Positions 1 through 64,000 of a stretch of DNA of 64,000 nt are shown piece after piece. Numbering within the stretch: position 1 is the first letter of the stretch; each line of letters opens with the position of its first letter. Origin of the DNA: Tenacibaculum sp. AHE14PA (lineage in GTDB: Bacteria > Bacteroidota > Bacteroidia > Flavobacteriales > Flavobacteriaceae); assembly GCF_019278465.1 (NCBI RefSeq), contig NZ_CP058983.1, forward strand, positions 1,301,501 through 1,365,500, given 5' to 3'. Under the pieces are notes generated by a model that worked only from the letters and a program-made list of their open reading frames with translations, ran no database searches and was not told the origin of the DNA. Position numbers and translations under genes: made by a program.

Positions 1-67
1 AATATTCAACGCGGAATATATTCTAACTTTGATTAAAAATTTAACGTAATAAAATACTGCTTACAAC
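1..67. other. 3' tail of truncated cassette C1
   Basis: This is the end of a cassette whose start lies outside the window. It finishes with ttacaac (61-67), the R'' box of attC-like site 1, which the integrative element then splits. No gene is visible. By the rule seen in the rest of the array, the missing cassette start should read GTTGTAAGCA. Confidence 0.6.
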
Positions 68-74
68 ACCGTGT
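63..74. repeat. attL core direct repeat
   Basis: ACAACACCGTGT, identical to 15582-15593. To its left is the R'' side of attC-like site 1 (ttacaac); to its right the sequence stops resembling an attC site. Confidence 0.75.
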
Positions 75-134
75 TGTGTAGATAACACTCTATGTACCTT
101 TATTTTAATAGTAATAAAAAGATTTATTAAAAAA

Positions 135-154
135 GGGTACAACATAGGTACAAC
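135..154. repeat. Candidate recombinase arm-binding repeat, left
   Basis: The segment contains two GGTACAAC units separated by AT and matches 15449-15468 at 18 of 20 positions, in the same orientation, close to the opposite end of the element. Paired repeats near both ends are typical arm-type sites for tyrosine recombinases. This role is inferred. Confidence 0.5.
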
Positions 155-204
155 TTTTAAACTATAAAATTGAGAAGTAAAAACAATGACCTAAAAGCAT
201 AAAA

Positions 205-233
205 AAACCGTTACAAACACATTGTAACGGTTT
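205..233 (-). terminator. Rho-independent terminator after the DUF6266 gene
   Basis: An 11-bp perfect stem, AAACCGTTACA (205-215) with TGTAACGGTTT (223-233), has a 7-nt loop. Read on the minus strand it is followed by a run of T, directly downstream of the stop codon at 264. Confidence 0.8.
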
Positions 234-263
234 CTTATTGTATGTACTTATGCTTAAAAGTTA

Positions 264-905
264 TTAAGCTGCCGTACCAGAGCCTAAATACACACTATTC
301 GATACTTGCTTTCCGTCGTCTGAAACGAAAGCCATAAACATTTCAACTGCATCACCTGCATAAGTAGCTGGAATATTTACTACTTCTGAACCTATAATTC
401 TTCTTGTTCCCTCTAAAATATACATCGATTCTTTTTTACTTGGATTGTAAACTAAAACCATTGATTTATCAACTGTACTTGCATTACCTTCTGCTGAATT
501 ATCATCCCATGCAAAAGATACTTGACCTGGTACTGATAAATCAACTGATGGATTTAATGGAATGGATAATGAACCTCTACTTAATAATGCGTTAGCATAA
601 TCTATTACAAAATCTGGTGCAACACCCCCTACTCCGTTATTTAACACATAAGACATCGCAGCATTAAATTCTGTTTTCTTTGTTGCAAACGCTTTATAAC
701 CAACTTTTAAAAATGCTTTATTTGGCTGTAAATATTCCAACGTAGCACTAAACTTATTACGTTGATTCACTTGCCCCTCTGTACGAGGATTTGCCACGCT
801 TGATGGCTTAATTCTGATGTAGTCAATACCTTTCCAACTACCACCAATTACGTTACCTACCTTTCCTGATAAGCCTCCTAAAATTCCTTGGGATATTTTC
901 CCCAT
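264..905 (-). CDS. DUF6266 family protein
   Basis: 213 aa with ATG start. The N-terminus MGKISQGILGGLSGKVGNVI and the following block with NPRTEGQVNQRNKF match what I recall of DUF6266, a family of unknown function common in Bacteroidota. There is no signal peptide or membrane segment. The gene is the last of the element on this strand and is followed by a strong terminator at 205-233. A 122-bp gap separates it from the upstream small protein gene, which is often its neighbour in flavobacteria. Family assignment is from recognition; function is unknown. Confidence 0.75.
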   Translation of the reverse strand: MGKISQGILGGLSGKVGNVIGGSWKGIDYIRIKPSSVANPRTEGQVNQRNKFSATLEYLQPNKAFLKVGYKAFATKKTEFNAAMSYVLNNGVGGVAPDFVIDYANALLSRGSLSIPLNPSVDLSVPGQVSFAWDDNSAEGNASTVDKSMVLVYNPSKKESMYILEGTRRIIGSEVVNIPATYAGDAVEMFMAFVSDDGKQVSNSVYLGSGTAA

Positions 906-1027
906 AACTATATAAATTTAAAATTAATACTCTCTCGGATTTGGTACGGGCTTGATATTGCTTTTAAACTTTGTTTACCTCTATAATATAACGAAAATTA
1001 TGCCACCTTGTACTTACTTTTAATCGT

Positions 1028-1483
1028 TTAGATGCCTTTGCATTTTGCTTCATTGGTTTGCTTTAACTCGATGCAATTACGTATGTAGGCAACCTTTAAA
1101 ACTGCCATTTTATCAATGACATTTTGTAACTCTTTTTCTTTTTTACTGATTACCTCAACAATCTTGATATGCTTTTGCAGCTTATTAGTAGTACTCATGA
1201 CTGAGTTAAAACCTTTTTTAAGCGTGTTTCTACAATCATCTATTGTAATAAACGGAATAACACTCCCTTTTAAATAATAAGCGTAAAAACCACCTATTTG
1301 CAACATCATAGATAAGTGAAACAATGTGTTTTTTACTTCTTCGGTTGCAGTAGTGACTACAAAACAATTAGGACAAGATTTTAAGAGCGGTTTTCCGCTG
1401 TTTAGACCTTTATTTAGGATGAAAAAATGAGGGTTTGAGTAGGTTTTTCCGATGCGGTGTGTTTTCAGTTCAAAAGTTGACAT
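1028..1483 (-). CDS. Small conserved protein, DUF6943-like
   Basis: 151 aa. The N-terminal stretch with YSNPHFFILNKGLNSGKPLL and a CPNCF pair resembles DUF6943 proteins, which I recall as accompanying DUF6266 genes in flavobacteria. The C-terminal third is lysine- and glutamate-rich and probably helical. No catalytic motif or signal peptide is seen. It shares strand and neighbourhood with the DUF6266 gene, so both may belong to one accessory module of the integrative element. Family name is a moderate-confidence recollection; function is unknown. Confidence 0.6.
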   Translation of the reverse strand: MSTFELKTHRIGKTYSNPHFFILNKGLNSGKPLLKSCPNCFVVTTATEEVKNTLFHLSMMLQIGGFYAYYLKGSVIPFITIDDCRNTLKKGFNSVMSTTNKLQKHIKIVEVISKKEKELQNVIDKMAVLKVAYIRNCIELKQTNEAKCKGI

Positions 1484-2502
1484 AGCTATCCAATTTAAAA
1501 TTCGCTTCGCGCTATTAATTTTGAAATTGAAAAAAAAGATGTGCTACCGAAAAGTGCCTTGGGTAAGGCTGTCAAGGTTTTTGGGTAAAAGTTTTTAGGA
1601 TTGACTGTTTACTTTTAAAGAAGAATATTGTGAAAAAAGTTTTATCCAAAACCCATAGGGCTTGACCTTTATAGCCTTAAAGCGTTGGCTAAAGCTAGGC
1701 ACTTATATTTGCTGCCTTTTTTATTCTTTTTTGTTGCAAATACAGTTGTTACCTTTTTTATTTTTTAATGAAGTGAAACAAACAAAGACTTGAGATAAGG
1801 AATACTTGACTTAACGATGGTTTTGTGCAGCTTGAATGAGCTAAGAAATAAAAACAATAGTAAAATACGTAGTGCGCTGGCAGTAGCGGAAATATGTGTG
1901 TGCTTATTTATTAATTGCTACCACTGTTTTAACTTGATTATCGTTTTAATTTAAAGTTGTGTTTTTTTGCTTATATGTTAGTGTAAATAAGCATACTCTT
2001 ATTTGGATGGTTTTTATTTTTATAGGTGTTATAACGATTTGTTTAATAGTAATTATACTTACCAAGCAATACTAAATACTTGCTTTTATATTACTAAAAA
2101 AACACTTATAAAATTAATGCATAGGGTTGGAATTATTGTAAAACACCTCAACTATTGTTATTGTGTTTGACTGTATGCGGCTGTTTAGCGGCTATTTTAC
2201 ATAATGACCGTTATAAACCCTGTAGTTTACGAAAGAGGGGTATAACTACGCGTTATGTAACTTAGCTTTGGGTTGGTTTTGTGGCGGAATAGTTGTTTTG
2301 AGCGTTGGCAATAGCTCTTTGCTTTTTTATTGTACCAATTTATTAAAATAGATACTTTTAAATAAAAGAAGCAATGTGCTATTATAGCGTTGGCTACAAC
2401 TATTGTGACATAAAACCAACTATGTGGTGGCGCGCGGAACAACACAAAAGACAGAGGATTTTTGCTTTTTTGCAAAATGCTGGGTTTTGGGTTGTGGGGA
2501 TT
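1484..2502. other. About 1 kb without a supported gene
   Basis: This is the only long gene-poor stretch of the integrative element. A minus-strand reading frame at 2227-2475 (82 aa) has an unlikely composition and no recognisable family, so I do not call it. The stretch holds a long imperfect inverted repeat (1552-1704), listed separately. It could hold an origin of transfer or a structured RNA, but nothing decisive is visible. Confidence 0.5.
1552..1704. repeat. Long imperfect inverted repeat
   Basis: AAGTGCC (1552-1558) pairs with GGCACTT (1698-1704). Inner segments also pair imperfectly: AAGGCT with AGCCTT, and TCAAGG- and TTGGGT-type blocks with CTTGA and ACCCA blocks. The result would be an extended hairpin of about 150 nt in the gene-free region of the element. 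A role as oriT, replication origin or structured RNA is possible but not shown. Confidence 0.4.
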
Positions 2503-3435
2503 TTATTGCCATAAAGGTTCTGTTTCCCAATCATCAGTATAACCTAATGCTTTTCTATCTACTAATGGATATTGAGTAAACAAATCGTCTAATTTTTCTT
2601 TGAAAGAATTCATAGGATTAACGGATTGTAAAAGATATTTTAACATACATAAAACAAAATAAGTGCGCTTTTTTATATGAACTCTATTCTGCGTACGTGT
2701 ATCCATATTATAACAATTAACAATCCAATCTAATGAGGTTTGCTCTGGAACAGTAGCTTTTATTTTTAAATTTTTATTCCATAGCCTACTATGATGTGCA
2801 CAAGTATTTCTAATATAAACTAATGTGTGAAGCCAAGTGACAAAAACATCATCCCTTAAGCCAAATTTTTGAGAAATATTTCTTTTCGTTCGACCTCCTT
2901 TAAGGTTAGAATAAATATATGATAAGCTACCAAAAGAACAAACCTCTAAAGCCATCCAACTAGGTGGTAGTTCTTCTATATATTTATTTTTATAATTAGT
3001 TATAAACAACTCATTACTTCTATTAACCTCATTAAACATTTTGCTTATATCACGGGTATGTTGTGAATGAGATTTGAAATTATTTGTATCGGATAACCAA
3101 AAAACACCCCAACTATGAGAACATTCATACGAAATAACTGCTCGTATAGCTACTTCAATTTTTTCAATTTGATTTAAAATTAAAAGACGTAATTCACGAT
3201 CAAATTTATACAACTCGAATGCTTGATTAAAGTGAGCATCAGCCTTAAACCTGTGGTCTGTTTTAGGATTAGCTAGCAGTGTATACCAATAACCAGATAA
3301 CCTGTAATAACTTAATTTTTCTAAAAGATGTAATGCTTTTTCTTCACAACCTTCAAAAGATAATCCTCTCGAAGATAAACGCTCAAATTGTTGTTGATAT
3401 GATAATGGTGGTTTTGAGTAATTTTCCTTAGTCAT
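2503..3435 (-). CDS. Abi_2 (AbiD/AbiF-like) abortive infection protein
   Basis: 310 aa. Features of the Abi_2 family are visible: an N-terminal KPPLSYQQQFERL block, LLEKLSYYRLSGYWYTLL, FELYKFDRELRLLILNQIEKIE, and near the C-terminus a RNTCAHHSRLWN motif, which is the R-X4-6-H signature of HEPN ribonucleases. Family members trigger abortive infection, probably by cleaving RNA. It is the last gene of the hsdM-to-hsdR run on the minus strand, 92 bp below hsdR, as commonly seen beside type I R-M loci. The activity here is inferred from the family. Confidence 0.88.
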   Translation of the reverse strand: MTKENYSKPPLSYQQQFERLSSRGLSFEGCEEKALHLLEKLSYYRLSGYWYTLLANPKTDHRFKADAHFNQAFELYKFDRELRLLILNQIEKIEVAIRAVISYECSHSWGVFWLSDTNNFKSHSQHTRDISKMFNEVNRSNELFITNYKNKYIEELPPSWMALEVCSFGSLSYIYSNLKGGRTKRNISQKFGLRDDVFVTWLHTLVYIRNTCAHHSRLWNKNLKIKATVPEQTSLDWIVNCYNMDTRTQNRVHIKKRTYFVLCMLKYLLQSVNPMNSFKEKLDDLFTQYPLVDRKALGYTDDWETEPLWQ

Positions 3436-3527
3436 AGTTAAATATAAGGCAAAAAAAAACTCACCCTGAGCGCGCTGTTCTAATGGGAAGCGGGGTAAGT
3501 ATGTTGCTGCAAAATTACAAAAAAATT

Positions 3528-6380
3528 TTAATTATCTACACCATTAATAAAAGTTTTTACAAAGTCTTTTATTTTTTCGGTTATTCTGGTGCTTATTGAT
3601 TCTCTTTGCAGGACACTTGGTTGCTTTTCTAATGCTTCAATAACTTCATCTTCGGTTGCCATTCTACCTGTGAATAGAAAATCGTTTATGATGTCTTCTA
3701 CTTTATCTTGTTTTAACGCTTCTGCCTTACTTAAATCTTGTAAAGCCTTTTTAGTTTCTAATTGCCAATAGTTTTTAAATTCATCTTCAATAGCTTCACT
3801 ATCGTTTATTTTAGGTAGATTATTTTGAATGAACTTCTCTATTAAAACTCGTTTACTTCTTAATTCAGATTCTCCAGCTATTAAATCTATAATCTGTTTT
3901 TTCTGTTTTGCTTGGTCTTTTGGTTTAGCATCTTTTAATTGTGCTAACAACTTCATTATATAAGCAACATTAATTTCATCACGATGTATTAACTCTAATT
4001 CAAAATCAATTTCATCTAAAATAGATACTGTTTCCTTTTGGTTATTTGTTTTTATCTTATCGTAAAGGTCTAAATATTTACTTGTGTAATCTGCAAACTC
4101 TTGGTCTTTCATATAGGTATCATCAAATGAAAATTCTACAAATGATGATAATATATTTTTTAATCGCATTATTTCTCTAAATGCTTTTGCAAATTCTAAT
4201 TCATCTTCTTCAGTAACTAAATCGTTTACACTATCTACAGTTGGTGCAATAGCCATTAATACTTTATAAGCTTCATTAAATTTCGCTATTTGCTCATCGT
4301 ATGGTGCTATAATTATAGTTTCTTGAGCGTTTTTATCAGAAAACAAAGCGATAGCATCGTCTGTGTTCTGTTTTAGATTACGGAATGCTAAAATATTACC
4401 TTGTGATTTCTTTTCGTTTAAGATTCTATTAGTACGAGAATACGCTTGTATTAAACCGTGATAGTTTAAGTTTTTATCTACATATAGCGTATTTAAGGAC
4501 TTACTATCAAAACCTGTAAGAAACATATTAACGACTAATAATATATCAATTTGCTTGTTTTTAACACGTTTAGAAATATCCTTTTTATAGTTAAGAAAAG
4601 TGTTACCATCTCTTGCCGAATGTTTTGAACCAAATTGTTTATTATAATCGTTTATATACTCGTCTAATTTATCCTTACGAGGTATGCTTCCGTAATTCGC
4701 TGTTGGTTCTGCTGCCATCATCATATCTGGAAAATCTTCCTCTACAATTTCGCCGTTAGCATCGGCATCTTCTGGATTGGCTGCATAAGAAAAGATAGTT
4801 GCAATATTTAAACGGTGCTCTCCTGCTTCTTTTTTAGCCTTTAATAACTCGTAATATTTTATTAGAATATCTACACTACTTACACAAAACATTGCTGTAA
4901 ATGCTCTGTGATGTGTTTTACGATTGTGATTTGCTATTATATAATTTGTAATAGCATTTAAATAATCATCACTTTCATAGACTTCTTGCTTATCTATATC
5001 TTCTACTTTGGTATCATCTACACCCTCTTTAGATTTAAATACATTGTAATACTCTATTGAGAATTTTAATACATTTTCATCTCTAATAGCATCTGTAATT
5101 ACGTATTGATGTAAACACTCGTGAAATAGGTTTGCAGTTGTTTGTTTGATACTCTTTTTACTAATCGCATTTTTAACAAATATTGGTGTTCCTGTAAAAC
5201 CAAATAATTGATGATTGGTAAAGAAATTCACAATACGTTTGTGTGTATCACCAAATTGAGAACGATGACATTCATCGAATATAAAAACTACTTTTTCGTC
5301 TTTTAAAGCTTCAATCTGCTTTCTAAATTTTGCTTTTGAAATAGCACTATTTAGTTTTTGAATTGTTGTAACTAATAAAGGTCTGTTATTATCTAAAAAT
5401 TGATTGATAAGCATTTTGGTGTTTTCTGTACCATCAATACTCTCTTTGTCGAATGCTTGAAATTCTCTAACAGTTTGGTCGTCTAAATCTTGTCTATCTA
5501 CTACAAATACTACTTTTTTAATTTTAGGATTATTTGTTAATATCTGACTTGCCTTAAATGACGTTAACGTTTTACCTGAACCTGTGGTGTGCCATATATA
5601 ACCGTTTTTATCAGAATTTTTAACTCTATCTATAATTGATTCTACTGCATAATACTGATACGGTCTAAGTATCATTAGCTTTTTATCACTTTCGTGTAAA
5701 ACAGTATACTTTGTAATCATTTTAGCAATATGACAAGGCTCTAAAAAGATGCTTGTAAACTTATCTAATTGTGTGATTTTTTTATTCTTTTCGTCACTCC
5801 AAAAAGATGTAAACTTGAAACTTTGCTTTTGACTATTTGCATAGTATTTGGTATCTACACCATTACTAATTACAAATATTTGCACATAATTAAACAGGGC
5901 ATTATTAGATGCAAAAGACTCTTTTTGATAACGCTGTATTTGATTAAATGCTTCTTTAAGTTCAATCCCTCTACGTTTTAATTCTATTTGTACTAATGGT
6001 AAACCATTGATAAGAATAGTCACATCGTAACGATTTTCTCTTTTACCATTAATTGTAATTTGATTGGTTACTTGGAATTGATTTTGACACCAGAAGTCTT
6101 GATTAACAAACTCTATATACGCCTTCTCACCGTTATCTTTATGTAATACATATTTATCTCTTAAAGTTTTAGCTTTATCGAAAATGTTACCTTTAGAAAG
6201 GTGTATTAATATACGTTCAAACTCGGAAGCAGTAAAGGTTATTTTATTATGCTTCTCTAATTGTGATTTTAGATTGCTTAATAAATCCTCTTCTGTTTTT
6301 ATAACAACTGATTTATGGCCTAAACTAATTAATTGAGTTATTAAATTGTTTTCTAAAACTTGTTCTGGTTGTGTTGTCAT
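3528..6380 (-). CDS. hsdR: Type I restriction enzyme R subunit
   Basis: 950 aa, full length for the family. An N-terminal nuclease domain carries the RYDV...VQIELKRRG block (D119, E133, K135). The motor has Walker A GSGKT at about 267-271 and a DECH box at 369-372, followed by the second helicase half (FLTGFDSK, YSRTNRI). It cleaves DNA at a distance after ATP-driven translocation when the HsdMS target is unmethylated. The start codon abuts the stop of the SecB-like gene upstream, so it is probably translated from the same operon message as hsdM and hsdS. It appears intact. Confidence 0.96.
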   Translation of the reverse strand: MTTQPEQVLENNLITQLISLGHKSVVIKTEEDLLSNLKSQLEKHNKITFTASEFERILIHLSKGNIFDKAKTLRDKYVLHKDNGEKAYIEFVNQDFWCQNQFQVTNQITINGKRENRYDVTILINGLPLVQIELKRRGIELKEAFNQIQRYQKESFASNNALFNYVQIFVISNGVDTKYYANSQKQSFKFTSFWSDEKNKKITQLDKFTSIFLEPCHIAKMITKYTVLHESDKKLMILRPYQYYAVESIIDRVKNSDKNGYIWHTTGSGKTLTSFKASQILTNNPKIKKVVFVVDRQDLDDQTVREFQAFDKESIDGTENTKMLINQFLDNNRPLLVTTIQKLNSAISKAKFRKQIEALKDEKVVFIFDECHRSQFGDTHKRIVNFFTNHQLFGFTGTPIFVKNAISKKSIKQTTANLFHECLHQYVITDAIRDENVLKFSIEYYNVFKSKEGVDDTKVEDIDKQEVYESDDYLNAITNYIIANHNRKTHHRAFTAMFCVSSVDILIKYYELLKAKKEAGEHRLNIATIFSYAANPEDADANGEIVEEDFPDMMMAAEPTANYGSIPRKDKLDEYINDYNKQFGSKHSARDGNTFLNYKKDISKRVKNKQIDILLVVNMFLTGFDSKSLNTLYVDKNLNYHGLIQAYSRTNRILNEKKSQGNILAFRNLKQNTDDAIALFSDKNAQETIIIAPYDEQIAKFNEAYKVLMAIAPTVDSVNDLVTEEDELEFAKAFREIMRLKNILSSFVEFSFDDTYMKDQEFADYTSKYLDLYDKIKTNNQKETVSILDEIDFELELIHRDEINVAYIMKLLAQLKDAKPKDQAKQKKQIIDLIAGESELRSKRVLIEKFIQNNLPKINDSEAIEDEFKNYWQLETKKALQDLSKAEALKQDKVEDIINDFLFTGRMATEDEVIEALEKQPSVLQRESISTRITEKIKDFVKTFINGVDN

Positions 6381-6818
6381 TTATTCTTTTTCTAAATCGA
6401 AACTTTCATCTTTTGTTATAATATCAATGACGTTTATTGTCGGTAAGAAAAATTTATTATAAGGTGTATTTTCTGTCTTTGAGTGTAAAACACCTCTAGC
6501 GGTCCCTAATGTTATTACACCTAAATGTTGTAAAAAACCTTTTTTAAACTTTAATTTATTTTTTGCACCTATAAAACCTTTCCAAGCATTTTCCTCTATT
6601 TCAAACTCACAATTAAGTTTTAAAATAATAATAGGAGATTTCTCTAACTCAAATTGCAAATGAAAGAAACATGCTACTAACCTATTTTCTTCATTAATAC
6701 CAAAACCATTATTAATATTAAGTTGAACATCTAGTTCGTTTTCTTCTATAATTTCCTTATCAATAGTAGCAAATTCCTCTGTATTAATTTTTCTTAATGC
6801 AAAACCAACTTCTTTCAT
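6381..6818 (-). CDS. SecB-like chaperone of a probable toxin-antitoxin-chaperone module
   Basis: 145 aa. The C-terminal block with TARGVLHSKTENTPYN and FLPTIN resembles SecB-like folds, in which a conserved ARG...T...LP segment follows the beta-sheet core. In TAC modules such a chaperone stabilises the antitoxin. The gene overlaps the HTH gene upstream by 4 bp and abuts hsdR downstream, so it sits between hsdS and hsdR together with two other small genes. Assignment rests on the motif and the gene order; a structure prediction would test it. Confidence 0.6.
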   Translation of the reverse strand: MKEVGFALRKINTEEFATIDKEIIEENELDVQLNINNGFGINEENRLVACFFHLQFELEKSPIIILKLNCEFEIEENAWKGFIGAKNKLKFKKGFLQHLGVITLGTARGVLHSKTENTPYNKFFLPTINVIDIITKDESFDLEKE

Positions 6819-7315
6819 GATTGAAGAGCGTATTTATTAGTATTTGTTAATGATGTTGACTTATTATGTAAAGGAATCAGCTTAGCTTCTTTTTTCGGTG
6901 TTCTTTTTTTATACTCAACTTTACCTTTTCTATGATACATTATTACTCTTTCAATAAAAGATGTACGTTTTAAAATTTTTGTTTGTGCTTTAGTTGTTTC
7001 CATCAAACTAATAGACAATACTGCTTCTAGTTTATATATTGTTTCTAAAGTGAAATTTTCTTTACCTTTTACCCACTTACTAATTTGTTGGGCAGACACA
7101 CCTAATTGACTAGCTAACTGTGCTTGATTTGAAGGTGCAATTTGATTTGTTTTATTCTCTCTTAATTTTCTTAATATTTTAAGAGCGATAGCTTGAGATT
7201 TTTTCAACCATTCTTGATTATCGGCTCTATACTTAGCGTCTTCTAACCATTGGCTTTTATTTCCTTTAGTTAAAGTATTTAATTTTGCTATGATTTCTTT
7301 TCTATTCTTCTCCAT
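6815..7315 (-). CDS. XRE-family HTH antitoxin of the TAC trio
   Basis: 166 aa. A canonical HTH_3 domain is centred on QAQLASQLGVSAQQISKWVK, with KENFTLETIYKLEAVL as its last helices. The basic C-terminal tail ending near KYALQS may be the chaperone-addiction segment described for TAC antitoxins. It overlaps the putative toxin gene by 14 bp and the SecB-like gene by 4 bp, indicating translational coupling. It probably binds toxin and autoregulates the operon. The antitoxin role is inferred from order and domain. Confidence 0.7.
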   Translation of the reverse strand: MEKNRKEIIAKLNTLTKGNKSQWLEDAKYRADNQEWLKKSQAIALKILRKLRENKTNQIAPSNQAQLASQLGVSAQQISKWVKGKENFTLETIYKLEAVLSISLMETTKAQTKILKRTSFIERVIMYHRKGKVEYKKRTPKKEAKLIPLHNKSTSLTNTNKYALQS

Positions 7316-7883
7316 AACTTCCTAATTCTATATAACCTAAATCATCTTCATCAACGATGAAGTTTTCTTTTAAGTATTCGGTTGTTGCTTTTAACTTTTT
7401 TAGTTCATCTTTTAGATGTTCTGGTGTCATATCTTTAGTTAGTTTAATTCCACCACCAGAAACAAAATATACATTCTCGATTAATCTTATTGCATAAATT
7501 CTAAGCCAAGATTTATGTTTTACTCCATATGCTTTACTTTCAATGTAATCATTATTTAAAATATCTTTATGTAAAGATTTAAATACTACTTTCTCTAAGG
7601 TATTTTCTTCATCTGGATTGCAAATACTATTTTCAGCAGATTCTCTAATTTTTTGTTCAAACTTAGACGCTTCGTTAGTTGTTCTTAAGATGGCGTCTTC
7701 AATTGATACATCTTTATAAAATCCTTCTGCTAAATCCTTTTTGTTATTTTCAAAAAAACCTTCTAAATACTCTATATCTTGCCATTGGTCAAATAGCATT
7801 TTAAACTCATCATATGGTTTTCCATCATATTGGACAGAATATAAACTGTCATTTACTATTGCAAATATATCAACTATTTTCAT
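7302..7883 (-). CDS. Putative toxin of the TAC trio
   Basis: 193 aa. The central KSWLRIYAIRLIENVYFVSGG and KLTKDM segments resemble the beta-strand core of RelE/HigB-like proteins that precede HTH genes in Bacteroidota. Order and overlap (toxin, then HTH, then SecB-like) match HigBA-type TAC modules. It lies 34 bp after hsdS. No catalytic residue can be named with certainty. If real, it would be an mRNA interferase kept silent by its partners. An alternative is a non-toxic accessory protein of the restriction locus. Confidence 0.5.
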   Translation of the reverse strand: MKIVDIFAIVNDSLYSVQYDGKPYDEFKMLFDQWQDIEYLEGFFENNKKDLAEGFYKDVSIEDAILRTTNEASKFEQKIRESAENSICNPDEENTLEKVVFKSLHKDILNNDYIESKAYGVKHKSWLRIYAIRLIENVYFVSGGGIKLTKDMTPEHLKDELKKLKATTEYLKENFIVDEDDLGYIELGSYGEE

Positions 7884-7917
7884 ATAATCAACCTGTAGGT
7901 TTACTTATTAACATTTT

Positions 7918-9132
7918 TTAAACAAACATTTTTTGCAATAATCCTTTTTTAAAGCTCTTACTATTTTCTATTTTGGTATTTAAGGCTTTTATTTTTACAT
8001 CTATATCTGATAAGAAATTGGCTATTTTAATTTGTTCCGCTATACAAGGAAAAGGAACTTTAAACTTTTTTAAATCACCTCCATTAATAGAATTAATAGT
8101 AGCGCCTAAATTTTTATGAACTTCTTTTTTATAATATTGACTGTCGAAAAAATGAAATAAAAATCGATTATAATTACTTCGATAAACTGTCATAAATGCT
8201 CCAAATGCTAAACCAATATGTTCTTCTTTTATGATAGCATTCTTGCCTATTAATCTTTTACTACCATTTCTAACACAAATTAAAATATCATTTAATTTTA
8301 CTGGATTAAACTTACCTTCTTCAACATTTACAAAAACATTATCATTTAAAGCTATTAATCGCTTTTTCACGTTAGAAGAACGTAATACCAAAACGCCATT
8401 TTCATCTATATCGTTAGGGCTATATGTTAAACCACTTACTATCGAACCTATTTCCCCCAACCTCTTCTCTTCCCAAACAGGAAACTCATTACCCTCATCA
8501 TCTTTAAATCTTAGTTCCTGATTAAATATTTTTTTCGTTACACCTTTTTTGTAATGTTCTAAAAGTTCTTTCTTTTTGGTTAGTTTGGTAATTTTATCAT
8601 CTACATCTGTAAGGAATGATGCTATTTTTTGTTGTTCTGTTAGGGGTGGAACTATCAACTTTGTAGCTTTAATAGTCCTTAATGATAAGTTCATTATAGT
8701 ACTACCTGTTAATTCTGAAAGAAAATATTTCTTAATCTTTGGTGTTTGAAGAATATAATAATAGAAATTTATAGGTAAATCCTTCTGAAGATTTATATAA
8801 CAAGCACTTTTACCCAAAACAATATTTTCATTATTGTAAAACGCAAGATTGCCAATTGTACCATTTATAGATAGTAAAATAGAATTTTTACTTAAGGGTC
8901 TTTTATGTTTTTTAAACTCCTCTAATGATACCTTTTTTGTATTTTCATTTATGCTAATTGAACCATTAACAAGATTATTACCATTTACAAAATAATATTC
9001 TCCATTTAAGTCATAATTTGGTGTCGAATGAATACCATCACTAATTTTTGTAGTGATTTTTTCTAAAACTACTTTATCCCAATCATCATTATAATACGGA
9101 AACCTCAATTGTGGTATTAATTGTTTTTCCAT
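7918..9132 (-). CDS. hsdS: Type I restriction enzyme specificity subunit
   Basis: 404 aa. Two target-recognition domains are each followed by a conserved helical spacer: LTEQQKIASFLTDVDDKITK near residue 165 and AEQIKIANFLSDIDVKIKAL near the end. These repeats are the hallmark of HsdS. It determines the bipartite DNA sequence recognised by the HsdM/HsdR complex. It starts 3 bp after hsdM ends, so they are coupled. Both domains look complete and no internal inverted repeat for phase shuffling was noticed. Confidence 0.95.
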   Translation of the reverse strand: MEKQLIPQLRFPYYNDDWDKVVLEKITTKISDGIHSTPNYDLNGEYYFVNGNNLVNGSISINENTKKVSLEEFKKHKRPLSKNSILLSINGTIGNLAFYNNENIVLGKSACYINLQKDLPINFYYYILQTPKIKKYFLSELTGSTIMNLSLRTIKATKLIVPPLTEQQKIASFLTDVDDKITKLTKKKELLEHYKKGVTKKIFNQELRFKDDEGNEFPVWEEKRLGEIGSIVSGLTYSPNDIDENGVLVLRSSNVKKRLIALNDNVFVNVEEGKFNPVKLNDILICVRNGSKRLIGKNAIIKEEHIGLAFGAFMTVYRSNYNRFLFHFFDSQYYKKEVHKNLGATINSINGGDLKKFKVPFPCIAEQIKIANFLSDIDVKIKALNTKIENSKSFKKGLLQKMFV

Positions 9133-9135
9133 AAT

Positions 9136-10737
9136 TTAAAAAGGTGTTTTAATATTTAACTCCTTACAATATGAAGCAATACGCTTATCTGTTTCTGCAA
9201 TTTCTATATCTAATGCTATTATTTCATCTGCAACCGCATTAATATCAATAGGTTCTTCTTCTTCAAAAGTATCTACATAACGTGGGATGTTAAGGTTGTA
9301 ATCATTATCAGCTATTTCTTTCAAAGTTGCTCTGTGGCTGTATTTATCTGTAACAACTCTATTTGTATATGTTTCTACAATTTGGTTGATATGCTCTGGT
9401 AGTAGCTTATTGTCTTTTCCTTGTTTTTCAAAATGATTAGAAGCATCAATAAACAATACATCTTCGTTAACTTCTCTACATTTTTTTATTACTAAAATAC
9501 ACGTTGGAATACCAGTACCAAAAAAGATGTTTGCAGGTAAGCCAATTACAGCATCTATATAGTTTCTATCTTCTATTAAATAACGTCTAATATGAGCTTC
9601 TGAACTCCCTCTAAATAATACACCGTGAGGTAATACGGTTGCCATTATACCATTTTCATCTAAATGATGAATCATATGCTGTACAAATGCAAAGTCTGCT
9701 TTTGTTTTAGGTGCTAATTTACCATACTGACTAAATCTATCATCTGTGCTAAAAATACCTTTAGCAGACCACTTTGCCGAAAATGGTGGGTTTGCTACAA
9801 TAGCTTCGGCTTTTAAGTCGATAGCCATATGTTGTGGTTCTTCTAAGGTATCTTCTTGTTTAATATCGAACTCACGATAATTTACATCGTGTAGTATCAT
9901 ATTCATACGTGCTAAGTTATACGTTGTACGGTTTAATTCTTGACCGTAAAACATACCAACATCGTCTACTTCTTTAGCTACACGCAAGAGCAACGAGCCA
10001 CTCCCACACGTTGGGTCATATACTGATTTTAAACGTTTTTTTCGAGTAGTTACTATTTTTGCTAATATGATAGATACTTCTTGAGGCGTATAAAATTCCC
10101 CTGCTTTTTTTCCTGCACTTGCAGCAAACTGCCCAATTAGAAACTCATAAGCATCACCTAATAAATCGCTGTCATTATCCTCTAATCTAAAATCAATTTC
10201 ATCTAAATGTGTAATAATTTTAGCAATGGTTTCATTTTGTGCTTTTACAGTTCTTCCTAATTTACCAGAAGTTAAATCTAAATCTTCAAATAGTTTTACA
10301 AAATCATCTTCAGATTCTGTACCCATTGTACTTTGTTCAATATTGGTAAGAATACGCTCTAAATCTTCAATGATAAAGAATTGCTTTGCTTCGTCATTAT
10401 CGTTGGTTACTATTTCTGAAAGGTTGTTTCCTTTTTGAGCAATAGAGGTAAATAATTCACTTGGTTTTAGGAAGTAACCTAACTCTTTTACGCAGGCTTT
10501 TTTAACTGCTTCAACATATATTTTACCATTTTCTGAATTTTCATCTAACTGCTCATAAGTTAAACCATCTGGTGCTAATATTTTATTAGCGTATAAGTGT
10601 AACTTCTCTGAAAGGTATTTAAAGAATATAAAGCCTAAGATGTAATTTCTGTAATCGTCTGCATCCATTTTGCCACGTAAGAGGTTGGCAATAGCCCATA
10701 ATTGTTTTTCAAGTAGTTTTTTTTGTTCTTCTGACAT
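9136..10737 (-). CDS. hsdM: Type I restriction enzyme M subunit (adenine methylase)
   Basis: 533 aa. An N-terminal HsdM_N bundle is followed by an N6-adenine methylase domain with the AdoMet motif DPTCGSGS at 241-248 and the catalytic NPPF at 316-319. GEFYTPQEV just before it is also typical. It methylates the HsdS target and with HsdR forms the restriction complex. It is the first gene of the R-M operon, separated by 109 bp from the Rep-like gene upstream, where a promoter would be expected. Confidence 0.96.
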   Translation of the reverse strand: MSEEQKKLLEKQLWAIANLLRGKMDADDYRNYILGFIFFKYLSEKLHLYANKILAPDGLTYEQLDENSENGKIYVEAVKKACVKELGYFLKPSELFTSIAQKGNNLSEIVTNDNDEAKQFFIIEDLERILTNIEQSTMGTESEDDFVKLFEDLDLTSGKLGRTVKAQNETIAKIITHLDEIDFRLEDNDSDLLGDAYEFLIGQFAASAGKKAGEFYTPQEVSIILAKIVTTRKKRLKSVYDPTCGSGSLLLRVAKEVDDVGMFYGQELNRTTYNLARMNMILHDVNYREFDIKQEDTLEEPQHMAIDLKAEAIVANPPFSAKWSAKGIFSTDDRFSQYGKLAPKTKADFAFVQHMIHHLDENGIMATVLPHGVLFRGSSEAHIRRYLIEDRNYIDAVIGLPANIFFGTGIPTCILVIKKCREVNEDVLFIDASNHFEKQGKDNKLLPEHINQIVETYTNRVVTDKYSHRATLKEIADNDYNLNIPRYVDTFEEEEPIDINAVADEIIALDIEIAETDKRIASYCKELNIKTPF

Positions 10738-10846
10738 TTAGTTTGGTAGTGTATTTTGAATTGTTAAAAATATAAATATATATTGGTTAAATAATAAGGA
10801 TTTCCTCATTTACTTTTTACCCCTGTTTTATGTTATATTACAAGTA

Positions 10847-11740
10847 CTAAAATAGCGTGTGTTCTATACTTGTTTTTAATCGCTCTTTTAAGTGAATTAG
10901 ATATTTATCGTTTGACAACTTTTTGATTCTATTATACACCTTTCTACGATTGCTAAATGTTTCAGAATGGTCTATTTTATAATGTTGTAATATTTCTTGA
11001 TTTTGAAATAATGCTAATACTTCTTTTTCCTTGTTATTAAGCTGCGATAATGGAATACTTTGTTGCTTTTCTATTTTATCATACTTACCCAATAACTCAT
11101 CTGCTAACATTTGATATTTAGCTTTATCAATTAAATCATTCACCGTGTAGATTCCAATGGAATTTTTACGTTTGTTTAAATTTCGTGTGTAGATTTCTAA
11201 TTCGAATCTAAATATTTGCTTTCCTATTTTTATTCGTTCGTGCGTTTTTACTTCAAAAGTTTTATCATATCCTTTAACGTTATAATCTGTAAGATAGAAT
11301 TTTTTACCGTATTGCTTATTTTCACCTAACATCGGAATTGGTTGTTTACCGTTTAAGCTTAACCAAGTATTTAGAATTGGTTGCGCTTCTTCTTCTATAA
11401 CTGTGCCTACTGCTAAATAATGAATATTAGCATTATAAACATTGAATGGCAAAACACTATCTAATTTCACTAATGCCTTAACGACTTGTGAATAGGTAAA
11501 CAACTCGTAATTATTACCCATATACCATTTTTGTAATGAGTTATTACAAGAGATTATATTTCCTTTTAATTCAAGCCTCAAGTTGCTTACTGTGGTTTCA
11601 TAAGCTTTTACTTGGTTTGTTTTTTTATTGAAAATAGGTGTCCATTTTAAGCCTTTCCAAAAAAATGGACTTTCTTGTTGCTCTATAACTTCTTTAGGTA
11701 ATTGTGTTACTTGATGTTTTAATTTAAGTGTGTCGTACAA
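10847..11740 (-). CDS. Rep-like protein (phage/plasmid replication type)
   Basis: 297 aa starting MYDTLKLK. The overall layout, with a LRLELKGN strand, a RFELEIYTRNL strand and a helical C-terminus, resembles replication proteins of the filamentous-phage CRI/RepA group that often sit next to integrases in Bacteroidota elements. I cannot identify the catalytic tyrosine or HUH motif with certainty. It lies 5 bp downstream of the HTH gene, so the two are probably cotranscribed. It may support extrachromosomal replication of the excised element. An alternative is a mobilisation accessory protein. Confidence 0.5.
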   Translation of the reverse strand: MYDTLKLKHQVTQLPKEVIEQQESPFFWKGLKWTPIFNKKTNQVKAYETTVSNLRLELKGNIISCNNSLQKWYMGNNYELFTYSQVVKALVKLDSVLPFNVYNANIHYLAVGTVIEEEAQPILNTWLSLNGKQPIPMLGENKQYGKKFYLTDYNVKGYDKTFEVKTHERIKIGKQIFRFELEIYTRNLNKRKNSIGIYTVNDLIDKAKYQMLADELLGKYDKIEKQQSIPLSQLNNKEKEVLALFQNQEILQHYKIDHSETFSNRRKVYNRIKKLSNDKYLIHLKERLKTSIEHTLF

Positions 11741-11745
11741 AACGA

Positions 11746-12030
11746 CTACCTTTTATTTTTAAAGGCTTTATTGTAGTTTTTATCCAGTAAGACTTCTACA
11801 TCTTTCATCTTGTAGTAAATTTTACTACCTATTTGAGAAAATGATACTTTGCCTTCGTCTCGCCAAGTTTGAGCTGTACGTTTGCTAATATTCATTAGCT
11901 GGATAAACTCTTGATTATCGAGAAAGGTTTCGTGTGATGGTTTTTGATTAGATTCTAAAGTAGAATTTAATTTGTCTAATCTTGATACTAAATTGTTGTA
12001 CTGTTCTTTTGTTAAAATTACTGCTTCCAT
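11746..12030 (-). CDS. Excisionase-like HTH_17 protein
   Basis: 94 aa. A winged-helix block contains FIQLMNISKRTAQTWRDEG and KVSFSQIGSKIYYKMKDVE, typical of the helix-turn-helix proteins that accompany Bacteroidota integrases and act as excisionase or regulator. The N-terminal 30 residues form a probable coiled coil. It is followed after 5 bp by the Rep-like gene. A role in excision is inferred from position. Confidence 0.75.
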   Translation of the reverse strand: MEAVILTKEQYNNLVSRLDKLNSTLESNQKPSHETFLDNQEFIQLMNISKRTAQTWRDEGKVSFSQIGSKIYYKMKDVEVLLDKNYNKAFKNKR

Positions 12031-12131
12031 TTACTTAATTTTTAATGTTACTAATTATTTCTGTAACAAATATTAAGCTCTGGATAGGTACTTATAAGGC
12101 TGACCTTATAAGACCTTTTATTGACTGTATT

Positions 12132-14180
12132 TTAATGAAGTGGATTGTCTTTTATGTATTGTTTTGCCTTTTTATGATAGTCATCTGATGTTTTTGACCA
12201 ATCTAATTTTGATTTTAATTCTAAGTTAATTTGATTGGCTATTATATCACATAATCTTTTTAAACTCAATTTTGGAATAATATGCTCTTCTCTTAATGCT
12301 TCTATTACACCTCTTACCGTGCCTTTACTTCTGTCTCCTAAATTATACACACCATCTTTTGTAATTGCTAAATCTTCAAGTATTTTTAGAATATAATCCT
12401 GCTTCTCTTGATTTACAAATGTTTTAAAACTATCCGTTTCTTTTTCTAACGATAAAGGTTCTGTATGATTGGGTAATAAAGTGACAGGACTAATTTGTAC
12501 TGTTTCTTTTATAAATTCTGCTTCTATGAATAAAAACTCTTTAAATAGATTTGGGTATTTATCTTCTTTTTCTTTAAAATCCTTTTTTCTATCAACTAAA
12601 GTTCTAAACTTCAATTCTCTATGCCTTAACTCTTTTAATTTACTTTGTATATATAATACTTTATTGTTTGGTTCTGCATTATCTAAAACATCTTGCAAAC
12701 GTGATATACTTTTCTCAAATATTCTACTATACTTTTCACGATGATTATAAAAATGAATATCTAAAGGCAATGAAGTGCTATACATTTCTTTAAAAAAAGA
12801 ATCCATTGCTTCATCTAATTCAATTGACAAGTCTTTATCTAATACCATATCGTTAGTTAAGGATAAAATCATTAAATGTGAAGTCGTATCTTTTTTGAAG
12901 TAGATAGTTTTTGTAGCAAACACCTCATTAAACGTTAAAGAAATATGCCAACTGATATTTTGTAAAATATAGGCTTCTTTTAGATTCTTTAAATATGCTT
13001 CTTCTTCATTATTAAATAATGCATTTATTTTAAAATCTGATATAAGCGGATTTCTATTTTCATCCCTTAATAGATAAAAAATTTGCTTATTGTCAATGGT
13101 GTTATATTTATCTATTTGCTTTTCAAACTCATTTCTTAAATACTTACGAATCTCTTTTTTGCTTTGCGCTGAATCAAATACAAAATCTTGTATCTCATTA
13201 ATTATAGGTTGTAGTTCTTTTTCTGCTTCTGCTATTTTTTGATTTAACAAATCTTCCCAAACAGGATATTTAAAAGGCTCTTGAATAGATTTACCTTTAA
13301 CAATATCTTTTAACCAAGATAAGAACACGTCAAGCGTGTAAAACACTATATATTCATTACTAAACAGCGTTTTTGGCTCACTTGACAACTTAGTTAACAC
13401 TTTACCTACTGTTGATGGATTTAAGCGTCTAAACTCTATTCTGTCGTTAAAAAAAGATGGGTAATTATATAATAATAATTCATCATTAAAATTATCTATA
13501 TCAAAACCTTTAAAAGCAAAGAGTTTAGATAGTATTCTTTTTATCTCTTTAGCATCGCTTAATGATTCTATTAATTCTTCTTCAAGTATTTGAATCTGCT
13601 GATTAAGAAACTCTAAAGGTTCATCTATTTTAGAACAATATTCTTGATGATTTTTTACTAATAATTCAACCTCATAAGAAACTACTTTTATAAGTCTATC
13701 AGATTGCCAAGTAACCATTTTATAATAGTCCTCTTTTTCTATATTATACTGGTTATCGTAGGTAATAAGATATTTACATTCTTTACCAGATAAAAAATCA
13801 TTATAAGTAAACTTTGGTATTTGTTTTCTTAAATCACGAACCCTTTTATGTATTAAATAATTAATCTTACCTAAATAAATAGCTTCTTTTAATTCGGCAA
13901 ATTCATCTACATTCAATAAAAAATATCTACTTGAAAATTGTGAAAGCAACCAATCTTTTGAGCTGTGATTTTTTACATAATATGGATGTTTATTTTTATC
14001 AATTAAATCTTCAATTCTGTTTTCTTCAGATATTAGAAACTTAAATTCGTCAAAGTGTTCGAGGTTCTCAATCTTATTTAAAACGTTAGTTTTAAAATCT
14101 TGTTCTGCTGTTTGTACTGCTTCAGAATGAATGGTATCAAATTGAGCCTTTAAAATAGTATTGATTGGTTTATTAAACAT
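12132..14180 (-). CDS. Large unknown protein next to integrase
   Basis: 682 aa, rich in K, E, L and N, with long predicted helices and no signal peptide. I do not recognise a domain. The C-terminal part (ILKILEDLAITKDGVYNLGD onwards) has the look of a regulatory or DNA-binding domain found in proteins of Bacteroides-type elements. It starts 3 bp after the recombinase gene ends, so the two are probably one transcript. It may help integration or regulate transfer; function is unknown. Confidence 0.55.
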   Translation of the reverse strand: MFNKPINTILKAQFDTIHSEAVQTAEQDFKTNVLNKIENLEHFDEFKFLISEENRIEDLIDKNKHPYYVKNHSSKDWLLSQFSSRYFLLNVDEFAELKEAIYLGKINYLIHKRVRDLRKQIPKFTYNDFLSGKECKYLITYDNQYNIEKEDYYKMVTWQSDRLIKVVSYEVELLVKNHQEYCSKIDEPLEFLNQQIQILEEELIESLSDAKEIKRILSKLFAFKGFDIDNFNDELLLYNYPSFFNDRIEFRRLNPSTVGKVLTKLSSEPKTLFSNEYIVFYTLDVFLSWLKDIVKGKSIQEPFKYPVWEDLLNQKIAEAEKELQPIINEIQDFVFDSAQSKKEIRKYLRNEFEKQIDKYNTIDNKQIFYLLRDENRNPLISDFKINALFNNEEEAYLKNLKEAYILQNISWHISLTFNEVFATKTIYFKKDTTSHLMILSLTNDMVLDKDLSIELDEAMDSFFKEMYSTSLPLDIHFYNHREKYSRIFEKSISRLQDVLDNAEPNNKVLYIQSKLKELRHRELKFRTLVDRKKDFKEKEDKYPNLFKEFLFIEAEFIKETVQISPVTLLPNHTEPLSLEKETDSFKTFVNQEKQDYILKILEDLAITKDGVYNLGDRSKGTVRGVIEALREEHIIPKLSLKRLCDIIANQINLELKSKLDWSKTSDDYHKKAKQYIKDNPLH

Positions 14181-14183
14181 ATT

Positions 14184-15401
14184 TTAATTGATGTATTTAT
14201 CTACTGCATTATCTAATTCACTACTTATAATTTTTGCATATACTTGTGTTATTCCAATATCGGAATGGTCCATTAATTTAGATACGTGTTCTATTCGCAT
14301 ACCATTATTTAATGCTCTGGTAGCAAATGTATGTCTGCTAATATGAAAGGTTAAAGAAAACGGTAATTCTAAAGTTTTACCCATTTTAGTTAAATACATA
14401 TTGCTTAACGCTATTGCTTGTCTTACTACTTTTGCTCTTTGTTCTCTGTCTGTAAAATAATCGTTATCAATATTTGCGAAAGGAAATATTATATCGTTTT
14501 GATTTACATTTTCAGTTTTATATTTTTCTAAAATATCAATTGCAATTTGCCCAATTCTAAGACTATGCTGTCTGTTTGTTTTGCGTATTGTCTTAGTTAT
14601 TTTATGCGTTTTAGCATTGTAATTATTCCACTTTAATTCTATTATATCGCCAAACCTTAAACCACCTGAAAAGACAGAAAACAGAAACATATCTTTTATG
14701 ATTTGTGCCTTTGCTTTATCTGAAACCTCTAATTTAATAAAAGCTTCTAATTGTTCGGTAGTTAAAAAACGTTTTGTGCTTTTTGCTTTCTTGACTTTAA
14801 ATTTACTAAAAGGAAAATGATTTAACGGTATTAAATCTTCTCTCTGCGCTTCTTTAAACATTAGGTTAAGAATCTTTAAAGAAAAATTTATCGTCGTGTT
14901 ATTGTTACCTAAAGTAGTGCTACAGTAACCTGCATAATCTTTTAATGTGGTTACCGTAATATCATCGAACATTAATTCTTTATGACCTATAAACTTTTCA
15001 AACTTTTTAAGATAGTTCTTGTAGTTGTTATATGTTGATAGTGCTAAAGTGTCTTTTTGTTTTTCGCATCGGTTGTATGCATACTCAAAGAAATTAACTA
15101 AAGGTTTTCCCTTGATAGCTTCTTTTAATTTTCTTGCCGATGTTGATTGATTTTTAGTTTCTAAATCTGCTATTTGCCCCTGAGCATCTGCAACCTTTTG
15201 AGAGATGTATTTATTTAGTCGTGTAGAATTACTATGATTTTTCTTTACTTTTTGCTTATCCTCATCCCATTCGTTAGGCTCTAATTTTAAGCTTAAAGAA
15301 ATAAATTTAGTTTTTCGGTCTTTTATCACTCTTAAATATAAAGGTGCTTTTCCAGACTTATCGACTTTATATTTTTTTAATATTAATTTTATTGAAGCCA
15401 T
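14184..15401 (-). CDS. Tyrosine recombinase (ICE/IME-type integrase)
   Basis: 405 aa. An N-terminal arm-binding domain (about 1-90), a SAM-like core-binding domain (about 100-190) and a catalytic domain with R249 (SGGLRFGD), H353 and R356 (HISRH), H379 and nucleophile Y388 (VYAKI). The layout matches integrases of Bacteroidota ICEs and IMEs, not IntI: it has an arm-binding domain and I see no IntI-specific insertion. It lies 180 bp from the right core repeat and is the obvious enzyme for moving the 63-15593 element. It is not assumed to recombine the cassettes. Confidence 0.93.
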   Translation of the reverse strand: MASIKLILKKYKVDKSGKAPLYLRVIKDRKTKFISLSLKLEPNEWDEDKQKVKKNHSNSTRLNKYISQKVADAQGQIADLETKNQSTSARKLKEAIKGKPLVNFFEYAYNRCEKQKDTLALSTYNNYKNYLKKFEKFIGHKELMFDDITVTTLKDYAGYCSTTLGNNNTTINFSLKILNLMFKEAQREDLIPLNHFPFSKFKVKKAKSTKRFLTTEQLEAFIKLEVSDKAKAQIIKDMFLFSVFSGGLRFGDIIELKWNNYNAKTHKITKTIRKTNRQHSLRIGQIAIDILEKYKTENVNQNDIIFPFANIDNDYFTDREQRAKVVRQAIALSNMYLTKMGKTLELPFSLTFHISRHTFATRALNNGMRIEHVSKLMDHSDIGITQVYAKIISSELDNAVDKYIN

Positions 15402-15448
15402 AACTTATTGATTTAGAATAGGTGCAATGGGATGCAAACGAATACTAA

Positions 15449-15468
15449 AGTACAACAATAGGTACAAC
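15449..15468. repeat. Candidate recombinase arm-binding repeat, right
   Basis: Two GTACAAC units, near-identical to the pair at 135-154 and in direct orientation, lying between the integrase gene start and the right core repeat. Confidence 0.5.
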
Positions 15469-15581
15469 AAACAATGCTTTTTATTGTATTTTATTACATT
15501 ATTTTGCATTACACAAAACAACAAAACCCTTTATTTATAAGGGTTTAAGTGAAATTAAAAGAAATAGGATATAATAGCTAG

Positions 15582-15710
15582 ACAACACCGTGTATAATTA
15601 ATGGCTAGTTCTAGCTTACTTACGAAAATCCTCGCGGATTTTCTATTTGGTTTGTATTTGCTAAATTAGGTGCTTGAACACGCCACTAATCATACACAAA
15701 CACGTTGTAT
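15582..15710 (+). repeat. attC-like site 1, right part (also attR)
   Basis: The sequence starts at the 12-bp core repeat and runs through the central hairpin (GAAAATCC / GGATTTTC) to R' gttgtattta at 15704. The R'' part lies at 61-67 on the other side of the integrative element. Together they form a normal 124-bp-class site. Confidence 0.85.
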
Positions 15711-15713
15711 TTA

Positions 15714-16203
15714 ACGGCGGAATTTCAGCCAGAAATTCCTAATTTGTGTTTTAGGAGTTCTAAAAAGTAAATTAACATAATTATACGCCGAAAAGAAATA
15801 CTCAAAAGCTAAAAATGAAAATATATTCTCCTCCATTTTAAGAGAAAATTGCACCGTTAAAAATTATTTAAGACTAGTTTAGAAATAGAATGAAAAATTA
15901 AAGATTCATTTAAAACTTAAAATTTGAGCGGGAAAAAAATCTGTGGAAAGAAAGGATTTTAGCGCAACGGCGGAGATCTAAAAATTGAATAAAACGGAAA
16001 AATTAAAGAATCATTTAAAAATAAAATTTGAGCTGGAAAAAAACTGTGGAGAGAAAAGATTTTAGCACAACAGCGGAATTTAAAGCAGAAAACAGGAAAC
16101 AGGAAATTTGAGCATTGAAAGCGGGAAAAATATTGAGCTTTGAAGCGGGAAAAAAGAGCGGAATAAAATTTCAAGTAGAAAGATTATTTAGAACTCAAAA
16201 CCG
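15714..16203. other. ORF-less cassette C2
   Basis: About 490 bp between R' at 15704 and R'' at 16204-16213, with no convincing gene; a minus-strand frame at 15959-16174 has implausible composition. It contains an imperfect tandem duplication of about 85 bp (about 15887-15972 and 15989-16076) sharing blocks such as AAAATTTGAGC and GATTTTAGC. Scattered GCGGAATTT words recall the ORF-less cassette family elsewhere in the array. Confidence 0.6.
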
Positions 16204-16206
16204 CTA

Positions 16207-16340
16207 AATACAACACCGTATATAATTTATTGCTGGTGATTTACAAACTTACGAAAATCCTTGGCGGATTTTCTATTCTGTTTTTATTTACTATTTTAGG
16301 TGCTTCAAAAACGCAACAAATCATATACAAAACGTTGGGT
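16207..16340 (+). repeat. attC-like site 2
   Basis: R'' taaatacaac is the exact complement of the C2 start gttgtattta at 15704. R' gttgggtgta at 16334 opens C3. Arms GTATATAATTTATTGC and GCAACAAATCATATAC differ from perfect pairing at two A/C positions. Confidence 0.9.
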
Positions 16341-16354
16341 GTAATTTGAAAAAA

Positions 16355-17164
16355 ATGAAAAAAGAAATAAAAATAGACACATTTGAAGAAATACTTATTC
16401 GTTCATCTATTCAAGTATATACAATGGTAAACAAAGAGGAAAATCCGTCAGGATTTGGCTCTGGGTTTATTATTAATCACAAGAATAAATATTTTTTCAT
16501 TACCGTATTTCACGTTATAAGAGATGAAGTCGAAACCTTTTTAGAAACTAATTTACCTCCTAAAGATAACAAGCAATCTCTGCAACCAATAGGTGGAATT
16601 TATTCATTTAACCTATTAAAGGCTTCTCCAAATATATCTGCAGAAGGACTTGAAGAATTATTAACAGAACCTGGTGAAATAATTGACATCGCTTTTTCTG
16701 AATACATACCAGAAAAAATGGGTCCTTTAATGCAGAAAGGAATAGATTTCGGAGCATTTAAAGTGGAAAAAGGGATCAAAATAACTCTTGATGAAAACCA
16801 TATTTCAGAACCTAATACTGACAATAGTTATGGTGTTTTTGGAAACATTGGACATCATTACAAAGGAGTGAATTTAGTTTCTTCGCCAAAATTAGTGAAT
16901 AATTTAAAATATCATAAAACTTTTGGAGATTTCCACAAGTTTTTACTTCCCACAATAATAAAAGAAAAAGAAGAATTTGAAGGTTGCAGTGGAGCTCCAA
17001 TTATTGATTCACTTGGAAATGTTGTAGCAATAGCTTGTAAGGTAGCTACTGGAACTAAATTAGTCTATGGTTTCTCTATATCTAAATGTATACAGTTAAT
17101 TGATTACACGATAAGAATAGATGAAATAAATGAATTAACAAAAAATAAAAAGCAGAACAATTAA
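16355..17164 (+). CDS. Trypsin-like serine protease (cassette C3)
   Basis: 269 aa from ATG 16355; an in-frame TTG at 16346 is possible. The segment GSGFIINHKNKYFFITVFHV carries the catalytic His region and EGCSGAPII the nucleophilic Ser in the GxSGxP context of trypsin-like folds. An acidic region around IDIAFSEY may supply Asp. There is no signal peptide, so it is probably cytoplasmic. Such standalone proteases occur in defence islands as effector or sensor proteases; that role is inferred from company only. Its stop codon is 6 bp before the R'' box of site 3. Confidence 0.75.
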   Translation: MKKEIKIDTFEEILIRSSIQVYTMVNKEENPSGFGSGFIINHKNKYFFITVFHVIRDEVETFLETNLPPKDNKQSLQPIGGIYSFNLLKASPNISAEGLEELLTEPGEIIDIAFSEYIPEKMGPLMQKGIDFGAFKVEKGIKITLDENHISEPNTDNSYGVFGNIGHHYKGVNLVSSPKLVNNLKYHKTFGDFHKFLLPTIIKEKEEFEGCSGAPIIDSLGNVVAIACKVATGTKLVYGFSISKCIQLIDYTIRIDEINELTKNKKQNN

Positions 17165-17173
17165 AAAAACTAC

Positions 17174-17306
17174 ACCCAACACCGTGTATAATTAATTGCT
17201 TGGTTTTAGCCAATTTACGAAAGTCCTCGCGGACTTTCTATCTGTGTTTTATTTACTAACTTTAGTGCTTAAAACACGCAACTAACCATACACAACAACG
17301 TTGTGT
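17174..17306 (+). repeat. attC-like site 3
   Basis: R'' tacacccaac is the exact complement of the C3 start gttgggtgta. R' gttgtgtgta at 17300 opens C4. The central hairpin is GAAAGTCC / GGACTTTC, a compensatory variant of the usual GAAAATCC / GGATTTTC. Confidence 0.9.
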
Positions 17307-17352
17307 GTAATTATGACCCGTCCTGAAATAAGGCTACATAATATTAAACATT

Positions 17353-18575
17353 ATGTACAGAAATGACAAAGTAATTAGACGTTACAGTGAACCTTTTAAA
17401 TTAAAAATATTAGCCGAACTTGCCATCGGAAAACACACAAAGAGCGAACTTTGTAAACTCTACTCTATTGCTCCTACAACAGTAAATGTGTGGATTAAGA
17501 AGTACAATCGTAAAGACTTAATGAATACCAGAGTAAAAGTGGAAACTAAAGACGAAATATCTAGAATTAAAGCACTTCAAAAAGAGGTTGAACAGCTTAA
17601 AAAACTACTCCTAAAAAAAGATATCGATGCTATGGTAGAAGAATCCTATCTTGAAGTAGCTGCTGAAGATTTAGGCTATAAATCTATCGCTGAACTAAAA
17701 AAAAAGTTAAGTATAAAGCCTTAATTAAAGCTAAAGAAAAATCTAAGGGATTTGCTTCTTTAAAGACTATAACCCATTGTTTTGGTCATAAGCGTGACGC
17801 GTATTATAAATACAAATCTAGAGCTGATAAACGTTTAAAACTAGAACAACAAATTATTAACATCGTTAAAAAAAGACGCAAATCCCTTCCTAGAGAAGGT
17901 GTAAGAAAACTCGTAAAATCGTTAAATATAGATTTTAATAAAGCTAATATTAAAGTTGGCAGAGATACTTTATTTAAGGTGCTTAGAAAGCATCAAATGT
18001 TAACCCTTAGAAGAAAAACAAATGCTAGAACCACGAACTCTTATCATCGTTTTTATAAATATAACAACATCATAAAAGACCTGGAAGTTACTAGAAATAA
18101 CCAAGTTTGGGTATCTGATATCACATACATTAGAACCGTAAAAGGGTTTTGCTATTTGGCTTTAATAACTGATATGCATTCTAGAAAAATAGTAGGTTAC
18201 GACCTAAGTGATAGTTTGGAGTTAAAAGGATGTGTAAGAGCTCTTAATAAGGCTATTTATCAAGCTAAAAACATTAAACAACTTATTCATCATTCAGACA
18301 GAGGAATACAGTATTGTAGTAATGTATACACACAAATACTCAAAAGAAAAAAGATAAGTATTAGTATGACCGAACAAAATCATTGTTATGAAAATGCGAT
18401 AGCCGAACGCATAAATGGTATTTTAAAAGATGAATTTTATCTAGACCAAACCTTTGATAACGTGGCACAAGCAAAGAGAGCGGCAAAAAATGCAATTAAT
18501 TTATACAACGAAATAAGATTACACTTATCTTTAGACTATAAAACACCTAATATGGTATATCAATTATCAGCTTAA
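17353..18575 (+). CDS. IS3-family transposase OrfAB (programmed -1 frameshift)
   Basis: OrfA (17353-17724, 123 aa) has an HTH (FKLKILAELA...APTTVNVWIKKY) and a leucine-zipper-like KEVEQLKKLLLKK. At 17700-17706 the slippery heptamer A AAA AAG is in the correct phase. A -1 shift continues into OrfB to 18575, which carries the DDE integrase core: VWVSDITYIRT (D), HHSDRGIQY (D) and ENAIAERINGILKDEF (E). The visible ATG at 17979 is only the first in-frame one of OrfB. The element looks intact and potentially active. Confidence 0.92.
17700..17706 (+). promoter_or_regulatory. -1 ribosomal frameshift heptamer
   Basis: A AAA AAG lies within a run of nine A, in phase with OrfA, shortly before the OrfA stop. 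It is the standard slippery motif of IS3-family elements. Confidence 0.85.
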
Positions 18576-18627
18576 AATCAATTTTAACCTGTAGCCATAT
18601 TTCAGGACAAGACATTAAAAAAAAATA

Positions 18628-20106
18628 ATGGCAAAACTAACATTTTCAAAAGAACAAATTTTTGGTGATTGGAAGTTAATCCAAAATTTAGCATATGGAG
18701 GGAATAGTTCTGTTTGGTTAGCTGAAAACGCAAAGTTAAAAGAGACAAAAGCGATAAAATTATTAAAGAAAACACACGACACAGCACGATTAAGATTTTT
18801 AGATGAAATAAAAATAATTACAGAGAATCAAGATATTGATGGAATTATGAAAATCTTAGATACTTCCGTAAAAGATTCAGAAGTATTATGGTATGTTATG
18901 CCAAAAATGGAAACGTTTAAAAGACACTTAGTTAATAAACCGTCAATAAATAAAGTAGAAGGGATATTAGAAATTGCAAAAATATTAAGCCAAATTCATT
19001 CTCGAAAAGTTTCACATAGAGATATTAAACCTCAAAATCTATTTTTCAATGAAACCTTTTATATCGGAGATTTTGGATTGGTGGATTATCCTGATAAAGA
19101 AAATGACTTAACAATAATTGGAAGCGCATTAGGACCAAGATGGACAATTGCACCTGAGATGAGAAGTAACCCTGAAAAATCAGATGGAATTCCCGCAGAT
19201 GTATACAGTTTAACAAAAACACTTTGGATTACTTTAACAGGTATTGAAAAAGGGTTTGAAGGTCAATATTCTCCTACGGGCTCAATTGGCTTGTCAAACT
19301 ATGTTCCAGACATTTACTTAACAATATTAGAAGATTTATTAGTAATATCAACAGAAAACGACCCAAAACAAAGACCGTCAATTGACAAATTCATAGAAAT
19401 ATTAAGTTCTTGGATAGAAATTCAAAATAGTTTTTATCAACGAAATGACTTAGACTGGAAAACAGTTCAATACAAATTATTTCCTTCTAATATTCCTGAA
19501 TATGCCGAATGGACAGATGTTCAAACAATTACTAATATTCTAAACATTTTAGGTGGTATTAAAGCTTTAAATCATATGTTTTTTGACAATGGTGGTGGCT
19601 TAGATATGGAAGGAGCAAAATTATCAAATGAGCTAGGTTTAATAGAGCTTGATTGCGGAATTCCTTATTTATTAAAACCAAAAAGACTAATGTTCAATTC
19701 TTTTAATAGCGATTTTGAATGGAATTATTTTTATTTAGAACTTGAAAAAATTGAGCCTATATATAGTGAGTATTCTGGTTCTGAACAAATAGTAGAATTA
19801 GAACCATTAGAATATAAAGAATATGATTATATCGAAAACTATTATGAAAAATATGATGATGGATATAACCATAGACCTGAAAAACACAGAAGTATTATTA
19901 GATTAACAGAAGGTAATTTAGTTATTTTCAGAAAAACATCATCTTATAATTTAACTCCTTCAACATATGATGGAAGACACGGGGAAATGGGAGCTGAAGA
20001 GTTTAGAAAATATATAAAAAAACTTGTCGATATTGGATATAGAGCATATTATATTAGAGATGAAAATGGAAAAGTAACAGGTAAACAATTAACACATAAG
20101 ATATAA
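18628..20106 (+). CDS. Ser/Thr protein kinase (cassette C4)
   Basis: 492 aa. The kinase domain covers about 12-270: glycine-rich loop LAYGGNSSVW (21-30), probable ATP-binding K44 (KAIKLL), catalytic loop HRDIKPQN (130-137) and DFG at 148-150, with APE replaced by IAPEM. The C-terminal about 220 residues are acidic and tyrosine-rich and unrecognised. Kinases of this type occur in bacterial antiphage modules; that role is inferred from the cassette company. The IS3 element lies between the cassette start and this gene. The gene ends just before the R'' box of site 4. Confidence 0.85.
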   Translation: MAKLTFSKEQIFGDWKLIQNLAYGGNSSVWLAENAKLKETKAIKLLKKTHDTARLRFLDEIKIITENQDIDGIMKILDTSVKDSEVLWYVMPKMETFKRHLVNKPSINKVEGILEIAKILSQIHSRKVSHRDIKPQNLFFNETFYIGDFGLVDYPDKENDLTIIGSALGPRWTIAPEMRSNPEKSDGIPADVYSLTKTLWITLTGIEKGFEGQYSPTGSIGLSNYVPDIYLTILEDLLVISTENDPKQRPSIDKFIEILSSWIEIQNSFYQRNDLDWKTVQYKLFPSNIPEYAEWTDVQTITNILNILGGIKALNHMFFDNGGGLDMEGAKLSNELGLIELDCGIPYLLKPKRLMFNSFNSDFEWNYFYLELEKIEPIYSEYSGSEQIVELEPLEYKEYDYIENYYEKYDDGYNHRPEKHRSIIRLTEGNLVIFRKTSSYNLTPSTYDGRHGEMGAEEFRKYIKKLVDIGYRAYYIRDENGKVTGKQLTHKI

Positions 20107-20113
20107 TAACTAC

Positions 20114-20308
20114 ACACAACAAAGTATAAAAATAATAAGGGTTAAGTGCCAAACCCAAAGTTAATGCATATTTACAAAGTCCGCCAAATTTACAATTTGA
20201 CGGTTAAATGAAAAGAAAGTTAACAGTAAAATTGCAAATTTGGCTAAGTGCTAAATCCGAAATTAAGTGCATTTTAAGCCCTTACTATTCTTATACAAAC
20301 CGTTGTAG
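20114..20308 (+). repeat. attC-like site 4 (long class)
   Basis: R'' tacacacaac at 20111-20120 exactly complements the C4 start gttgtgtgta at 17300, across the IS3 insertion. R' gttgtagtgc at 20302 opens C5. AAC to GTT spacing is about 181 bp, with an inner hairpin around GTCCGCCAAATT. Confidence 0.88.
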
Positions 20309-20356
20309 TGCATTTGAAAAAATAGAATCTACTAAATAACAAAATCCCAAAAAGTA

Positions 20357-21232
20357 ATGATTGAAAGTAACCTATTATACATTATCGGTAATGGATTCGA
20401 TTTACACCACAATCTCCCTACTTCTTATGGTTATTTTGAAAAGTTTATGGAAAATTGGTCAAAGCTTATGTATCACGAAATACATCGTTTTTGGGAATTC
20501 AAAATAACAAACGATAAATGGAGTGACTTTGAAAACGATTTATCTACTTACAATAGTAAAAAAATGTATGAAGAGTTTTCACAAACAGATAGGGGTTGTC
20601 AGTATATCGCTGAAAAGTGTAGCTCAGAAACTCAAAAACTATATGAAGGCATTACTAATTGCTTCATAGACTGGGTTAAAGACATAAAACTTGAGCCTAT
20701 TACTAAAAAAGTAAAACTGACTCAAAATGCTGAATACATAACCTTTAACTACACCAAAACTCTCCAATATATCTATGAGATACCCGAAAGTGCTATTTGG
20801 CATATACATGGAGCTAGTACTGACTCTGATCTAATCTTTGGTCATGAAAAAAAAGAAAAAATTGAATACAATTACAGTGATGGAACTGGCATGCCATCGA
20901 CAGAACAAGAATGGTGTGAAGAAGCATTGAGATTTGCTAAACTACCACTTAACCAATTCAGAAAAAAAACAGATAAGATAATAAAAGAAAACTCAGATAG
21001 ATTTACTAGATATCAAAATATCGAAAAAATTTATGTTCTTGGACATTCACTAGCAGATGTTGACTTACCATACTTTGAAGTCATACATAAGAGTAATAAA
21101 AAGGCTAAATGGTGTATTTCATATTATAATATTCTTGAGCAAGAAAATCTATGTTCTAAATTAAAAGGAATCGGGGTGAAAAAATCTCAAATGGTAATGA
21201 TTACAATGAATAATCTAAATAAAGATAAATAA
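20357..21232 (+). CDS. AbiH-family abortive infection protein (cassette C5)
   Basis: 291 aa. The N-terminus LLYIIGNGFDLHHNLPTSYG is the AbiH signature; AEYITFNYTKTLQ, WHIHGA and YVLGHSLADVDLPYF follow in the expected order. Members are related to SIR2-like Rossmann folds and give abortive infection in Lactococcus plasmids. No membrane segment is seen. The ATG start lies 55 bp after the cassette GTT, behind a short CATTTGAAAA leader shared with several other cassettes. Phage defence is inferred from the family. Confidence 0.92.
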   Translation: MIESNLLYIIGNGFDLHHNLPTSYGYFEKFMENWSKLMYHEIHRFWEFKITNDKWSDFENDLSTYNSKKMYEEFSQTDRGCQYIAEKCSSETQKLYEGITNCFIDWVKDIKLEPITKKVKLTQNAEYITFNYTKTLQYIYEIPESAIWHIHGASTDSDLIFGHEKKEKIEYNYSDGTGMPSTEQEWCEEALRFAKLPLNQFRKKTDKIIKENSDRFTRYQNIEKIYVLGHSLADVDLPYFEVIHKSNKKAKWCISYYNILEQENLCSKLKGIGVKKSQMVMITMNNLNKDK

Positions 21233-21239
21233 AACGACA

Positions 21240-21434
21240 CTACAACAATGGCTATAATTAATACGGGTTTTAGTGCTTAACCTAAAGTTTAGAGCTTTAA
21301 ATGGAGTCCGCCAAATCTTTTTGATTTGGCTTTAGAACAAAAAAGATAAAACAAAATAAAAAGTTTTGGCTAAGTGCTTAATCGAAAGTTCACTACTTTT
21401 AATTCCCGTACTAACCATAGCCTAAACGTTAGTA
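21240..21434 (+). repeat. attC-like site 5 (long class)
   Basis: R'' acactacaac matches the complement of the C5 start gttgtagtgc at 9 of 10 bases. R' gttagtaaaa at 21428 opens C6. Spacing is about 181 bp. Confidence 0.88.
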
Positions 21435-21760
21435 AAAACTTTAGAAATCACTCAGACGGAAACAATTCTGTATTAAAATCATGAAACTTATTGTGGAATA
21501 ATTCTAGTTTACAATTACCTTTTCTGTCAACACTAGAAAAATAACATTCCCAAGTTTAGAGCAACTTTACGGAATTCTTACTCAAACGGAATTTTAAGCG
21601 TTAGCAACAACAGAACTGAACGCTAAAAATCACTCTTGCGGAATTTAGCAATTTTGCGGAGCTGAAAATCTATGCGGAATTATTTACTCAAACGTTGAAT
21701 TTTGAAAATATCGGAAATCATAAAACAGAATTACTTGTCGAAAAAAACGCATTTACTAAC
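21428..21760. repeat. ORF-less repeated cassette C6 (copy 1 of 11)
   Basis: About 330 bp from gttagtaaaa to tttactaac with no gene. Words of the type TGCGGAATT recur every 15-25 bp. It is nearly identical to C23, C29 and C41. A weak reading frame ACTCTTGCGGAATTTAGC... coding an AEF/AEL-rich peptide is broken upstream by a short deletion; it is open only in the C13 copy. Confidence 0.75.
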
Positions 21761-21885
21761 AACTTGTATATAAAAATTGCTTTATTTTAGCTAAATAGTT
21801 TGTGCTTTTTAATTAAGTCCAATTTTCCTGCGGAAAATTCGCCGCGCACTTACAAAGCAACTTTCTATACAAAAAACCGTTGTGC
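21754..21885 (+). repeat. attC-like site 6
   Basis: R'' tttactaac complements the C6 start gttagtaaa. R' gttgtgcaac at 21879 opens C7. This subtype has central hairpin AATTTTCC / GGAAAATT and an extra unpaired T in the left arm. Confidence 0.9.
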
Positions 21886-22050
21886 AACATACCGAAAACC
21901 AATTATTCCGCATTATATTTAGGAATGATTTTTGATAAATAATAATACGCTCTTTAAAATCTTGGTGAATTAAATAGTTGGGTTTATAGCTTAACTCAAG
22001 GAGTTATTGTTCGATTAATCTGTGATTCTATAATTAAAAAAATAAGTCAT

Positions 22051-22182
22051 ATGAGAAAAAGATTCAATAATATCGTAAAAGGTCTAACCTTTATTATAAT
22101 TCCAGTAATTCTAATAACGTTAATTCTATTTGGTGGGCAGACCATCCCGAACAGCAGACGCATCCAAACAGAAATTTCTTGA
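22051..22182 (+). CDS. Small single-pass membrane protein (cassette C7)
   Basis: 43 aa from ATG 22051. A basic N-terminus MRKRFNNIVK is followed by a hydrophobic helix GLTFIIIPVILITLILFGG and a short polar tail. It resembles small toxins or leader-like membrane peptides, but no family is recognised. It precedes a strong terminator and the Nmad2-like gene of the same cassette. It may be a real small gene; coding status is uncertain. Confidence 0.4.
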   Translation: MRKRFNNIVKGLTFIIIPVILITLILFGGQTIPNSRRIQTEIS

Positions 22183-22240
22183 AAGCTCTAACATTTATGA
22201 AACCTAGGGACGGGTTAAGAGGTTCGATTCCTCGGTCTGC
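22137..22240 (+). other. tRNA-like 3' end / possible RNA element
   Basis: GCAGACC (22137-22143) pairs perfectly with GGTCTGC (22234-22240) as a 7-bp acceptor-like stem. Before the 3' strand lies a T-arm-like GAGGTTCGATTCCTC. There is no D arm or anticodon arm in between and the length (about 104 nt) is wrong for a tRNA. It could be a tRNA relic left by a mobile element, or a coincidence. It overlaps the end of the small membrane ORF. Confidence 0.25.
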
Positions 22241-22250
22241 TACTAATTAT

Positions 22251-22281
22251 AGGCTGTCTAAAAAGACAGCCTATTTATTTT
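22251..22281 (+). terminator. Rho-independent terminator inside cassette C7
   Basis: AGGCTGTCT (22251-22259) and AGACAGCCT (22264-22272) form a 9-bp stem followed by ATTTATTTT. It lies upstream of the Nmad2-like gene, so it would stop transcripts entering that gene from the left. Confidence 0.75.
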
Positions 22282-22308
22282 AAAGAATTTATAAAAACCA
22301 ATTGGAAT

Positions 22309-23004
22309 TTGAAAAGAATTTATTCATATGTATTGAGATTTGATGACGGAGGAGCACCAAATCCATTTTGGGGAACTTGTACATTGACAATCTGCAAACC
22401 AGCGATTAGACGAACAGCGAGAATTGGAGATTGGGTAATCGGAACAGGTTCGAAAAATTCCAAACTAAAAGACGGAAAAAAATATGACCTTTCAGATAGT
22501 TTAGTTTATGCTATGAAAATAACGAATAAACTTACTCTTGAACAATATGACCAATTTTGTACGAAAAATCTAAAAGAAAAAATTCCATCTTGGTTTAATA
22601 AAGATTGGCGAAGACGAATGGGAGATTGTATTTATGATTATTCAAATCAGACAGAACCGAACTTAAGAAAAGGTGTCCACAACGAATCAAATGTGAAAAG
22701 AGATTTGAGCGGAAATAACTCGTTATTATCTACTGAATTTTATTATTTCGGAGAAGAGCCAAGGATAATTCCCGAAAATTTAAAACGGATTATCAAAAAA
22801 AATCAAGGACACTTACGAATTGAAAATGCAGATTTACTATCGGACTTTGAAAAGTGGATTAACGAGTTTAAGAAAAATAAAATTTATGCAGAACCACAAC
22901 TCGGATTTGAATTCAAAATTGAACCAAATGAAGAACAGATAGCTAAATGTTCAAAAAGACATAAAGAAAAGCGAGCGGACGAAATTGAAGAAACATTATG
23001 CTAA
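22309..23004 (+). CDS. Nmad2-like nucleotide modification associated protein (cassette C7)
   Basis: 231 aa with TTG start; no ATG alternative in the right place. The N-terminal block RIYSYVLRFDDGGAPNPFWG, CTLTICKPAIRR and GDWVIGTGSKN matches what I recall of the Nmad2 domain, predicted to act on or recognise modified nucleotides. The middle part contains a second alpha/beta segment with FYYFGEEP. Such proteins are found in phages and defence loci. Substrate and activity are unknown. It sits directly after a terminator, which is unusual for a cassette gene relying on read-through. Confidence 0.7.
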   Translation: MKRIYSYVLRFDDGGAPNPFWGTCTLTICKPAIRRTARIGDWVIGTGSKNSKLKDGKKYDLSDSLVYAMKITNKLTLEQYDQFCTKNLKEKIPSWFNKDWRRRMGDCIYDYSNQTEPNLRKGVHNESNVKRDLSGNNSLLSTEFYYFGEEPRIIPENLKRIIKKNQGHLRIENADLLSDFEKWINEFKKNKIYAEPQLGFEFKIEPNEEQIAKCSKRHKEKRADEIEETLC

Positions 23005-23014
23005 AAAGTACGTT

Positions 23015-23146
23015 GCACAACACCGTATATAATTTATTGCTAGTTCTAGCCTACTTACGAAAATCCTCTCGGATTTTCTATTCGGTTTTTATTTGCTAAT
23101 TTAGGTGCTTAAAACACGCAACAAACCATATACAAACACGTTACCC
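23015..23146 (+). repeat. attC-like site 7
   Basis: R'' gttgcacaac exactly complements the C7 start gttgtgcaac at 21879. R' gttacccaca at 23140 opens the mercury cassette C8. Left arm GTATATAATTTATTGC against right arm GCAACAAACCATATAC gives three A.C positions. Confidence 0.92.
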
Positions 23147-23254
23147 ACAAGCTGAAAACCAGCCGCATATTTTAGCACTTTCGGTTTTTCCCAACACATA
23201 AATCCAACGCTCTAAAAACCAAAAGAGCTAAAACTTTCCCAAAATTCGTAATTA

Positions 23255-23298
23255 TGTATTTAAGTATTTGCTTATATACGTAATTAATTATATGTTTG
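23255..23298 (+). promoter_or_regulatory. Promoter and candidate ArsR operator of the mer operon
   Basis: A Bacteroidota promoter is visible: TTTG at 23267-23270, a 20-bp spacer and TATGTTTG (TAnnTTTG) at 23291-23298, about 40 bp before the regulator gene. The -33 region overlaps TGTATTTAAGTATTT (23255-23269) and an inverted TAAG...CTTA, a likely repressor site. The same 15 bp recur at 24735-24749. Confidence 0.72.
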
Positions 23299-23338
23299 TA
23301 CGACAAAGCAAATAACTTTAATAAAAATATATACACAA

Positions 23339-23710
23339 ATGAAATTAGAAATAACCTGTACAAGAGCGGAAGCCAACCATAAGCAGTTACAAAACTGTAT
23401 GGAGGCATTGGATAATATGGAAGGGAGTTTTCAAAAAATGACAAAACTTTTATCAATTGCAGGAAGCGATGTAAGATTGAGAATTCTTTATTTATTGAAT
23501 TTAGAAAATGAACTATGTCCTTGTGATTTAGCTGATATACTAAAAATGAGTGTTCCTGCGATCTCACAACATATACGTAAAATCAAAGATGCAGGAATAA
23601 TCAATTCAAGACGAGATGGTCAAACACTTTATTATTCATTAAATAAAGATGAAACAGAGATATTTATTAGCATTTTTAAATCTATCGAATTAATTAGAAA
23701 AACAGCATAA
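23339..23710 (+). CDS. ArsR/SmtB-family regulator of mercury resistance (cassette C8)
   Basis: 123 aa. Winged helix with DVRLRILYLLNLENELCPCDL, then the recognition helix MSVPAISQHIRKIKDAGII and wing RRDGQTLYYSLN. The CPC pair in helix 3 is the usual metal-sensing position of ArsR proteins and further cysteines are at the N-terminus. It is the first gene of the operon, close to a promoter with a candidate operator. It probably represses the operon until Hg(II) binds. Mercury operons of this phylum often use ArsR-type rather than MerR regulators. Confidence 0.88.
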   Translation: MKLEITCTRAEANHKQLQNCMEALDNMEGSFQKMTKLLSIAGSDVRLRILYLLNLENELCPCDLADILKMSVPAISQHIRKIKDAGIINSRRDGQTLYYSLNKDETEIFISIFKSIELIRKTA

Positions 23711-23721
23711 TTTATAAAGAA

Positions 23722-24318
23722 ATGAAAACAGAAAAAACATCAAAAAATGCAGCATACACAGGTTTATTTGCTGCTGTAGCAGCATCATCTTGTTGCATAC
23801 CACCTGTTATAGCATTAATAGCTGGCGTTGGAGGAAGTGCATCTGCACTATCTTGGATGGAACCTTTTAGACCCTATTTAATAGGTTTAGCTGTAATAGC
23901 TATTGGCTATGCTTGGTATGCTTACTTAAAACCCAAAAAAGCCGATGACTGTTGCGAAGTTGATGCAAAACCAAAATGGTATCAAACCAAAGGCTTTTTA
24001 ATAGGCATTACATTGTTTGCAGCTATTTCAATTAGCTTTCCTTATTATTCTCATATATTTTATCCAGATAACAAAAAAGAGGTTATTGTCGTAAATCAAT
24101 CAGACATTCAAACTGTAAATTTTGATGTAAAAGGTATGACTTGCGCTTCTTGTGAAGAACACGTTAAGCACGCTGTTAACGAATTAGAAGGTATTGTTAA
24201 TGTAGCTGCTTCTTATGAGAAAGCTAATGCCGAAGTGGAGTTTGACAATACAAAAACATCTAAAGAAGATATAGAAAAAGCTATAAATTCAACGGGTTAT
24301 AAAGTTATTAATAAATAA
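23722..24318 (+). CDS. merTP: Mercuric transport protein MerTP (fusion)
   Basis: 198 aa. The N-terminal half is MerT-like: three predicted membrane helices with the vicinal Cys pair in SSCCIPPVI and another CC after helix 2 (DDCCEVD). After helix 3 a periplasmic HMA domain carries GMTCASC, as in MerP. The fusion brings Hg(II) from periplasm to cytoplasm for MerA. It starts 11 bp after the regulator gene, so it is cotranscribed. Confidence 0.92.
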   Translation: MKTEKTSKNAAYTGLFAAVAASSCCIPPVIALIAGVGGSASALSWMEPFRPYLIGLAVIAIGYAWYAYLKPKKADDCCEVDAKPKWYQTKGFLIGITLFAAISISFPYYSHIFYPDNKKEVIVVNQSDIQTVNFDVKGMTCASCEEHVKHAVNELEGIVNVAASYEKANAEVEFDNTKTSKEDIEKAINSTGYKVINK

Positions 24319-24329
24319 AAATAAATCTT

Positions 24330-24680
24330 ATGAAAAAATTATTAGTTATATCAGGATTATTCCTTTTATTATTTTCATTTAATGCACAAGCACAATCGTG
24401 TTGTTTGCCGAAAAATGACAAAAAGGTAGAGAAAGCCAATATCAATATGCAAGAAACTAAAACAGTTACTTTAAAAGTTACAGGCATGACTTGTATGTCT
24501 TGTTCAAACCATGTAATGAAGGCTTTAGAAAAAGTAGAGGGAGTTATAGAACCGTTGGTCGAGTATAAAGAGGATAGAGCGGTTGTGACTTTCAATCCAA
24601 AGTTAACTACAGTAGAAGCCATTATTGAAGCCATTAATAAAACACCTTATAAGGCAAGTTTGATGGAGCCAAAAAGCTAG
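24330..24680 (+). CDS. Periplasmic HMA-domain mercury-binding protein (MerP-like)
   Basis: 116 aa. The signal peptide MKKLLVISGLFLLLFSFNAQ ends near AQA, followed by a SCCLP pair and one HMA domain with GMTCMSC. It probably scavenges Hg(II) in the periplasm and hands it to MerTP. It starts 11 bp after merTP. The extra CC near the mature N-terminus is an additional likely thiol site. Confidence 0.85.
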   Translation: MKKLLVISGLFLLLFSFNAQAQSCCLPKNDKKVEKANINMQETKTVTLKVTGMTCMSCSNHVMKALEKVEGVIEPLVEYKEDRAVVTFNPKLTTVEAIIEAINKTPYKASLMEPKS

Positions 24681-24734
24681 GGAAACTAAAGTCGCAAAAA
24701 AAGTTGGGGTATAATACCTCAATTTTTTTCAAAC

Positions 24735-24749
24735 TGTATTTAAGTATTT
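24735..24749 (+). promoter_or_regulatory. Second copy of the mer operator-like sequence
   Basis: TGTATTTAAGTATTT, identical to 23255-23269, lies 19 bp before the next gene inside an ATTTAA...TTAAAT inverted repeat. It suggests a second regulated promoter or repressor site in the operon. Confidence 0.55.
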
Positions 24750-24767
24750 AATTAAATAATTGTTCCT

Positions 24768-24995
24768 ATGAAAAAGTCAAAGAAGGAAGTTTTCAATCCG
24801 GACCACTTGAATTGTTGCATAGAGATTGGCGATTGCGAATTGCAAAATCCGCCACAGGAACTGATAGATAAACTAATTGGAAAGCCTATCAGTGATTGTA
24901 AGAAAATTATTGAAGAGTTTCTTAAACCTAAAGAAAAATTAGTTATAAAATTTAAAAAGAAAATAGGTTTTGAAACCAAAAATGATAATAGATAA
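24768..24995 (+). CDS. Small cysteine-containing protein in mer operon
   Basis: 75 aa, cytoplasmic, with HLNCCIEIGDCEL near the N-terminus and one more Cys (SDCKK). No family is recognised. The thiol pair and the position directly after a candidate second operator suggest mercury binding or regulation. It precedes the lipoprotein gene by 22 bp. Confidence 0.6.
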   Translation: MKKSKKEVFNPDHLNCCIEIGDCELQNPPQELIDKLIGKPISDCKKIIEEFLKPKEKLVIKFKKKIGFETKNDNR

Positions 24996-25017
24996 TGTTA
25001 ATCTAAATCTAAAAATC

Positions 25018-25419
25018 ATGAAAAAATTAATAATCTTATTCGTCGTCATAACGTTAGTATCAGCTTTCACTGTTGGTTGTACAATTTATGATGATGAACA
25101 GATTCAAGAGCAAGCTTTAGATGAGAATGGGAATGATAACGGAGATGATAACCCAAACTCAACAATTGAATATACAAGCTTAATAGCAGATGAAACAACC
25201 TTACCTACTGGAGAGAGTACGCTTATTACAGCAACTGCTACAGGAGAAGGACTAGAATATTATTGGTCTGCCAGCCTTGGTGATATTGTTGGTAGCGGTG
25301 AGCAAATAACTTATACAGCTGCATTTTGTTGTGAAGGGAGTAATACCATAACATGTTCTATTAGAGATAATCTGAATACTTGGAAGCACAAATCAGTGAC
25401 TATTGAAGTTAGTTTTTAG
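25018..25419 (+). CDS. Lipoprotein in mer operon
   Basis: 133 aa from the ATG at 25018, chosen because it gives a clean lipoprotein signal MKKLIILFVVITLVSAFTVG with C next; an upstream in-frame ATG at 24970 would bury it. The mature part has an acidic linker (DENGNDNGDDN) and an Ig/PKD-like beta domain containing a GEGLEYYWSASLGDI block and CC/C residues. It is probably exposed in the periplasm or outer membrane. Function is unknown. Confidence 0.75.
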   Translation: MKKLIILFVVITLVSAFTVGCTIYDDEQIQEQALDENGNDNGDDNPNSTIEYTSLIADETTLPTGESTLITATATGEGLEYYWSASLGDIVGSGEQITYTAAFCCEGSNTITCSIRDNLNTWKHKSVTIEVSF

Positions 25420-25439
25420 TGACTATTACAGTTAATTAA

Positions 25440-26408
25440 ATGAAGAAATTAATTTTTATACTTATAAGTTTATTGTTTATGTACCAAAGTGTCAATGCTC
25501 AATGTTGTTCTGCAGGAATACCAGTTGGAGGGAGCACAAATATTGGGATACTTGAAAAGAATAATTTTCGTTTCACTTCTTTTTTTAGTTATAGTGAATC
25601 TGCTGGGTATTGGTCTGGTAGCGATAAGTCTATATTTAATCTTGTAAAAAGAGCAAGCTATCAATACGTTGGAACTATTTTGTCTTATGGCTTATTTAAT
25701 AAGCTCACAGTGGAAACAGAATTTGGGTATTATTTAGATAAATCTCAAATATATGATTTTCAATCTGATGTAAACACCAAAAACCAAGGTATTAGCAATG
25801 GTATAATTTCTGCAAAGTATAATGTTTTAGCAAATTTAAACAATCCTTTTGAGTGGACTGTTTCATCAGGTGTTAAGTTCCCTTTTATTTTAGATTATGC
25901 AAGAGAAAACAATGTAGTATTGCCAAGGGATGTTCAAACATCATCACATGCAATGGGAATTATTGGTCAATCTTTTTTATACAAAGGCTATCCTATTAAT
26001 GGCATTCAATTATTCTTAATTAATAGAATAGAGATTAATTACAAAGATTATAAAGATTATAAATTTGGACCCGCATTGATTTCAGCATTCTTTTTCTCTT
26101 ATAATTTGGAACAATCCAATTATACGGGAATTGCCCAGATAAGACACGAATTTAGAGGAAAAGATGCTTTTGAAGACACAAAGCTCGATGCCACAGGAGG
26201 TCATTTGGTTTTCCTGTCACCACAGTTAAATTACTCTACAAATAAATGGAATTTTTCGTTGCTTGTAGACATCCCAGTTTATAGATATTATAACGGAACA
26301 CAACTGGGAAATACGGCTTCTGCATCGTTTTACGTTACAAAAAATTTCGACTTGGCTTCTAACAAAGCCGAATTGCCATTTTTAAACAATAATACTGCTA
26401 AAAATTAA
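25440..26408 (+). CDS. Outer-membrane beta-barrel-like protein in mer operon
   Basis: 322 aa. The signal peptide ends at VNAQ and is followed immediately by CCSAG, a possible mercury-binding thiol pair. The rest alternates hydrophobic and polar residues with aromatic strand ends, as in outer-membrane barrels. Its place between lipoprotein and merB suggests passage or sensing of mercury compounds at the outer membrane. No specific transporter family is recognised. Confidence 0.65.
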   Translation: MKKLIFILISLLFMYQSVNAQCCSAGIPVGGSTNIGILEKNNFRFTSFFSYSESAGYWSGSDKSIFNLVKRASYQYVGTILSYGLFNKLTVETEFGYYLDKSQIYDFQSDVNTKNQGISNGIISAKYNVLANLNNPFEWTVSSGVKFPFILDYARENNVVLPRDVQTSSHAMGIIGQSFLYKGYPINGIQLFLINRIEINYKDYKDYKFGPALISAFFFSYNLEQSNYTGIAQIRHEFRGKDAFEDTKLDATGGHLVFLSPQLNYSTNKWNFSLLVDIPVYRYYNGTQLGNTASASFYVTKNFDLASNKAELPFLNNNTAKN

Positions 26409-26525
26409 TTTGAATAGAGGCAAATAAACGATGGTTAAGAATTGAAGCTTATGTAGCCAGTCTTTTAATTAAACTATATCGGTATAGTCATTTAACTTTT
26501 AAATAAATTAAAACATTTCGCCAAA

Positions 26526-27155
26526 ATGGAAGTTTGTCACACAAGTAAACAGTCTCTAATTCTTATTCCGGACATCAGCGGATTCACAAAGTATGTTGCT
26601 TCGTGTAATATAGAACATAGCCAAGATAAAATTGCATTGCTGTTGGAATCCTTATTGGAAAACAATTCCCTGAAATTTAAAATTTCTGAAATTGAAGGTG
26701 ATGCTATATTATTTTACAGTTATGATTTTCCATTTTCCGCAGCGGAAATAATTAGTCAATGTCAATTGATGTTCGACAAATTTCATCAAAGAATAGATGA
26801 ATTTAAACGATCGAAATGTATGTGTGAGTCTTGCCAAAATCTATATAACCTTTCACTAAAATTTGTGCTTCATTTTGGACAACTTGGCTCTGTAATGGTA
26901 AAAGACTATTGTAAACTCTTTGGTAAAGATTTAATAATAGCACATCGGCTTCTTAAAAACAAAATTAGCTCAAATGAGTACATACTTTTCACGGAAAATT
27001 TTAGCAATCAATTTCCACTTATAGGCACTCATCTTGATAACCATACGGAATTGGTCAACGACATTTTCAATTTAGAAGACATCGGTGATATTGGTATTAC
27101 TTATTTCGATTTGAAGGCATTAAGTTTAAAGAACAGACAAGGTACGACTTGTTAA
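26526..27155 (+). CDS. DUF2652 protein (cyclase-like fold) in mer operon
   Basis: 209 aa. The start SLILIPDISGFTKYVASCNIE, followed by KISEIEGDAILFY and a CMCESCQNLYNL cysteine cluster, matches DUF2652, a family related to nucleotide cyclase domains. The Asp in PDISGF and EGDA correspond to metal-binding positions of cyclases, but activity is unproven. The CxCxxC cluster could bind mercury. Its position in the operon next to merB is the only functional hint. Confidence 0.75.
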   Translation: MEVCHTSKQSLILIPDISGFTKYVASCNIEHSQDKIALLLESLLENNSLKFKISEIEGDAILFYSYDFPFSAAEIISQCQLMFDKFHQRIDEFKRSKCMCESCQNLYNLSLKFVLHFGQLGSVMVKDYCKLFGKDLIIAHRLLKNKISSNEYILFTENFSNQFPLIGTHLDNHTELVNDIFNLEDIGDIGITYFDLKALSLKNRQGTTC

Positions 27156-27215
27156 AATGATCAGCATTTTCTTCGTGCGGAAAATGAAATAAACATAATC
27201 TAAATTATATACAAA

Positions 27216-27824
27216 ATGAAAACAGCAAAGCAATATTTGGGCAAACAATTAAACACCATGTTATCTGAAATTCAACTTGATGATAATAATTTTATCGTGA
27301 ATGTCCAAAGGGAATTACTTAAAGGCAATCCACTGCCAAAAACAACATTTTATGCACTTATCGATGCAACTAAAGAGAAAGCTGATTCACTGTTGGAATT
27401 ATTAGGAGAGCTAAATGAAAATAACCAAATTACAGCCTTTTCTGGTTTGTCGATTACACCTACCAACCACAAGTTTATAGTGCAAGGCAAAACACTTTAT
27501 ACTTGGTGTGCATTAGACGCTATATTGTTTACCGAATGGCTGGATGTTTCGTCCCAAATTATATCTCAAGACCCAATTGACAATTCTATAATTGAGTTGA
27601 ATATTGAATGCGATCATTTGATATCATCTAATCCATATCCAATATTTCTCTCTTTGATTGAAAAAATGGACTCTTGCAATATCAGAGGTTCCTTTTGCAA
27701 TCACGTCTTTTTTTTTGCAAGCGAACAAACCGCAAAACAATGGCTTGACAGCAATGTAAATGGCAAGATATTAACCATGGAAGATTTATTTGAATCGAAT
27801 AAAATTGGCTTAAAATGTTGTTAA
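27216..27824 (+). CDS. merB: Organomercurial lyase
   Basis: 202 aa, close to the usual 210. It splits the C-Hg bond of organomercurials, releasing Hg(II) for MerA. The active-site residues of the family are all in place: Cys98 and Asp101 in LYTWCALDAILF, and Cys161 in RGSFCNHVFFFAS (equivalents of C96, D99 and C159 in the R831b enzyme). It ends in KCC, perhaps a handoff thiol pair. It lies 61 bp after the DUF2652 gene and 52 bp before merA. Confidence 0.93.
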   Translation: MKTAKQYLGKQLNTMLSEIQLDDNNFIVNVQRELLKGNPLPKTTFYALIDATKEKADSLLELLGELNENNQITAFSGLSITPTNHKFIVQGKTLYTWCALDAILFTEWLDVSSQIISQDPIDNSIIELNIECDHLISSNPYPIFLSLIEKMDSCNIRGSFCNHVFFFASEQTAKQWLDSNVNGKILTMEDLFESNKIGLKCC

Positions 27825-27876
27825 AAATAATCACCTATATTTATTAAGCACCACATAAAAACAAATCATTTTTAAT

Positions 27877-29610
27877 ATGAAGAATTTATTTAAAAAGAAA
27901 AACGAGTTATCTCAAAAAACAGAAACTGTTTCATTACAGATAGAAGGAATGACCTGTAGTGGCTGTTCATTACATATCGAAAAGGATATCAATAAAAAAG
28001 ATGGTATTCTAATCAGTTCTGTGAACCACGAAACTGGTAAAGGAGAATTTACTTTTGATACTGCCAAGTTGAATAAAGAGGAATTGATTAACGCTGTAAA
28101 TAGCATTGGTAAGTATACGGTTGTTAAAGGCAATGAAAAAGAGGATTGTTGTGATTCAATTTCGGATAGCACGACAGATAAAGCGTCCAACAAAGGAAAA
28201 AATCAATTCGATTTAATCGTAATTGGAGGTGGTTCTGCTGCATTTTCAGCAGCCATAAAAGCTGAAAGTTTAGGACTCACAACACTAATGGTTAATGGTG
28301 GATTAGATTTTGGTGGCACTTGTGTTAATGTTGGCTGTGTACCTTCCAAAAATTTAATCCGTGCGGCTGAAACGGCTTACCATACAACACATTCTAATTT
28401 TGCAGGAATAAAACCAAAAGGTGCTGACATTGATTTTGCTCAAATAATAAAAGACAAAAAAGCATTGGTTGCAGCCCTGCAACAGCAAAAGTATATGGAT
28501 GTTGTGAGTGATTTTGAAAACTTAACGATGCTAAAAGGATGGGCAGAATTTGTAAATAACAACACCATTATTGTTGATGGTAAAGACACATACACTGCAA
28601 CAAACGTTGTTATAGCAACAGGTGCAACCACGAATATTCCAAATATTGAAGGATTAAATGAAGTTGGGTATTTAACTAATGTGTCCTTATTCGATTTGGA
28701 AGAAAAACCCAAAAGCTTGACCATAATGGGCGCAGGTTATATCGGATTGGAAATGGCAATGGCATATAATCGTTTAGGAGTAAAAGTACGTATCATAGAA
28801 TTTACCGATAGGCCTTTACGAAGTCAAACCGAAGACATTACTGATGTTTTAGTTGAACAAATGAAAAGTGAAGGGATTGAAATTCTTCCAAATTTTAGAG
28901 CTTTTAAATTTGAAAAAGAGGGCAACGATACTATTATTCATTGTAACTGTCCTGATGGTTCTACAACACAAATTGTTGAAAAAGGACATATTGTTGTTGC
29001 TACAGGAACCACGCCAAACACGTCTAAATTAGGTCTAAAAAAAATAGACCTAAAATTATCAGAAAGAGGGCATATTGTGGTTAATGAAAAAATGGAAACT
29101 AATATTTCCAATATTTATGCAGCTGGTGATGTCACTAATACACCGCCATTTGTGTATACAGCAGCAACCGAAGGCAGTACAGCCGTTAATAATGCATTTT
29201 CATTATCAAAACAAAGTGTAGATTATGCATCATTACCATGGGTAGTATTTACAGACCCTCAAATTGCGGGAGCAGGTATGGATGAAATTGAAGCTGAATC
29301 AAGAGGCATTCCTTTTGAAGTATCAAAATTAGATCTAACACATGTACCAAGAGCTTTAGCTGCACAAGATACCAGAGGATTTATAAAGTTGATTCGTAAT
29401 ACGGAAACGGATAAATTAATTGGAGCAAGAGTAATAGCACCAGAAGGTGGTGAACTCATCCAACAATTAAGTATGGCTATTAAATTTGGAATTACAGTAA
29501 AAGATTTGGCTGAAAGTTTTTATCCATACTTGACTTTGGGAGAAGCTGTTAAACTGGCAGCCATTACTTTTGGTAAGGATGTTTCTAAATTGAGTTGTTG
29601 TGCAAGTTAA
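27877..29610 (+). CDS. merA: Mercuric reductase
   Basis: 577 aa. An N-terminal HMA domain with GMTCSGC (24-30) is followed by a flavoprotein reductase: FAD motif IVIGGGSAAF (115-124), redox-active disulfide C149/C154 in GGTCVNVGCVPSK, NADPH-binding MGAGYIGLE and the C-terminal SCCAS vicinal thiols (C574, C575). It reduces Hg(II) to Hg(0). All catalytic features are intact. It is the last gene of the operon; about 140 bp of gene-free sequence follow to the cassette end at 29760. Confidence 0.96.
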   Translation: MKNLFKKKNELSQKTETVSLQIEGMTCSGCSLHIEKDINKKDGILISSVNHETGKGEFTFDTAKLNKEELINAVNSIGKYTVVKGNEKEDCCDSISDSTTDKASNKGKNQFDLIVIGGGSAAFSAAIKAESLGLTTLMVNGGLDFGGTCVNVGCVPSKNLIRAAETAYHTTHSNFAGIKPKGADIDFAQIIKDKKALVAALQQQKYMDVVSDFENLTMLKGWAEFVNNNTIIVDGKDTYTATNVVIATGATTNIPNIEGLNEVGYLTNVSLFDLEEKPKSLTIMGAGYIGLEMAMAYNRLGVKVRIIEFTDRPLRSQTEDITDVLVEQMKSEGIEILPNFRAFKFEKEGNDTIIHCNCPDGSTTQIVEKGHIVVATGTTPNTSKLGLKKIDLKLSERGHIVVNEKMETNISNIYAAGDVTNTPPFVYTAATEGSTAVNNAFSLSKQSVDYASLPWVVFTDPQIAGAGMDEIEAESRGIPFEVSKLDLTHVPRALAAQDTRGFIKLIRNTETDKLIGARVIAPEGGELIQQLSMAIKFGITVKDLAESFYPYLTLGEAVKLAAITFGKDVSKLSCCAS

Positions 29611-29753
29611 TCCCTACTAAAAGCCATACACATTTGCAATTCGCTCAAAGCCACCACGCCATCAAAAATTGCAAAAGAGTATGTCTTGCCAACGCTCAAT
29701 CCGAACATTTAAGAAAATATCGGAATTGAAAAGCAGAACGGAATAAAGCCAGT

Positions 29754-29884
29754 GGGTAACAACGTATATAAAAAATAGCAGTTAAGAGCTAAACTAAAAG
29801 TTTGGTTCTTTTCTGCTATCTTTGTTTTCAACTGAAAAATTGCACATACAAATCTGCTACTTTTCATATACAAGACCGTTAGCA
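29754..29884 (+). repeat. attC-like site 8
   Basis: R'' agtgggtaac matches the complement of the C8 start gttacccaca at 9 of 10 bases over 6.6 kb. R' gttagcaaat at 29878 opens C9. Arms GTATATAAAAAATAGCAG and CTGCTACTTTTCATATAC mispair at two A/C positions. Confidence 0.9.
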
Positions 29885-29902
29885 AATATTAAAAAAAACA
29901 TC

Positions 29903-31441
29903 ATGAGAACAATTAAACTAATAACCTTATTAATGATTTTGAGTTTTAAACTTAATGCTCAAACTCAATTATTTGAGTCATTAAATGATGCATTTGCTGC
30001 AAACCCAAATGATGTAGTTTACTTACTCCTAAATCATAAAAAAATAAAAAAAATTCCCGATTCTATAACTAAATTTAAAAATTTAAAAAGACTAGAACTT
30101 CATAATAATGAATTAGAAAAACTTCCTGAAAATTTAGGAGATTTAAAAAAACTAGAACATTTAACGCTTAACAATAATAAGCTGGTTGAACTACCTAATT
30201 CTATTTGTGAGTTAGAAAATCTAAATTACTTAACGCTTAATAAAAATAAACTAGTTCAAATACCAAAATCTATTGGGAATTTAAATAAACTTAATCTATT
30301 ACACTTAAGTCATAATGCAATCAACAGTCTACCTGAATCGATAGGAAAGTTAAATAAACTTATGTTTCTAACTTTAGAAAAAAATAAATTAACTGAATTA
30401 CCTCAATCTATTGGAAACTTAATTAATTTGAAAAAAATATCATTAAATAACAATGAATTAAAAAATATTCCAAACTCAGTAGGTAACTTAAAAAAAATAA
30501 CAACACTCGATATCAGTAAAAATCAAATAGAAGAAATCCCTAAGAATATAGGGCAGTTGATAAACCTAAACAAACTAGTATTAAGCCACAATAGAATTAA
30601 CAAAATACCTGAATCTATTGGGAATCTAGAAAATTTAACAGAATTATATATAACTAATAATAAATTAAAACTCATTCCAAATTCCATTGAAAACTTAAAA
30701 AAATTAACTTCATTAAGTCTGAGTAAAAATGAAATAAACTACCTTAATGAAAATATTGGAAAATTACCAAGTCTTACAGAAATCTACCTTAGTAATAATA
30801 ATTTAACTCATCTACCTAATTCAATAACTAAATTAACTAAACTTGATTATTTAACATTAGAGAACAACAACCTTATAGATTTACCTAATAATTTTGGTGA
30901 TTTCATAAAATTCAAAAAATTAAATTTTAATAATAACGAGCTTAAGTTCTTGCCCGAATCTATTGGAAAAATGATTAATTTGAAAAAAGTATCATTAGAA
31001 AATAATAAACTTATAAAACTTCCAGAAAGTATTGGTAATCTCTCTAATTTAACTACAATTTATCTGAGTGGAAATAAATTAATTAATCTACCTAGTTCCT
31101 TTAAAGATTTAACTAAACTTGAATATTTAGAATTAGTTGAAAATAAATTATCAAGTTTCCCGAATGAAATATGTTATTTAAAAAGTATAACTTACTTGAT
31201 GTTGTCCAATAATAATATTAACAAAATTCCTGAATGTATATCTAATTTAAGTTCATTAAAAGAATTGAGACTTTCCAACAATAAAATTGCATCACTTCCT
31301 AAATCCATTACTAATCTTGAAAAATTAAATTTTTTAGATGTAAAAAACAATAAGTTAAAAAGTATTCCTAATTTCAAAAATAAAATTTGGATTGTGAAAA
31401 AAGGAAACCCGTTAAAAATACAGGAGACAATTATAGAATAA
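29903..31441 (+). CDS. Secreted leucine-rich-repeat protein (cassette C9)
   Basis: 512 aa from ATG 29903, chosen over upstream in-frame starts that would lie in the attC site. A signal peptide (MRTIKLITLLMILSFKLNAQ) is followed by about 18-20 LRR units of 23 residues with consensus LPESIGNLxxLxxLxLxxNx. Bacterial LRR proteins of this type are surface or periplasmic binding proteins. The regular repeat encourages slippage. It is the only clearly exported repeat protein of the array. Confidence 0.9.
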   Translation: MRTIKLITLLMILSFKLNAQTQLFESLNDAFAANPNDVVYLLLNHKKIKKIPDSITKFKNLKRLELHNNELEKLPENLGDLKKLEHLTLNNNKLVELPNSICELENLNYLTLNKNKLVQIPKSIGNLNKLNLLHLSHNAINSLPESIGKLNKLMFLTLEKNKLTELPQSIGNLINLKKISLNNNELKNIPNSVGNLKKITTLDISKNQIEEIPKNIGQLINLNKLVLSHNRINKIPESIGNLENLTELYITNNKLKLIPNSIENLKKLTSLSLSKNEINYLNENIGKLPSLTEIYLSNNNLTHLPNSITKLTKLDYLTLENNNLIDLPNNFGDFIKFKKLNFNNNELKFLPESIGKMINLKKVSLENNKLIKLPESIGNLSNLTTIYLSGNKLINLPSSFKDLTKLEYLELVENKLSSFPNEICYLKSITYLMLSNNNINKIPECISNLSSLKELRLSNNKIASLPKSITNLEKLNFLDVKNNKLKSIPNFKNKIWIVKKGNPLKIQETIIE

Positions 31442-31447
31442 AACATT

Positions 31448-31579
31448 TGCTAACACCGTATAAAATTAATTGCTAGTTTTAGTTTATTTACGAAAGTTCT
31501 CGCAAACTTTAAATCTGTGTTTTATTCACTAACTTTCGTGCTTGAAACACGCAACTAATCTTATACAAATACGTTGGCA
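31448..31579 (+). repeat. attC-like site 9
   Basis: R'' atttgctaac exactly complements the C9 start gttagcaaat. R' gttggcaaaa at 31573 opens C10. Arms GTATAAAATTAATTGC / GCAACTAATCTTATAC. Confidence 0.9.
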
Positions 31580-31904
31580 AAAACTTTGGAAATCACTCAG
31601 ACGGAAACAATTCTGAGTTAAAAACAAGAAATTAATTGTAGAATAACTCTAATTTAAGTTACGTTTTTCTGTCAACACTGGAAAAATAACGATCCCAAGT
31701 TTAGAGCAATTTTAGGGAATTCTTACTCAAACGGAATTTTAAACATTGACAACAACAGAACTGAATGCAAAAAATCACTCTTGCGGAATTTAGCAACTTT
31801 GCGGAATTGAAAATCTTTGCGGAATTGTTTACTCAAACTCTGAATTTTGAAAATATTGAAAAACTAAAATGGAATTATTAATCGAAAAAAATGCATTTGC
31901 CAAC
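31573..31904. repeat. ORF-less repeated cassette C10 (copy 2 of 11)
   Basis: Same family as C6, diverged by scattered substitutions, and without a gene. It ends with atttgccaac, matching its own start gttggcaaaa rather than the ends of its sister copies, so termini co-vary. Confidence 0.72.
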
Positions 31905-32034
31905 AACTTGTATATAAAAATTGCTTTATTTTAGCTAAACTAAATAGTCTGTGCTTTTTAACCAAGTCCAATTTTCCTGCGGAAAATTCGCCGCGCACTT
32001 ACAAAGCAACTTTCTATACAAAAAACCGTTACCA
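31898..32034 (+). repeat. attC-like site 10
   Basis: R'' atttgccaac complements the C10 start at 9 of 10 bases. R' gttaccatac at 32028 opens C11. AATTTTCC / GGAAAATT hairpin subtype. Confidence 0.9.
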
Positions 32035-32051
32035 TACATTTGAGAAAAACG

Positions 32052-32510
32052 ATGACAGAAACAAACATTACTACTTCAGAATTAAGAACTGAACCAAATA
32101 TTGGAAAAAGAATTTTAGCCGGATTTATAGATTATCTAATAATTTACGTATTCTTTTTTATCTATATCTATGCGTTTGGAGAACCAAATGCGGAAGGTGA
32201 ATATTCTGTAAATGGATTACCAGCACTTTTGCCAATAATCTTTTGGGGAATTATGACTGTCGGACTTGAAATCGGACTCGGAGCAACACTCGGAAATTCA
32301 CTCGCAGGAATAAAAGCAATTCCAAAAAGCGGAATTAACCGAAAACTAACTTTTGGTGAATCTTTTAAAAGACATTTACTTGACCCAATTGATATGTTCT
32401 TTTTTGGACTAATTGGAATAGTAACAATAAAAAATACAGATAAAAATCAAAGATTGGGAGACATTTGGGGAAACACAATTGTCGTGCGGAATGAAAATCT
32501 GACTGAATAA
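32052..32510 (+). CDS. RDD-family membrane protein (cassette C11, copy 1)
   Basis: 152 aa from ATG 32052, after the CATTTGAGAAA leader. An RDD signature is seen at the start of helix 1 (GKRILAGFIDYLIIY) with further hydrophobic segments around LPALLPIIFWGIMTVGL and DPIDMFFFGLIGIV. RDD proteins are small inner-membrane proteins of unclear function, some linked to ion exchange. The whole cassette is repeated without change at 49234. Confidence 0.88.
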   Translation: MTETNITTSELRTEPNIGKRILAGFIDYLIIYVFFFIYIYAFGEPNAEGEYSVNGLPALLPIIFWGIMTVGLEIGLGATLGNSLAGIKAIPKSGINRKLTFGESFKRHLLDPIDMFFFGLIGIVTIKNTDKNQRLGDIWGNTIVVRNENLTE

Positions 32511-32529
32511 CAAACTGAATAAAAACGTA

Positions 32530-32661
32530 TGGTAACACCGTATAAAAATAATTGCGGTTTAGTACTTAATCAAAGGTCGTTGCGTGTTTGTAACGTCTGA
32601 TTTTCCTTCGGAAAATCCTCGCATACAAACCCGCAACTATTCTTATACATAAACGTTGTAG
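32530..32661 (+). repeat. attC-like site 11
   Basis: R'' gtatggtaac exactly complements the C11 start gttaccatac. R' gttgtaggta at 32655 opens C12. Hairpin GATTTTCC / GGAAAATC; arms GTATAAAAATAATTGCGG / CCGCAACTATTCTTATAC. Confidence 0.92.
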
Positions 32662-32686
32662 GTAATTACACAAAACACTTTGAAAA

Positions 32687-33298
32687 TTGGAGAAAACGTA
32701 CGAATTAATAAATGATTCAATTAAAATATCATCTGAAAAATTAATCGGATTTAAATCTACAGAGGAGTTTGAAAAATCTCTATTTCACGTAAAACATTTA
32801 ATTAAAAGTTCTATCCTACTATTAGAAAACAAATTTTATAATCAATCATTATTTTTGACAATTACTGCAATTGAAGAAATTGCGAAAATTGAAATTTGTG
32901 TTTATCGAGGGTTTAATGAAAGAACAAAAGTTAATCGGAGAAAAGACCCTTTATTTAATCATTATTCGAAACATAAAATTTCTGCTAACCCAATAATATT
33001 AATTGGAGAAAGATTAAAAAAGAGTATTGGCGAGGATAGATTAATCGAAATTTTCAAAAACTTACAGTCTGGAAAATTCATAGAAATTCGAGAGAATTGC
33101 CTTTATTTTGAGAGAAATAATGAAAAGCTTATAATACCGAATGAAATAATCGATGAAAAAAAATCATATGAAACACTCTTAATCGCAATTGAAATGATTG
33201 ACGATAAATTTTGGGGATTAACCGAATTAGCTTCTAAAATTTCAGATGAATTAAACAAGTATTATTCTAAAATAGAAACTGAATTAAACCAAAAATAA
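32687..33298 (+). CDS. AbiV-family abortive infection protein (cassette C12, copy 1)
   Basis: 203 aa with TTG start; no ATG fits. The FYNQSLFLTITAIEEIAKIE block and the DPLFNHYSKHK motif match AbiV, an all-helical HEPN-like family that blocks phage translation in Lactococcus. It is cytoplasmic. The cassette is repeated exactly at 49861, always following the RDD cassette. Defence function is inferred from the family. Confidence 0.85.
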   Translation: MEKTYELINDSIKISSEKLIGFKSTEEFEKSLFHVKHLIKSSILLLENKFYNQSLFLTITAIEEIAKIEICVYRGFNERTKVNRRKDPLFNHYSKHKISANPIILIGERLKKSIGEDRLIEIFKNLQSGKFIEIRENCLYFERNNEKLIIPNEIIDEKKSYETLLIAIEMIDDKFWGLTELASKISDELNKYYSKIETELNQK

Positions 33299-33305
33299 AA
33301 ACTAC

Positions 33306-33502
33306 CTACAACACGGTGTATAAAACATAGCTAATAAGTGCTTAACCGAAAGGTTTGTGTTTATTTATAAAGTCCGCCAAATTTTTAATTTGGCTTTTAA
33401 AAAGAGAAAAATTAAAAACAAAATATAAAAATTCGGCTCTGTGTTAATCGGAAAAACTAGTGTCTTTTTGCACGCTACGTTCCATACACAAGTCCGTTGG
33501 CA
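33306..33502 (+). repeat. attC-like site 12 (long class)
   Basis: R'' tacctacaac exactly complements the C12 start gttgtaggta. R' gttggcaaaa at 33496 opens C13. Spacing about 183 bp, with an inner GTCCGCCAAATT hairpin. Confidence 0.9.
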
Positions 33503-33794
33503 AAAACTTTAGAAATCACTCAGACGGAAACAATTCTGTATTAAAATATTGTGGAATAACTCTAATTTAAATTACGCTTTTCTTCCAACACTGGAAAAAT
33601 AACAAACACAAGTTTAGAGCAACTTTACGGAATTATTACTCAAACGGAGTTTTAAAAAATTGACAAAAGCAGAACTGATCGCAAAAAAAATCACTCTTGC
33701 GGAATTTAGCAACTTTGCGGACTTGAAAATCTTTGCGGAACTGTTTACTCAAACCCTGAATTTTGAAAATATCCGAAAAAACGCATTTGCCAAC
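33496..33794. repeat. Repeated cassette C13 (copy 3 of 11), short frame open
   Basis: Same family as C6. In this copy a frame beginning with TTG at 33660 is open (MTKAELIAKKITLAEFSNFA and on) and runs into the attC site, giving up to 81 aa. The other copies have two fewer A in the AAAAAAAA tract and are frameshifted. It may show the ancestral small gene, or chance. Confidence 0.55.
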
Positions 33795-33922
33795 AACGTG
33801 CATAATTTATTGCGGTTACAGTTTTTCCTGCGGAAAAACCTCGCAAGCGTAAATGTCTGTGTTTTATCTATTATTTTTTCGCTAAATTTACGCAACAAAC
33901 TATAAGCACAAAGCCGTTGGCA
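33788..33922 (+). repeat. attC-like site 13
   Basis: R'' atttgccaac complements the C13 start gttggcaaaa at 9 of 10. R' gttggcaacc at 33916 opens C14. Subtype with hairpin GTTTTTCC / GGAAAAAC. Confidence 0.9.
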
Positions 33923-33958
33923 ACCATTTGAGAAACATAACGATTAAAAATAAACATT

Positions 33959-34102
33959 ATGAGTGATAAAAACGAAGACAACAATAATTCATCATCAACC
34001 GAATCTGATTCAAATAGTAATTCAGGTAATTCAACACCTTATCGTGATAACAATACTTATGTTGAAAGAACTGAAAGACAAGACGATTCAATAAAGAAAT
34101 AA
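33959..34102 (+). CDS. Small Ser/Asn-rich protein (cassette C14)
   Basis: 47 aa, MSDKNEDNNN... with a low-complexity Ser/Asn stretch and a charged C-terminus (ERTERQDDSIKK). It follows the CATTTGAGAAA leader shared by other cassettes, which supports a real plus-strand start. Its last 46 bp overlap the convergent minus-strand gene. No function is suggested. Confidence 0.5.
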   Translation: MSDKNEDNNNSSSTESDSNSNSGNSTPYRDNNTYVERTERQDDSIKK

Positions 34103-34626
34103 ACAATTGAATAAATCAATACAACTATTAAACCGATAAGAATTGATTTATTCGCAAAATCAAATAGACGAACTCGTTTTTTGAGATTTTCTTTATTGCT
34201 TTCTATTGCAATATTTAAGGAGTAAATTCTACTTCTTAAGATTGCTTTTGTCTGATTTTTATCTGATTTTTTATTAAAAATAGAATCGTGAATCAAATTT
34301 TTTGGTGACGAACCTTTCAATGCAATTCTATTCGGGTATATGACTTTAATTAGGAGGAATAAAACGAATCCGAAATTTAAACAGAAAATAATACTGATTT
34401 GGATTAGAATTGAATTAATATCAAAACTATTAATTTGACTAACTAAATAACCAACAATAGTCGTGAAAATAACCACTATAACCTGAAAAAGAGTGTTTGA
34501 CTTATTTGTAATAATATCTTCAGAACTTGATAAATCGTCAAGATTTAATTCGGCTTCCGACTTTACTCTTTCGAGATTTTCAATATTTAGTTTTTCTAAT
34601 AAGCTTAAATCTAATTTGATTTTCAT
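34057..34626 (-). CDS. Two- to three-TM membrane protein, antisense to the array (cassette C14)
   Basis: 189 aa from ATG 34626 (MKIKLDLSLLEKLN); a longer frame starting inside the attC site is rejected. An acidic helical N-terminus is followed by membrane helices (LFQVIVVIFTTIVGYLVS, ILIQISIIFCLNFGFVLFLL) and a C-terminal one near the end. The layout recalls SLATT-like 2TM effectors, but this is not certain. It is the only supported gene running against the cassette orientation, so it must carry its own promoter. Confidence 0.65.
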   Translation of the reverse strand: MKIKLDLSLLEKLNIENLERVKSEAELNLDDLSSSEDIITNKSNTLFQVIVVIFTTIVGYLVSQINSFDINSILIQISIIFCLNFGFVLFLLIKVIYPNRIALKGSSPKNLIHDSIFNKKSDKNQTKAILRSRIYSLNIAIESNKENLKKRVRLFDFANKSILIGLIVVLIYSIVYFFIESSCLSVLST

Positions 34627-34665
34627 AATCTGAATGTAAAATGTTAAAGTTAAATAAAAAACGGT

Positions 34666-34796
34666 TGCCAACACGGTATAAAATTAATGGCTAGTTATTG
34701 TTTGTTTATTAAATTTTTGTTATTGTTTATGGTTTGTTTATATTTACTAAATTAGTCGCTTAAACACGCCACTAATCTTATACCCACCCGTTAGCT
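34666..34796 (+). repeat. attC-like site 14
   Basis: R'' ggttgccaac exactly complements the C14 start gttggcaacc. R' gttagctgta at 34790 opens C15. The centre is degenerate (TGTTTATTAAATT...), without the usual CCTCGCGG. Confidence 0.85.
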
Positions 34797-34812
34797 GTAA
34801 ACCCAAAAAAGA

Positions 34813-35898
34813 ATGTCGAAATTTTGTGTCTTCTGTGGAGAAAAACCTGATAAAAAAACTAAAGAACATATAATTCCACAATGGTTGATAAGACTAACGG
34901 GGGACCCTAATAGAACAATTAGTTTAGGAGTTAATTTCAATCATATATTTGAAACTGGAGATGTCGATTTAAATATTAGACATTTTTCTTTTAATAGCTT
35001 TCAATTTCCTGCTTGTTCTTCTTGCAATAACGAATACTCTGAATTAGAAACTAACTCTTCATTTGTCATTAAAAAAATATTAGCTGGAGACTATATTAAT
35101 AATAATGAAATCAACACATTGCTTGATTGGTTTGACAAAGTTAGAATCGGATTATGGTTAGGCAGTATAACTTTAGATAAAATTAAAAATGATGTTAATC
35201 CTAAATTTTATATAAATAATAGAATTGGACAAAAAGACAGAGCTTTATATGTTTATAAACTATCAAAAGCGAGTGATGGAATAAATTTTCACGGATTTAA
35301 CACACCAGCTTTTCAATTCGCTCCTTGTGTTTATGGACTTCGCATTAATAATTATTTTTTCATTAACTATTCAAAAGATTTTTTGATAAGCGAAAATTTA
35401 GGTTTTCCATACTTTGAATATTTCGATATTGACGAAGATTCAAGAGCCGATGTTTTCAACCCAAAAAAAGGAAATAATAAAATTACTACTCCTATTATCA
35501 ATACTAATTTTATAAAGCCATCATTTACTTTTTATCAAGCAATAATTGACTCAGAAAACTTACCCCAAGATTTCATTAATAATTATGTCAAATCAAATAT
35601 GTCAGATGAATACAGTAACAGAAGTAGTATTTATTATTATAGCAGTAATGTAAAAAAAATACTAAAATTAGACGAAGATGATGAAATAATAGTAGACGGT
35701 AAAATATTCAATTTAGAGCTCACTTCTTTCAACAAAAAAATAACTAAAAACATTATCGAAGAATTAGAAAGTATTATAAAGTTTAATCATCATCTAAAAA
35801 TTGAAAACAAGGAAAAAGCATCTATAATCGAAGACAATAGAAAGCACATATTAAATTTACACAGGGCTGTTAAAAAAGTACTCTATGAATTTATGTAA
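34813..35898 (+). CDS. HNH-like zinc-binding protein (cassette C15)
   Basis: 361 aa. The N-terminus holds CVFCGE, then KEHIIPQWL (the H of HNH-type folds) and CSSCNNEYSELE, i.e. a treble-clef zinc centre with two CxxC pairs. The rest is an unrecognised alpha/beta domain ending in a coiled coil. Such proteins are probable nucleases found in defence islands. Start ATG 34813 is 23 bp after the cassette GTT. Confidence 0.65.
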   Translation: MSKFCVFCGEKPDKKTKEHIIPQWLIRLTGDPNRTISLGVNFNHIFETGDVDLNIRHFSFNSFQFPACSSCNNEYSELETNSSFVIKKILAGDYINNNEINTLLDWFDKVRIGLWLGSITLDKIKNDVNPKFYINNRIGQKDRALYVYKLSKASDGINFHGFNTPAFQFAPCVYGLRINNYFFINYSKDFLISENLGFPYFEYFDIDEDSRADVFNPKKGNNKITTPIINTNFIKPSFTFYQAIIDSENLPQDFINNYVKSNMSDEYSNRSSIYYYSSNVKKILKLDEDDEIIVDGKIFNLELTSFNKKITKNIIEELESIIKFNHHLKIENKEKASIIEDNRKHILNLHRAVKKVLYEFM

Positions 35899-35905
35899 AG
35901 TCTAC

Positions 35906-36103
35906 AGCTAACAATGGCTAAAATTAATACGGGTTTTAGTGTTAAACCCAAAGTTTAGTGTATTTTTATAGAGTCCGCCAAATCTTTTGATTTGGCTTTA
36001 GAACAGAAAAAGATAAAACAAAATAAAAAGTTTTGGCTAATCGCTTAATCCGAAATTAAATACTAATTTAATCCCGTACTAACCTTAGCCGATGCCGTTG
36101 TAG
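35906..36103 (+). repeat. attC-like site 15 (long class)
   Basis: R'' tacagctaac exactly complements the C15 start gttagctgta. R' gttgtagcac at 36097 opens C16. Spacing about 184 bp. Confidence 0.88.
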
Positions 36104-36124
36104 CACATTTGAGAAAGCTCACTA

Positions 36125-36592
36125 ATGATAGAATTTATACTTTCGACTTTAGCGGAATTTGGACTTATACGTGAGGATTTTAAACACCATAGAAAAATCA
36201 CCAAAAAGGAAAAAGAAGACGGAATAAAAAGACCTTTTCAAAGATACTTTTTACAACCGAGTTCTATTATGGTTATTTCTGTTTTGATTATTGGAAGTAT
36301 AAGTGCATTCCTATTTTTCGGTTACCAAAGAACTTCGATTTTCCCAGAAAAAACTGAAAAAGAAATAGCGGAAATGAGTGACAGAATGGAAAAGTGGAAT
36401 GAAAAGTATGGAAAATACCCAACAGACTTGAATGAATTGATTGGAAACAGTCCTATAAGACAAGATTGGAAAAAAGACTCATGGGATCGACCTTACCAAT
36501 ATTCTATAACTGAAAATGGAAAAGGATTCTTAATTGTTTCAGCAGGTTCTGACGGAAAATTTGAAACGGAAGACGATATTAAGTCTAACTAA
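36125..36592 (+). CDS. Membrane protein with GspG-like C-terminal domain (cassette C16)
   Basis: 155 aa. One membrane helix at about 48-66 (IMVISVLIIGSISAFLFF) precedes a periplasmic domain resembling the C-terminus of type II secretion pseudopilin GspG: KYPTDLNELI, DSWDRPYQYSITENGKGF and SAGSDGKFETEDDI. It lacks the pilin N-terminal methylation motif, so it is not a pseudopilin itself. Its stop overlaps the ATG of the next gene. Confidence 0.7.
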   Translation: MIEFILSTLAEFGLIREDFKHHRKITKKEKEDGIKRPFQRYFLQPSSIMVISVLIIGSISAFLFFGYQRTSIFPEKTEKEIAEMSDRMEKWNEKYGKYPTDLNELIGNSPIRQDWKKDSWDRPYQYSITENGKGFLIVSAGSDGKFETEDDIKSN

Positions 36593-36876
36593 TGAAAAAC
36601 AAAATTAATACAGTTTTAGGTTTAATTCAAATGGTATTATCTGTTTACTGGATATATCAAATGATTTTACTTTATTATAAATATCATTATACAGATATTC
36701 TTTTTGCTTTTATGTATCCAAATTGGGTTCTATTTTTAAATGTATTATTAAGTGTTATAAACTTATACTTTGGAATAAAATTAATGAACGGAAAAATATC
36801 CAATAACCAAAGTTACTTGACAATGGTAGTTTTAATAACCATTGGAGGATTAATAAATATTTTTAGTGTTGCCTAA
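36592..36876 (+). CDS. Small multi-pass membrane protein (cassette C16)
   Basis: 94 aa with about three hydrophobic segments (INTVLGLIQMVLSVYWIYQM, NWVLFLNVLLSVINLYFGI, YLTMVVLITIGGLINIF). It overlaps the preceding stop (taATGa), so the two genes are translationally coupled and form a two-gene cassette. No family is recognised. Confidence 0.65.
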   Translation: MKNKINTVLGLIQMVLSVYWIYQMILLYYKYHYTDILFAFMYPNWVLFLNVLLSVINLYFGIKLMNGKISNNQSYLTMVVLITIGGLINIFSVA

Positions 36877-36888
36877 AATAAAAACGTG

Positions 36889-37019
36889 CTACAACAACGT
36901 GTATAATTAATGCTTGCTTTTGTACTTCATTCAAAAATAATCTATCTTAACATCTGATTTGTTTCAGTTGAAAATCCTAACAGATTTTCGCCGCACAAAT
37001 CATACACAAACCGTTGCCA
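36889..37019 (+). repeat. attC-like site 16
   Basis: R'' gtgctacaac exactly complements the C16 start gttgtagcac. R' gttgccagta at 37013 opens C17. GTGTATAATTAATGC / CAAATCATACAC arms. Confidence 0.85.
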
Positions 37020-37065
37020 GTAAGTGAGGACGAGGAACACACATTTGAAAATCGAAAAATAAAAT

Positions 37066-37677
37066 ATGAAATATCTAATCTGCTTTGGACTATTAATAAG
37101 TAGTTTATTATGTAATAGTCAAACGAGAGAGAAAGGAAATATCGAATTAACACCAATAATTGGATATAGTGATTCTTACCAATTAGACTCATTCCTTTTT
37201 GGCTCATCATCAGTTTCTGAAATTCAATTAGGAATTTATGGGAATTATTTTTTTAATAACAGATGGAGTTTGCGCACAGGTTTGTTATATCAAAAAATGG
37301 GAACTAACAATGTTGACTTTTCAATTTTTACGAATGAATATTCCGAAAGAACAAATTACATTACTGTTCCTGTTACTGTAAATTATCATTTTGGAGCAAA
37401 ACGTAACTGGTACGTGAATTATGGAATAGGTGTCGGATTTTTGACTAATGCTGAAGCAAATTATAATGACGGAAATGGATTTGTTGACATAAATAACTTG
37501 GCAAATTTAACTCAATTTGGTATTAATGGAGGAATTGGATATAAATTCAAAATATCGCCTAACCTTTTAATAGTCGTTGAAAATTCTAATCTAATTGGAC
37601 TAACGGACACTACCGAACAAAGAGGTGGAAAGAATTTTTATATGAGTTTTAATATTGGTGCTGTTTTTAAAATTTAA
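37066..37677 (+). CDS. Outer-membrane beta-barrel protein (cassette C17)
   Basis: 203 aa. A signal peptide (MKYLICFGLLISSLLCNSQ) is followed by about eight amphipathic strands with aromatic girdles, e.g. FFNNRWSLRTGLLYQKMG and GINGGIGYKFKISPNLLIVV. It resembles the OMP_b-brl/PorT-like barrels common in Bacteroidota. Function is unknown; surface or phage-receptor roles are possible. Confidence 0.8.
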   Translation: MKYLICFGLLISSLLCNSQTREKGNIELTPIIGYSDSYQLDSFLFGSSSVSEIQLGIYGNYFFNNRWSLRTGLLYQKMGTNNVDFSIFTNEYSERTNYITVPVTVNYHFGAKRNWYVNYGIGVGFLTNAEANYNDGNGFVDINNLANLTQFGINGGIGYKFKISPNLLIVVENSNLIGLTDTTEQRGGKNFYMSFNIGAVFKI

Positions 37678-37704
37678 AAATAGAAAGTACGAATTAACAC
37701 CTAC

Positions 37705-37836
37705 TGGCAACACCGTATATAATTTATTACTAGTTCTAGCCTACTTACGAAAATCCTCTCGGATTTTCTATTCGGTTTTTATTTGCTAACTTTAGTGCTT
37801 AAAACACGCAACAAACCATATACAAACACGTTGGCA
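37705..37836 (+). repeat. attC-like site 17
   Basis: R'' tactggcaac exactly complements the C17 start gttgccagta. R' gttggcaaac at 37830 opens C18. Confidence 0.92.
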
Positions 37837-37846
37837 AACATATAAG

Positions 37847-38302
37847 ATGACTCTAACAAATAAGGAAGAATACGGTCAAATTAAACTAACCTCTAAAAAA
37901 ATTATTAAGGTTATTGGCGGATTAAATCCATTAGAATTAAATTCTTCTGACTTGTTAGTTATTGGCGAATTTACAACCGCGAATGGACCATTTATTGACG
38001 ATTGGTTTCTGACATTAATAACAGAAAATGAATGGATTGAAATTCCAATGTATACCGACGGAATGACGGAATTCTTAACTGATTTAGGGAAAAAACTTAA
38101 TGCGGATTTAAATGCTCAATTGACAAATATTACGGATTGGAAAACTCGAATTATGTATCCGACTGAATTTAAAGAAAAAGAACTTTACGTAGTCGAGGAC
38201 AAAATACCAAATTCGTTTTTAGGGAACGTTAAAAGACAAATAACAGGCGGAAAGTCGATAAGAAAATTAACTCCCGAAATAATAAAACTTTTAGAAAAAT
38301 AA
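37847..38302 (+). CDS. Unknown cytoplasmic protein (cassette C18)
   Basis: 151 aa starting ATG 37847, 17 bp after the cassette GTT. It shows an alpha/beta composition with NGPFIDDWFLTLIT and a YTDGMTEFLTDLGKKL helix. No signal peptide, membrane segment or recognised family. Single plus-strand gene filling its cassette. Confidence 0.6.
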   Translation: MTLTNKEEYGQIKLTSKKIIKVIGGLNPLELNSSDLLVIGEFTTANGPFIDDWFLTLITENEWIEIPMYTDGMTEFLTDLGKKLNADLNAQLTNITDWKTRIMYPTEFKEKELYVVEDKIPNSFLGNVKRQITGGKSIRKLTPEIIKLLEK

Positions 38303-38310
38303 AATACGTT

Positions 38311-38443
38311 TGCCAACACCGTATAAAAAAAATTGCTAGTTTTAGCTAAACCAAAGTTAGTTGCTCGTTTGCTAGCTTCTGATTTTCCTTCGGAAAATCC
38401 TCGCACACAAACACGCAACTTTCCTTATACATAAACGTTACCA
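38311..38443 (+). repeat. attC-like site 18
   Basis: R'' gtttgccaac exactly complements the C18 start gttggcaaac. R' gttaccatac at 38437 opens C19. Hairpin GATTTTCC / GGAAAATC. Confidence 0.92.
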
Positions 38444-38456
38444 TACATACCCAAAA

Positions 38457-38933
38457 ATGCCGAGAATTGAACTTCAAACTGAAATAAAAGCCGAAAGAAA
38501 TATAGTATTTGACCTTTCGCGAAGTATCGATTTACATAAAATTTCGACTGAACATACGAATGAAGAAGCAATCGCTGGAAAAACAAGCGGATTAATCGGA
38601 ATGAACGAAAGCGTAACTTGGAGAGCAAAACACTTTGGAATTTATCAAAATCTGACTTCCAAAATCACGGAATATGACCGACCAAAATACTTTGCGGACG
38701 AAATGGTAAAAGGAGCTTTCAAAAAATTCAAACACGAACACCACTTTGCGGAATTGAATGGCGGAACTTTGATGACTGACTTTTTTGATTATCAATCACC
38801 TTTTGGAATTGTAGGTAAAATAGCTGACAAGCTGTTTCTTAAAAAATATATGACTAAATTACTAACTGAACGGAATCGAATTGTAAAGCAGTTTGCGGAA
38901 TCTGAAAGGTGGAAAGAAGTAATAACTGAATAA
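38457..38933 (+). CDS. SRPBCC-fold ligand-binding protein (cassette C19)
   Basis: 158 aa. IELQTEIKAERNIVFDLSRS at the start and the alternation of strands with FKHEHHFAELNGGTLMTDFF fit the START/SRPBCC fold, as in polyketide cyclase-like and CoxG-like proteins. The C-terminal helix closes the cavity. The ligand is unknown. Confidence 0.75.
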   Translation: MPRIELQTEIKAERNIVFDLSRSIDLHKISTEHTNEEAIAGKTSGLIGMNESVTWRAKHFGIYQNLTSKITEYDRPKYFADEMVKGAFKKFKHEHHFAELNGGTLMTDFFDYQSPFGIVGKIADKLFLKKYMTKLLTERNRIVKQFAESERWKEVITE

Positions 38934-38941
38934 AGTACGTA

Positions 38942-39072
38942 TGGTAACACCGTGTATAATTAATGGCTAGTTTGAGCTTGCTTACGAAAATCCTCGCGGA
39001 TTTTCTATTCGGTTTTTATTTGCTAAATTAGGTGTTTAAACACGCCACTAATCATACACATAAACGTTATGT
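38942..39072 (+). repeat. attC-like site 19
   Basis: R'' gtatggtaac exactly complements the C19 start gttaccatac. R' gttatgtgca at 39066 opens C20. Confidence 0.92.
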
Positions 39073-39105
39073 GCAAGCTGAAGAAAAATTCGAACTAACG
39101 ACAAA

Positions 39106-39621
39106 ATGACTGAACAATCAATAATAAAACAGATTGGAAAACCTGCTGAAATCGATTTACGAAAACCGAAAGCGATTGGAAGTACAGGATTTTATTTAAA
39201 GTCATTTAAAACTAAAAATCCCGAGAACGAATCTCTAAAATTGGAATCGAAATGCAACTTTGAAAAGCGAACTGGCGGAATTTTATTACGTGCGAATTAT
39301 TCCAATAAATTAACGACCATTCCCATTACAAATGAAAATATAATCGAAATTACTCTAAAGCGTGGAAAAGAAAATATTGACCCATTTTTTCTCTCGCCAA
39401 TGTGGTTTTTTTTAAAACTCGGAGTTTCTAAATTATACGCTCGATATTTTAGATTTAGACTTCACGAATATTCAATTGACCAAATGGAACTGAATATCAA
39501 AACGACTGATTATGAAATGGATTTCATTGCAAACGGATATTTATTTGAGCGACAGTTGAGTTTCTTTGAGAATTTGAATTACGGAATTAAATTAAAAACG
39601 GAAATAAAAGCCAGCACATAA
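39106..39621 (+). CDS. Unknown protein (cassette C20)
   Basis: 171 aa. Beta-rich; the segment SPMWFFLKLGVSKLYARYF is amphipathic or weakly hydrophobic. No signal peptide or known family. Its TAA stop lies within the R'' box of site 20, so gene and site overlap. Confidence 0.6.
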   Translation: MTEQSIIKQIGKPAEIDLRKPKAIGSTGFYLKSFKTKNPENESLKLESKCNFEKRTGGILLRANYSNKLTTIPITNENIIEITLKRGKENIDPFFLSPMWFFLKLGVSKLYARYFRFRLHEYSIDQMELNIKTTDYEMDFIANGYLFERQLSFFENLNYGIKLKTEIKAST

Positions 39622-39749
39622 CACCGTGCATAATTCATTAAGGTGGAATTTCCTTGCGGAATTTCCTCGCACTTTTATTATCTTTCGTTCAAATTCGGAA
39701 AAGTGCTGCGCTCTTTTCCTTAACGAAATCATGCACAAATACGTTACCA
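39616..39749 (+). repeat. attC-like site 20
   Basis: R'' agcacataac complements the C20 start gttatgtgca at 9 of 10. R' gttaccatac at 39743 opens C21. A distinct subtype with GTGCATAATTCATTAAGG / CCTTAACGAAATCATGCAC arms; same subtype as site 43. Confidence 0.88.
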
Positions 39750-39758
39750 TACATACGA

Positions 39759-40493
39759 ATGAAGATTTTCGGATTTAACAAAAAGCAGAAATATTCAGCA
39801 AAGGATATTTTAAAACAACTTGACAAGTGCGCGGAAGATTATACCTTTCCTATGCTTGATAATGGATATATTTATCCTGTTCATTCTAAATTGAGTGCAT
39901 ACAGAGATGACAAACGTTGGGCTTTAATAATTGAAGTAATCGGATTTAATTATCGCGGTGGTGGACACGATGGAATTAGTAATTGTTTGCATATTTTTGG
40001 AAACTGTATTGACATAAAACCAGGAACTAACAATTCAAATTTTTTATATTTTACAGATAATAGTTCTGATTTTCCAACTTTCGATGAAGAATATCTTGAA
40101 AGTTTAAATCCAAATGCCAAAACTATGGTATTGAGAGATAAAGAAATCGTCATTAATCATAATCGAGAATTCTACTCGACTAAAGAAATTGAACTTGAGG
40201 AAAAAGATAAAATTTTCGTTTGGGAATTTTTGAGAGGTTTAGAACCAGAATATAATAATGATTTTGAGGCTACCGAAAAGGAAATACGAAAACGAATTCC
40301 AACGGATTTACCGAAAATTATGGAACTGACTGAATGGAATCATCCTGACTGTGCTGATTCTGAACTTCCGAGTAAAAACGAAAATTTTAAGCAAATTTCG
40401 AAAGTTTTAGAAACTGGAAAAAAGGAATTTTATAAACCGACAAAAAAATCAAATAATCATTGGAGAAATTGGCCTGATGGAGGAACATTATAA
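39759..40493 (+). CDS. DUF7003-like protein (cassette C21)
   Basis: 244 aa from ATG 39759; an upstream in-frame start lies in the attC site and is rejected. TFPMLDNGYIYPVHSKLSAY, RWALIIEVIGFNYRGGGHDG and HIFGNCIDI match my recollection of DUF7003, of unknown function. It is cytoplasmic and acidic. The leader CATACGAATG is shared with C38. Confidence 0.65.
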   Translation: MKIFGFNKKQKYSAKDILKQLDKCAEDYTFPMLDNGYIYPVHSKLSAYRDDKRWALIIEVIGFNYRGGGHDGISNCLHIFGNCIDIKPGTNNSNFLYFTDNSSDFPTFDEEYLESLNPNAKTMVLRDKEIVINHNREFYSTKEIELEEKDKIFVWEFLRGLEPEYNNDFEATEKEIRKRIPTDLPKIMELTEWNHPDCADSELPSKNENFKQISKVLETGKKEFYKPTKKSNNHWRNWPDGGTL

Positions 40494-40504
40494 AAAAGCA
40501 CGTA

Positions 40505-40635
40505 TGGTAACACCGTGTATAATTAATGGCTTCTCCTCGCCTACTTACGAAAATCCTTGCGGATTTTCTATCTGGTATTTATTTACTAAATTTAGTGCTT
40601 GAAAACGCCACAAATCATACACAAATACGTTGTGC
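40505..40635 (+). repeat. attC-like site 21
   Basis: R'' gtatggtaac exactly complements the C21 start gttaccatac. R' gttgtgcgta at 40629 opens C22. Confidence 0.92.
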
Positions 40636-40646
40636 GTAATTAAAAA

Positions 40647-41327
40647 ATGGAACTATTTAACAACATTAGAAGTTTTTATAATAATCGAAATTCTGATAAT
40701 TGGAATTTTGCAAAGCATTATATACCAGATTTTTTTGACACAAAATTTATTGTTCATTGGGTTTATGGAATAATAGAAAATTTTCCATTTGACAAATATC
40801 CTATGAAAAACGAGACGTTTGAAGAAATGAATATACGTGTTAAAATTGAAAAAGAATTTAATGTTTTACTGAAAAAAGATGAACTTTATGAACCAATTTC
40901 AATTAAAAATCTAGCGAATAAATTTAACGTAGAGTATTCACAAAAAACGGTGGAATTAATTCCTGAAAACCCTGGAATTCACTACTTGGATGATTTAAGC
41001 ATAAGTAAGCTCAAAGAATCTTTGAAAAGACTTTCTCAAAACTCAAATCTGAATTTACTCATTTTTGAAAATGAAGAATATGATTATTATACTGCTGATT
41101 TACAAAAAGAATATACAAATATCACGTTGGAAAAATATTTTGAAATACAAGAATTATATAGTTTTCAATTGGACACCTGTTTATTTGATAATAATTTAAA
41201 CTGGTGTTTAACAACAGCTGAAAATGCACCAATTTTATTAGGCTGTAAAAAAGAATTTGAATTAGAAATTGAACAAAAAATAAATTTGGAATTATTTAAA
41301 GTTGAGAATGAACAAGAAATGTATTAA
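40647..41327 (+). CDS. Unknown cytoplasmic protein (cassette C22)
   Basis: 226 aa, ATG 40647, 18 bp after the cassette GTT. Acidic, helical N-terminus; the C-terminal half with NLNWCLTTAENAPILLGCKK looks like an immunity or SMI1-type surface but is not recognised. No membrane segment. Confidence 0.6.
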   Translation: MELFNNIRSFYNNRNSDNWNFAKHYIPDFFDTKFIVHWVYGIIENFPFDKYPMKNETFEEMNIRVKIEKEFNVLLKKDELYEPISIKNLANKFNVEYSQKTVELIPENPGIHYLDDLSISKLKESLKRLSQNSNLNLLIFENEEYDYYTADLQKEYTNITLEKYFEIQELYSFQLDTCLFDNNLNWCLTTAENAPILLGCKKEFELEIEQKINLELFKVENEQEMY

Positions 41328-41336
41328 AAAAACTAC

Positions 41337-41469
41337 GCACAACACCGTGTAAAATTAATTACTGGTTTTTAGCCAATTTACGAAAGTCCTCGCGGACTTT
41401 CTATCTGTGATTTATTTACTAATTTTAGTGCTTAAAACACGCAACTAATCTTACACAACAACGTTAGTA
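41337..41469 (+). repeat. attC-like site 22
   Basis: R'' tacgcacaac exactly complements the C22 start gttgtgcgta. R' gttagtaaaa at 41463 opens C23. Hairpin GAAAGTCC / GGACTTTC. Confidence 0.92.
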
Positions 41470-41795
41470 AAAACTTTAGAAATCACTCAGACGGAAACAA
41501 TTCTGTATTAAAATCATGAAACTTATTGTGGAATAATTCTAGTTTACAATTACCTTTTCTGTCAACACTAGAAAAATAACATTCCCAAGTTTAGAGCAAC
41601 TTTACGGAATTCTTACTCAAACGGAATTTTAAGCGTTAGCAACAACAGAACTGAACGCAAAAAATCACTCTTGCGGAATTTAGCAATTTTGCGGAGCTGA
41701 AAATCTATGCGGAATTATTTACTCAAACGTTGAATTTTGAAAATATCGGAAATCATAAAACAGAATTACTTGTCGAAAAAAACGCATTTACTAAC
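41463..41795. repeat. ORF-less repeated cassette C23 (copy 4 of 11)
   Basis: Almost identical to C6 (21428-21760) and the same length. No gene. Its attC also belongs to the same subtype as that of C6. Confidence 0.75.
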
Positions 41796-41925
41796 AACTT
41801 GTATATAAAAATTGCTTTATTTTAGCTAAACTAAATAGTTTGTGCTTTTTAATTAAGTCCAATTTTCCTGCGGAAAATTCGCCGAGCTCTTACAAAGCAA
41901 CTTTCTATACAAAAAACCGTTGTGG
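41789..41925 (+). repeat. attC-like site 23
   Basis: R'' tttactaac complements the C23 start. R' gttgtggtgc at 41919 opens C24. AATTTTCC / GGAAAATT subtype. Confidence 0.9.
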
Positions 41926-41962
41926 TGCATTTAAGAAAAACATTGAGGAAAAAAGAAAATAA

Positions 41963-42496
41963 GTGAAAGCTGAAATAATAAATCAACCTTACTCTGGCGA
42001 ATTTGAAGAACGAATTTATGACGTAGAAAACGTGTGGAATTCCCAATCTTGGACTTGGATAAAGTTTACGGACGAAAGCGGAATTGAAAAAGTCGGACAG
42101 TTTCGCGGATTTCCAAAAGACGTAAAAGTATCTAAACCAAAAAATGAAATTGTTGTTTTGACTTCTGACTGTGCATTTCGTTTGGATTCAAACGAATTGA
42201 ATATTATCGAATCGGAAAAACAAGTTGATTATGGAAACTTGGACGTAACGCCAAATGGAACTTTTATCTTTTCAGAATATAGCGACATTTATAAATTGGA
42301 AAATTCACTTTATGATATGCAAATTATCAAAAGTCCCTTTGAAATGGATATGATAGAATTTAAAGGTTGGAATGGAAATATTCTGGAATTTGAATGTACT
42401 GAAATTGCCAATTACGAAAGAAATGAAACAATGGAATTAAACACAACTAATTGGACAATAAAAATAAAAAAAACGACACCACAACACCGTGTATAA
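41963..42496 (+). CDS. Unknown protein, stop codon supplied by attC (cassette C24)
   Basis: 177 aa with GTG start at 41963. Beta-rich, with WTWIKFTDESGIEKVGQFRG and repeated short strands that suggest a beta-propeller-like or WG-type immunity fold. The reading frame continues through R'' and stops at GTA TAA inside site 24, giving the C-terminus TTPQHRV. No family is recognised. Confidence 0.55.
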   Translation: MKAEIINQPYSGEFEERIYDVENVWNSQSWTWIKFTDESGIEKVGQFRGFPKDVKVSKPKNEIVVLTSDCAFRLDSNELNIIESEKQVDYGNLDVTPNGTFIFSEYSDIYKLENSLYDMQIIKSPFEMDMIEFKGWNGNILEFECTEIANYERNETMELNTTNWTIKIKKTTPQHRV

Positions 42497-42609
42497 TTAA
42501 TGGCTAGTTCTCGCCTACTTACGAAAATCCTCGCGGATTTTCTATTCGGTTTTTATTTACTAACTTAGTTGCTTAAACACGCCACTAACCATACACAAAC
42601 ACGTTGGCA
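42479..42609 (+). repeat. attC-like site 24
   Basis: R'' acaccacaac complements the C24 start gttgtggtgc at 9 of 10. R' gttggcaact at 42603 opens C25. Confidence 0.9.
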
Positions 42610-42643
42610 ACTATTACTCACTCATAATCTGAAAAACTAAAAT

Positions 42644-43114
42644 TTGAAAGAAACTGACTTTATTAGCAAATTAGGAATTGGAGCTTTTGCATATATCTCT
42701 ATTAGTGAATTTTGTGGATTAATCGAATATTTATTTGAGAACGTTTTAATAATTTCCGGAATAAAACCTATAACGACAATTTGGTTACCTGAAATAGTGA
42801 GTCTTTTACTTTTTACAATGATCGTTATTTGGGGAATAAAAAAATACAACAGACCAATTGAAATTGACATACAAAAAACTCTGAAATCTTTAATAGCTAT
42901 ATTATTTGGAATTTTGATATTACAGTTTCTGTTCAGTTATTTAGGAACTGACTTTTTGATGGAAAAATATTCAGCAGAATTTGAGAATTATGTGAAAGGA
43001 AATAAAGGAAGTTTAATATTACGAGGTTATCTCGCATTCCTTCCAATTTTACAACTCGTTATATTGGGAATAATATTTTTGATGAATAAAAAAACAGTTG
43101 CCAACACCGTATAA
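42644..43114 (+). CDS. Multi-pass membrane protein (cassette C25)
   Basis: 156 aa with TTG start. Four hydrophobic segments are visible (GIGAFAYISISEFCGLIEYL, IVSLLLFTMIVIWGI, LIAILFGILILQFLFSYL, YLAFLPILQLVILGIIFLM). It ends NKKTVANTV with the stop inside site 25. Family unknown. Confidence 0.6.
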   Translation: MKETDFISKLGIGAFAYISISEFCGLIEYLFENVLIISGIKPITTIWLPEIVSLLLFTMIVIWGIKKYNRPIEIDIQKTLKSLIAILFGILILQFLFSYLGTDFLMEKYSAEFENYVKGNKGSLILRGYLAFLPILQLVILGIIFLMNKKTVANTV

Positions 43115-43232
43115 AAAAAATTGCTAAATTAGTGCTTCACCAAAGGCAGTTGCATTTTTATCAACTTCTGAATTTCCTTCGGAAATTCCTCGCTGACAAA
43201 ACCGCAACTTTCTTTATACAACAACGTTAGCA
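43099..43232 (+). repeat. attC-like site 25
   Basis: R'' agttgccaac exactly complements the C25 start gttggcaact. R' gttagcaaaa at 43226 opens C26. Confidence 0.92.
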
Positions 43233-43525
43233 AAAACTTTAGAAATCACTCAGGCGGAACTAATTTTGAGTTAAAAATCTTAAATTTATTATTCAATAAT
43301 TTTCTTTTCATAACATTGGAAAAATAACAAACAAAAGTTAAGAGCAACTTTACGGAATTCTAAACATTAACAACAACAGAACTGAACGCAAAAAATCACT
43401 CTAGCGGAATTTAGCAACTTTGCGGAGTTGAAAACCTTTGCGGAATTGTTTACTCAAACTCTGAATTTTGAAAATATTGAAAAACTAAAATGGAATTATT
43501 AATCGAAAAAAACGCATTTGCTAAC
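43226..43525. repeat. ORF-less repeated cassette C26 (copy 5 of 11)
   Basis: About 300 bp, with a deletion of about 20 bp relative to C28. Belongs to the subgroup starting gttagcaaaaac and containing GGCGGAACTAATTTTGAG, together with C28 and C47. No gene. Confidence 0.72.
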
Positions 43526-43655
43526 AACTTGTATATAAAAATTGCTTTATTTTAGCTAAACTAAATAGGCTGTGCTTTTTTACTAAGTCCAATTTTCCTG
43601 CGGAAAATTCGCCGAGCTCTTAAAAAGCAACTTTCTATACAAAAAACCGTTACCT
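43519..43655 (+). repeat. attC-like site 26
   Basis: R'' atttgctaac complements the C26 start at 9 of 10. R' gttacctgca at 43649 opens C27. Confidence 0.9.
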
Positions 43656-43676
43656 GCAAGCTGAAAAACCGAACTT

Positions 43677-44486
43677 ATGAAAACATATCTTTTCGCGTGG
43701 AACCCAAAAAAATGGAATTGGACAACTCTTGAGGAGAGTATTGACCAAATCGAAAAAACTGGACGAGCGAATGAAAAATGGAGTGTAATAAGTCACAAAA
43801 AGATTAAAGCTGGAGACAGAGCTTTTTTAATGCGTTTAGGACAAGAGCCGAAAGGAATAATGGGAGCTGGATTTGTTACTTCTGACCCTTTCTTATCACC
43901 TCATTGGAATGGTTCAGGAAAATTAGTCAATAGAGTAATGATTGACTTTGAAATGATTTTAAACCCAAAAGAGGAACCGTTATTAAAATTAGATTTACTT
44001 AAACAAGGAAATTTAGGAAAAGTTAATTGGACACCTCAATCTTCAGGAGTTGAAATTAATCCAGAAGTTACAGATGAACTTGAAGCACTTTGGTTTGACT
44101 TTTTAATTACTCAAAACATTAGACTAAATCCTTTCAAAGAAAACGAATCTTCGGAACAGAATGTTTACACGGAAGGAACACCAAATCAAGTACGAATAAC
44201 TAAATACGAACGAAATCCTCACGCAAGAAAGGCTTGTATCGAACATTATGGGTTATCTTGTTCAGTATGCGAATTTAATTTTGAGCAAGAATATGGAGAA
44301 TTAGGAAAAGATTTTATTCACGTACATCATTTAAAACAAGTAGCTGACATCGGAAAAGAATATAAGATTGAACCAATAAATGATTTAAGACCAGTTTGCC
44401 CAAATTGTCACGCAATGATTCATAAAAGAAAAGTACCATTTACAATTGAGGAAATAAAAGAAAAACGGAATAAAGCCATCAGGTAA
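43677..44486 (+). CDS. EVE/PUA-like plus HNH endonuclease (cassette C27)
   Basis: 269 aa. The N-terminal domain, YLFAWNPKKWNW, KKIKAGDRAFLMRLG and GIMGAGFVTSDP, resembles the EVE/PUA fold that reads modified bases. The C-terminal HNH nuclease has CSVCEFNF, FIHVHHLKQ, NDLRPVCPNCHAMIHKR with catalytic His residues and two CxxC pairs. This is the layout of modification-dependent restriction enzymes. It is the best candidate in the array for restricting phages with modified DNA. Confidence 0.85.
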   Translation: MKTYLFAWNPKKWNWTTLEESIDQIEKTGRANEKWSVISHKKIKAGDRAFLMRLGQEPKGIMGAGFVTSDPFLSPHWNGSGKLVNRVMIDFEMILNPKEEPLLKLDLLKQGNLGKVNWTPQSSGVEINPEVTDELEALWFDFLITQNIRLNPFKENESSEQNVYTEGTPNQVRITKYERNPHARKACIEHYGLSCSVCEFNFEQEYGELGKDFIHVHHLKQVADIGKEYKIEPINDLRPVCPNCHAMIHKRKVPFTIEEIKEKRNKAIR

Positions 44487-44611
44487 CACCGTATATAATT
44501 TATTGCTAGTTCTAGCCTACTTACGAAAATCCTTGCGGATTTTCTATTCGGTTTTTATTTGCTAAATTACGTGCTAAACCACGCAACAAACCATATACAA
44601 TCACGTTAGCA
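44481..44611 (+). repeat. attC-like site 27
   Basis: R'' caggtaac matches the C27 start gttacctg over 8 of 10 bases. R' gttagcaaaa at 44605 opens C28. The gene's stop overlaps the box. Confidence 0.88.
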
Positions 44612-44923
44612 AAAACTTTAGAAATCACTCAGGCGGAACTAATTTTGAGTTAAAAATCTTAAATTTATTATTCAATAATTTTCTTTTCATAACATTGGAA
44701 AAATAACAAACAAAAGTTAAGAGCAACTTTACGGAATTCTTACTCAAACGGAACTCTAAACATTGACAACAACAGAACTGAACGCAAAAAATCACTCTTG
44801 CGGAATTTAGCAACTTTGCGGAATTGAAAACCTTTGCGGAATTGTTTACTCAAACTCTGAATTTTGAAACTATTAGAAAGCTAAAAAAAGGAATTGTAAA
44901 CCGAAAAAAACGCATTTGCTAAC
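44605..44923. repeat. ORF-less repeated cassette C28 (copy 6 of 11)
   Basis: First of four copies in direct succession (C28-C31). Nearly identical to C47. A minus-strand frame (44625-44813) is conserved only because the DNA is; its composition is not protein-like. Confidence 0.75.
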
Positions 44924-45053
44924 AACTTGTATATAAAAATTGCTTTATTTTAGCTAAACTAAATAGGCTGTGCTTTTTTACTAAGTCCAATTTTCCTGCG
45001 GAAAATTCGCCGAGCTCTTAAAAAGCAACTTTCTATACAAAAAACCGTTAGTA
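44917..45053 (+). repeat. attC-like site 28
   Basis: R'' atttgctaac complements the C28 start at 9 of 10. R' gttagtaaaa at 45047 opens C29. Confidence 0.9.
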
Positions 45054-45379
45054 AAAACTTTAGAAATCACTCAGACGGAAACAATTCTGTATTAAAATCA
45101 TGAAACTTATTGTGGAATAATTCTAGTTTACAATTACCTTTTCTGTCAACACTTGAAAAATAACATTCCCAAGTTTAGAGCAACTTTACGGAATTCTTAC
45201 TCAAACGGAATTTTAAGCGTTAGCAACAACAGAACTGAACGCAAAAAATCACTCTTGCGGAATTTAGCAATTTTGCGGAGCTGAAAATCTATGCGGAATT
45301 GTTTACTCAAACGTTGAATTTTGAAAATATCGGAAATCATAAAACAGAATTACTTGTCGAAAAAAACGCATTTACTAAC
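45047..45379. repeat. ORF-less repeated cassette C29 (copy 7 of 11)
   Basis: Nearly identical to C6, C23 and C41, with a few substitutions. No gene. Confidence 0.75.
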
Positions 45380-45509
45380 AACTTGTATATAAAAATTGCT
45401 TTATTTTAGCTAAACTAAATAGGCAATGCTTTTTAATTAAGTCCAATTTTCCTGCGGAAAATTCGCCGAGCTCTTAAAAAGCAACTTTCTATACAAAAAA
45501 CCGTTGCCC
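45373..45509 (+). repeat. attC-like site 29
   Basis: R'' tttactaac complements the C29 start. R' gttgcccaca at 45503 opens C30. Confidence 0.9.
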
Positions 45510-45837
45510 ACAATAGCGGAAATCACTCAGACGGAAACAATTCTGAGTTAAAAAGCAAGAAATTAATTGTGGAATAATTTTAATTTAAATTACGTTTTTC
45601 TGTCAACACTGGAAAAATAACAATCCCAAGTTTAGAGCAACTTTACGGAATTCTTACTCAAGCGGAATTTTAAACGTTGACAACAACAGAACTGAACGTA
45701 GAAAATCACTCTTGCGAAATTTAGCAATTTTGCGGACTTGAAAATCTTTGCGGAATTGTTTACTCAAACGCTGAATTTTGAAAATGTTAGAAAGCAAAAA
45801 ATGGAATTATTAACCGAAAAAAACTACTGTGGGCAAC
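45503..45837. repeat. ORF-less repeated cassette C30 (copy 8 of 11)
   Basis: Same family body but different termini: start gttgcccaca, end tgtgggcaac. Both ends changed together, as expected if the ends are a functional pair. Confidence 0.72.
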
Positions 45838-45965
45838 AATGTGCATAATTTATTGCGGTTACAGTTTTTCCTGCGGAAAAACCTCGCAAGCGTAAAAGTC
45901 TGTGCTTTATTTATTATTTTTTCGCTAAATTTACGCAACAAACTATAAGCACAAAACCGTTGCAA
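45831..45965 (+). repeat. attC-like site 30
   Basis: R'' tgtgggcaac exactly complements the C30 start. R' gttgcaaata at 45959 opens C31. GTTTTTCC / GGAAAAAC subtype. Confidence 0.9.
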
Positions 45966-46295
45966 ATAATAGCAGAAATTACTCAGACGGAAACAATTCT
46001 GAATTAAAATCATCAAATTTATTGTGGAATAATTCTAATTTAAATTACGTTTTTTCTGTCAACACTGGAAAAATAACATTCCCAAGTTTAGAGCAAATTT
46101 ACGGAATTCTTACTCAAACGGAATTTTAAGCATTAGCTACAACAGAACTGAACGTAGAAAATCACTCTTGCGGAATTTAGCAACTTTACGGAATTGAAAA
46201 TCTTTGCGGAATTGTTTACTGAAACGCTGAATTTTGAAAATATAAAAAAACCTAAAACGGAACTATAAATCGAAATAAAAACTACAATTTGCAAC
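45959..46295. repeat. ORF-less repeated cassette C31 (copy 9 of 11)
   Basis: Same family body with yet another pair of termini (gttgcaaata / atttgcaac). Last of four tandem copies. No gene. Confidence 0.72.
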
Positions 46296-46423
46296 AATGT
46301 GCATAATTTATTGCGGTTACAGTTTTTCCTGCGGAAAAACCTCGCAAGCGTAAAAGTCTGTGCTTTATTTATTATTTTTTCGCTAAATTTACCCAACAAA
46401 CTATAAGCACAAAGCCGTTGCCA
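46289..46423 (+). repeat. attC-like site 31
   Basis: R'' aatttgcaac complements the C31 start gttgcaaata at 9 of 10. R' gttgccagta at 46417 opens C32. Nearly identical in body to site 30. Confidence 0.9.
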
Positions 46424-46442
46424 GTAATACCGAAAACAAAAA

Positions 46443-47711
46443 ATGCGAAAAAACATAAGTAAGGAACTTGATTATTTTAAACAACGTAATTCTTCAAGAA
46501 TATATGTAAGTAAATCATTCCCTTATTTGAAATTTAGAGGCATTTTTACAAATGAAAAAAGGTTTGTCAAAAAAGTATTCAAAAAAGAAACTATTAATGA
46601 ATTTGCCGAAGTTAAAGGAGAAATTGTACTTCGAGAAACTGGGATTTTTGAAAATAAATATCAAGTTAGTGCAATTGTTTATTCAATTAAAGACACAAAT
46701 CTTTTAGAATTTACTTTACAAAAGTTTACCGAAAATCAGGAAACAGGAATTTCTAAACCAATTCAAGAAACTGCTTTTTCTTTTAGTCAAGATGAATTTA
46801 CCGAATTACTAAAATTCTTGAGTGACTTAAAGTTTTTAGACTTTTCAAATAAAGATAGATTTGTAATAGAAGAAGGAACTTTACCAAATAGAAAAATCCT
46901 ATTAAACTTAACAAAACCTGACACAAGTAAGATATTAGTTGATAAAGATTTAGCAGAATTAGTTGATAAATTATCTGACTTAGATAAAGACAAAAGAGAA
47001 TCTGTTTTGGAAACTTTAAGAAATAATGTTTTAACAAAACAAGATTTAAATATTCTTTCAGGTAGAAAAGATGGTTTAGAAATATTCAAAGAGCTTTTTA
47101 AGAAAAATATTACAGAACCTGAATGGCAGATATTCTTTAAACAGAATTCTTGGATTTTCGGTTATGGATTAGATTATAGGTTTTTAAGTATTTTACAAAG
47201 AGAAGCTTCAGTTTCTTCAACTGATTTGGATGGGAAAAACGAAGTTAAATTGGACTATTTACTTGGCGACAAAAATTTCACCATTATTGTTGAATTAAAA
47301 CGACCTGACACGCCTCTATTTGAAAAAGACAAAAATCGTTCTGAATCGTGGAAACTTTCAAAGGATTTGACTTATGCCGTATCTCAAATTCTTTCTCAAA
47401 AAGCAGAATGGGAAATAAAAGCTCAAACAGAACAATTCGATGAAAATGGAAATAAAATTGAACAAGATACAGTTGACCCAAAAACAATTTTAATAATCGG
47501 AAACACCAATCAATTTTCTGGTTCGACAAAAACGGACTTGATTAAGAAAAAAACATTTGAATTGTATCGAAGAAATTCAAGAAACATAGAAATAATAACT
47601 TACGATGAACTTTTAGAAAGAGCACAGTTCATTGTAAATGACGGAACAGTTAGCGAGGAAACCGAAGAAAAAAAACAAGTAGAAAACGACTATGATGATT
47701 TACCATTTTAG
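46443..47711 (+). CDS. sduA: Shedu nuclease (SduA, DUF4263; cassette C32)
   Basis: 422 aa. The C-terminal Shedu domain is clear: EPEWQIFFKQNSWIFGYGL, LQREASVSSTDLDG, and PD-(D/E)XK residues D271 (KLDYLL), E284 and K286 (IIVELKRPDTPLF), then SWKLSKDLTYAVSQIL and a C-terminal strand region TILIIGNT. The N-terminal 200 residues are a less conserved sensor-like domain. Shedu is a single-gene antiphage system whose nuclease cuts DNA. The gene is full length and intact. Confidence 0.93.
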   Translation: MRKNISKELDYFKQRNSSRIYVSKSFPYLKFRGIFTNEKRFVKKVFKKETINEFAEVKGEIVLRETGIFENKYQVSAIVYSIKDTNLLEFTLQKFTENQETGISKPIQETAFSFSQDEFTELLKFLSDLKFLDFSNKDRFVIEEGTLPNRKILLNLTKPDTSKILVDKDLAELVDKLSDLDKDKRESVLETLRNNVLTKQDLNILSGRKDGLEIFKELFKKNITEPEWQIFFKQNSWIFGYGLDYRFLSILQREASVSSTDLDGKNEVKLDYLLGDKNFTIIVELKRPDTPLFEKDKNRSESWKLSKDLTYAVSQILSQKAEWEIKAQTEQFDENGNKIEQDTVDPKTILIIGNTNQFSGSTKTDLIKKKTFELYRRNSRNIEIITYDELLERAQFIVNDGTVSEETEEKKQVENDYDDLPF

Positions 47712-47722
47712 AAAAGTACTAC

Positions 47723-47919
47723 TGGCAACAACGTGTATAAAACATAGCTAATAAGTGCTTAATCGAAAGGTTTGTGCTTATTTATAAAGTCCGCCAAATT
47801 TTTAAATTTGGCTTTTAATATTGATAAGTTAAAAACAAAATATAAAAATTCGGCTCTGTGTTAATCCGAAAAGTTAGTGTCTTTTTACACGCTACGTTTC
47901 ATACACAAGACCGTTGTAA
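47723..47919 (+). repeat. attC-like site 32 (long class)
   Basis: R'' tactggcaac exactly complements the C32 start gttgccagta. R' gttgtaaaca at 47913 opens C33. Arms GTGTATAAAACATAGC / GCTACGTTTCATACAC mispair at two A/C positions. Confidence 0.92.
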
Positions 47920-47942
47920 ACAATACCCAAAAACTCACGAAA

Positions 47943-49097
47943 TTGATTAAGCTTTTTGATAAAACAACAGAAATTATAGTTGGTCCTTCTAGTAATAATG
48001 AAAATTCATTTAATTACTATCATAAAAGCAATCGCAAGGATATTCAAATCATTAGAGAAACTCTAGAAAAATGGTTTTCAGAATATCCTGAATTAGAGAA
48101 ATTAGAACTGAAAAATCGTTTTAAAAAGGATTTAGACTCAGCCTTCTACGAACTTTTTCTATTTGAACTATTTAATAAATTAGGCTTCAATATTGAAATT
48201 CACCCTCAACTTAAAGACACTAACAAAAGACCAGATTTTTTAATATCTAAAGATGACTTTCAAGCGTATGTAGAAGCCAAAATTTGTTTTGATAAAACAG
48301 AAACAGAAATGGCTTTTGAAAAACGTCAAAATGAATTCTATGACAAATTAAGTAAAGTAAGAATAAAAGGATTTTTATTGAGAATTGAAGAGTTAAGTTT
48401 TAAAACTCAAAAGCAACCTAGAGTAAAAGAATTAATTTCCAAAATTGAATTAGAAGTTAGTAAACTTGAGCCAAAGGAAATTACTGAAAGAATGGAAAAA
48501 TTTGGTTTTGATGGATGTCCTAATATTGACTTTGAAAATAAAGATTTAAAAATTCGAGTTCAACCAATGCCTTTAATTGAATCTCAAAAAGATAAAATCA
48601 GTAAAAATCCTATTGGTATGTTTCCTATCGAAACTTTTTGGGGAGGTGGAGAAAATTCCATTCGACAATCTATTCTCAAAAAAGCTAAACGTTATGGGAA
48701 ATTCGAAATTCCATATCTAATTTGTATAAATGCTTTAGGAAAAAAAACATCAGGAAAAATAGACATTGAAAATGTAATTTGGGGTTCTTTAAAATATACT
48801 TTCTCTACAAATCCTGAAAATAGGGACGGAAAAATGACCAGAGAAAGAGATGGAATATTTTATAATTCAGGAAAAGCAAAATTAACTAATGTTAGCGGAA
48901 TTGTGGTCACGAAAGTATTTCCATCAAATATTCCAAATGCTAATTATTGGCTTTTTGAAAATCCATTTGCAGAAAACAAATTTGATTTTGAAAAACTTAA
49001 TCTAATCTATAATTATGTTAATGGAAATCAAATTATTAGTAAAGATGGAAATGATTTTGATAAAATTTTCGGAATATCAAAAGAATGGCTGAATTAA
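47943..49097 (+). CDS. PD-(D/E)XK-like nuclease (cassette C33)
   Basis: 384 aa from TTG 47943; an upstream GTG at 47877 lies inside the attC site and is rejected. After a helical N-terminus, FELFNKLGFNIEIHPQL and RPDFLISKDDFQAYVEAKI show the restriction-nuclease pattern D...ExK. The C-terminal half contains GGGENSIRQSILKKAKRYG, often seen in nuclease-like defence proteins. The target is unknown; antiphage function is inferred from domain and company. Confidence 0.75.
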   Translation: MIKLFDKTTEIIVGPSSNNENSFNYYHKSNRKDIQIIRETLEKWFSEYPELEKLELKNRFKKDLDSAFYELFLFELFNKLGFNIEIHPQLKDTNKRPDFLISKDDFQAYVEAKICFDKTETEMAFEKRQNEFYDKLSKVRIKGFLLRIEELSFKTQKQPRVKELISKIELEVSKLEPKEITERMEKFGFDGCPNIDFENKDLKIRVQPMPLIESQKDKISKNPIGMFPIETFWGGGENSIRQSILKKAKRYGKFEIPYLICINALGKKTSGKIDIENVIWGSLKYTFSTNPENRDGKMTRERDGIFYNSGKAKLTNVSGIVVTKVFPSNIPNANYWLFENPFAENKFDFEKLNLIYNYVNGNQIISKDGNDFDKIFGISKEWLN

Positions 49098-49106
49098 AAG
49101 TACTGT

Positions 49107-49240
49107 TTACAACACCGTATATAATTTATTGCTGGCTTCTCGCCTACTTACGAAAGTCCTCTCGGACTTTCTTTGTTCGTAATTATTTACTAAATTAGTT
49201 GCTTAAACCACGCAACAAACCATATACAAACACGTTACCA
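49107..49240 (+). repeat. attC-like site 33
   Basis: R'' tgtttacaac exactly complements the C33 start gttgtaaaca. R' gttaccatac at 49234 opens C34. Confidence 0.92.
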
Positions 49241-49257
49241 TACATTTGAGAAAAACG

Positions 49258-49716
49258 ATGACAGAAACAAACATTACTACTTCAGAATTAAGAACTGAAC
49301 CAAATATTGGAAAAAGAATTTTAGCCGGATTTATAGATTATCTAATAATTTACGTATTCTTTTTTATCTATATCTATGCGTTTGGAGAACCAAATGCGGA
49401 AGGTGAATATTCTGTAAATGGATTACCAGCACTTTTGCCAATAATCTTTTGGGGAATTATGACTGTCGGACTTGAAATCGGACTCGGAGCAACACTCGGA
49501 AATTCACTCGCAGGAATAAAAGCAATTCCAAAAAGCGGAATTAACCGAAAACTAACTTTTGGTGAATCTTTTAAAAGACATTTACTTGACCCAATTGATA
49601 TGTTCTTTTTTGGACTAATTGGAATAGTAACAATAAAAAATACAGATAAAAATCAAAGATTGGGAGACATTTGGGGAAACACAATTGTCGTGCGGAATGA
49701 AAATCTGACTGAATAA
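49258..49716 (+). CDS. RDD-family membrane protein (cassette C34, copy 2)
   Basis: 152 aa, identical in sequence to the product at 32052-32510. The RDD-type membrane protein starts at ATG 49258 after the same leader. See the first copy for domain details; both copies look intact. Confidence 0.88.
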   Translation: MTETNITTSELRTEPNIGKRILAGFIDYLIIYVFFFIYIYAFGEPNAEGEYSVNGLPALLPIIFWGIMTVGLEIGLGATLGNSLAGIKAIPKSGINRKLTFGESFKRHLLDPIDMFFFGLIGIVTIKNTDKNQRLGDIWGNTIVVRNENLTE

Positions 49717-49735
49717 CAAACTGAATAAAAACGTA

Positions 49736-49867
49736 TGGTAACACCGTATAAAAATAATTGCGGTTTAGTACTTAATCAAAGGTCGTTGCGTGTTTGTAAC
49801 GTCTGATTTTCCTTCGGAAAATCCTCGCATACAAACCCGCAACTATTCTTATACATAAACGTTGTAG
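49736..49867 (+). repeat. attC-like site 34
   Basis: Copy of site 11. R'' gtatggtaac exactly complements the C34 start. R' gttgtaggta at 49861 opens C35. Confidence 0.92.
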
Positions 49868-49892
49868 GTAATTACACAAAACACTTTGAAAA

Positions 49893-50504
49893 TTGGAGAA
49901 AACGTACGAATTAATAAATGATTCAATTAAAATATCATCTGAAAAATTAATCGGATTTAAATCTACAGAGGAGTTTGAAAAATCTCTATTTCACGTAAAA
50001 CATTTAATTAAAAGTTCTATCCTACTATTAGAAAACAAATTTTATAATCAATCATTATTTTTGACAATTACTGCAATTGAAGAAATTGCGAAAATTGAAA
50101 TTTGTGTTTATCGAGGGTTTAATGAAAGAACAAAAGTTAATCGGAGAAAAGACCCTTTATTTAATCATTATTCGAAACATAAAATTTCTGCTAACCCAAT
50201 AATATTAATTGGAGAAAGATTAAAAAAGAGTATTGGCGAGGATAGATTAATCGAAATTTTCAAAAACTTACAGTCTGGAAAATTCATAGAAATTCGAGAG
50301 AATTGCCTTTATTTTGAGAGAAATAATGAAAAGCTTATAATACCGAATGAAATAATCGATGAAAAAAAATCATATGAAACACTCTTAATCGCAATTGAAA
50401 TGATTGACGATAAATTTTGGGGATTAACCGAATTAGCTTCTAAAATTTCAGATGAATTAAACAAGTATTATTCTAAAATAGAAACTGAATTAAACCAAAA
50501 ATAA
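49893..50504 (+). CDS. AbiV-family abortive infection protein (cassette C35, copy 2)
   Basis: 203 aa, identical to the product at 32687-33298, with the same TTG start. It carries the same AbiV motifs. The duplication may raise dosage or simply record a recent cassette copy event. Confidence 0.85.
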   Translation: MEKTYELINDSIKISSEKLIGFKSTEEFEKSLFHVKHLIKSSILLLENKFYNQSLFLTITAIEEIAKIEICVYRGFNERTKVNRRKDPLFNHYSKHKISANPIILIGERLKKSIGEDRLIEIFKNLQSGKFIEIRENCLYFERNNEKLIIPNEIIDEKKSYETLLIAIEMIDDKFWGLTELASKISDELNKYYSKIETELNQK

Positions 50505-50511
50505 AAACTAC

Positions 50512-50708
50512 CTACAACACGGTGTATAAAACATAGCTAATAAGTGCTTAACCGAAAGGTTTGTGTTTATTTATAAAGTCCGCCAAATTTTTAATTTGGC
50601 TTTTAAAAAGAGAAAAATTAAAAACAAAATATAAAAATTCGGCTCTGTGTTAATCGGAAAAACTAGTGTCTTTTTGCACGCTACGTTCCATACACAAGTC
50701 CGTTGGCA
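50512..50708 (+). repeat. attC-like site 35 (long class)
   Basis: Copy of site 12 up to the GTT. R'' tacctacaac exactly complements the C35 start. R' gttggcaaca at 50702 opens C36. Confidence 0.92.
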
Positions 50709-50713
50709 ACAAT

Positions 50714-51745
50714 ATGACCAAAGAAGAAGAAATAGAAATCGTACACGGAAAAGGAACACACGTTGTAATTCTTGGAGCTGGAGCTACTTATGCTTCGACA
50801 TTAAGAAATCCTGAAAAAAATGGAAAAGCACTTCCTTTAATGTGGAATGTAGTTGACATTGTAGGATTGACTAACGTGGTTAACAAGTTACCAAAAGAAT
50901 ACCAACTTTTAAAAGAGGATTTTGAAAAACTATATAGTTTATTGGCAAAGGATGATAAATTTAAAGCCGAAAGAGAACATATAGAAAAAGTAGTATACCA
51001 ATACTTTAGCGAATTGGAATTACCTGATGAGCCTACAATATATGACCATCTTATACTTTCTTTGAGACATAGGAAAGACATAATTGCAACGTTTAATTGG
51101 GATCCATTTCTTTATAAAGCATACGTAAGAAATAGTGAATTCGTAGAAAGTCCTGGGATTTTACATTTACACGGTTGTGTTTCTCTAGGATTTGACAAAT
51201 CAAATGGAACTGTTGGTCCTGCTGGTTGGACTTCTAAAAAAACATTGCGTGATTTTGAGCCAACTAAATTATTATATCCTGTAGACAAAAAAGATTATAA
51301 TAGTGACACTTATATAAGCGGACAATGGGAAGCACTTGGCAATAGATTAAAAGAAGCAGAAAGAGTTTCCGTTTTTGGTTATTCTGCACCAGTAAGTGAT
51401 GTAGAAGCAATCGACTTACTTCAAAAAGCTTGGGGAAATGTTGAGGATAGAGCAATGGAAGAATTTGAATTGATAGATATTCAAGAGGAGAAAAAATTAT
51501 TAAAATCGTGGGATACATTTATTCACACACATCATTATCACTACTGTAATGACTATTTCGATTCCTCATTGGCTTTACATCCAAGAAGAACGGTAGAGAG
51601 TTATCATCATTGGGCAATGCCTATGACACCTAATGAAGCCTTTCAAGATGGAAATCAAATACCCGATGATTTTAAAACCCTTGAAGAATTGTGGGAATGG
51701 CACAAACCATTAATTGAAGCTGAAAAAAAGTTTTATGGAAAATAA
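50714..51745 (+). CDS. SIR2-like protein (cassette C36, gene 1)
   Basis: 343 aa from ATG 50714; an upstream in-frame start lies in the attC site. The SIR2-like Rossmann pattern is seen: THVVILGAGATYAS, IATFNWDPFLYKAY (catalytic-type N and D), GILHLHGCVSLG (catalytic His region) and VSVFGYSAPVSDVEA. The C-terminus is rich in His and Trp. SIR2 effectors deplete NAD+ on infection in several systems. It overlaps the next gene by 11 bp, so the two are probably partners. Confidence 0.82.
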   Translation: MTKEEEIEIVHGKGTHVVILGAGATYASTLRNPEKNGKALPLMWNVVDIVGLTNVVNKLPKEYQLLKEDFEKLYSLLAKDDKFKAEREHIEKVVYQYFSELELPDEPTIYDHLILSLRHRKDIIATFNWDPFLYKAYVRNSEFVESPGILHLHGCVSLGFDKSNGTVGPAGWTSKKTLRDFEPTKLLYPVDKKDYNSDTYISGQWEALGNRLKEAERVSVFGYSAPVSDVEAIDLLQKAWGNVEDRAMEEFELIDIQEEKKLLKSWDTFIHTHHYHYCNDYFDSSLALHPRRTVESYHHWAMPMTPNEAFQDGNQIPDDFKTLEELWEWHKPLIEAEKKFYGK

Positions 51746-52712
51746 AGAGTCTACGAAAACAAAACAACCCGTAAAACCTTATTTAAGACCAGATTACAAA
51801 CCTAGAAATTGGTGGCAACGAAATTGGATTGAACTAGTTACAATAGCGGTTGGTGTAATTATTATTCATATTTTTTTACTTTTTAAAGCGTTTAATGGTA
51901 ATGAATTAAATTCCACCAATGCGAGCGAATTTGGGAGCTTCATTGGTGGATATATGGGAACTCTTTTTGCTCTAGTAAGTGTTATTTTTCTATATACAAC
52001 TTTGAGAGACCAAAGGAGAACTTCCGAAATTGAGAAATTTGAAACACGCTTTTTTGAACTGATTAGACTTCATAGGGATAATGTTCAAGAAATAACTCTT
52101 AAAACACAAAACGGGAAAAAAATTTTCGTGCTATTTATTCGAGAGTTTAGGGAAATAATGAAAATTGTCAAAGACGTTTTTAAAAATGACAAGCTAGAAA
52201 AAAAACAAATTATTGAAATTTCATATTTGGCATTTTTTTACGGTATTGGACCAAATTCTACAAGGATATTAAAAAATTCACTTTCCAATTATGATAAAAC
52301 AAAAGTGAAAAAATTGACTGATGAACTACAATCACAAAAACAAAAAGTAAAAAAAGAACGAAAATTTAATTACGTGCCTTTTGAAGGACATCAATCAAGA
52401 TTAGGTCATTATTATCGCCATTTGTTTCAATCGATTGCCTATTGTCACAATAAAAAAATTGACATTGATAAATACGAGTATATTAAATTAATTAGAGCTC
52501 AACTCTCAAATCACGAACAGGCTCTTTTATTTTTAAATTCAATTTCTAAACTCGGAAAACCGTGGAAAGATGAAAACTTAATTAAAACATATCGTCTGAT
52601 TAAAAATATCCCAGAAGATTTTTTTGACCCTAAAAAGGAAATCGATATTAAGGAATTATATCCTGAAATGATATTCGAATATGAAGAAAATACTGTTGCC
52701 AACAATGTATAA
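51735..52712 (+). CDS. Putative phage abortive infection membrane protein (cassette C36, gene 2)
   Basis: 325 aa from ATG 51735, overlapping the SIR2 gene. Two N-terminal membrane helices (ELVTIAVGVIIIHIFLLF, GSFIGGYMGTLFALVSVIFL), a YTTLRDQRRTSEIEKFETRF coupling helix and a GHQSRLGHYYRHLFQSIAY motif identify the putative-Abi membrane family (AbiC-like). The stop is supplied by site 36 (C-terminus ENTVANNV). Paired with the SIR2-like gene, it may anchor or sense infection at the membrane. Confidence 0.82.
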   Translation: MENKESTKTKQPVKPYLRPDYKPRNWWQRNWIELVTIAVGVIIIHIFLLFKAFNGNELNSTNASEFGSFIGGYMGTLFALVSVIFLYTTLRDQRRTSEIEKFETRFFELIRLHRDNVQEITLKTQNGKKIFVLFIREFREIMKIVKDVFKNDKLEKKQIIEISYLAFFYGIGPNSTRILKNSLSNYDKTKVKKLTDELQSQKQKVKKERKFNYVPFEGHQSRLGHYYRHLFQSIAYCHNKKIDIDKYEYIKLIRAQLSNHEQALLFLNSISKLGKPWKDENLIKTYRLIKNIPEDFFDPKKEIDIKELYPEMIFEYEENTVANNV

Positions 52713-52828
52713 AAATAATAGCGGTTTAATCGCTAAAACGAAAGTAAGTAAATGTAAAAAAGGTCTGTGTTTATCTGAAAAGCTAGTGTATGTAAATCCG
52801 CTACTATTCTTATACTAGACCGTTGGCA
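52697..52828 (+). repeat. attC-like site 36
   Basis: R'' tgttgccaac exactly complements the C36 start gttggcaaca. R' gttggcaaac at 52822 opens C37. Arms GTATAAAAATAATAGCGG / CCGCTACTATTCTTATAC. Confidence 0.92.
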
Positions 52829-52882
52829 AACATTGAATCGAAGCTATATGAAATTAAGAGTTGTAAAAAAGAAAATATAATA

Positions 52883-53100
52883 ATGGATACTAAAGAAAAT
52901 GCGGAATCAAGCTCTAAAAAAATTCATATTGACAAAACAAGAATGGTTACTCAATAGCACAAGAAGTGAAAAGACAAACAAATTCCTTGGATAAGTTTAT
53001 AGCTGATTCAGGTTTTCCTCTTCTAATAGACTACAAGATAAAAGAAGACCTAACAGAATTAGATAAGAAATTTATCGAGCATTTTTTACCCAATCACTAA
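52883..53100 (+). pseudogene. Frameshifted small gene (cassette C37)
   Basis: ATG 52883 opens MDTKENAESSSKKIHIDKTR, stopping at 52955-52957. Another frame continues with AQEVKRQTNSLDKFIADSGF and KEDLTELDKKFIEHFLPNH to a stop at 53098-53100. One shift joins both into a plausible protein of about 72 aa. A GTG at 52966 could also start the second part alone. It may be a decayed regulator or antitoxin. Confidence 0.45.
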
Positions 53101-53191
53101 TGAGTTTATCATAATGATAATTAAAACAGTTAGAAAAGTTCATTGAAATGTTAAAAAAATAAGTAAAAGTTATAGTCTTAGATAAAATTCT

Positions 53192-53199
53192 TATCTTTG
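53192..53199 (+). promoter_or_regulatory. -7 promoter element for the C37 RNA candidate
   Basis: TATCTTTG matches the Bacteroidota -7 consensus TAnnTTTG and lies just before a strongly structured region without ORF. No clear -33 TTTG is visible. Confidence 0.45.
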
Positions 53200-53204
53200 T
53201 TACA

Positions 53205-53390
53205 ACAAAAAAGAGTGCAGTCCGTTAAAACATACACTCTAATTTTGAAATTCCTTACCTAGATAGTCGAACAAAAGACGGTAAGACAACCTCTTCGGAG
53301 CAGTCACTTTTGTTCTCTTTAATTGGTGCTGATATTACTCAGATACGTGCCTACTGACCACCAGTAGTACAATGAGTAATATCATAAAGC
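53205..53390 (+). ncRNA. Candidate structured RNA in cassette C37
   Basis: Three strong stems in about 185 nt: AGAGTG/CACTCT (53212-53240); GAACAAAAG/CTTTTGTTC (53269-53277 with 53307-53315) enclosing CTCTTCGGAG with a UUCG loop; and an 11-bp GATATTACTCA/TGAGTAATATC (53331-53383) enclosing CTACTG/CAGTAG. CTTACC/GGTAAG (53254, 53280) could form an alternative pairing. There is no ORF across the region. It could be a regulatory RNA, an RNA antitoxin or a mobile-element end. Confidence 0.5.
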
Positions 53391-53609
53391 ATATAATTGT
53401 TTCCAATATAACTTTTACTTATTTTTTCCTTTCACATATATTGATAGATTAGATTATCATTTGTTGACTTGTCCAACACTTACAAAAATAATGAAAATTT
53501 ACATACACTAATTTTTTATATTAAACAAATTTAATATGTTAAAATAAACGTTAAGGAAATGTTAAAATAATGGGATTTCAAAAACTAATTACAAATAAAA
53601 ATAACGATT

Positions 53610-53739
53610 TGCCAACAACATATATAAAAAACAACTAGGTAAGTTCACATCCTAAAATTTGTGAACATTAATTAACACAACTCTAACCCGAAAGTAGCTC
53701 TAAATCAACACGTTACTTTTCATATACCAAGCGTTGTAA
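53610..53739 (+). repeat. attC-like site 37
   Basis: R'' atttgccaac complements the C37 start gttggcaaac at 9 of 10. R' gttgtaaaac at 53733 opens C38. Divergent body with TTCACATCC...TTTGTGAA centre. Confidence 0.82.
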
Positions 53740-53748
53740 AACATACGA

Positions 53749-54444
53749 ATGAACAAACTGCTAACATTAAACATTCTGATTTTATTACTCGTTTCTTGCG
53801 TTAATCAAGAAAAAAGCGAATCGGAATTTTATGCAGAAAACAAAACTTCATTTTTCGATTTAAGGAACTCTGATTGGACAAAAAACACGTGGATTAGAAA
53901 ACCTGAAAATTTAAGAACAATTCACGAATCATTGAAAAAGTTCGGTTACGACAAACTGGAAAATCTGATTTTTAAAAGTGACAATGAATTCTTAATCCAA
54001 GATATTTACATAAAACGAAATTTTGAGAATTTAATGGACAGTTTGCAACTGACTTACAACAAACCCGAAATACAAACCAAATATTACGCTGAATTTTGGA
54101 ATCGTAGAAAAGCGGATAAAAATGACTCAATCGTTTATGAAATTCTTAAAGAATTAAACTCTGTGAAATTGGACAAAAAAAAACTGAATTATGAAAAGCA
54201 GTTTGTAAATGACACATTAGTTACTCTTTTAAAAATTGAATTTGACAATGAAAATCTGAATTCCGAAAAAGCAAAATCGGATTTTGATATATTAAAAAAA
54301 TACGGATTTCATCAATCAGCTTATAACCTACTTTTTGAAAGAGCAGAATATTCTGAATTGAGATTAGACCGAGAAAAATTAAAAAAGGAATTGACCAAAA
54401 CAAAGGAATTTAAGCAACCTTGGTTAATTGATAATGAAAAATAA
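53749..54444 (+). CDS. Lipoprotein of unknown function (cassette C38)
   Basis: 231 aa. Lipoprotein signal MNKLLTLNILILLLVSC with the lipobox LVSC, then a charged helical protein (RRKADKNDSIVYEIL..., EYSELRLDREKLKKEL). No recognised domain. ATG 53749 is 16 bp after the cassette GTT, in the CATACGAATG leader shared with C21. Confidence 0.72.
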   Translation: MNKLLTLNILILLLVSCVNQEKSESEFYAENKTSFFDLRNSDWTKNTWIRKPENLRTIHESLKKFGYDKLENLIFKSDNEFLIQDIYIKRNFENLMDSLQLTYNKPEIQTKYYAEFWNRRKADKNDSIVYEILKELNSVKLDKKKLNYEKQFVNDTLVTLLKIEFDNENLNSEKAKSDFDILKKYGFHQSAYNLLFERAEYSELRLDREKLKKELTKTKEFKQPWLIDNEK

Positions 54445-54452
54445 GTACGATT

Positions 54453-54583
54453 TTACAACAACGTGTATAATTAATGGCTGGTTCAAGCCTACTTACGAAA
54501 ATCCTCGCGGATTTTCTATTCGGTTTTTATTTGCTAAATTAGGTGCTAAAACACGCCACTAATCATACACAAAAACGTTGTGC
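54453..54583 (+). repeat. attC-like site 38
   Basis: R'' attttacaac complements the C38 start gttgtaaaac at 9 of 10. R' gttgtgctta at 54577 opens C39. Arms GTGTATAATTAATGGC / GCCACTAATCATACAC. Confidence 0.92.
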
Positions 54584-54597
54584 TTAATGAGGAAAAA

Positions 54598-55617
54598 ATG
54601 AATCATTTGAAAGAATTACCAATAGAATTAAGAATTCAGCACGAACCTAAAATAAATCCTGATGGAAAAATAATTAGAGGTATCAAACCTGTTGATGAAG
54701 TTTCTCATTGGGTTTATGACTTCGATGAAAATTGTGATGCTTTTTTTGAGTGTTTTAACGACCCATTTTCAGAATTATATGAGACTAGCTATTCTAATAT
54801 TAAAGCAAAATATATATTTAGAGGACATCGAGACTTTAAATGGAAATTAATACCATCTGCATTTCGAGATTTAAATTCAAATGAAGAAACAAATAGTTTA
54901 AATGTACTAAAATCAGGAAATGGTCATTGGTTACCAGAAATAACAGATTTTATAAATTTTACCAGAGGTTTAAATAGTTTAGGTTACAAAATTGAAGATG
55001 ATTCCTTTAAATTAATTAACTCAACTCTAATTGATGATAGATTTAAAGCATTTGATTTAATAAAAGAATTTCCAAAATTAGGACAACTAAAAGAATTAGC
55101 TTTAGCTCAACATTATGGTGTCCATACTAGATTATTAGATTTTACTTTTAATCCAAATAAGGCAATATTTTTTGCGACTGAGAAAATAAAACATCCAAAA
55201 AAAGAGGATAATTCTAAAATTGGAATTTGGGCAATTCCAGAAAGATTAATTGAAATATGTCAAGAAGACTTTTACCTAAAAAGAATATTTGTTGAAGGAT
55301 TTCAAAATAACAATATGGTCGCACAACAAGGACTATTCATTAATTATTTTAAAGGTCAGTCAATTGACGAAAAACTATTTAATAAGGAAGGTAAAATAAA
55401 ATCCCTAGATAACTATTTATTTGATTATGATAAGAGTTCTGAGAACGAAAGATTAATAAATGAAAAAATTGGAAAACCAAGTTTGTTTACTTTATCACAT
55501 AGAGTAGCTTGGCAAGTTTTTAAACGACTTGAAATATTAAATATTAATTGGATGACAATTCAACCAGATTTAGATGGAATAAAAAAAGAAGTTGAAAGAA
55601 AAAAAATAAATCACTAA
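54598..55617 (+). CDS. FRG-domain protein (cassette C39)
   Basis: 339 aa from ATG 54598; an in-frame GTG at 54580 is possible. The FRG domain is seen in KAKYIFRGHRDFKWKLIPSA and LALAQHYGVHTRLLDFTFN with NPNKAIFFATEK, and the C-terminal MVAQQGLF continues it. FRG proteins occur widely in defence islands and phages; biochemical function is unclear. The TAA stop forms the first bases of the R'' box of site 39. Confidence 0.88.
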   Translation: MNHLKELPIELRIQHEPKINPDGKIIRGIKPVDEVSHWVYDFDENCDAFFECFNDPFSELYETSYSNIKAKYIFRGHRDFKWKLIPSAFRDLNSNEETNSLNVLKSGNGHWLPEITDFINFTRGLNSLGYKIEDDSFKLINSTLIDDRFKAFDLIKEFPKLGQLKELALAQHYGVHTRLLDFTFNPNKAIFFATEKIKHPKKEDNSKIGIWAIPERLIEICQEDFYLKRIFVEGFQNNNMVAQQGLFINYFKGQSIDEKLFNKEGKIKSLDNYLFDYDKSSENERLINEKIGKPSLFTLSHRVAWQVFKRLEILNINWMTIQPDLDGIKKEVERKKINH

Positions 55618-55618
55618 G

Positions 55619-55748
55619 CACAACACCGTATAAAATTAATGGCTAGACCTAGCCTACTTACGAAAATCCTCGCAGATTTTCTATTCGGTTTTTATTTGCT
55701 AAATTAGGTGTTTAAACACGCCACTAATCTTATACAAAACCGTTGGCA
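55619..55748 (+). repeat. attC-like site 39
   Basis: R'' taagcacaac exactly complements the C39 start gttgtgctta. R' gttggcaaac at 55742 opens C40. Confidence 0.92.
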
Positions 55749-55781
55749 AACAGTTGAGGAAAACGCAACCAGAATGAAAAA

Positions 55782-56219
55782 ATGGGAATAAAAGAATATT
55801 TAGATAACAGTCTGAACAAATATTATATTGGAATTCTGAATAAGAACGGATTTGAATTGACTGAATCTGATATTAGCGGAATGGGAGGAATTTATCGCTT
55901 TAAAAATAGTTGGCTGAATTTTGACATTGTAAATGACAGAGGAATAATTGAAACTCGGATTTCATCACTCAAATCTGAAAATTTTTATGACTTTGATTTG
56001 ATAAATGCTTATTTAAATCGGAAAAATAAAACAGATTTGGAAAAACCAAAGTTTGGAAAATCTGACTTATCAAAACGGCTGAATTTGGAGCAAGAAAGTG
56101 AATTGTTTGTAAATAATCTGACTGAATTAAAAACTATATTTAGCGAATTGAATTATAAACAAACTGAATCGGAATTAAATAAAATCGGAAATGAACGAGC
56201 GAAATTATTGTTCGGATAA
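55782..56219 (+). CDS. Unknown small protein (cassette C40)
   Basis: 145 aa, ATG 55782. MGGIYRFKNSWLNFDIVNDR and ETRISSLKSE suggest a compact alpha/beta immunity-type fold; the C-terminus is helical. No family is recognised and no membrane segment is seen. Confidence 0.6.
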   Translation: MGIKEYLDNSLNKYYIGILNKNGFELTESDISGMGGIYRFKNSWLNFDIVNDRGIIETRISSLKSENFYDFDLINAYLNRKNKTDLEKPKFGKSDLSKRLNLEQESELFVNNLTELKTIFSELNYKQTESELNKIGNERAKLLFG

Positions 56220-56230
56220 AAAAACCGATT

Positions 56231-56364
56231 TGCCAACACCGTACAAAATTAATTGCTTGCTTTTTGCTCACTTACGAAAATCCTCGTGGATTTTCTTTGT
56301 CAGTAATTTTTTAGTAAATTTAGTGCTTAAACACAGCAACTAATCTTGTACAAACACGTTAGTA
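56231..56364 (+). repeat. attC-like site 40
   Basis: R'' atttgccaac complements the C40 start gttggcaaac at 9 of 10. R' gttagtaaaa at 56358 opens C41. Confidence 0.9.
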
Positions 56365-56690
56365 AAAACTTTAGAAATCACTCAGACGGAAACAATTCTG
56401 TATTAAAATCATGAAACTTATTGTGGAATAATTCTAGTTTACAATTACCTTTTCTGTCAACACTAGAAAAATAACATTCCCAAGTTTAGAGCAACTTTAC
56501 GGAATTCTTACTCAAACGGAATTTTAAGCGTTAGCAACAACAGAACTGAACGCAAAAAATCACTCTTGCGGAATTTAGCAATTTTGCGGAGCTGAAAATC
56601 TATGCGGAATTATTTACTCAAACGTTGAATTTTGAAAATATCGGAAATCATAAAACAGAATTACTTGTCGAAAAAAACGCATTTACTAAC
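56358..56690. repeat. ORF-less repeated cassette C41 (copy 10 of 11)
   Basis: Nearly identical to C6, C23 and C29, about 333 bp. No gene. Confidence 0.75.
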
Positions 56691-56820
56691 AACTTGTATA
56701 TAAAAATTGCTTTATTTTAGCTAAACTAAATAGTTTGTGCTTTTTAATTAAGTCCAATTTTCCTGCGGAAAATTCGCCGAGCTCTTACAAAGCAACTTTC
56801 TATACAAAAAACCGTTACAA
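56684..56820 (+). repeat. attC-like site 41
   Basis: R'' tttactaac complements the C41 start. R' gttacaagca at 56814 opens C42. Confidence 0.9.
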
Positions 56821-56839
56821 GCAAGCAAATACTCGGAAA

Positions 56840-57469
56840 TTGACAGAAAAAAAACAATATGAAATTTTAAATTCATTACCTGCTTATGGTCCGATGTATA
56901 TCCCTATTACGGATTCTGATGAACCGTTCTCATCTGAAGGTTTTGTTGTTCGTTTTTTTAAGGATGACGGAACTGATTGGGTTGGAAACTTCAAAGAGGG
57001 CTGGACTAAATTGAATAAAGTATTTGATTTCCCTGAAAAGAAGAGAATAATTGTTTTTGCAGGAGGACTTGGTTATATAATTGACCCGAATACTGAAAAA
57101 CCAATAGGAAACTTTGGAATAACGATAAGTGATGTTTTTCAAAGCAAAAACGGAAGTTTAATCTGTGTAGATGGTATCGGAGTAAAAATCCTTGACAATG
57201 CTAATGGTGAAATTTGGGAAAGTGAAAGGATTTCTTGGGATGGATTTAGAGACTTGAAATTTGAAGATGATATTATATCTGGACTAACTTTTGACCCCAC
57301 AAATTCGAAAAAAGAATGGTGTGAGTTTTCTCTAAATATATTGACAAAAGAAATTAAAGGAGGATGTTTTAGAATTATGCTAGATAACAATCCCAATCTT
57401 GAAATGAAAAATAGGATAGAAATAAAGACAAAAGATAACGTGAAAAAACCTTGGTGGAAATTTTGGTAA
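56840..57469 (+). CDS. Unknown protein, beta-propeller-like (cassette C42)
   Basis: 209 aa from TTG 56840; the longer frame from 56735 begins inside the attC site and is rejected. Repeated strand pairs (KRIIVFAGGLGYIID, GSLICVDGIGVKILD) suggest a small beta-sheet or WG-like protein. It ends in KKPWWKFW. No family is recognised. Confidence 0.58.
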   Translation: MTEKKQYEILNSLPAYGPMYIPITDSDEPFSSEGFVVRFFKDDGTDWVGNFKEGWTKLNKVFDFPEKKRIIVFAGGLGYIIDPNTEKPIGNFGITISDVFQSKNGSLICVDGIGVKILDNANGEIWESERISWDGFRDLKFEDDIISGLTFDPTNSKKEWCEFSLNILTKEIKGGCFRIMLDNNPNLEMKNRIEIKTKDNVKKPWWKFW

Positions 57470-57483
57470 GCAAAAAAGCCAGC

Positions 57484-57677
57484 TTGTAACACTATATATA
57501 GCAAATTGGGCGATTAGTGTTTAATCCAAAGATTGTTGTCTATTTATAAAGTCGCCAAATCTTTTGATTTGGTATTAAAGAGAAAAATTAAAACAAAATA
57601 CAAAAGATTTGGCTTGTGGCTAATCCGAAAGTAATCGCTTATTTTCTACCCAACTTGCCATATATTTAACGTTGGGT
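57484..57677 (+). repeat. attC-like site 42 (long class)
   Basis: R'' agcttgtaac complements the C42 start gttacaagca at 9 of 10. R' gttgggtttc at 57671 opens C43. ATATATAGCAAATTGGG / CCCAACTTGCCATATAT arms; same subtype as site 46. Confidence 0.9.
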
Positions 57678-57680
57678 TTC

Positions 57681-58037
57681 ATTAGCGGAAACCGTTAAAA
57701 TTGAACATTTTTAGCTTTTAAAGTGAATTTTTACAATGGTGGAAAAATTTACATAAAAGCTATTTTGGAATTTAATTACAACTCAAAAAAAGTAGCTTGA
57801 ACAATTTAGTTTTTTAAGTCAATTTTTTACAAATAGAAAAATTTCAGTTTAGAATTGTTTCGTTAAATAAAAATCTAAAACTGGAGAGTTTTGAAATCAA
57901 ATTACAAACTTTGAGAGTTTTGAGAAGTTTTGAAAATTGAGTTGAATACCAAAACGTGGAAATCATAATTGCGGAATTAGAATCTTTGCGGAAATAATAA
58001 CTGAAAATTAAAATAGAACGGAAAAACCATAAAACGA
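57681..58037. other. ORF-less cassette C43
   Basis: About 360 bp with no gene. It contains repeated GAGAGTTTTGA words (about 57880-57930) and two GCGGAA words near the end. It is not a member of the main ORF-less family but shares the TGCGGAA vocabulary. Confidence 0.6.
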
Positions 58038-58039
58038 AA

Positions 58040-58173
58040 ACCCAACAAGGTGCATAATTCATTAAGGTGGAACTTCCTTGCGGAATTTCCTCGCACTTTT
58101 ATTATCTTTCGTTCAAATTCGGAAAAGTGCTACGCTCTTTTCCTTAACGAAACCATGCACAAAGCCGTTGCCA
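58040..58173 (+). repeat. attC-like site 43
   Basis: R'' aaaacccaac complements the C43 start gttgggtttc at 9 of 10. R' gttgccagca at 58167 opens C44. Nearly identical in body to site 20. Confidence 0.88.
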
Positions 58174-58192
58174 GCAAGCATAAAATTGAATT

Positions 58193-58699
58193 ATGAGAAT
58201 AAATTTAACAGTACTGATTTTAATATATTTTGGACAAATAAGTTTTGGCCAAAATGTGAATTATGATTTAATAACTTATAAAGGATTAAATTTATTTTCT
58301 ACTAAGACAGAAATAATTGAAAAGCTTGGGAATCCAAATAAGACTTTTGAACCACATTATGAATGTGGTTTTTTATCTAGTGGTGAGCAAGGTAAAGATT
58401 ACTTCACACTTGAATATAATAAGATAAAATTTACTGGAAATGAAAATGAAAAATATGTTTTAGAGCAAATTAATTTTGAAAATGACAATACAATTATTCT
58501 AAATTATGGAGAATATAAATTGACTTGTGAAACTGAACTTACTGAATTGACTAAAATTTTCGGAAAAGAAATAATTAAATATTTTGACAATGATTTAAGT
58601 GGTGGAATTATTATTCCTCACAAAGAATATGATAGCGGAATTAGAATTGAATTAAAAAATGGAAAACTAATCCGGTTTGAATATTGGTCACCTTGTTAA
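58193..58699 (+). CDS. Exported unknown protein (cassette C44)
   Basis: 168 aa. The signal peptide MRINLTVLILIYFGQISFGQ is followed by a beta-rich domain with two cysteines near HYECGFLS and KLTCETELTEL that could pair in the periplasm, and WSPC at the end. The fold is not recognised. Confidence 0.65.
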   Translation: MRINLTVLILIYFGQISFGQNVNYDLITYKGLNLFSTKTEIIEKLGNPNKTFEPHYECGFLSSGEQGKDYFTLEYNKIKFTGNENEKYVLEQINFENDNTIILNYGEYKLTCETELTELTKIFGKEIIKYFDNDLSGGIIIPHKEYDSGIRIELKNGKLIRFEYWSPC

Positions 58700-58706
58700 A
58701 GCCAGC

Positions 58707-58840
58707 AGGCAACAATGCGCATAATTTATTGCTAAACAGTTTTTCCTGCGGAAAAACCTCGCAAACGTAAAAGACTGTGTTCAATTTATTATTTTTTCGC
58801 TAGATTTACGCAACAAACTATAAGCACAAAGCCGTTGGCT
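58707..58840 (+). repeat. attC-like site 44
   Basis: R'' agcaggcaac complements the C44 start gttgccagca at 8 of 10, the weakest match class of the array. R' gttggcttta at 58834 opens C45. GTTTTTCC / GGAAAAAC subtype. Confidence 0.85.
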
Positions 58841-58872
58841 TTAATGCCTAAATTGAACAAAAATAAAATAAT

Positions 58873-59064
58873 ATGAATCCATTTTTATCAAAAGTCTTAT
58901 TAACAACATTAATTTTAGTTTTTATAACTCTAACAGTATCAATAATTGATATTACAAAAAGTAAGTTAAATAGAAACGATAAAATTTTTTGGGTATTTGT
59001 AGTTTTATTATTCAACATATTTGGGACAATTACCTATTTTATAATCGGTAAGAAAAAAAACTAA
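58873..59064 (+). CDS. Small membrane protein with PLDc_N-like domain (cassette C45)
   Basis: 63 aa. Two hydrophobic helices (SKVLLTTLILVFITLTVSII and KIFWVFVVLLFNIFGTITYF) with the closing FIIGKKKN match the PLDc_N domain found alone in many small bacterial membrane proteins, some linked to immunity. Function is unproven. About 185 bp without a gene follow it in the cassette. Confidence 0.75.
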   Translation: MNPFLSKVLLTTLILVFITLTVSIIDITKSKLNRNDKIFWVFVVLLFNIFGTITYFIIGKKKN

Positions 59065-59249
59065 AGGTGAATCAATCTGCGGAATTTGATAAAATGCTGA
59101 AAAGCTGATTACCGAACTGTATGCAAAAAAATGTCTGACTTCCATTTAACCGAATAAATATCACAATGGAATTTGAGCCAGTTTGCGGAATTGAAACTGA
59201 ATGAAAAGAAAATCCGAAAGAATTATTAAACGGACAAAAATGCACTAAA

Positions 59250-59382
59250 AGCCAACACCGTATAAAAAAAATTGCTAGTTTTAGCTAAACCAAAGTTAGT
59301 TGCTCGTTTGCTAGCTTCTGATTTTCCTTCGGAAAATCCTCACATACAAACACGCAACTAATCTTATACAACAACGTTATGT
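59250..59382 (+). repeat. attC-like site 45
   Basis: R'' aaaagccaac complements the C45 start gttggcttta at 9 of 10. R' gttatgtgca at 59376 opens C46. Body nearly identical to site 18. Confidence 0.9.
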
Positions 59383-59395
59383 GCAATTAGAAGAA

Positions 59396-59689
59396 ATGAA
59401 ACATATAAAAATAAATTCATCCAAAATTTCTGATTGGGATTCATTTCACAATGTATTCTCAGAAATTTTCAACTTTCCAGATTATTATGGAAGAAATATT
59501 AACGCTTGGATTGACTGTATGGATGAATTAACAACTGAATTAACATTAATAGATTTTGGAGATTGTCGTGAATTAAAAAATAAACAACCTGAAATAATAA
59601 ATTCTATTAATGAATGTTCTGCATTTGTTAATTTTAGAAGAATTGAGGCAGAAGAAGAGCCTGTTTTAATAATATCAATGTTTTCGTAA
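59396..59689 (+). CDS. Barstar-family inhibitor (cassette C46, gene 1)
   Basis: 97 aa from ATG 59396. The barstar fold is recognisable: DWDSFHNVFSEIFNFPDYYG, NINAWIDCMDELTTELTLID and the C-terminal ISMF strand. Barstars inhibit RNase toxins of the barnase type. No barnase-like partner lies in the cassette, so it may act as an orphan immunity protein. It is followed after 3 bp by a second gene. Confidence 0.88.
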   Translation: MKHIKINSSKISDWDSFHNVFSEIFNFPDYYGRNINAWIDCMDELTTELTLIDFGDCRELKNKQPEIINSINECSAFVNFRRIEAEEEPVLIISMFS

Positions 59690-59692
59690 AAT

Positions 59693-60235
59693 ATGAATAG
59701 ATGGATTAAATCACCTTGGGGTATAAGTATTGGTACTGCAATTTTCAGTTTGCTTTTGACAATGGGATATGATTATTCTAAAGAGAAACCAATTCTTTCA
59801 ACTGTTTGGAGTGTAATCGTCTGGATTTGGGATTTAGTAATATCAATTCTAAATTTTAATCTAAAAGTTTGGTGGATTATAGCAGGAATTGGAATTTTTA
59901 TTTTCGTCCTCTATATAATTGATAAATTCAAAAAGGAAGAAACTTTTAAACCTGATTTCTACTCATATACCGAAGACAGAATTAAACAATGGAAATGGAC
60001 TTGGAAGTGGAAATGGAATCAAAGTAAAAACGCTTGGATTATTTCAGATATGGAGGCTCGCTGTCCAAATTGCGACACTCCTATGATTGACCACTCTAAT
60101 TCTACATTTGGATTAAGTTTTGATTGTCCTAGATGTGATTTTAGTGCTAGTGGAAACCAATGTGATGAACAATATAAAATTGAAAGAATTATTTGCGACA
60201 ACATTGACCGAAAGAGAAAAGAAAAAAGCACATAA
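59693..60235 (+). CDS. Membrane protein with C-terminal zinc ribbon (cassette C46, gene 2)
   Basis: 180 aa. Two membrane helices (ISIGTAIFSLLLTMGY and KVWWIIAGIGIFIFVLYII) precede a tryptophan-rich linker and a zinc ribbon CPNCDTPM...CPRCDFSASG. Topology and zinc ribbon suggest a membrane-anchored sensor or adaptor. Coupled with the barstar gene; function is unknown. Confidence 0.65.
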   Translation: MNRWIKSPWGISIGTAIFSLLLTMGYDYSKEKPILSTVWSVIVWIWDLVISILNFNLKVWWIIAGIGIFIFVLYIIDKFKKEETFKPDFYSYTEDRIKQWKWTWKWKWNQSKNAWIISDMEARCPNCDTPMIDHSNSTFGLSFDCPRCDFSASGNQCDEQYKIERIICDNIDRKRKEKST

Positions 60236-60425
60236 CACTATATATAGCAAATTGGGGGATTAGTGTTTAACCCAAAGGTTGTTGTCTATTTGCAATAGTC
60301 GCCAAATCTTTTGATTTGGTATTAAAAGAGAAAAATTAAAACAAAATGCAAAAGATTGGGCTTGTGACAAAACCAAAAGTAATCGCTTATTTTCTGCCCA
60401 ACTTGCCATATATTTAACGTTAGCA
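60230..60425 (+). repeat. attC-like site 46 (long class)
   Basis: R'' agcacataac complements the C46 start gttatgtgca at 9 of 10. R' gttagcaaaa at 60419 opens C47. Same subtype as site 42. Confidence 0.9.
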
Positions 60426-60737
60426 AAAACTTTAGAAATCACTCAGGCGGAACTAATTTTGAGTTAAAAATCTTAAATTTATTATTCAATAATTTTCTTT
60501 TCATAACATTGGAAAAATAACAAACAAAAGTTAAGAGCAACTTTACGGAATTCTTACTCAAACGGAATTCTAAACATTGACAACAACAGAACTGAACGCA
60601 AAAAATCACTCTTGCGGAATTTAGCAACTTTGCGGAATTGAAAACCTTTGCGGAATTGTTTACTCAAACTCTGAATTTTGAAACTATTAGAAAGCTTAAA
60701 AAAGGAATGGTAAACCGAAAAAAACGCATTTGCTAAC
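60419..60737. repeat. ORF-less repeated cassette C47 (copy 11 of 11)
   Basis: Nearly identical to C28 (44605-44923), including the 62-codon minus-strand frame, which I regard as a by-product. No gene. Confidence 0.75.
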
Positions 60738-60867
60738 AACTTGTATATAAAAATTGCTTTATTTTAGCTAAACTAAATAGGCTGTGCTTTTTTACTAAGT
60801 CCAATTTTCCTGCGGAAAATTCGCCGAGCTCTTAAAAAGCAACTTTCTATACAAAAAACCGTTGTAA
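60731..60867 (+). repeat. attC-like site 47
   Basis: R'' atttgctaac complements the C47 start at 9 of 10. R' gttgtaaaca at 60861 opens C48. Confidence 0.9.
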
Positions 60868-60888
60868 ACAAGCTGAAAAACGAAAACT

Positions 60889-61392
60889 ATGATACATTTG
60901 ATTTGGTCTATAATAAACGGAATGATTGTTCTTTACTTTCTTTATCTAATTGTTGGATTTATAGCTAAAGGAAAAAAAATATTTAAACCACAATTTAAAT
61001 TTGTCTCAATCTTTATAATGGTAATCGGAATTGTACAAATAATTTCCGCATCTAATTCAAGAAAAAACTCAAACCGAATATCAATAACAGAAAACTATGA
61101 GAGAAAAAATAACTCGGAAATTAAACAAGTGAAATTGGAAGATAATTGGACTTTTGATATAAATATGCTTGTAAAATATTCTATAGAACAGAATGAATAT
61201 ATCCCAATTGAAAGTAACAGTTATTTGACTGGAATTGTGAGCGGTTATATGTGGGAATTTAAGTCAATAGATACGAACAATTTGAATATGAATGGAAAAG
61301 CGGAATTTATTGCTAATGGAATTTTAAAATGGAATCTTTTTGGAATTACTGTTTATAACGAATCAAAAACATTTAGCGGAATTATAGAATGA
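60889..61392 (+). CDS. Membrane-anchored unknown protein (cassette C48)
   Basis: 167 aa. Two N-terminal hydrophobic helices (LIWSIINGMIVLYFLYLIVG, FKFVSIFIMVIGIVQIISA) are followed by a polar beta-rich domain (NSYLTGIVSGYMWEFKSID...). No family is recognised. Leader AAGCTGAAAAACG is shared with C8 and C27. Confidence 0.62.
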   Translation: MIHLIWSIINGMIVLYFLYLIVGFIAKGKKIFKPQFKFVSIFIMVIGIVQIISASNSRKNSNRISITENYERKNNSEIKQVKLEDNWTFDINMLVKYSIEQNEYIPIESNSYLTGIVSGYMWEFKSIDTNNLNMNGKAEFIANGILKWNLFGITVYNESKTFSGIIE

Positions 61393-61403
61393 AAAAAGCC
61401 TGT

Positions 61404-61536
61404 TTACAACACCGTATAAAATTAATTGCTAGTTTTAGCTCACTTGGGAAATTCCTTCGGAATTTCGCCGTTCGTGATTAATCTAGTAAATTAGTTGCTT
61501 GAAACACGCAACTAACCTTATACAACAACGTTGTAG
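61404..61536 (+). repeat. attC-like site 48
   Basis: R'' tgtttacaac exactly complements the C48 start gttgtaaaca. R' gttgtagcca at 61530 opens C49. Hairpin variant GAAATTCC / GGAATTTC. Confidence 0.92.
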
Positions 61537-61555
61537 CCAATATAAGAAAACGCCT

Positions 61556-62437
61556 ATGGGAACTTGGGGAACAGGAATTTCTTCAAACGATATTTACGAA
61601 GATATTAATTATGAATTCTTTGAATTATATAATCAAGGAATGGAAGTTTCTGCGATTACTGAAAAGTTAATTCAGGAAAATAAAGAACTGGTTGATTCTC
61701 ACGAAGACCAAAATAATTTTTGGATAACTATCGCAAAATCCCAATGGGAATGTAAATCTCTTGACCCAAAAATTTTTAATCGAATTAAAGATATTGTCGA
61801 ATCTGGAAAGGATATTGAATTGTGGAAAGAACTTGACTCGTCACAATCTGATTTGACTAAAAGAAAAAAAGTTTTAGACGGGTTTTTAAAGAAAATATCA
61901 ACCGAAAAAAAGACAGAACGCAAACGGAAAGTAAAAAAATCACGAAATGCGATTTTCGAAAAAGGAGATTGTTTAGTTTTTAAATTAAGTGATGGAGATT
62001 ATTGTGGAGTTTTCGTGTTGGAATCAGAAAAAGAAACGGAATTCGGACTGAATTTAATTGTTGTAACTGACATTAAACAATCGGAAAAACCAACTGAAAA
62101 AGATTTTGAGAATGCAAAACTATTATTTAGACTTGAACAGCAAATAAACAAAGAGTTTAAACCAAAGGAACAAATTAGTTGGTATTATGCTCAACTTTTC
62201 AAAAAATCGGAAACGGAATTTGAAAAAATTGGGCAATTAAAAGTTAATAAGGATTATTATTCAAATAAAGACTATCAGAGTTTTTCGAATTGGGATAATC
62301 TGAAATTATTTCAAGATGAATTCTATTCTGACTTTGAAAATAATAAGTGCAAAAACAAATTGAAATTAAGCAGTTTAAGAAAAAAATACTGGCTACAACA
62401 AAGAACTGAGGTAAAAAACAAACCTTTTCTTTATTAA
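61556..62437 (+). CDS. DUF4259-like protein with C-terminus altered by IS110 (cassette C49)
   Basis: 293 aa from ATG 61556. The N-terminus MGTWGTGISSNDIYEDI matches DUF4259. The middle part (KSRNAIFEKGDCLVFKLSDG, YCGVFVLE) is an unrecognised domain. The R'' box of site 49 lies inside the reading frame at 62390-62399 (YWLQ). Without the IS110 element the frame would have stopped within the attC site; the last dozen residues (RTEVKNKPFLY) come from the insertion sequence. Confidence 0.72.
   Translation: MGTWGTGISSNDIYEDINYEFFELYNQGMEVSAITEKLIQENKELVDSHEDQNNFWITIAKSQWECKSLDPKIFNRIKDIVESGKDIELWKELDSSQSDLTKRKKVLDGFLKKISTEKKTERKRKVKKSRNAIFEKGDCLVFKLSDGDYCGVFVLESEKETEFGLNLIVVTDIKQSEKPTEKDFENAKLLFRLEQQINKEFKPKEQISWYYAQLFKKSETEFEKIGQLKVNKDYYSNKDYQSFSNWDNLKLFQDEFYSDFENNKCKNKLKLSSLRKKYWLQQRTEVKNKPFLY
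62393..62399 (+). repeat. attC-like site 49, R'' part
   Basis: tggctacaac (62390-62399) exactly complements the C49 start gttgtagcca at 61530. The IS110 element follows directly; the rest of the site resumes at about 63701. Confidence 0.82.
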
Positions 62438-62513
62438 ATTTACACAATAATATTCTAGACTCAAAATGCTATTACTTGGTATTTTAAGTTTTTATTTCAT
62501 GTATAATAACTAC

Positions 62514-63482
62514 TTATTTAGCTAATACCGAAATATACTTTTCATCATAAGGTAAACCCGATTTTGCAATAGCAAAACTTTGTTTTATTAACTTATTTGA
62601 AACAGCTATTAATGCTAGTTTTTTACTCTTTCCTTTGTTTACAATACGCTCATAAATATCTTTACATGCCTTATTATGTTTGCAGGCATTAAAGGAACAC
62701 AAAAACAAAAGATTACGTAACTTTCTATTACCAACTTTACTAATCCTACTTCGACCTCTTACACTACTGCCAGACTCTCGTATTATAGGTGTTATACCAA
62801 CATAACTACAAAGTTGTTTTGAGTTTTCAAACTTGGTAAAACCATCGGTAATTACTAGCATAAATAAGGCGGTTTTAAGTCCGATCCCTGGAATACTGGT
62901 TAATAAGGTTAACTGAAACTGCTGCTCTTGTTTTACTAAAGATAACAACCTTTCTTCAATTCCTTTTAACTCTTTATCTAAATGTTTTTTGTCTCTTTTC
63001 AAAGAACGATAAACCCATTTTGAAGGAATGCCTAAAACTTCTTCTCCATGTATTTTATTCTTGGTTGCTGTGCGTTTCTTGATAAAACTATCCATTAAAC
63101 GAAACAATTGCAAGCATTCACTTTGTACATCTGTAAGAGCTGTATATAAAGGAACCTCATTTATTTGTCCATATTCGCAAATGGCTTTGGCATCACTTTT
63201 ATCTGTTTTTACTTTAGATAATTTCATCTGAATGAAACGCTTTACCGATAAAGGATTCACTACCGAAACTAAAATACCTTGTTTAAATAAAAACTGAGCT
63301 AGCCGATAATGATAATAACCCGTAGCTTCCATTATAACTAATGATTCTTTAGGAAGGTTTTTTAGAAAGACCTTAAAACCAGAGGCATCATTTTTAAATT
63401 GATCATGGCCGCTTTTACTTCCATGAACATCAAATACATCTTTACTTATGTCAACTCCAAAAATTTCCTTATATTTATTCAT
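62514..63482 (-). CDS. IS110-family DEDD recombinase
   Basis: 322 aa. The RuvC-like DEDD domain has D in FGVDISKDVFDV, E in VIMEATGYYHY and D/D in VKTDKSDAKAICEYG. The Transposase_20 domain has LTSIPGIGLKTALFML and SYVGITPIIRESGSS with the catalytic Ser region, RGRSRISKVGNRKLR following. Such enzymes use a bridge RNA encoded in the noncoding end to pair donor and target DNA. It appears intact. Confidence 0.95.
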   Translation of the reverse strand: MNKYKEIFGVDISKDVFDVHGSKSGHDQFKNDASGFKVFLKNLPKESLVIMEATGYYHYRLAQFLFKQGILVSVVNPLSVKRFIQMKLSKVKTDKSDAKAICEYGQINEVPLYTALTDVQSECLQLFRLMDSFIKKRTATKNKIHGEEVLGIPSKWVYRSLKRDKKHLDKELKGIEERLLSLVKQEQQFQLTLLTSIPGIGLKTALFMLVITDGFTKFENSKQLCSYVGITPIIRESGSSVRGRSRISKVGNRKLRNLLFLCSFNACKHNKACKDIYERIVNKGKSKKLALIAVSNKLIKQSFAIAKSGLPYDEKYISVLAK

Positions 63483-63574
63483 AAGAACTGTTTTATGAAA
63501 GAATAAGCTACTTGACTCACAACAAATTGAAATCGAGATCTAGGTCTCACAGAACTGAACGTGATTTTTAGTAG

Positions 63575-63646
63575 AAAAGAGAGAGGATTATCAATGTTGT
63601 CGAAGTCAATGCTTCACCGTATATATTAACCTTAATTCTCTCTTTT
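63575..63646 (-). ncRNA. Candidate bridge RNA target-binding loop of the IS110 element
   Basis: AAAAGAGAGA (63575-63584) and TCTCTCTTTT (63637-63646) form a 10-bp stem upstream of the recombinase gene. Its loop contains CACCGTATATA (63615-63625), identical to the attC start found for instance at site 7, and GTTGT (63596-63600), the complement of the ACAAC box. One half matching and one half complementary to the target is the arrangement of bridge RNA guides. The transcript ends are unknown. Confidence 0.6.
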
Positions 63647-63700
63647 ATTCTTTCTGATTTATATCTCTTAAATTTAACCTTTTTATTAAATTGCTAACTT

Positions 63701-63827
63701 AAGACGTATAAAAATAATTGCTAGTTCTAGCCTACTTACGAAAATCCTCACGGATTTTCTATCTGTGATCTATTTGCTAATTTAGTTCCTTAAATACGCA
63801 ACGAAATCATACACAAAACCGTTGGCA
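63701..63827 (+). repeat. attC-like site 49, right part
   Basis: The site continues after the IS110 element with CGTATAAAAATAATTGC, a GAAAATCC / GGATTTTC hairpin and R' gttggcaata at 63821, which opens a cassette running out of the window. Confidence 0.85.
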
Positions 63828-63842
63828 ATAATAAAATGCAGC

Positions 63843-63870
63843 CCTGAATAAAGGCTACATAATATTAAAC
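63843..63870. repeat. Remnant of an IS3-type left end
   Basis: CCTGAATAAAGGCTACATAA and the next 8 bases match the left end of the IS3-family element at 17323-17349 with one or two differences. No transposase follows, so it is a solo or truncated end. Confidence 0.65.
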
Positions 63871-63879
63871 ACTTTTAGT

Positions 63880-63952
63880 TAAACAATCGAAGACATATTA
63901 CTTTAACACAATAATAAATAAAAATATTTTTTTATTACTAACCGATTGTTTA
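63880..63952. promoter_or_regulatory. Operator-like inverted repeat and promoter of the TetR-like gene
   Basis: TAAACAATCG (63880-63889) and CGATTGTTTA (63943-63952) are a perfect 10-bp inverted pair. The second half overlaps TAGTTTTG (63951-63958), a TAnnTTTG -7 element 18 bp before the ATG. This suits autoregulation. Confidence 0.55.
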
Positions 63953-63975
63953 GTTTTGTAAAGTAATTAGAAATA

Positions 63976-64000
63976 ATGGCAAGGAAAAAAGAATATAATG
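63976..64000 (+). CDS. Start of a probable TetR-family regulator (cut by window end)
   Basis: Only MARKKEYN is visible. This N-terminus, together with the upstream inverted repeat overlapping the promoter, is typical of TetR-type repressors in Bacteroidota, but eight residues cannot prove it. Whether it lies in the last cassette or beyond the array cannot be seen. Confidence 0.4.

What the first reader, a model, noticed from the sequence alone, without database searches (positions are those of the whole stretch)
15582..63830. A 48-cassette integron-like array in a Bacteroidota genome, with no IntI in view
Seen: 49 palindromic sites in one orientation, each separating a short unit whose two ends are complementary, with genes almost all in one direction. 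Known: this is how integron cassettes and attC sites are built. Sedentary integrons are best known from Gammaproteobacteria, and to my knowledge large arrays with this site family in Flavobacteriia are not well described. Sites are about 130 or 195 bp and the bases after GTT do not follow the classical RRRY rule (e.g. GTTACCA, GTTGTAG, GTTATGT). This may be a separate class of integron or a distinct cassette-mobilising system.
Basis: partly seen in the sequence, partly recalled or inferred. Interest (0 to 1): 0.95.

Follow-up and report, generated by a model that had tools for sequence, protein, structure and literature searches.

The report
Integron arrays without the integron integrase
This bacterium carries a 78-kb row of about 60 gene cassettes that starts at a recombinase gene lacking the integron integrase's hallmark domain, and the same kind of recombinase heads similar palindrome-marked cassette rows in many related bacteria, so it is likely a second, overlooked gene-capture system that would shuttle phage-defence and other genes between species.

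Summary
In detail: 49 one-way palindromic sites lie in the window. The array is larger: about 60 cassettes over 78 kb, starting 14 kb upstream at an attI-like site (TATAACGAGTT) after a 395-aa tyrosine recombinase gene that points into the array. The recombinase is not IntI: 195 of the required 265 bits, no IntI extra domain (63 against 105 residues between catalytic K and H), outside the IntI clade. Cassette ends are complementary over 9-10 nt in 55 of 58 units. Of 320 non-Watson-Crick stem positions 183 are A.C on top and 1 is G.T, so the bottom strand is predicted to fold better (57 of 57 sites). Cassettes break at GTT between species: one is 98% identical in another genus beside a 57% identical recombinase. 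In 80 named loci of relatives, all 25 with over 6 kb downstream of the recombinase carry such units there; 0 of 149 family genomes has an IntI above the cut-off. One rAID immunity cluster of gut Bacteroidales (36% identical recombinase) obeys the same end rule. I read this as a Bacteroidia integron class with its own Xer-like recombinase. Recombination is inferred, not shown.

The parts
1..63823 (+). the part of the cassette array that lies in the window. The whole array is G000:C1:1287271-1365323 (window coordinates -14229 to 63823), about 60 units and sites, interrupted by one island. Outside the window, upstream: the 395-aa tyrosine recombinase G 1285926-1287113 (window -15574 to -14387, + strand, = L016:4926-6113); the attI-like site TATAACGAGTTG G 1287263-1287274 (window -14237 to -14226), about 150 nt after its stop; eleven further sites; and a type III restriction cassette with genes at L016:13684-18940 (window -6816 to -1560)
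1..67 (+). end of cassette 12 (whole cassette: window -379 to 67); its attC is split by the island within/after the repeat ACAACACCGTGT
63..74 (+). left copy of the 12-bp direct repeat ACAACACCGTGT flanking the island
15582..15593 (+). right copy of the 12-bp direct repeat ACAACACCGTGT flanking the island
15584..15706 (+). attC-like site 1
16212..16336 (+). attC-like site 2
17178..17302 (+). attC-like site 3
20118..20304 (+). attC-like site 4 (long form)
21244..21430 (+). attC-like site 5 (long form)
21758..21881 (+). attC-like site 6
23019..23142 (+). attC-like site 7
29758..29880 (+). attC-like site 8
31452..31575 (+). attC-like site 9
31902..32030 (+). attC-like site 10
32534..32657 (+). 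attC-like site 11
33310..33498 (+). attC-like site 12 (long form)
33792..33918 (+). attC-like site 13
34670..34792 (+). attC-like site 14
35910..36099 (+). attC-like site 15 (long form)
36893..37015 (+). attC-like site 16
37709..37832 (+). attC-like site 17
38315..38439 (+). attC-like site 18
38946..39068 (+). attC-like site 19
39620..39745 (+). attC-like site 20
40509..40631 (+). attC-like site 21
41341..41465 (+). attC-like site 22
41793..41921 (+). attC-like site 23
42483..42605 (+). attC-like site 24
43103..43228 (+). attC-like site 25
43523..43651 (+). attC-like site 26
44485..44607 (+). attC-like site 27
44921..45049 (+). attC-like site 28
45377..45505 (+). attC-like site 29
45835..45961 (+). 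attC-like site 30
46293..46419 (+). attC-like site 31
47727..47915 (+). attC-like site 32 (long form)
49111..49236 (+). attC-like site 33
49740..49863 (+). attC-like site 34
50516..50704 (+). attC-like site 35 (long form)
52701..52824 (+). attC-like site 36
53614..53735 (+). attC-like site 37
54457..54579 (+). attC-like site 38
55622..55744 (+). attC-like site 39
56235..56360 (+). attC-like site 40
56688..56816 (+). attC-like site 41
57488..57673 (+). attC-like site 42 (long form)
58044..58169 (+). attC-like site 43
58711..58836 (+). attC-like site 44 (found by the covariance model)
59254..59378 (+). attC-like site 45
60234..60421 (+). attC-like site 46 (long form)
60735..60863 (+). attC-like site 47
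61408..61532 (+). attC-like site 48
63701..63823 (+). attC-like site 49, last, left arm degraded (AAC lost)
20357..21232 (+). cassette gene: AbiH family (abortive infection)
18628..20106 (+). cassette gene: protein kinase, matches mad6 and PD-T4-6 defence models
46443..47711 (+). cassette gene: Shedu SduA
51714..52712 (+). cassette gene: putAbiC

Best explanation
This is a 78-kb integron-like cassette array of the Flavobacteriaceae that is likely built and reshuffled by its own Xer-like tyrosine recombinase, which is not IntI and is encoded 14 kb before the window at the array's start. Shown by sequence: the recombinase gene points into the array; a conserved TATAACNNGTT site follows it; cassettes start at GTT, end in AAC complementary to their own start, and carry one palindromic site each; homologous cassettes and loci break at GTT. 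Inferred: the excised cassette is a circle whose bottom strand folds into one long hairpin with an asymmetric 3/6-nt spacer (single strand, as in IntI integrons); the recombinase binds the two arms, cuts next to GTT and joins the hairpin to the double-stranded attI, so new cassettes enter at the recombinase end. Strand choice would come from A.C top-strand mismatches, which are G.T pairs on the bottom strand. A small N-terminal domain, missing or shortened in a few homologues, may help to grip forked or hairpin DNA. The function is capture and exchange of accessory genes, many for phage defence.
For: Units and end complementarity. Wobble bias in the 58 sites, chosen without regard to A.C: 183 top A.C, 1 top G.T and 136 other among 320 non-Watson-Crick stem positions (the outer-arm pairing of 2 of the 58 units was later corrected). 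Other loci, outer arm, positions the scan did not select: 146 A.C, 3 G.T, 97 other. Bottom strand more stable in 57 of 57 own sites and 145 of 146 others; control pieces 107 to 108 of 216. Association: in 80 named loci, 144 confirmed units downstream of the recombinase in 331 kb, 2 upstream in 687 kb, 2 on the other strand; 25 of 25 loci with >6 kb downstream; 14 of 20 more distant homologues and 13 of 15 close ones, with 2 units on the other strand; 1 unit in 319 kb around true IntI genes. attI: motif within 330 nt of the stop in 70 of 80 loci, 0.7 expected in shuffles; the 11th cassette base is A in 70 of 70 and in 58 of 58 units here. Breakpoints and transfer. Catalytic R, K, H, R, H, Y invariant in 58 homologues. 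Covariance model from 36 of these sites (rough E-values): 130 of 149 family genomes; 96 of 100 with the recombinase, 34 of 49 without a close one, Fisher p 1.4e-5. rAID chain.
Against: No recombination was observed. 34 of 49 genomes without a recombinase at E<=1e-40 still have sites; in six of these the best homologue is only 31-36% identical, so the link is strong but not exclusive, and 4 of 100 with the recombinase have no model hit. 6 of 20 distant loci show no units (three have under 1 kb downstream), and two close ones (L172, L173) have attI but no confirmed unit, only candidate sites in L172. 7 of 8 plasmid loci gave no confirmed unit on the recombinase strand (one is the rAID locus, whose shorter sites that scan cannot see). 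Ten of 80 loci lack the attI motif; distant homologues have other sequences there. One of 20 distant homologues has S at the first catalytic R. The tree does not resolve whether the array recombinases are one clade (support 0.26 at the node that joins one of their groups to IntI and Xer). The single-strand route rests on folding asymmetry only. Inner-arm counts for other loci are biased because the scan rewarded A.C.
Confidence: 0.83

Rival explanations
1. A relic of a classical IntI integron (CALIN): the sites are ordinary attC sites moved by an IntI elsewhere, and the adjacent recombinase is unrelated.
For: AAC/GTT boundaries, complementary cassette ends and predicted bottom-strand preference are shared with attC; attC-type sites of a Polaribacter phage were tested with IntI1 and one worked (PMC9892861, passages), and that phage holds candidate sites of this register.
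Against: 0 of 149 family genomes have an IntI above the model cut-off, against 105 of 395 in the phylum sample; none above it in this complete genome; units lie downstream of this recombinase in 25 of 25 long loci; the cassette start follows GTT[AG] but not RRRY.
Confidence: 0.05
2. The sites work as double-stranded (or cruciform) Xer-like sites handled by host XerC/XerD, and the array recombinase is an accessory.
Against: Each cassette pairs with itself and rarely with others, and the G.T bias would be pointless in a duplex; homologues of this recombinase sit at the array heads.
Confidence: 0.08
3. The window's own integrase (14184-15401, arm-binding type) is the array recombinase.
For: It lies about 180 nt before the first site in the window.
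Against: It belongs to a 15.5-kb island with type I restriction genes that is flanked by a 12-bp repeat and splits a pre-existing site; the cassette it interrupts is complete on the other side.
Confidence: 0.01
4. Palindromes spread by a transposase (IS200/605, REP or MITE type) and the genes between them are incidental.
For: Palindromic repeats in many copies; 19 of 58 units have no ATG ORF of 60 aa.
Against: The outer complementarity lies between the two ends of a unit, not within a site; identity of duplicated and transferred cassettes ends at GTT on both sides.
Confidence: 0.03

Closest known systems
[quoted passage not shown] the original 2019 paper is recalled, not held)
   Same: Tyrosine recombinase upstream of co-oriented short genes with conserved intergenic motifs. 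In a P. distasonis plasmid cluster with annotated T6SS-immunity genes the recombinase is 36% identical over 297 aa, and at least seven consecutive units have complementary ends separated by 42-46-nt palindromes.
   Different: rAID sites in that locus are shorter and end in ATT rather than GTT; described rAID content is orphan T6SS immunity genes, whereas the genes identified here are mainly phage defence; this array has about 60 cassettes. PMC12247911 calls the mechanism of rAID biogenesis an area of active research.
Classical integrons (IntI, attI, attC)
   Same: attI beside the recombinase gene, one-way cassettes, complementary cassette ends, GTT boundaries, predicted bottom-strand folding, cassette exchange between species.
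   Different: The recombinase lacks the IntI extra domain (63-64 against 105 residues), is below the IntI model cut-off and outside the IntI clade; the end boxes are longer (9-10 bp, a mismatch, then often about 3 bp) without RRRY; strand asymmetry is predicted to come from G.T wobbles and a 3/6-nt spacer.
Treponema integrons (PMC3607928, passages)
   Different: They use intI (as reported there).
XerA / XerH recombinases
   Same: Catalytic fold.
   Different: Those resolve dimers at double-stranded dif sites (recalled); this family has an extra N-terminal domain of about 95 aa in most members seen and heads cassette arrays.

Membership tests
Integron (IntI type) | integron integrase above the family cut-off (TIGR02249, 265 bits) | tested here: not met
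   195.1 bits, in two pieces that skip model positions 180-237
Integron (IntI type) | IntI-specific additional domain | tested here: not met
   63-64 residues between catalytic K and H in 63 recombinases, 105 in 19 IntI, 68 and 71 in own XerC/D-like proteins
Integron (IntI type) | IntI clade membership | tested here: not met
   19 IntI form a clade with support 1.0 that excludes the recombinases (small sampling)
Integron (IntI type) | attI next to the recombinase gene | tested here: met
   (by motif and position; activity untested)
Integron (IntI type) | cassette ends complementary, boundary at GTT | tested here: met
Integron (IntI type) | RYYYAAC / GTTRRRY boxes | tested here: not met
   the base after GTT is G or A in 58 of 58, but the next is a purine in only 25 of 58
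Integron (IntI type) | recombination of the folded bottom strand | not testable with these tools
   only the folding bias is shown
Integron (IntI type) | cassette promoter Pc | not tested
   no search made
rAID | related tyrosine recombinase upstream of co-oriented short genes | tested here: met
rAID | conserved intergenic motifs | tested here: met
rAID | content of orphan T6SS immunity genes | tested here: inconclusive
   20 array proteins scanned with Pfam and 10 of those with PADLOC showed none; the other cassettes were not scanned
CALIN | attC cluster without an adjacent integrase | tested here: not met
   a recombinase stands at the array start, though not an IntI

The most novel reading that the evidence does not exclude
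A second class of integron exists. Across the Bacteroidia a Xer-like recombinase without the IntI domain captures cassettes through folded single-stranded sites whose strand choice is written in G.T wobbles; the rAID immunity clusters of the human gut and the large phage-defence arrays of marine Flavobacteriaceae are two branches of it.
Probability: 0.6. Interest if true: 0.95.

Novelty: new variant of a known kind. Interest (0 to 1): 0.9.

Why it matters
Integrons are defined by IntI and its extra domain, and IntegronFinder 2.0 named one complete integron in Bacteroidetes proper (Salinibacter; PMC9024848, passages). If a recombinase without that domain builds 60-cassette arrays, the domain is not needed for cassette capture, integron surveys may have missed a whole class of systems (model hits in 130 of 149 Flavobacteriaceae genomes sampled), and the open question of how rAID clusters grow gets a concrete, testable mechanism. 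It would also offer libraries of defence genes and a new single-strand recombinase for engineering.
Full report
WHERE IT IS. The window is bases 1301501-1365500 of a complete 2.82-Mb chromosome. The closest named recombinases are from Tenacibaculum: T. haliotis 95% and T. retecalamus 96% over a 285-aa protein, so the genus is inferred to be Tenacibaculum.

THE OBSERVATION. A scan for AAC...GTT pairs with complementary inner arms finds sites on the + strand, mostly in one register: three bases after AAC, six (sometimes five) before GTT. I mapped 58 sites from G 1287967 to 1362908. A covariance model built from 36 of them (A3, R1) finds 56 places in the genome: 51 of the 58, one more at window 58711, the degraded last site at 63701, and three elsewhere at 874-881 kb; 7 of the 8 long-form sites are missed. 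Unit ends are complementary for 9-10 nt, then mismatched at a fixed place, then often paired again. The pairs at outer-arm positions 5-9 change freely among Watson-Crick types, all four at positions 6-9, which is strong covariation.

STRAND ASYMMETRY. Of 320 non-Watson-Crick stem positions counted in the 58 sites, 183 are A.C on the top strand (G.T on the bottom), 1 is G.T on the top and 136 are other (two of the 58 outer-arm pairings were later corrected). With DNA parameters the bottom strand is the more stable in 57 of 57 sites here and 145 of 146 sites of other loci; random pieces split 107 to 108 of 216. For other loci my scan rewarded A.C in the inner arm, so only the outer-arm count there (146 A.C, 3 G.T, 97 other) is unbiased.

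FAMILY-WIDE ASSOCIATION. I looked in loci of relatives for units that satisfy both the site structure and the end rule. In 80 named loci, 144 units lie downstream of the recombinase in 331 kb, 2 upstream in 687 kb and 2 on the other strand. Loci with more than 6 kb downstream: 25 of 25; 3-6 kb: 9 of 12; 1.5-3 kb: 7 of 10; under 1.5 kb: 0 of 33, where the contigs end. In a second set, 14 of 20 homologues of 33-44% identity and 13 of 15 closer ones have units downstream; two loci (L156, L178) also show one unit on the other strand (two fetched regions, of 1.5 and 0.1 kb, were not scanned). The close loci L172 (same genus) and L173 have the attI motif but no confirmed unit; L172 has candidate sites. 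Around true IntI genes of eight phylum genomes: 1 unit in 319 kb, both strands. True IntI exceeds its cut-off in 105 of 395 phylum genomes and in 0 of 149 of this family. The site model finds hits in 130 of 149 family genomes: 96 of the 100 with the recombinase at E<=1e-40 and 34 of the 49 without. The last number means sites also occur without a close recombinase; in six such genomes the best homologue is 31-36% identical.

ATTI. Within 330 nt after the recombinase stop, TATAA[CT]NNGTT[AG] occurs in 70 of 80 named loci (0.7 expected in shuffles), often about 25 nt after the stop. What follows GTT differs from genome to genome except the eleventh base, A in 70 of 70, as in the 58 units here. 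[quoted passage not shown] this is inference. More distant homologues have other sequences there.

BREAKPOINTS AND TRANSFER. Against T. haliotis the locus is 93.8% identical over 1,315 bp up to GTT and diverges one base later. Cassette 8 (a cation-transporter-like gene, by eye) is 98% identical over 971 bp in another genus (genome G113, recombinase 57% identical) with both flanks changing at GTT. Relatives of it sit at the attI of L069 (89%) and inside L151 (87%, recombinase 38%). In 13 compared pairs of duplicated cassettes within this array identity ends 0-6 nt beyond GTT, except where two neighbouring cassettes were copied together.

THE ISLAND. Window 63-15581, counting one repeat copy (type I restriction-modification, Abi_2 and an arm-binding tyrosine integrase), is flanked by a 12-bp repeat ACAACACCGTGT and splits the site of cassette 12, which is complete on its left. 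A cassette site therefore seems to have served as landing site for an integrating element.

CONTENT. Of the 20 array proteins scanned with Pfam (10 of them also with PADLOC): AbiH, Shedu, putAbiC, a defence-type kinase, a type III restriction system in one cassette (L016:13684-18940, window -6816 to -1560), FRG, Nmad2, EVE-HNH, and a mercuric-reductase-like protein; six of the 20 had no Pfam match at E<=0.01. Nineteen of 58 units have no ATG ORF of 60 aa.

LINK TO rAID. A P. distasonis plasmid with a 36% identical recombinase and annotated T6SS-immunity genes downstream has at least seven consecutive units with complementary ends separated by 42-46-nt palindromes. The naive pair search has a chance background (39 pairs forward, 26 reverse); I saw this chain only in the forward set. 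PMC12247911 (passages) defines rAID by recombinase, co-oriented short genes and intergenic motifs and calls its biogenesis unresolved. Calling this locus rAID, and rAID and these arrays one family, is my inference from one locus.

NEAREST EXPERIMENT. PMC9892861 (passages) reports that bottom strands of five of six phage sites, including P12002L_attC2 of a Polaribacter phage but not P12002L_attC1, were inserted by IntI1 with the expected G|TT junctions, and no recombinants for the top strand of attC2. That phage contains six candidate sites of the present kind on one strand and one on the other, but no unit that passes the end rule. Whether attC2 is one of them I could not check, so it is a lead only.

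VERDICT. Works like an integron; not a member of the IntI family. New variant of a known kind, possibly a second class. Recombination, strand use and N-terminal function are inferred.

Noticed in passing
window 63-15593: A 15.5-kb island (type I restriction-modification, Abi_2, HTH, arm-binding tyrosine integrase) is inserted in a cassette site with a 12-bp direct repeat: the array was a target for another integrating element.
   Followed up: partly
units at window 21428, 31573, 33496, 41463, 43226, 44605, 45047, 45503, 45959, 56358, 60419 and G 1289723: Twelve 299-337-bp units recur through the array in two related groups at about 80-100% identity; they look ORF-poor (19 of 58 units have no ATG ORF of 60 aa, not itemised) and may encode an RNA or be empty carrier cassettes.
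   Followed up: no
G000:C1:874649-881545: Three covariance-model hits far from the array, with no tyrosine recombinase listed nearby; the structure and end-rule scan confirmed no unit there.
   Followed up: partly
L206 (Polaribacter phage P12002L): Six candidate sites of this kind on one strand and one on the other lie scattered in a virulent phage; one site pattern also hits 5 viral contigs. Phages may carry cassettes.
   Followed up: partly
L207 (Chryseobacterium sp. SNU WT5 plasmid): A 36% identical recombinase heads three confirmed units on a plasmid: a possible mobile version.
   Followed up: partly
window 17353-18575 and 62514-63482: An IS3-like element (by eye) lies inside a cassette, and an IS110 transposase (Pfam) stands before the degraded last site.
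   Followed up: no
window 27877-29610: A mercuric-reductase-like protein (HMA plus pyridine nucleotide-disulphide oxidoreductase domains) lies in a 6.6-kb multigene cassette.
   Followed up: no
L211 (Flagellimonas plasmid): A XerA-type homologue is annotated as site-specific tyrosine recombinase/integron integrase near erm(F); no cassette unit was found on its strand, one on the other. It was not itself tested against the IntI model, so whether the public label fits is open.
   Followed up: no
recombinase residues 9-77: N-terminal beta-beta-alpha-beta-beta-alpha-beta domain with weak HARP/XPB-like matches; shortened in 2 of 20 distant homologues.
   Followed up: partly
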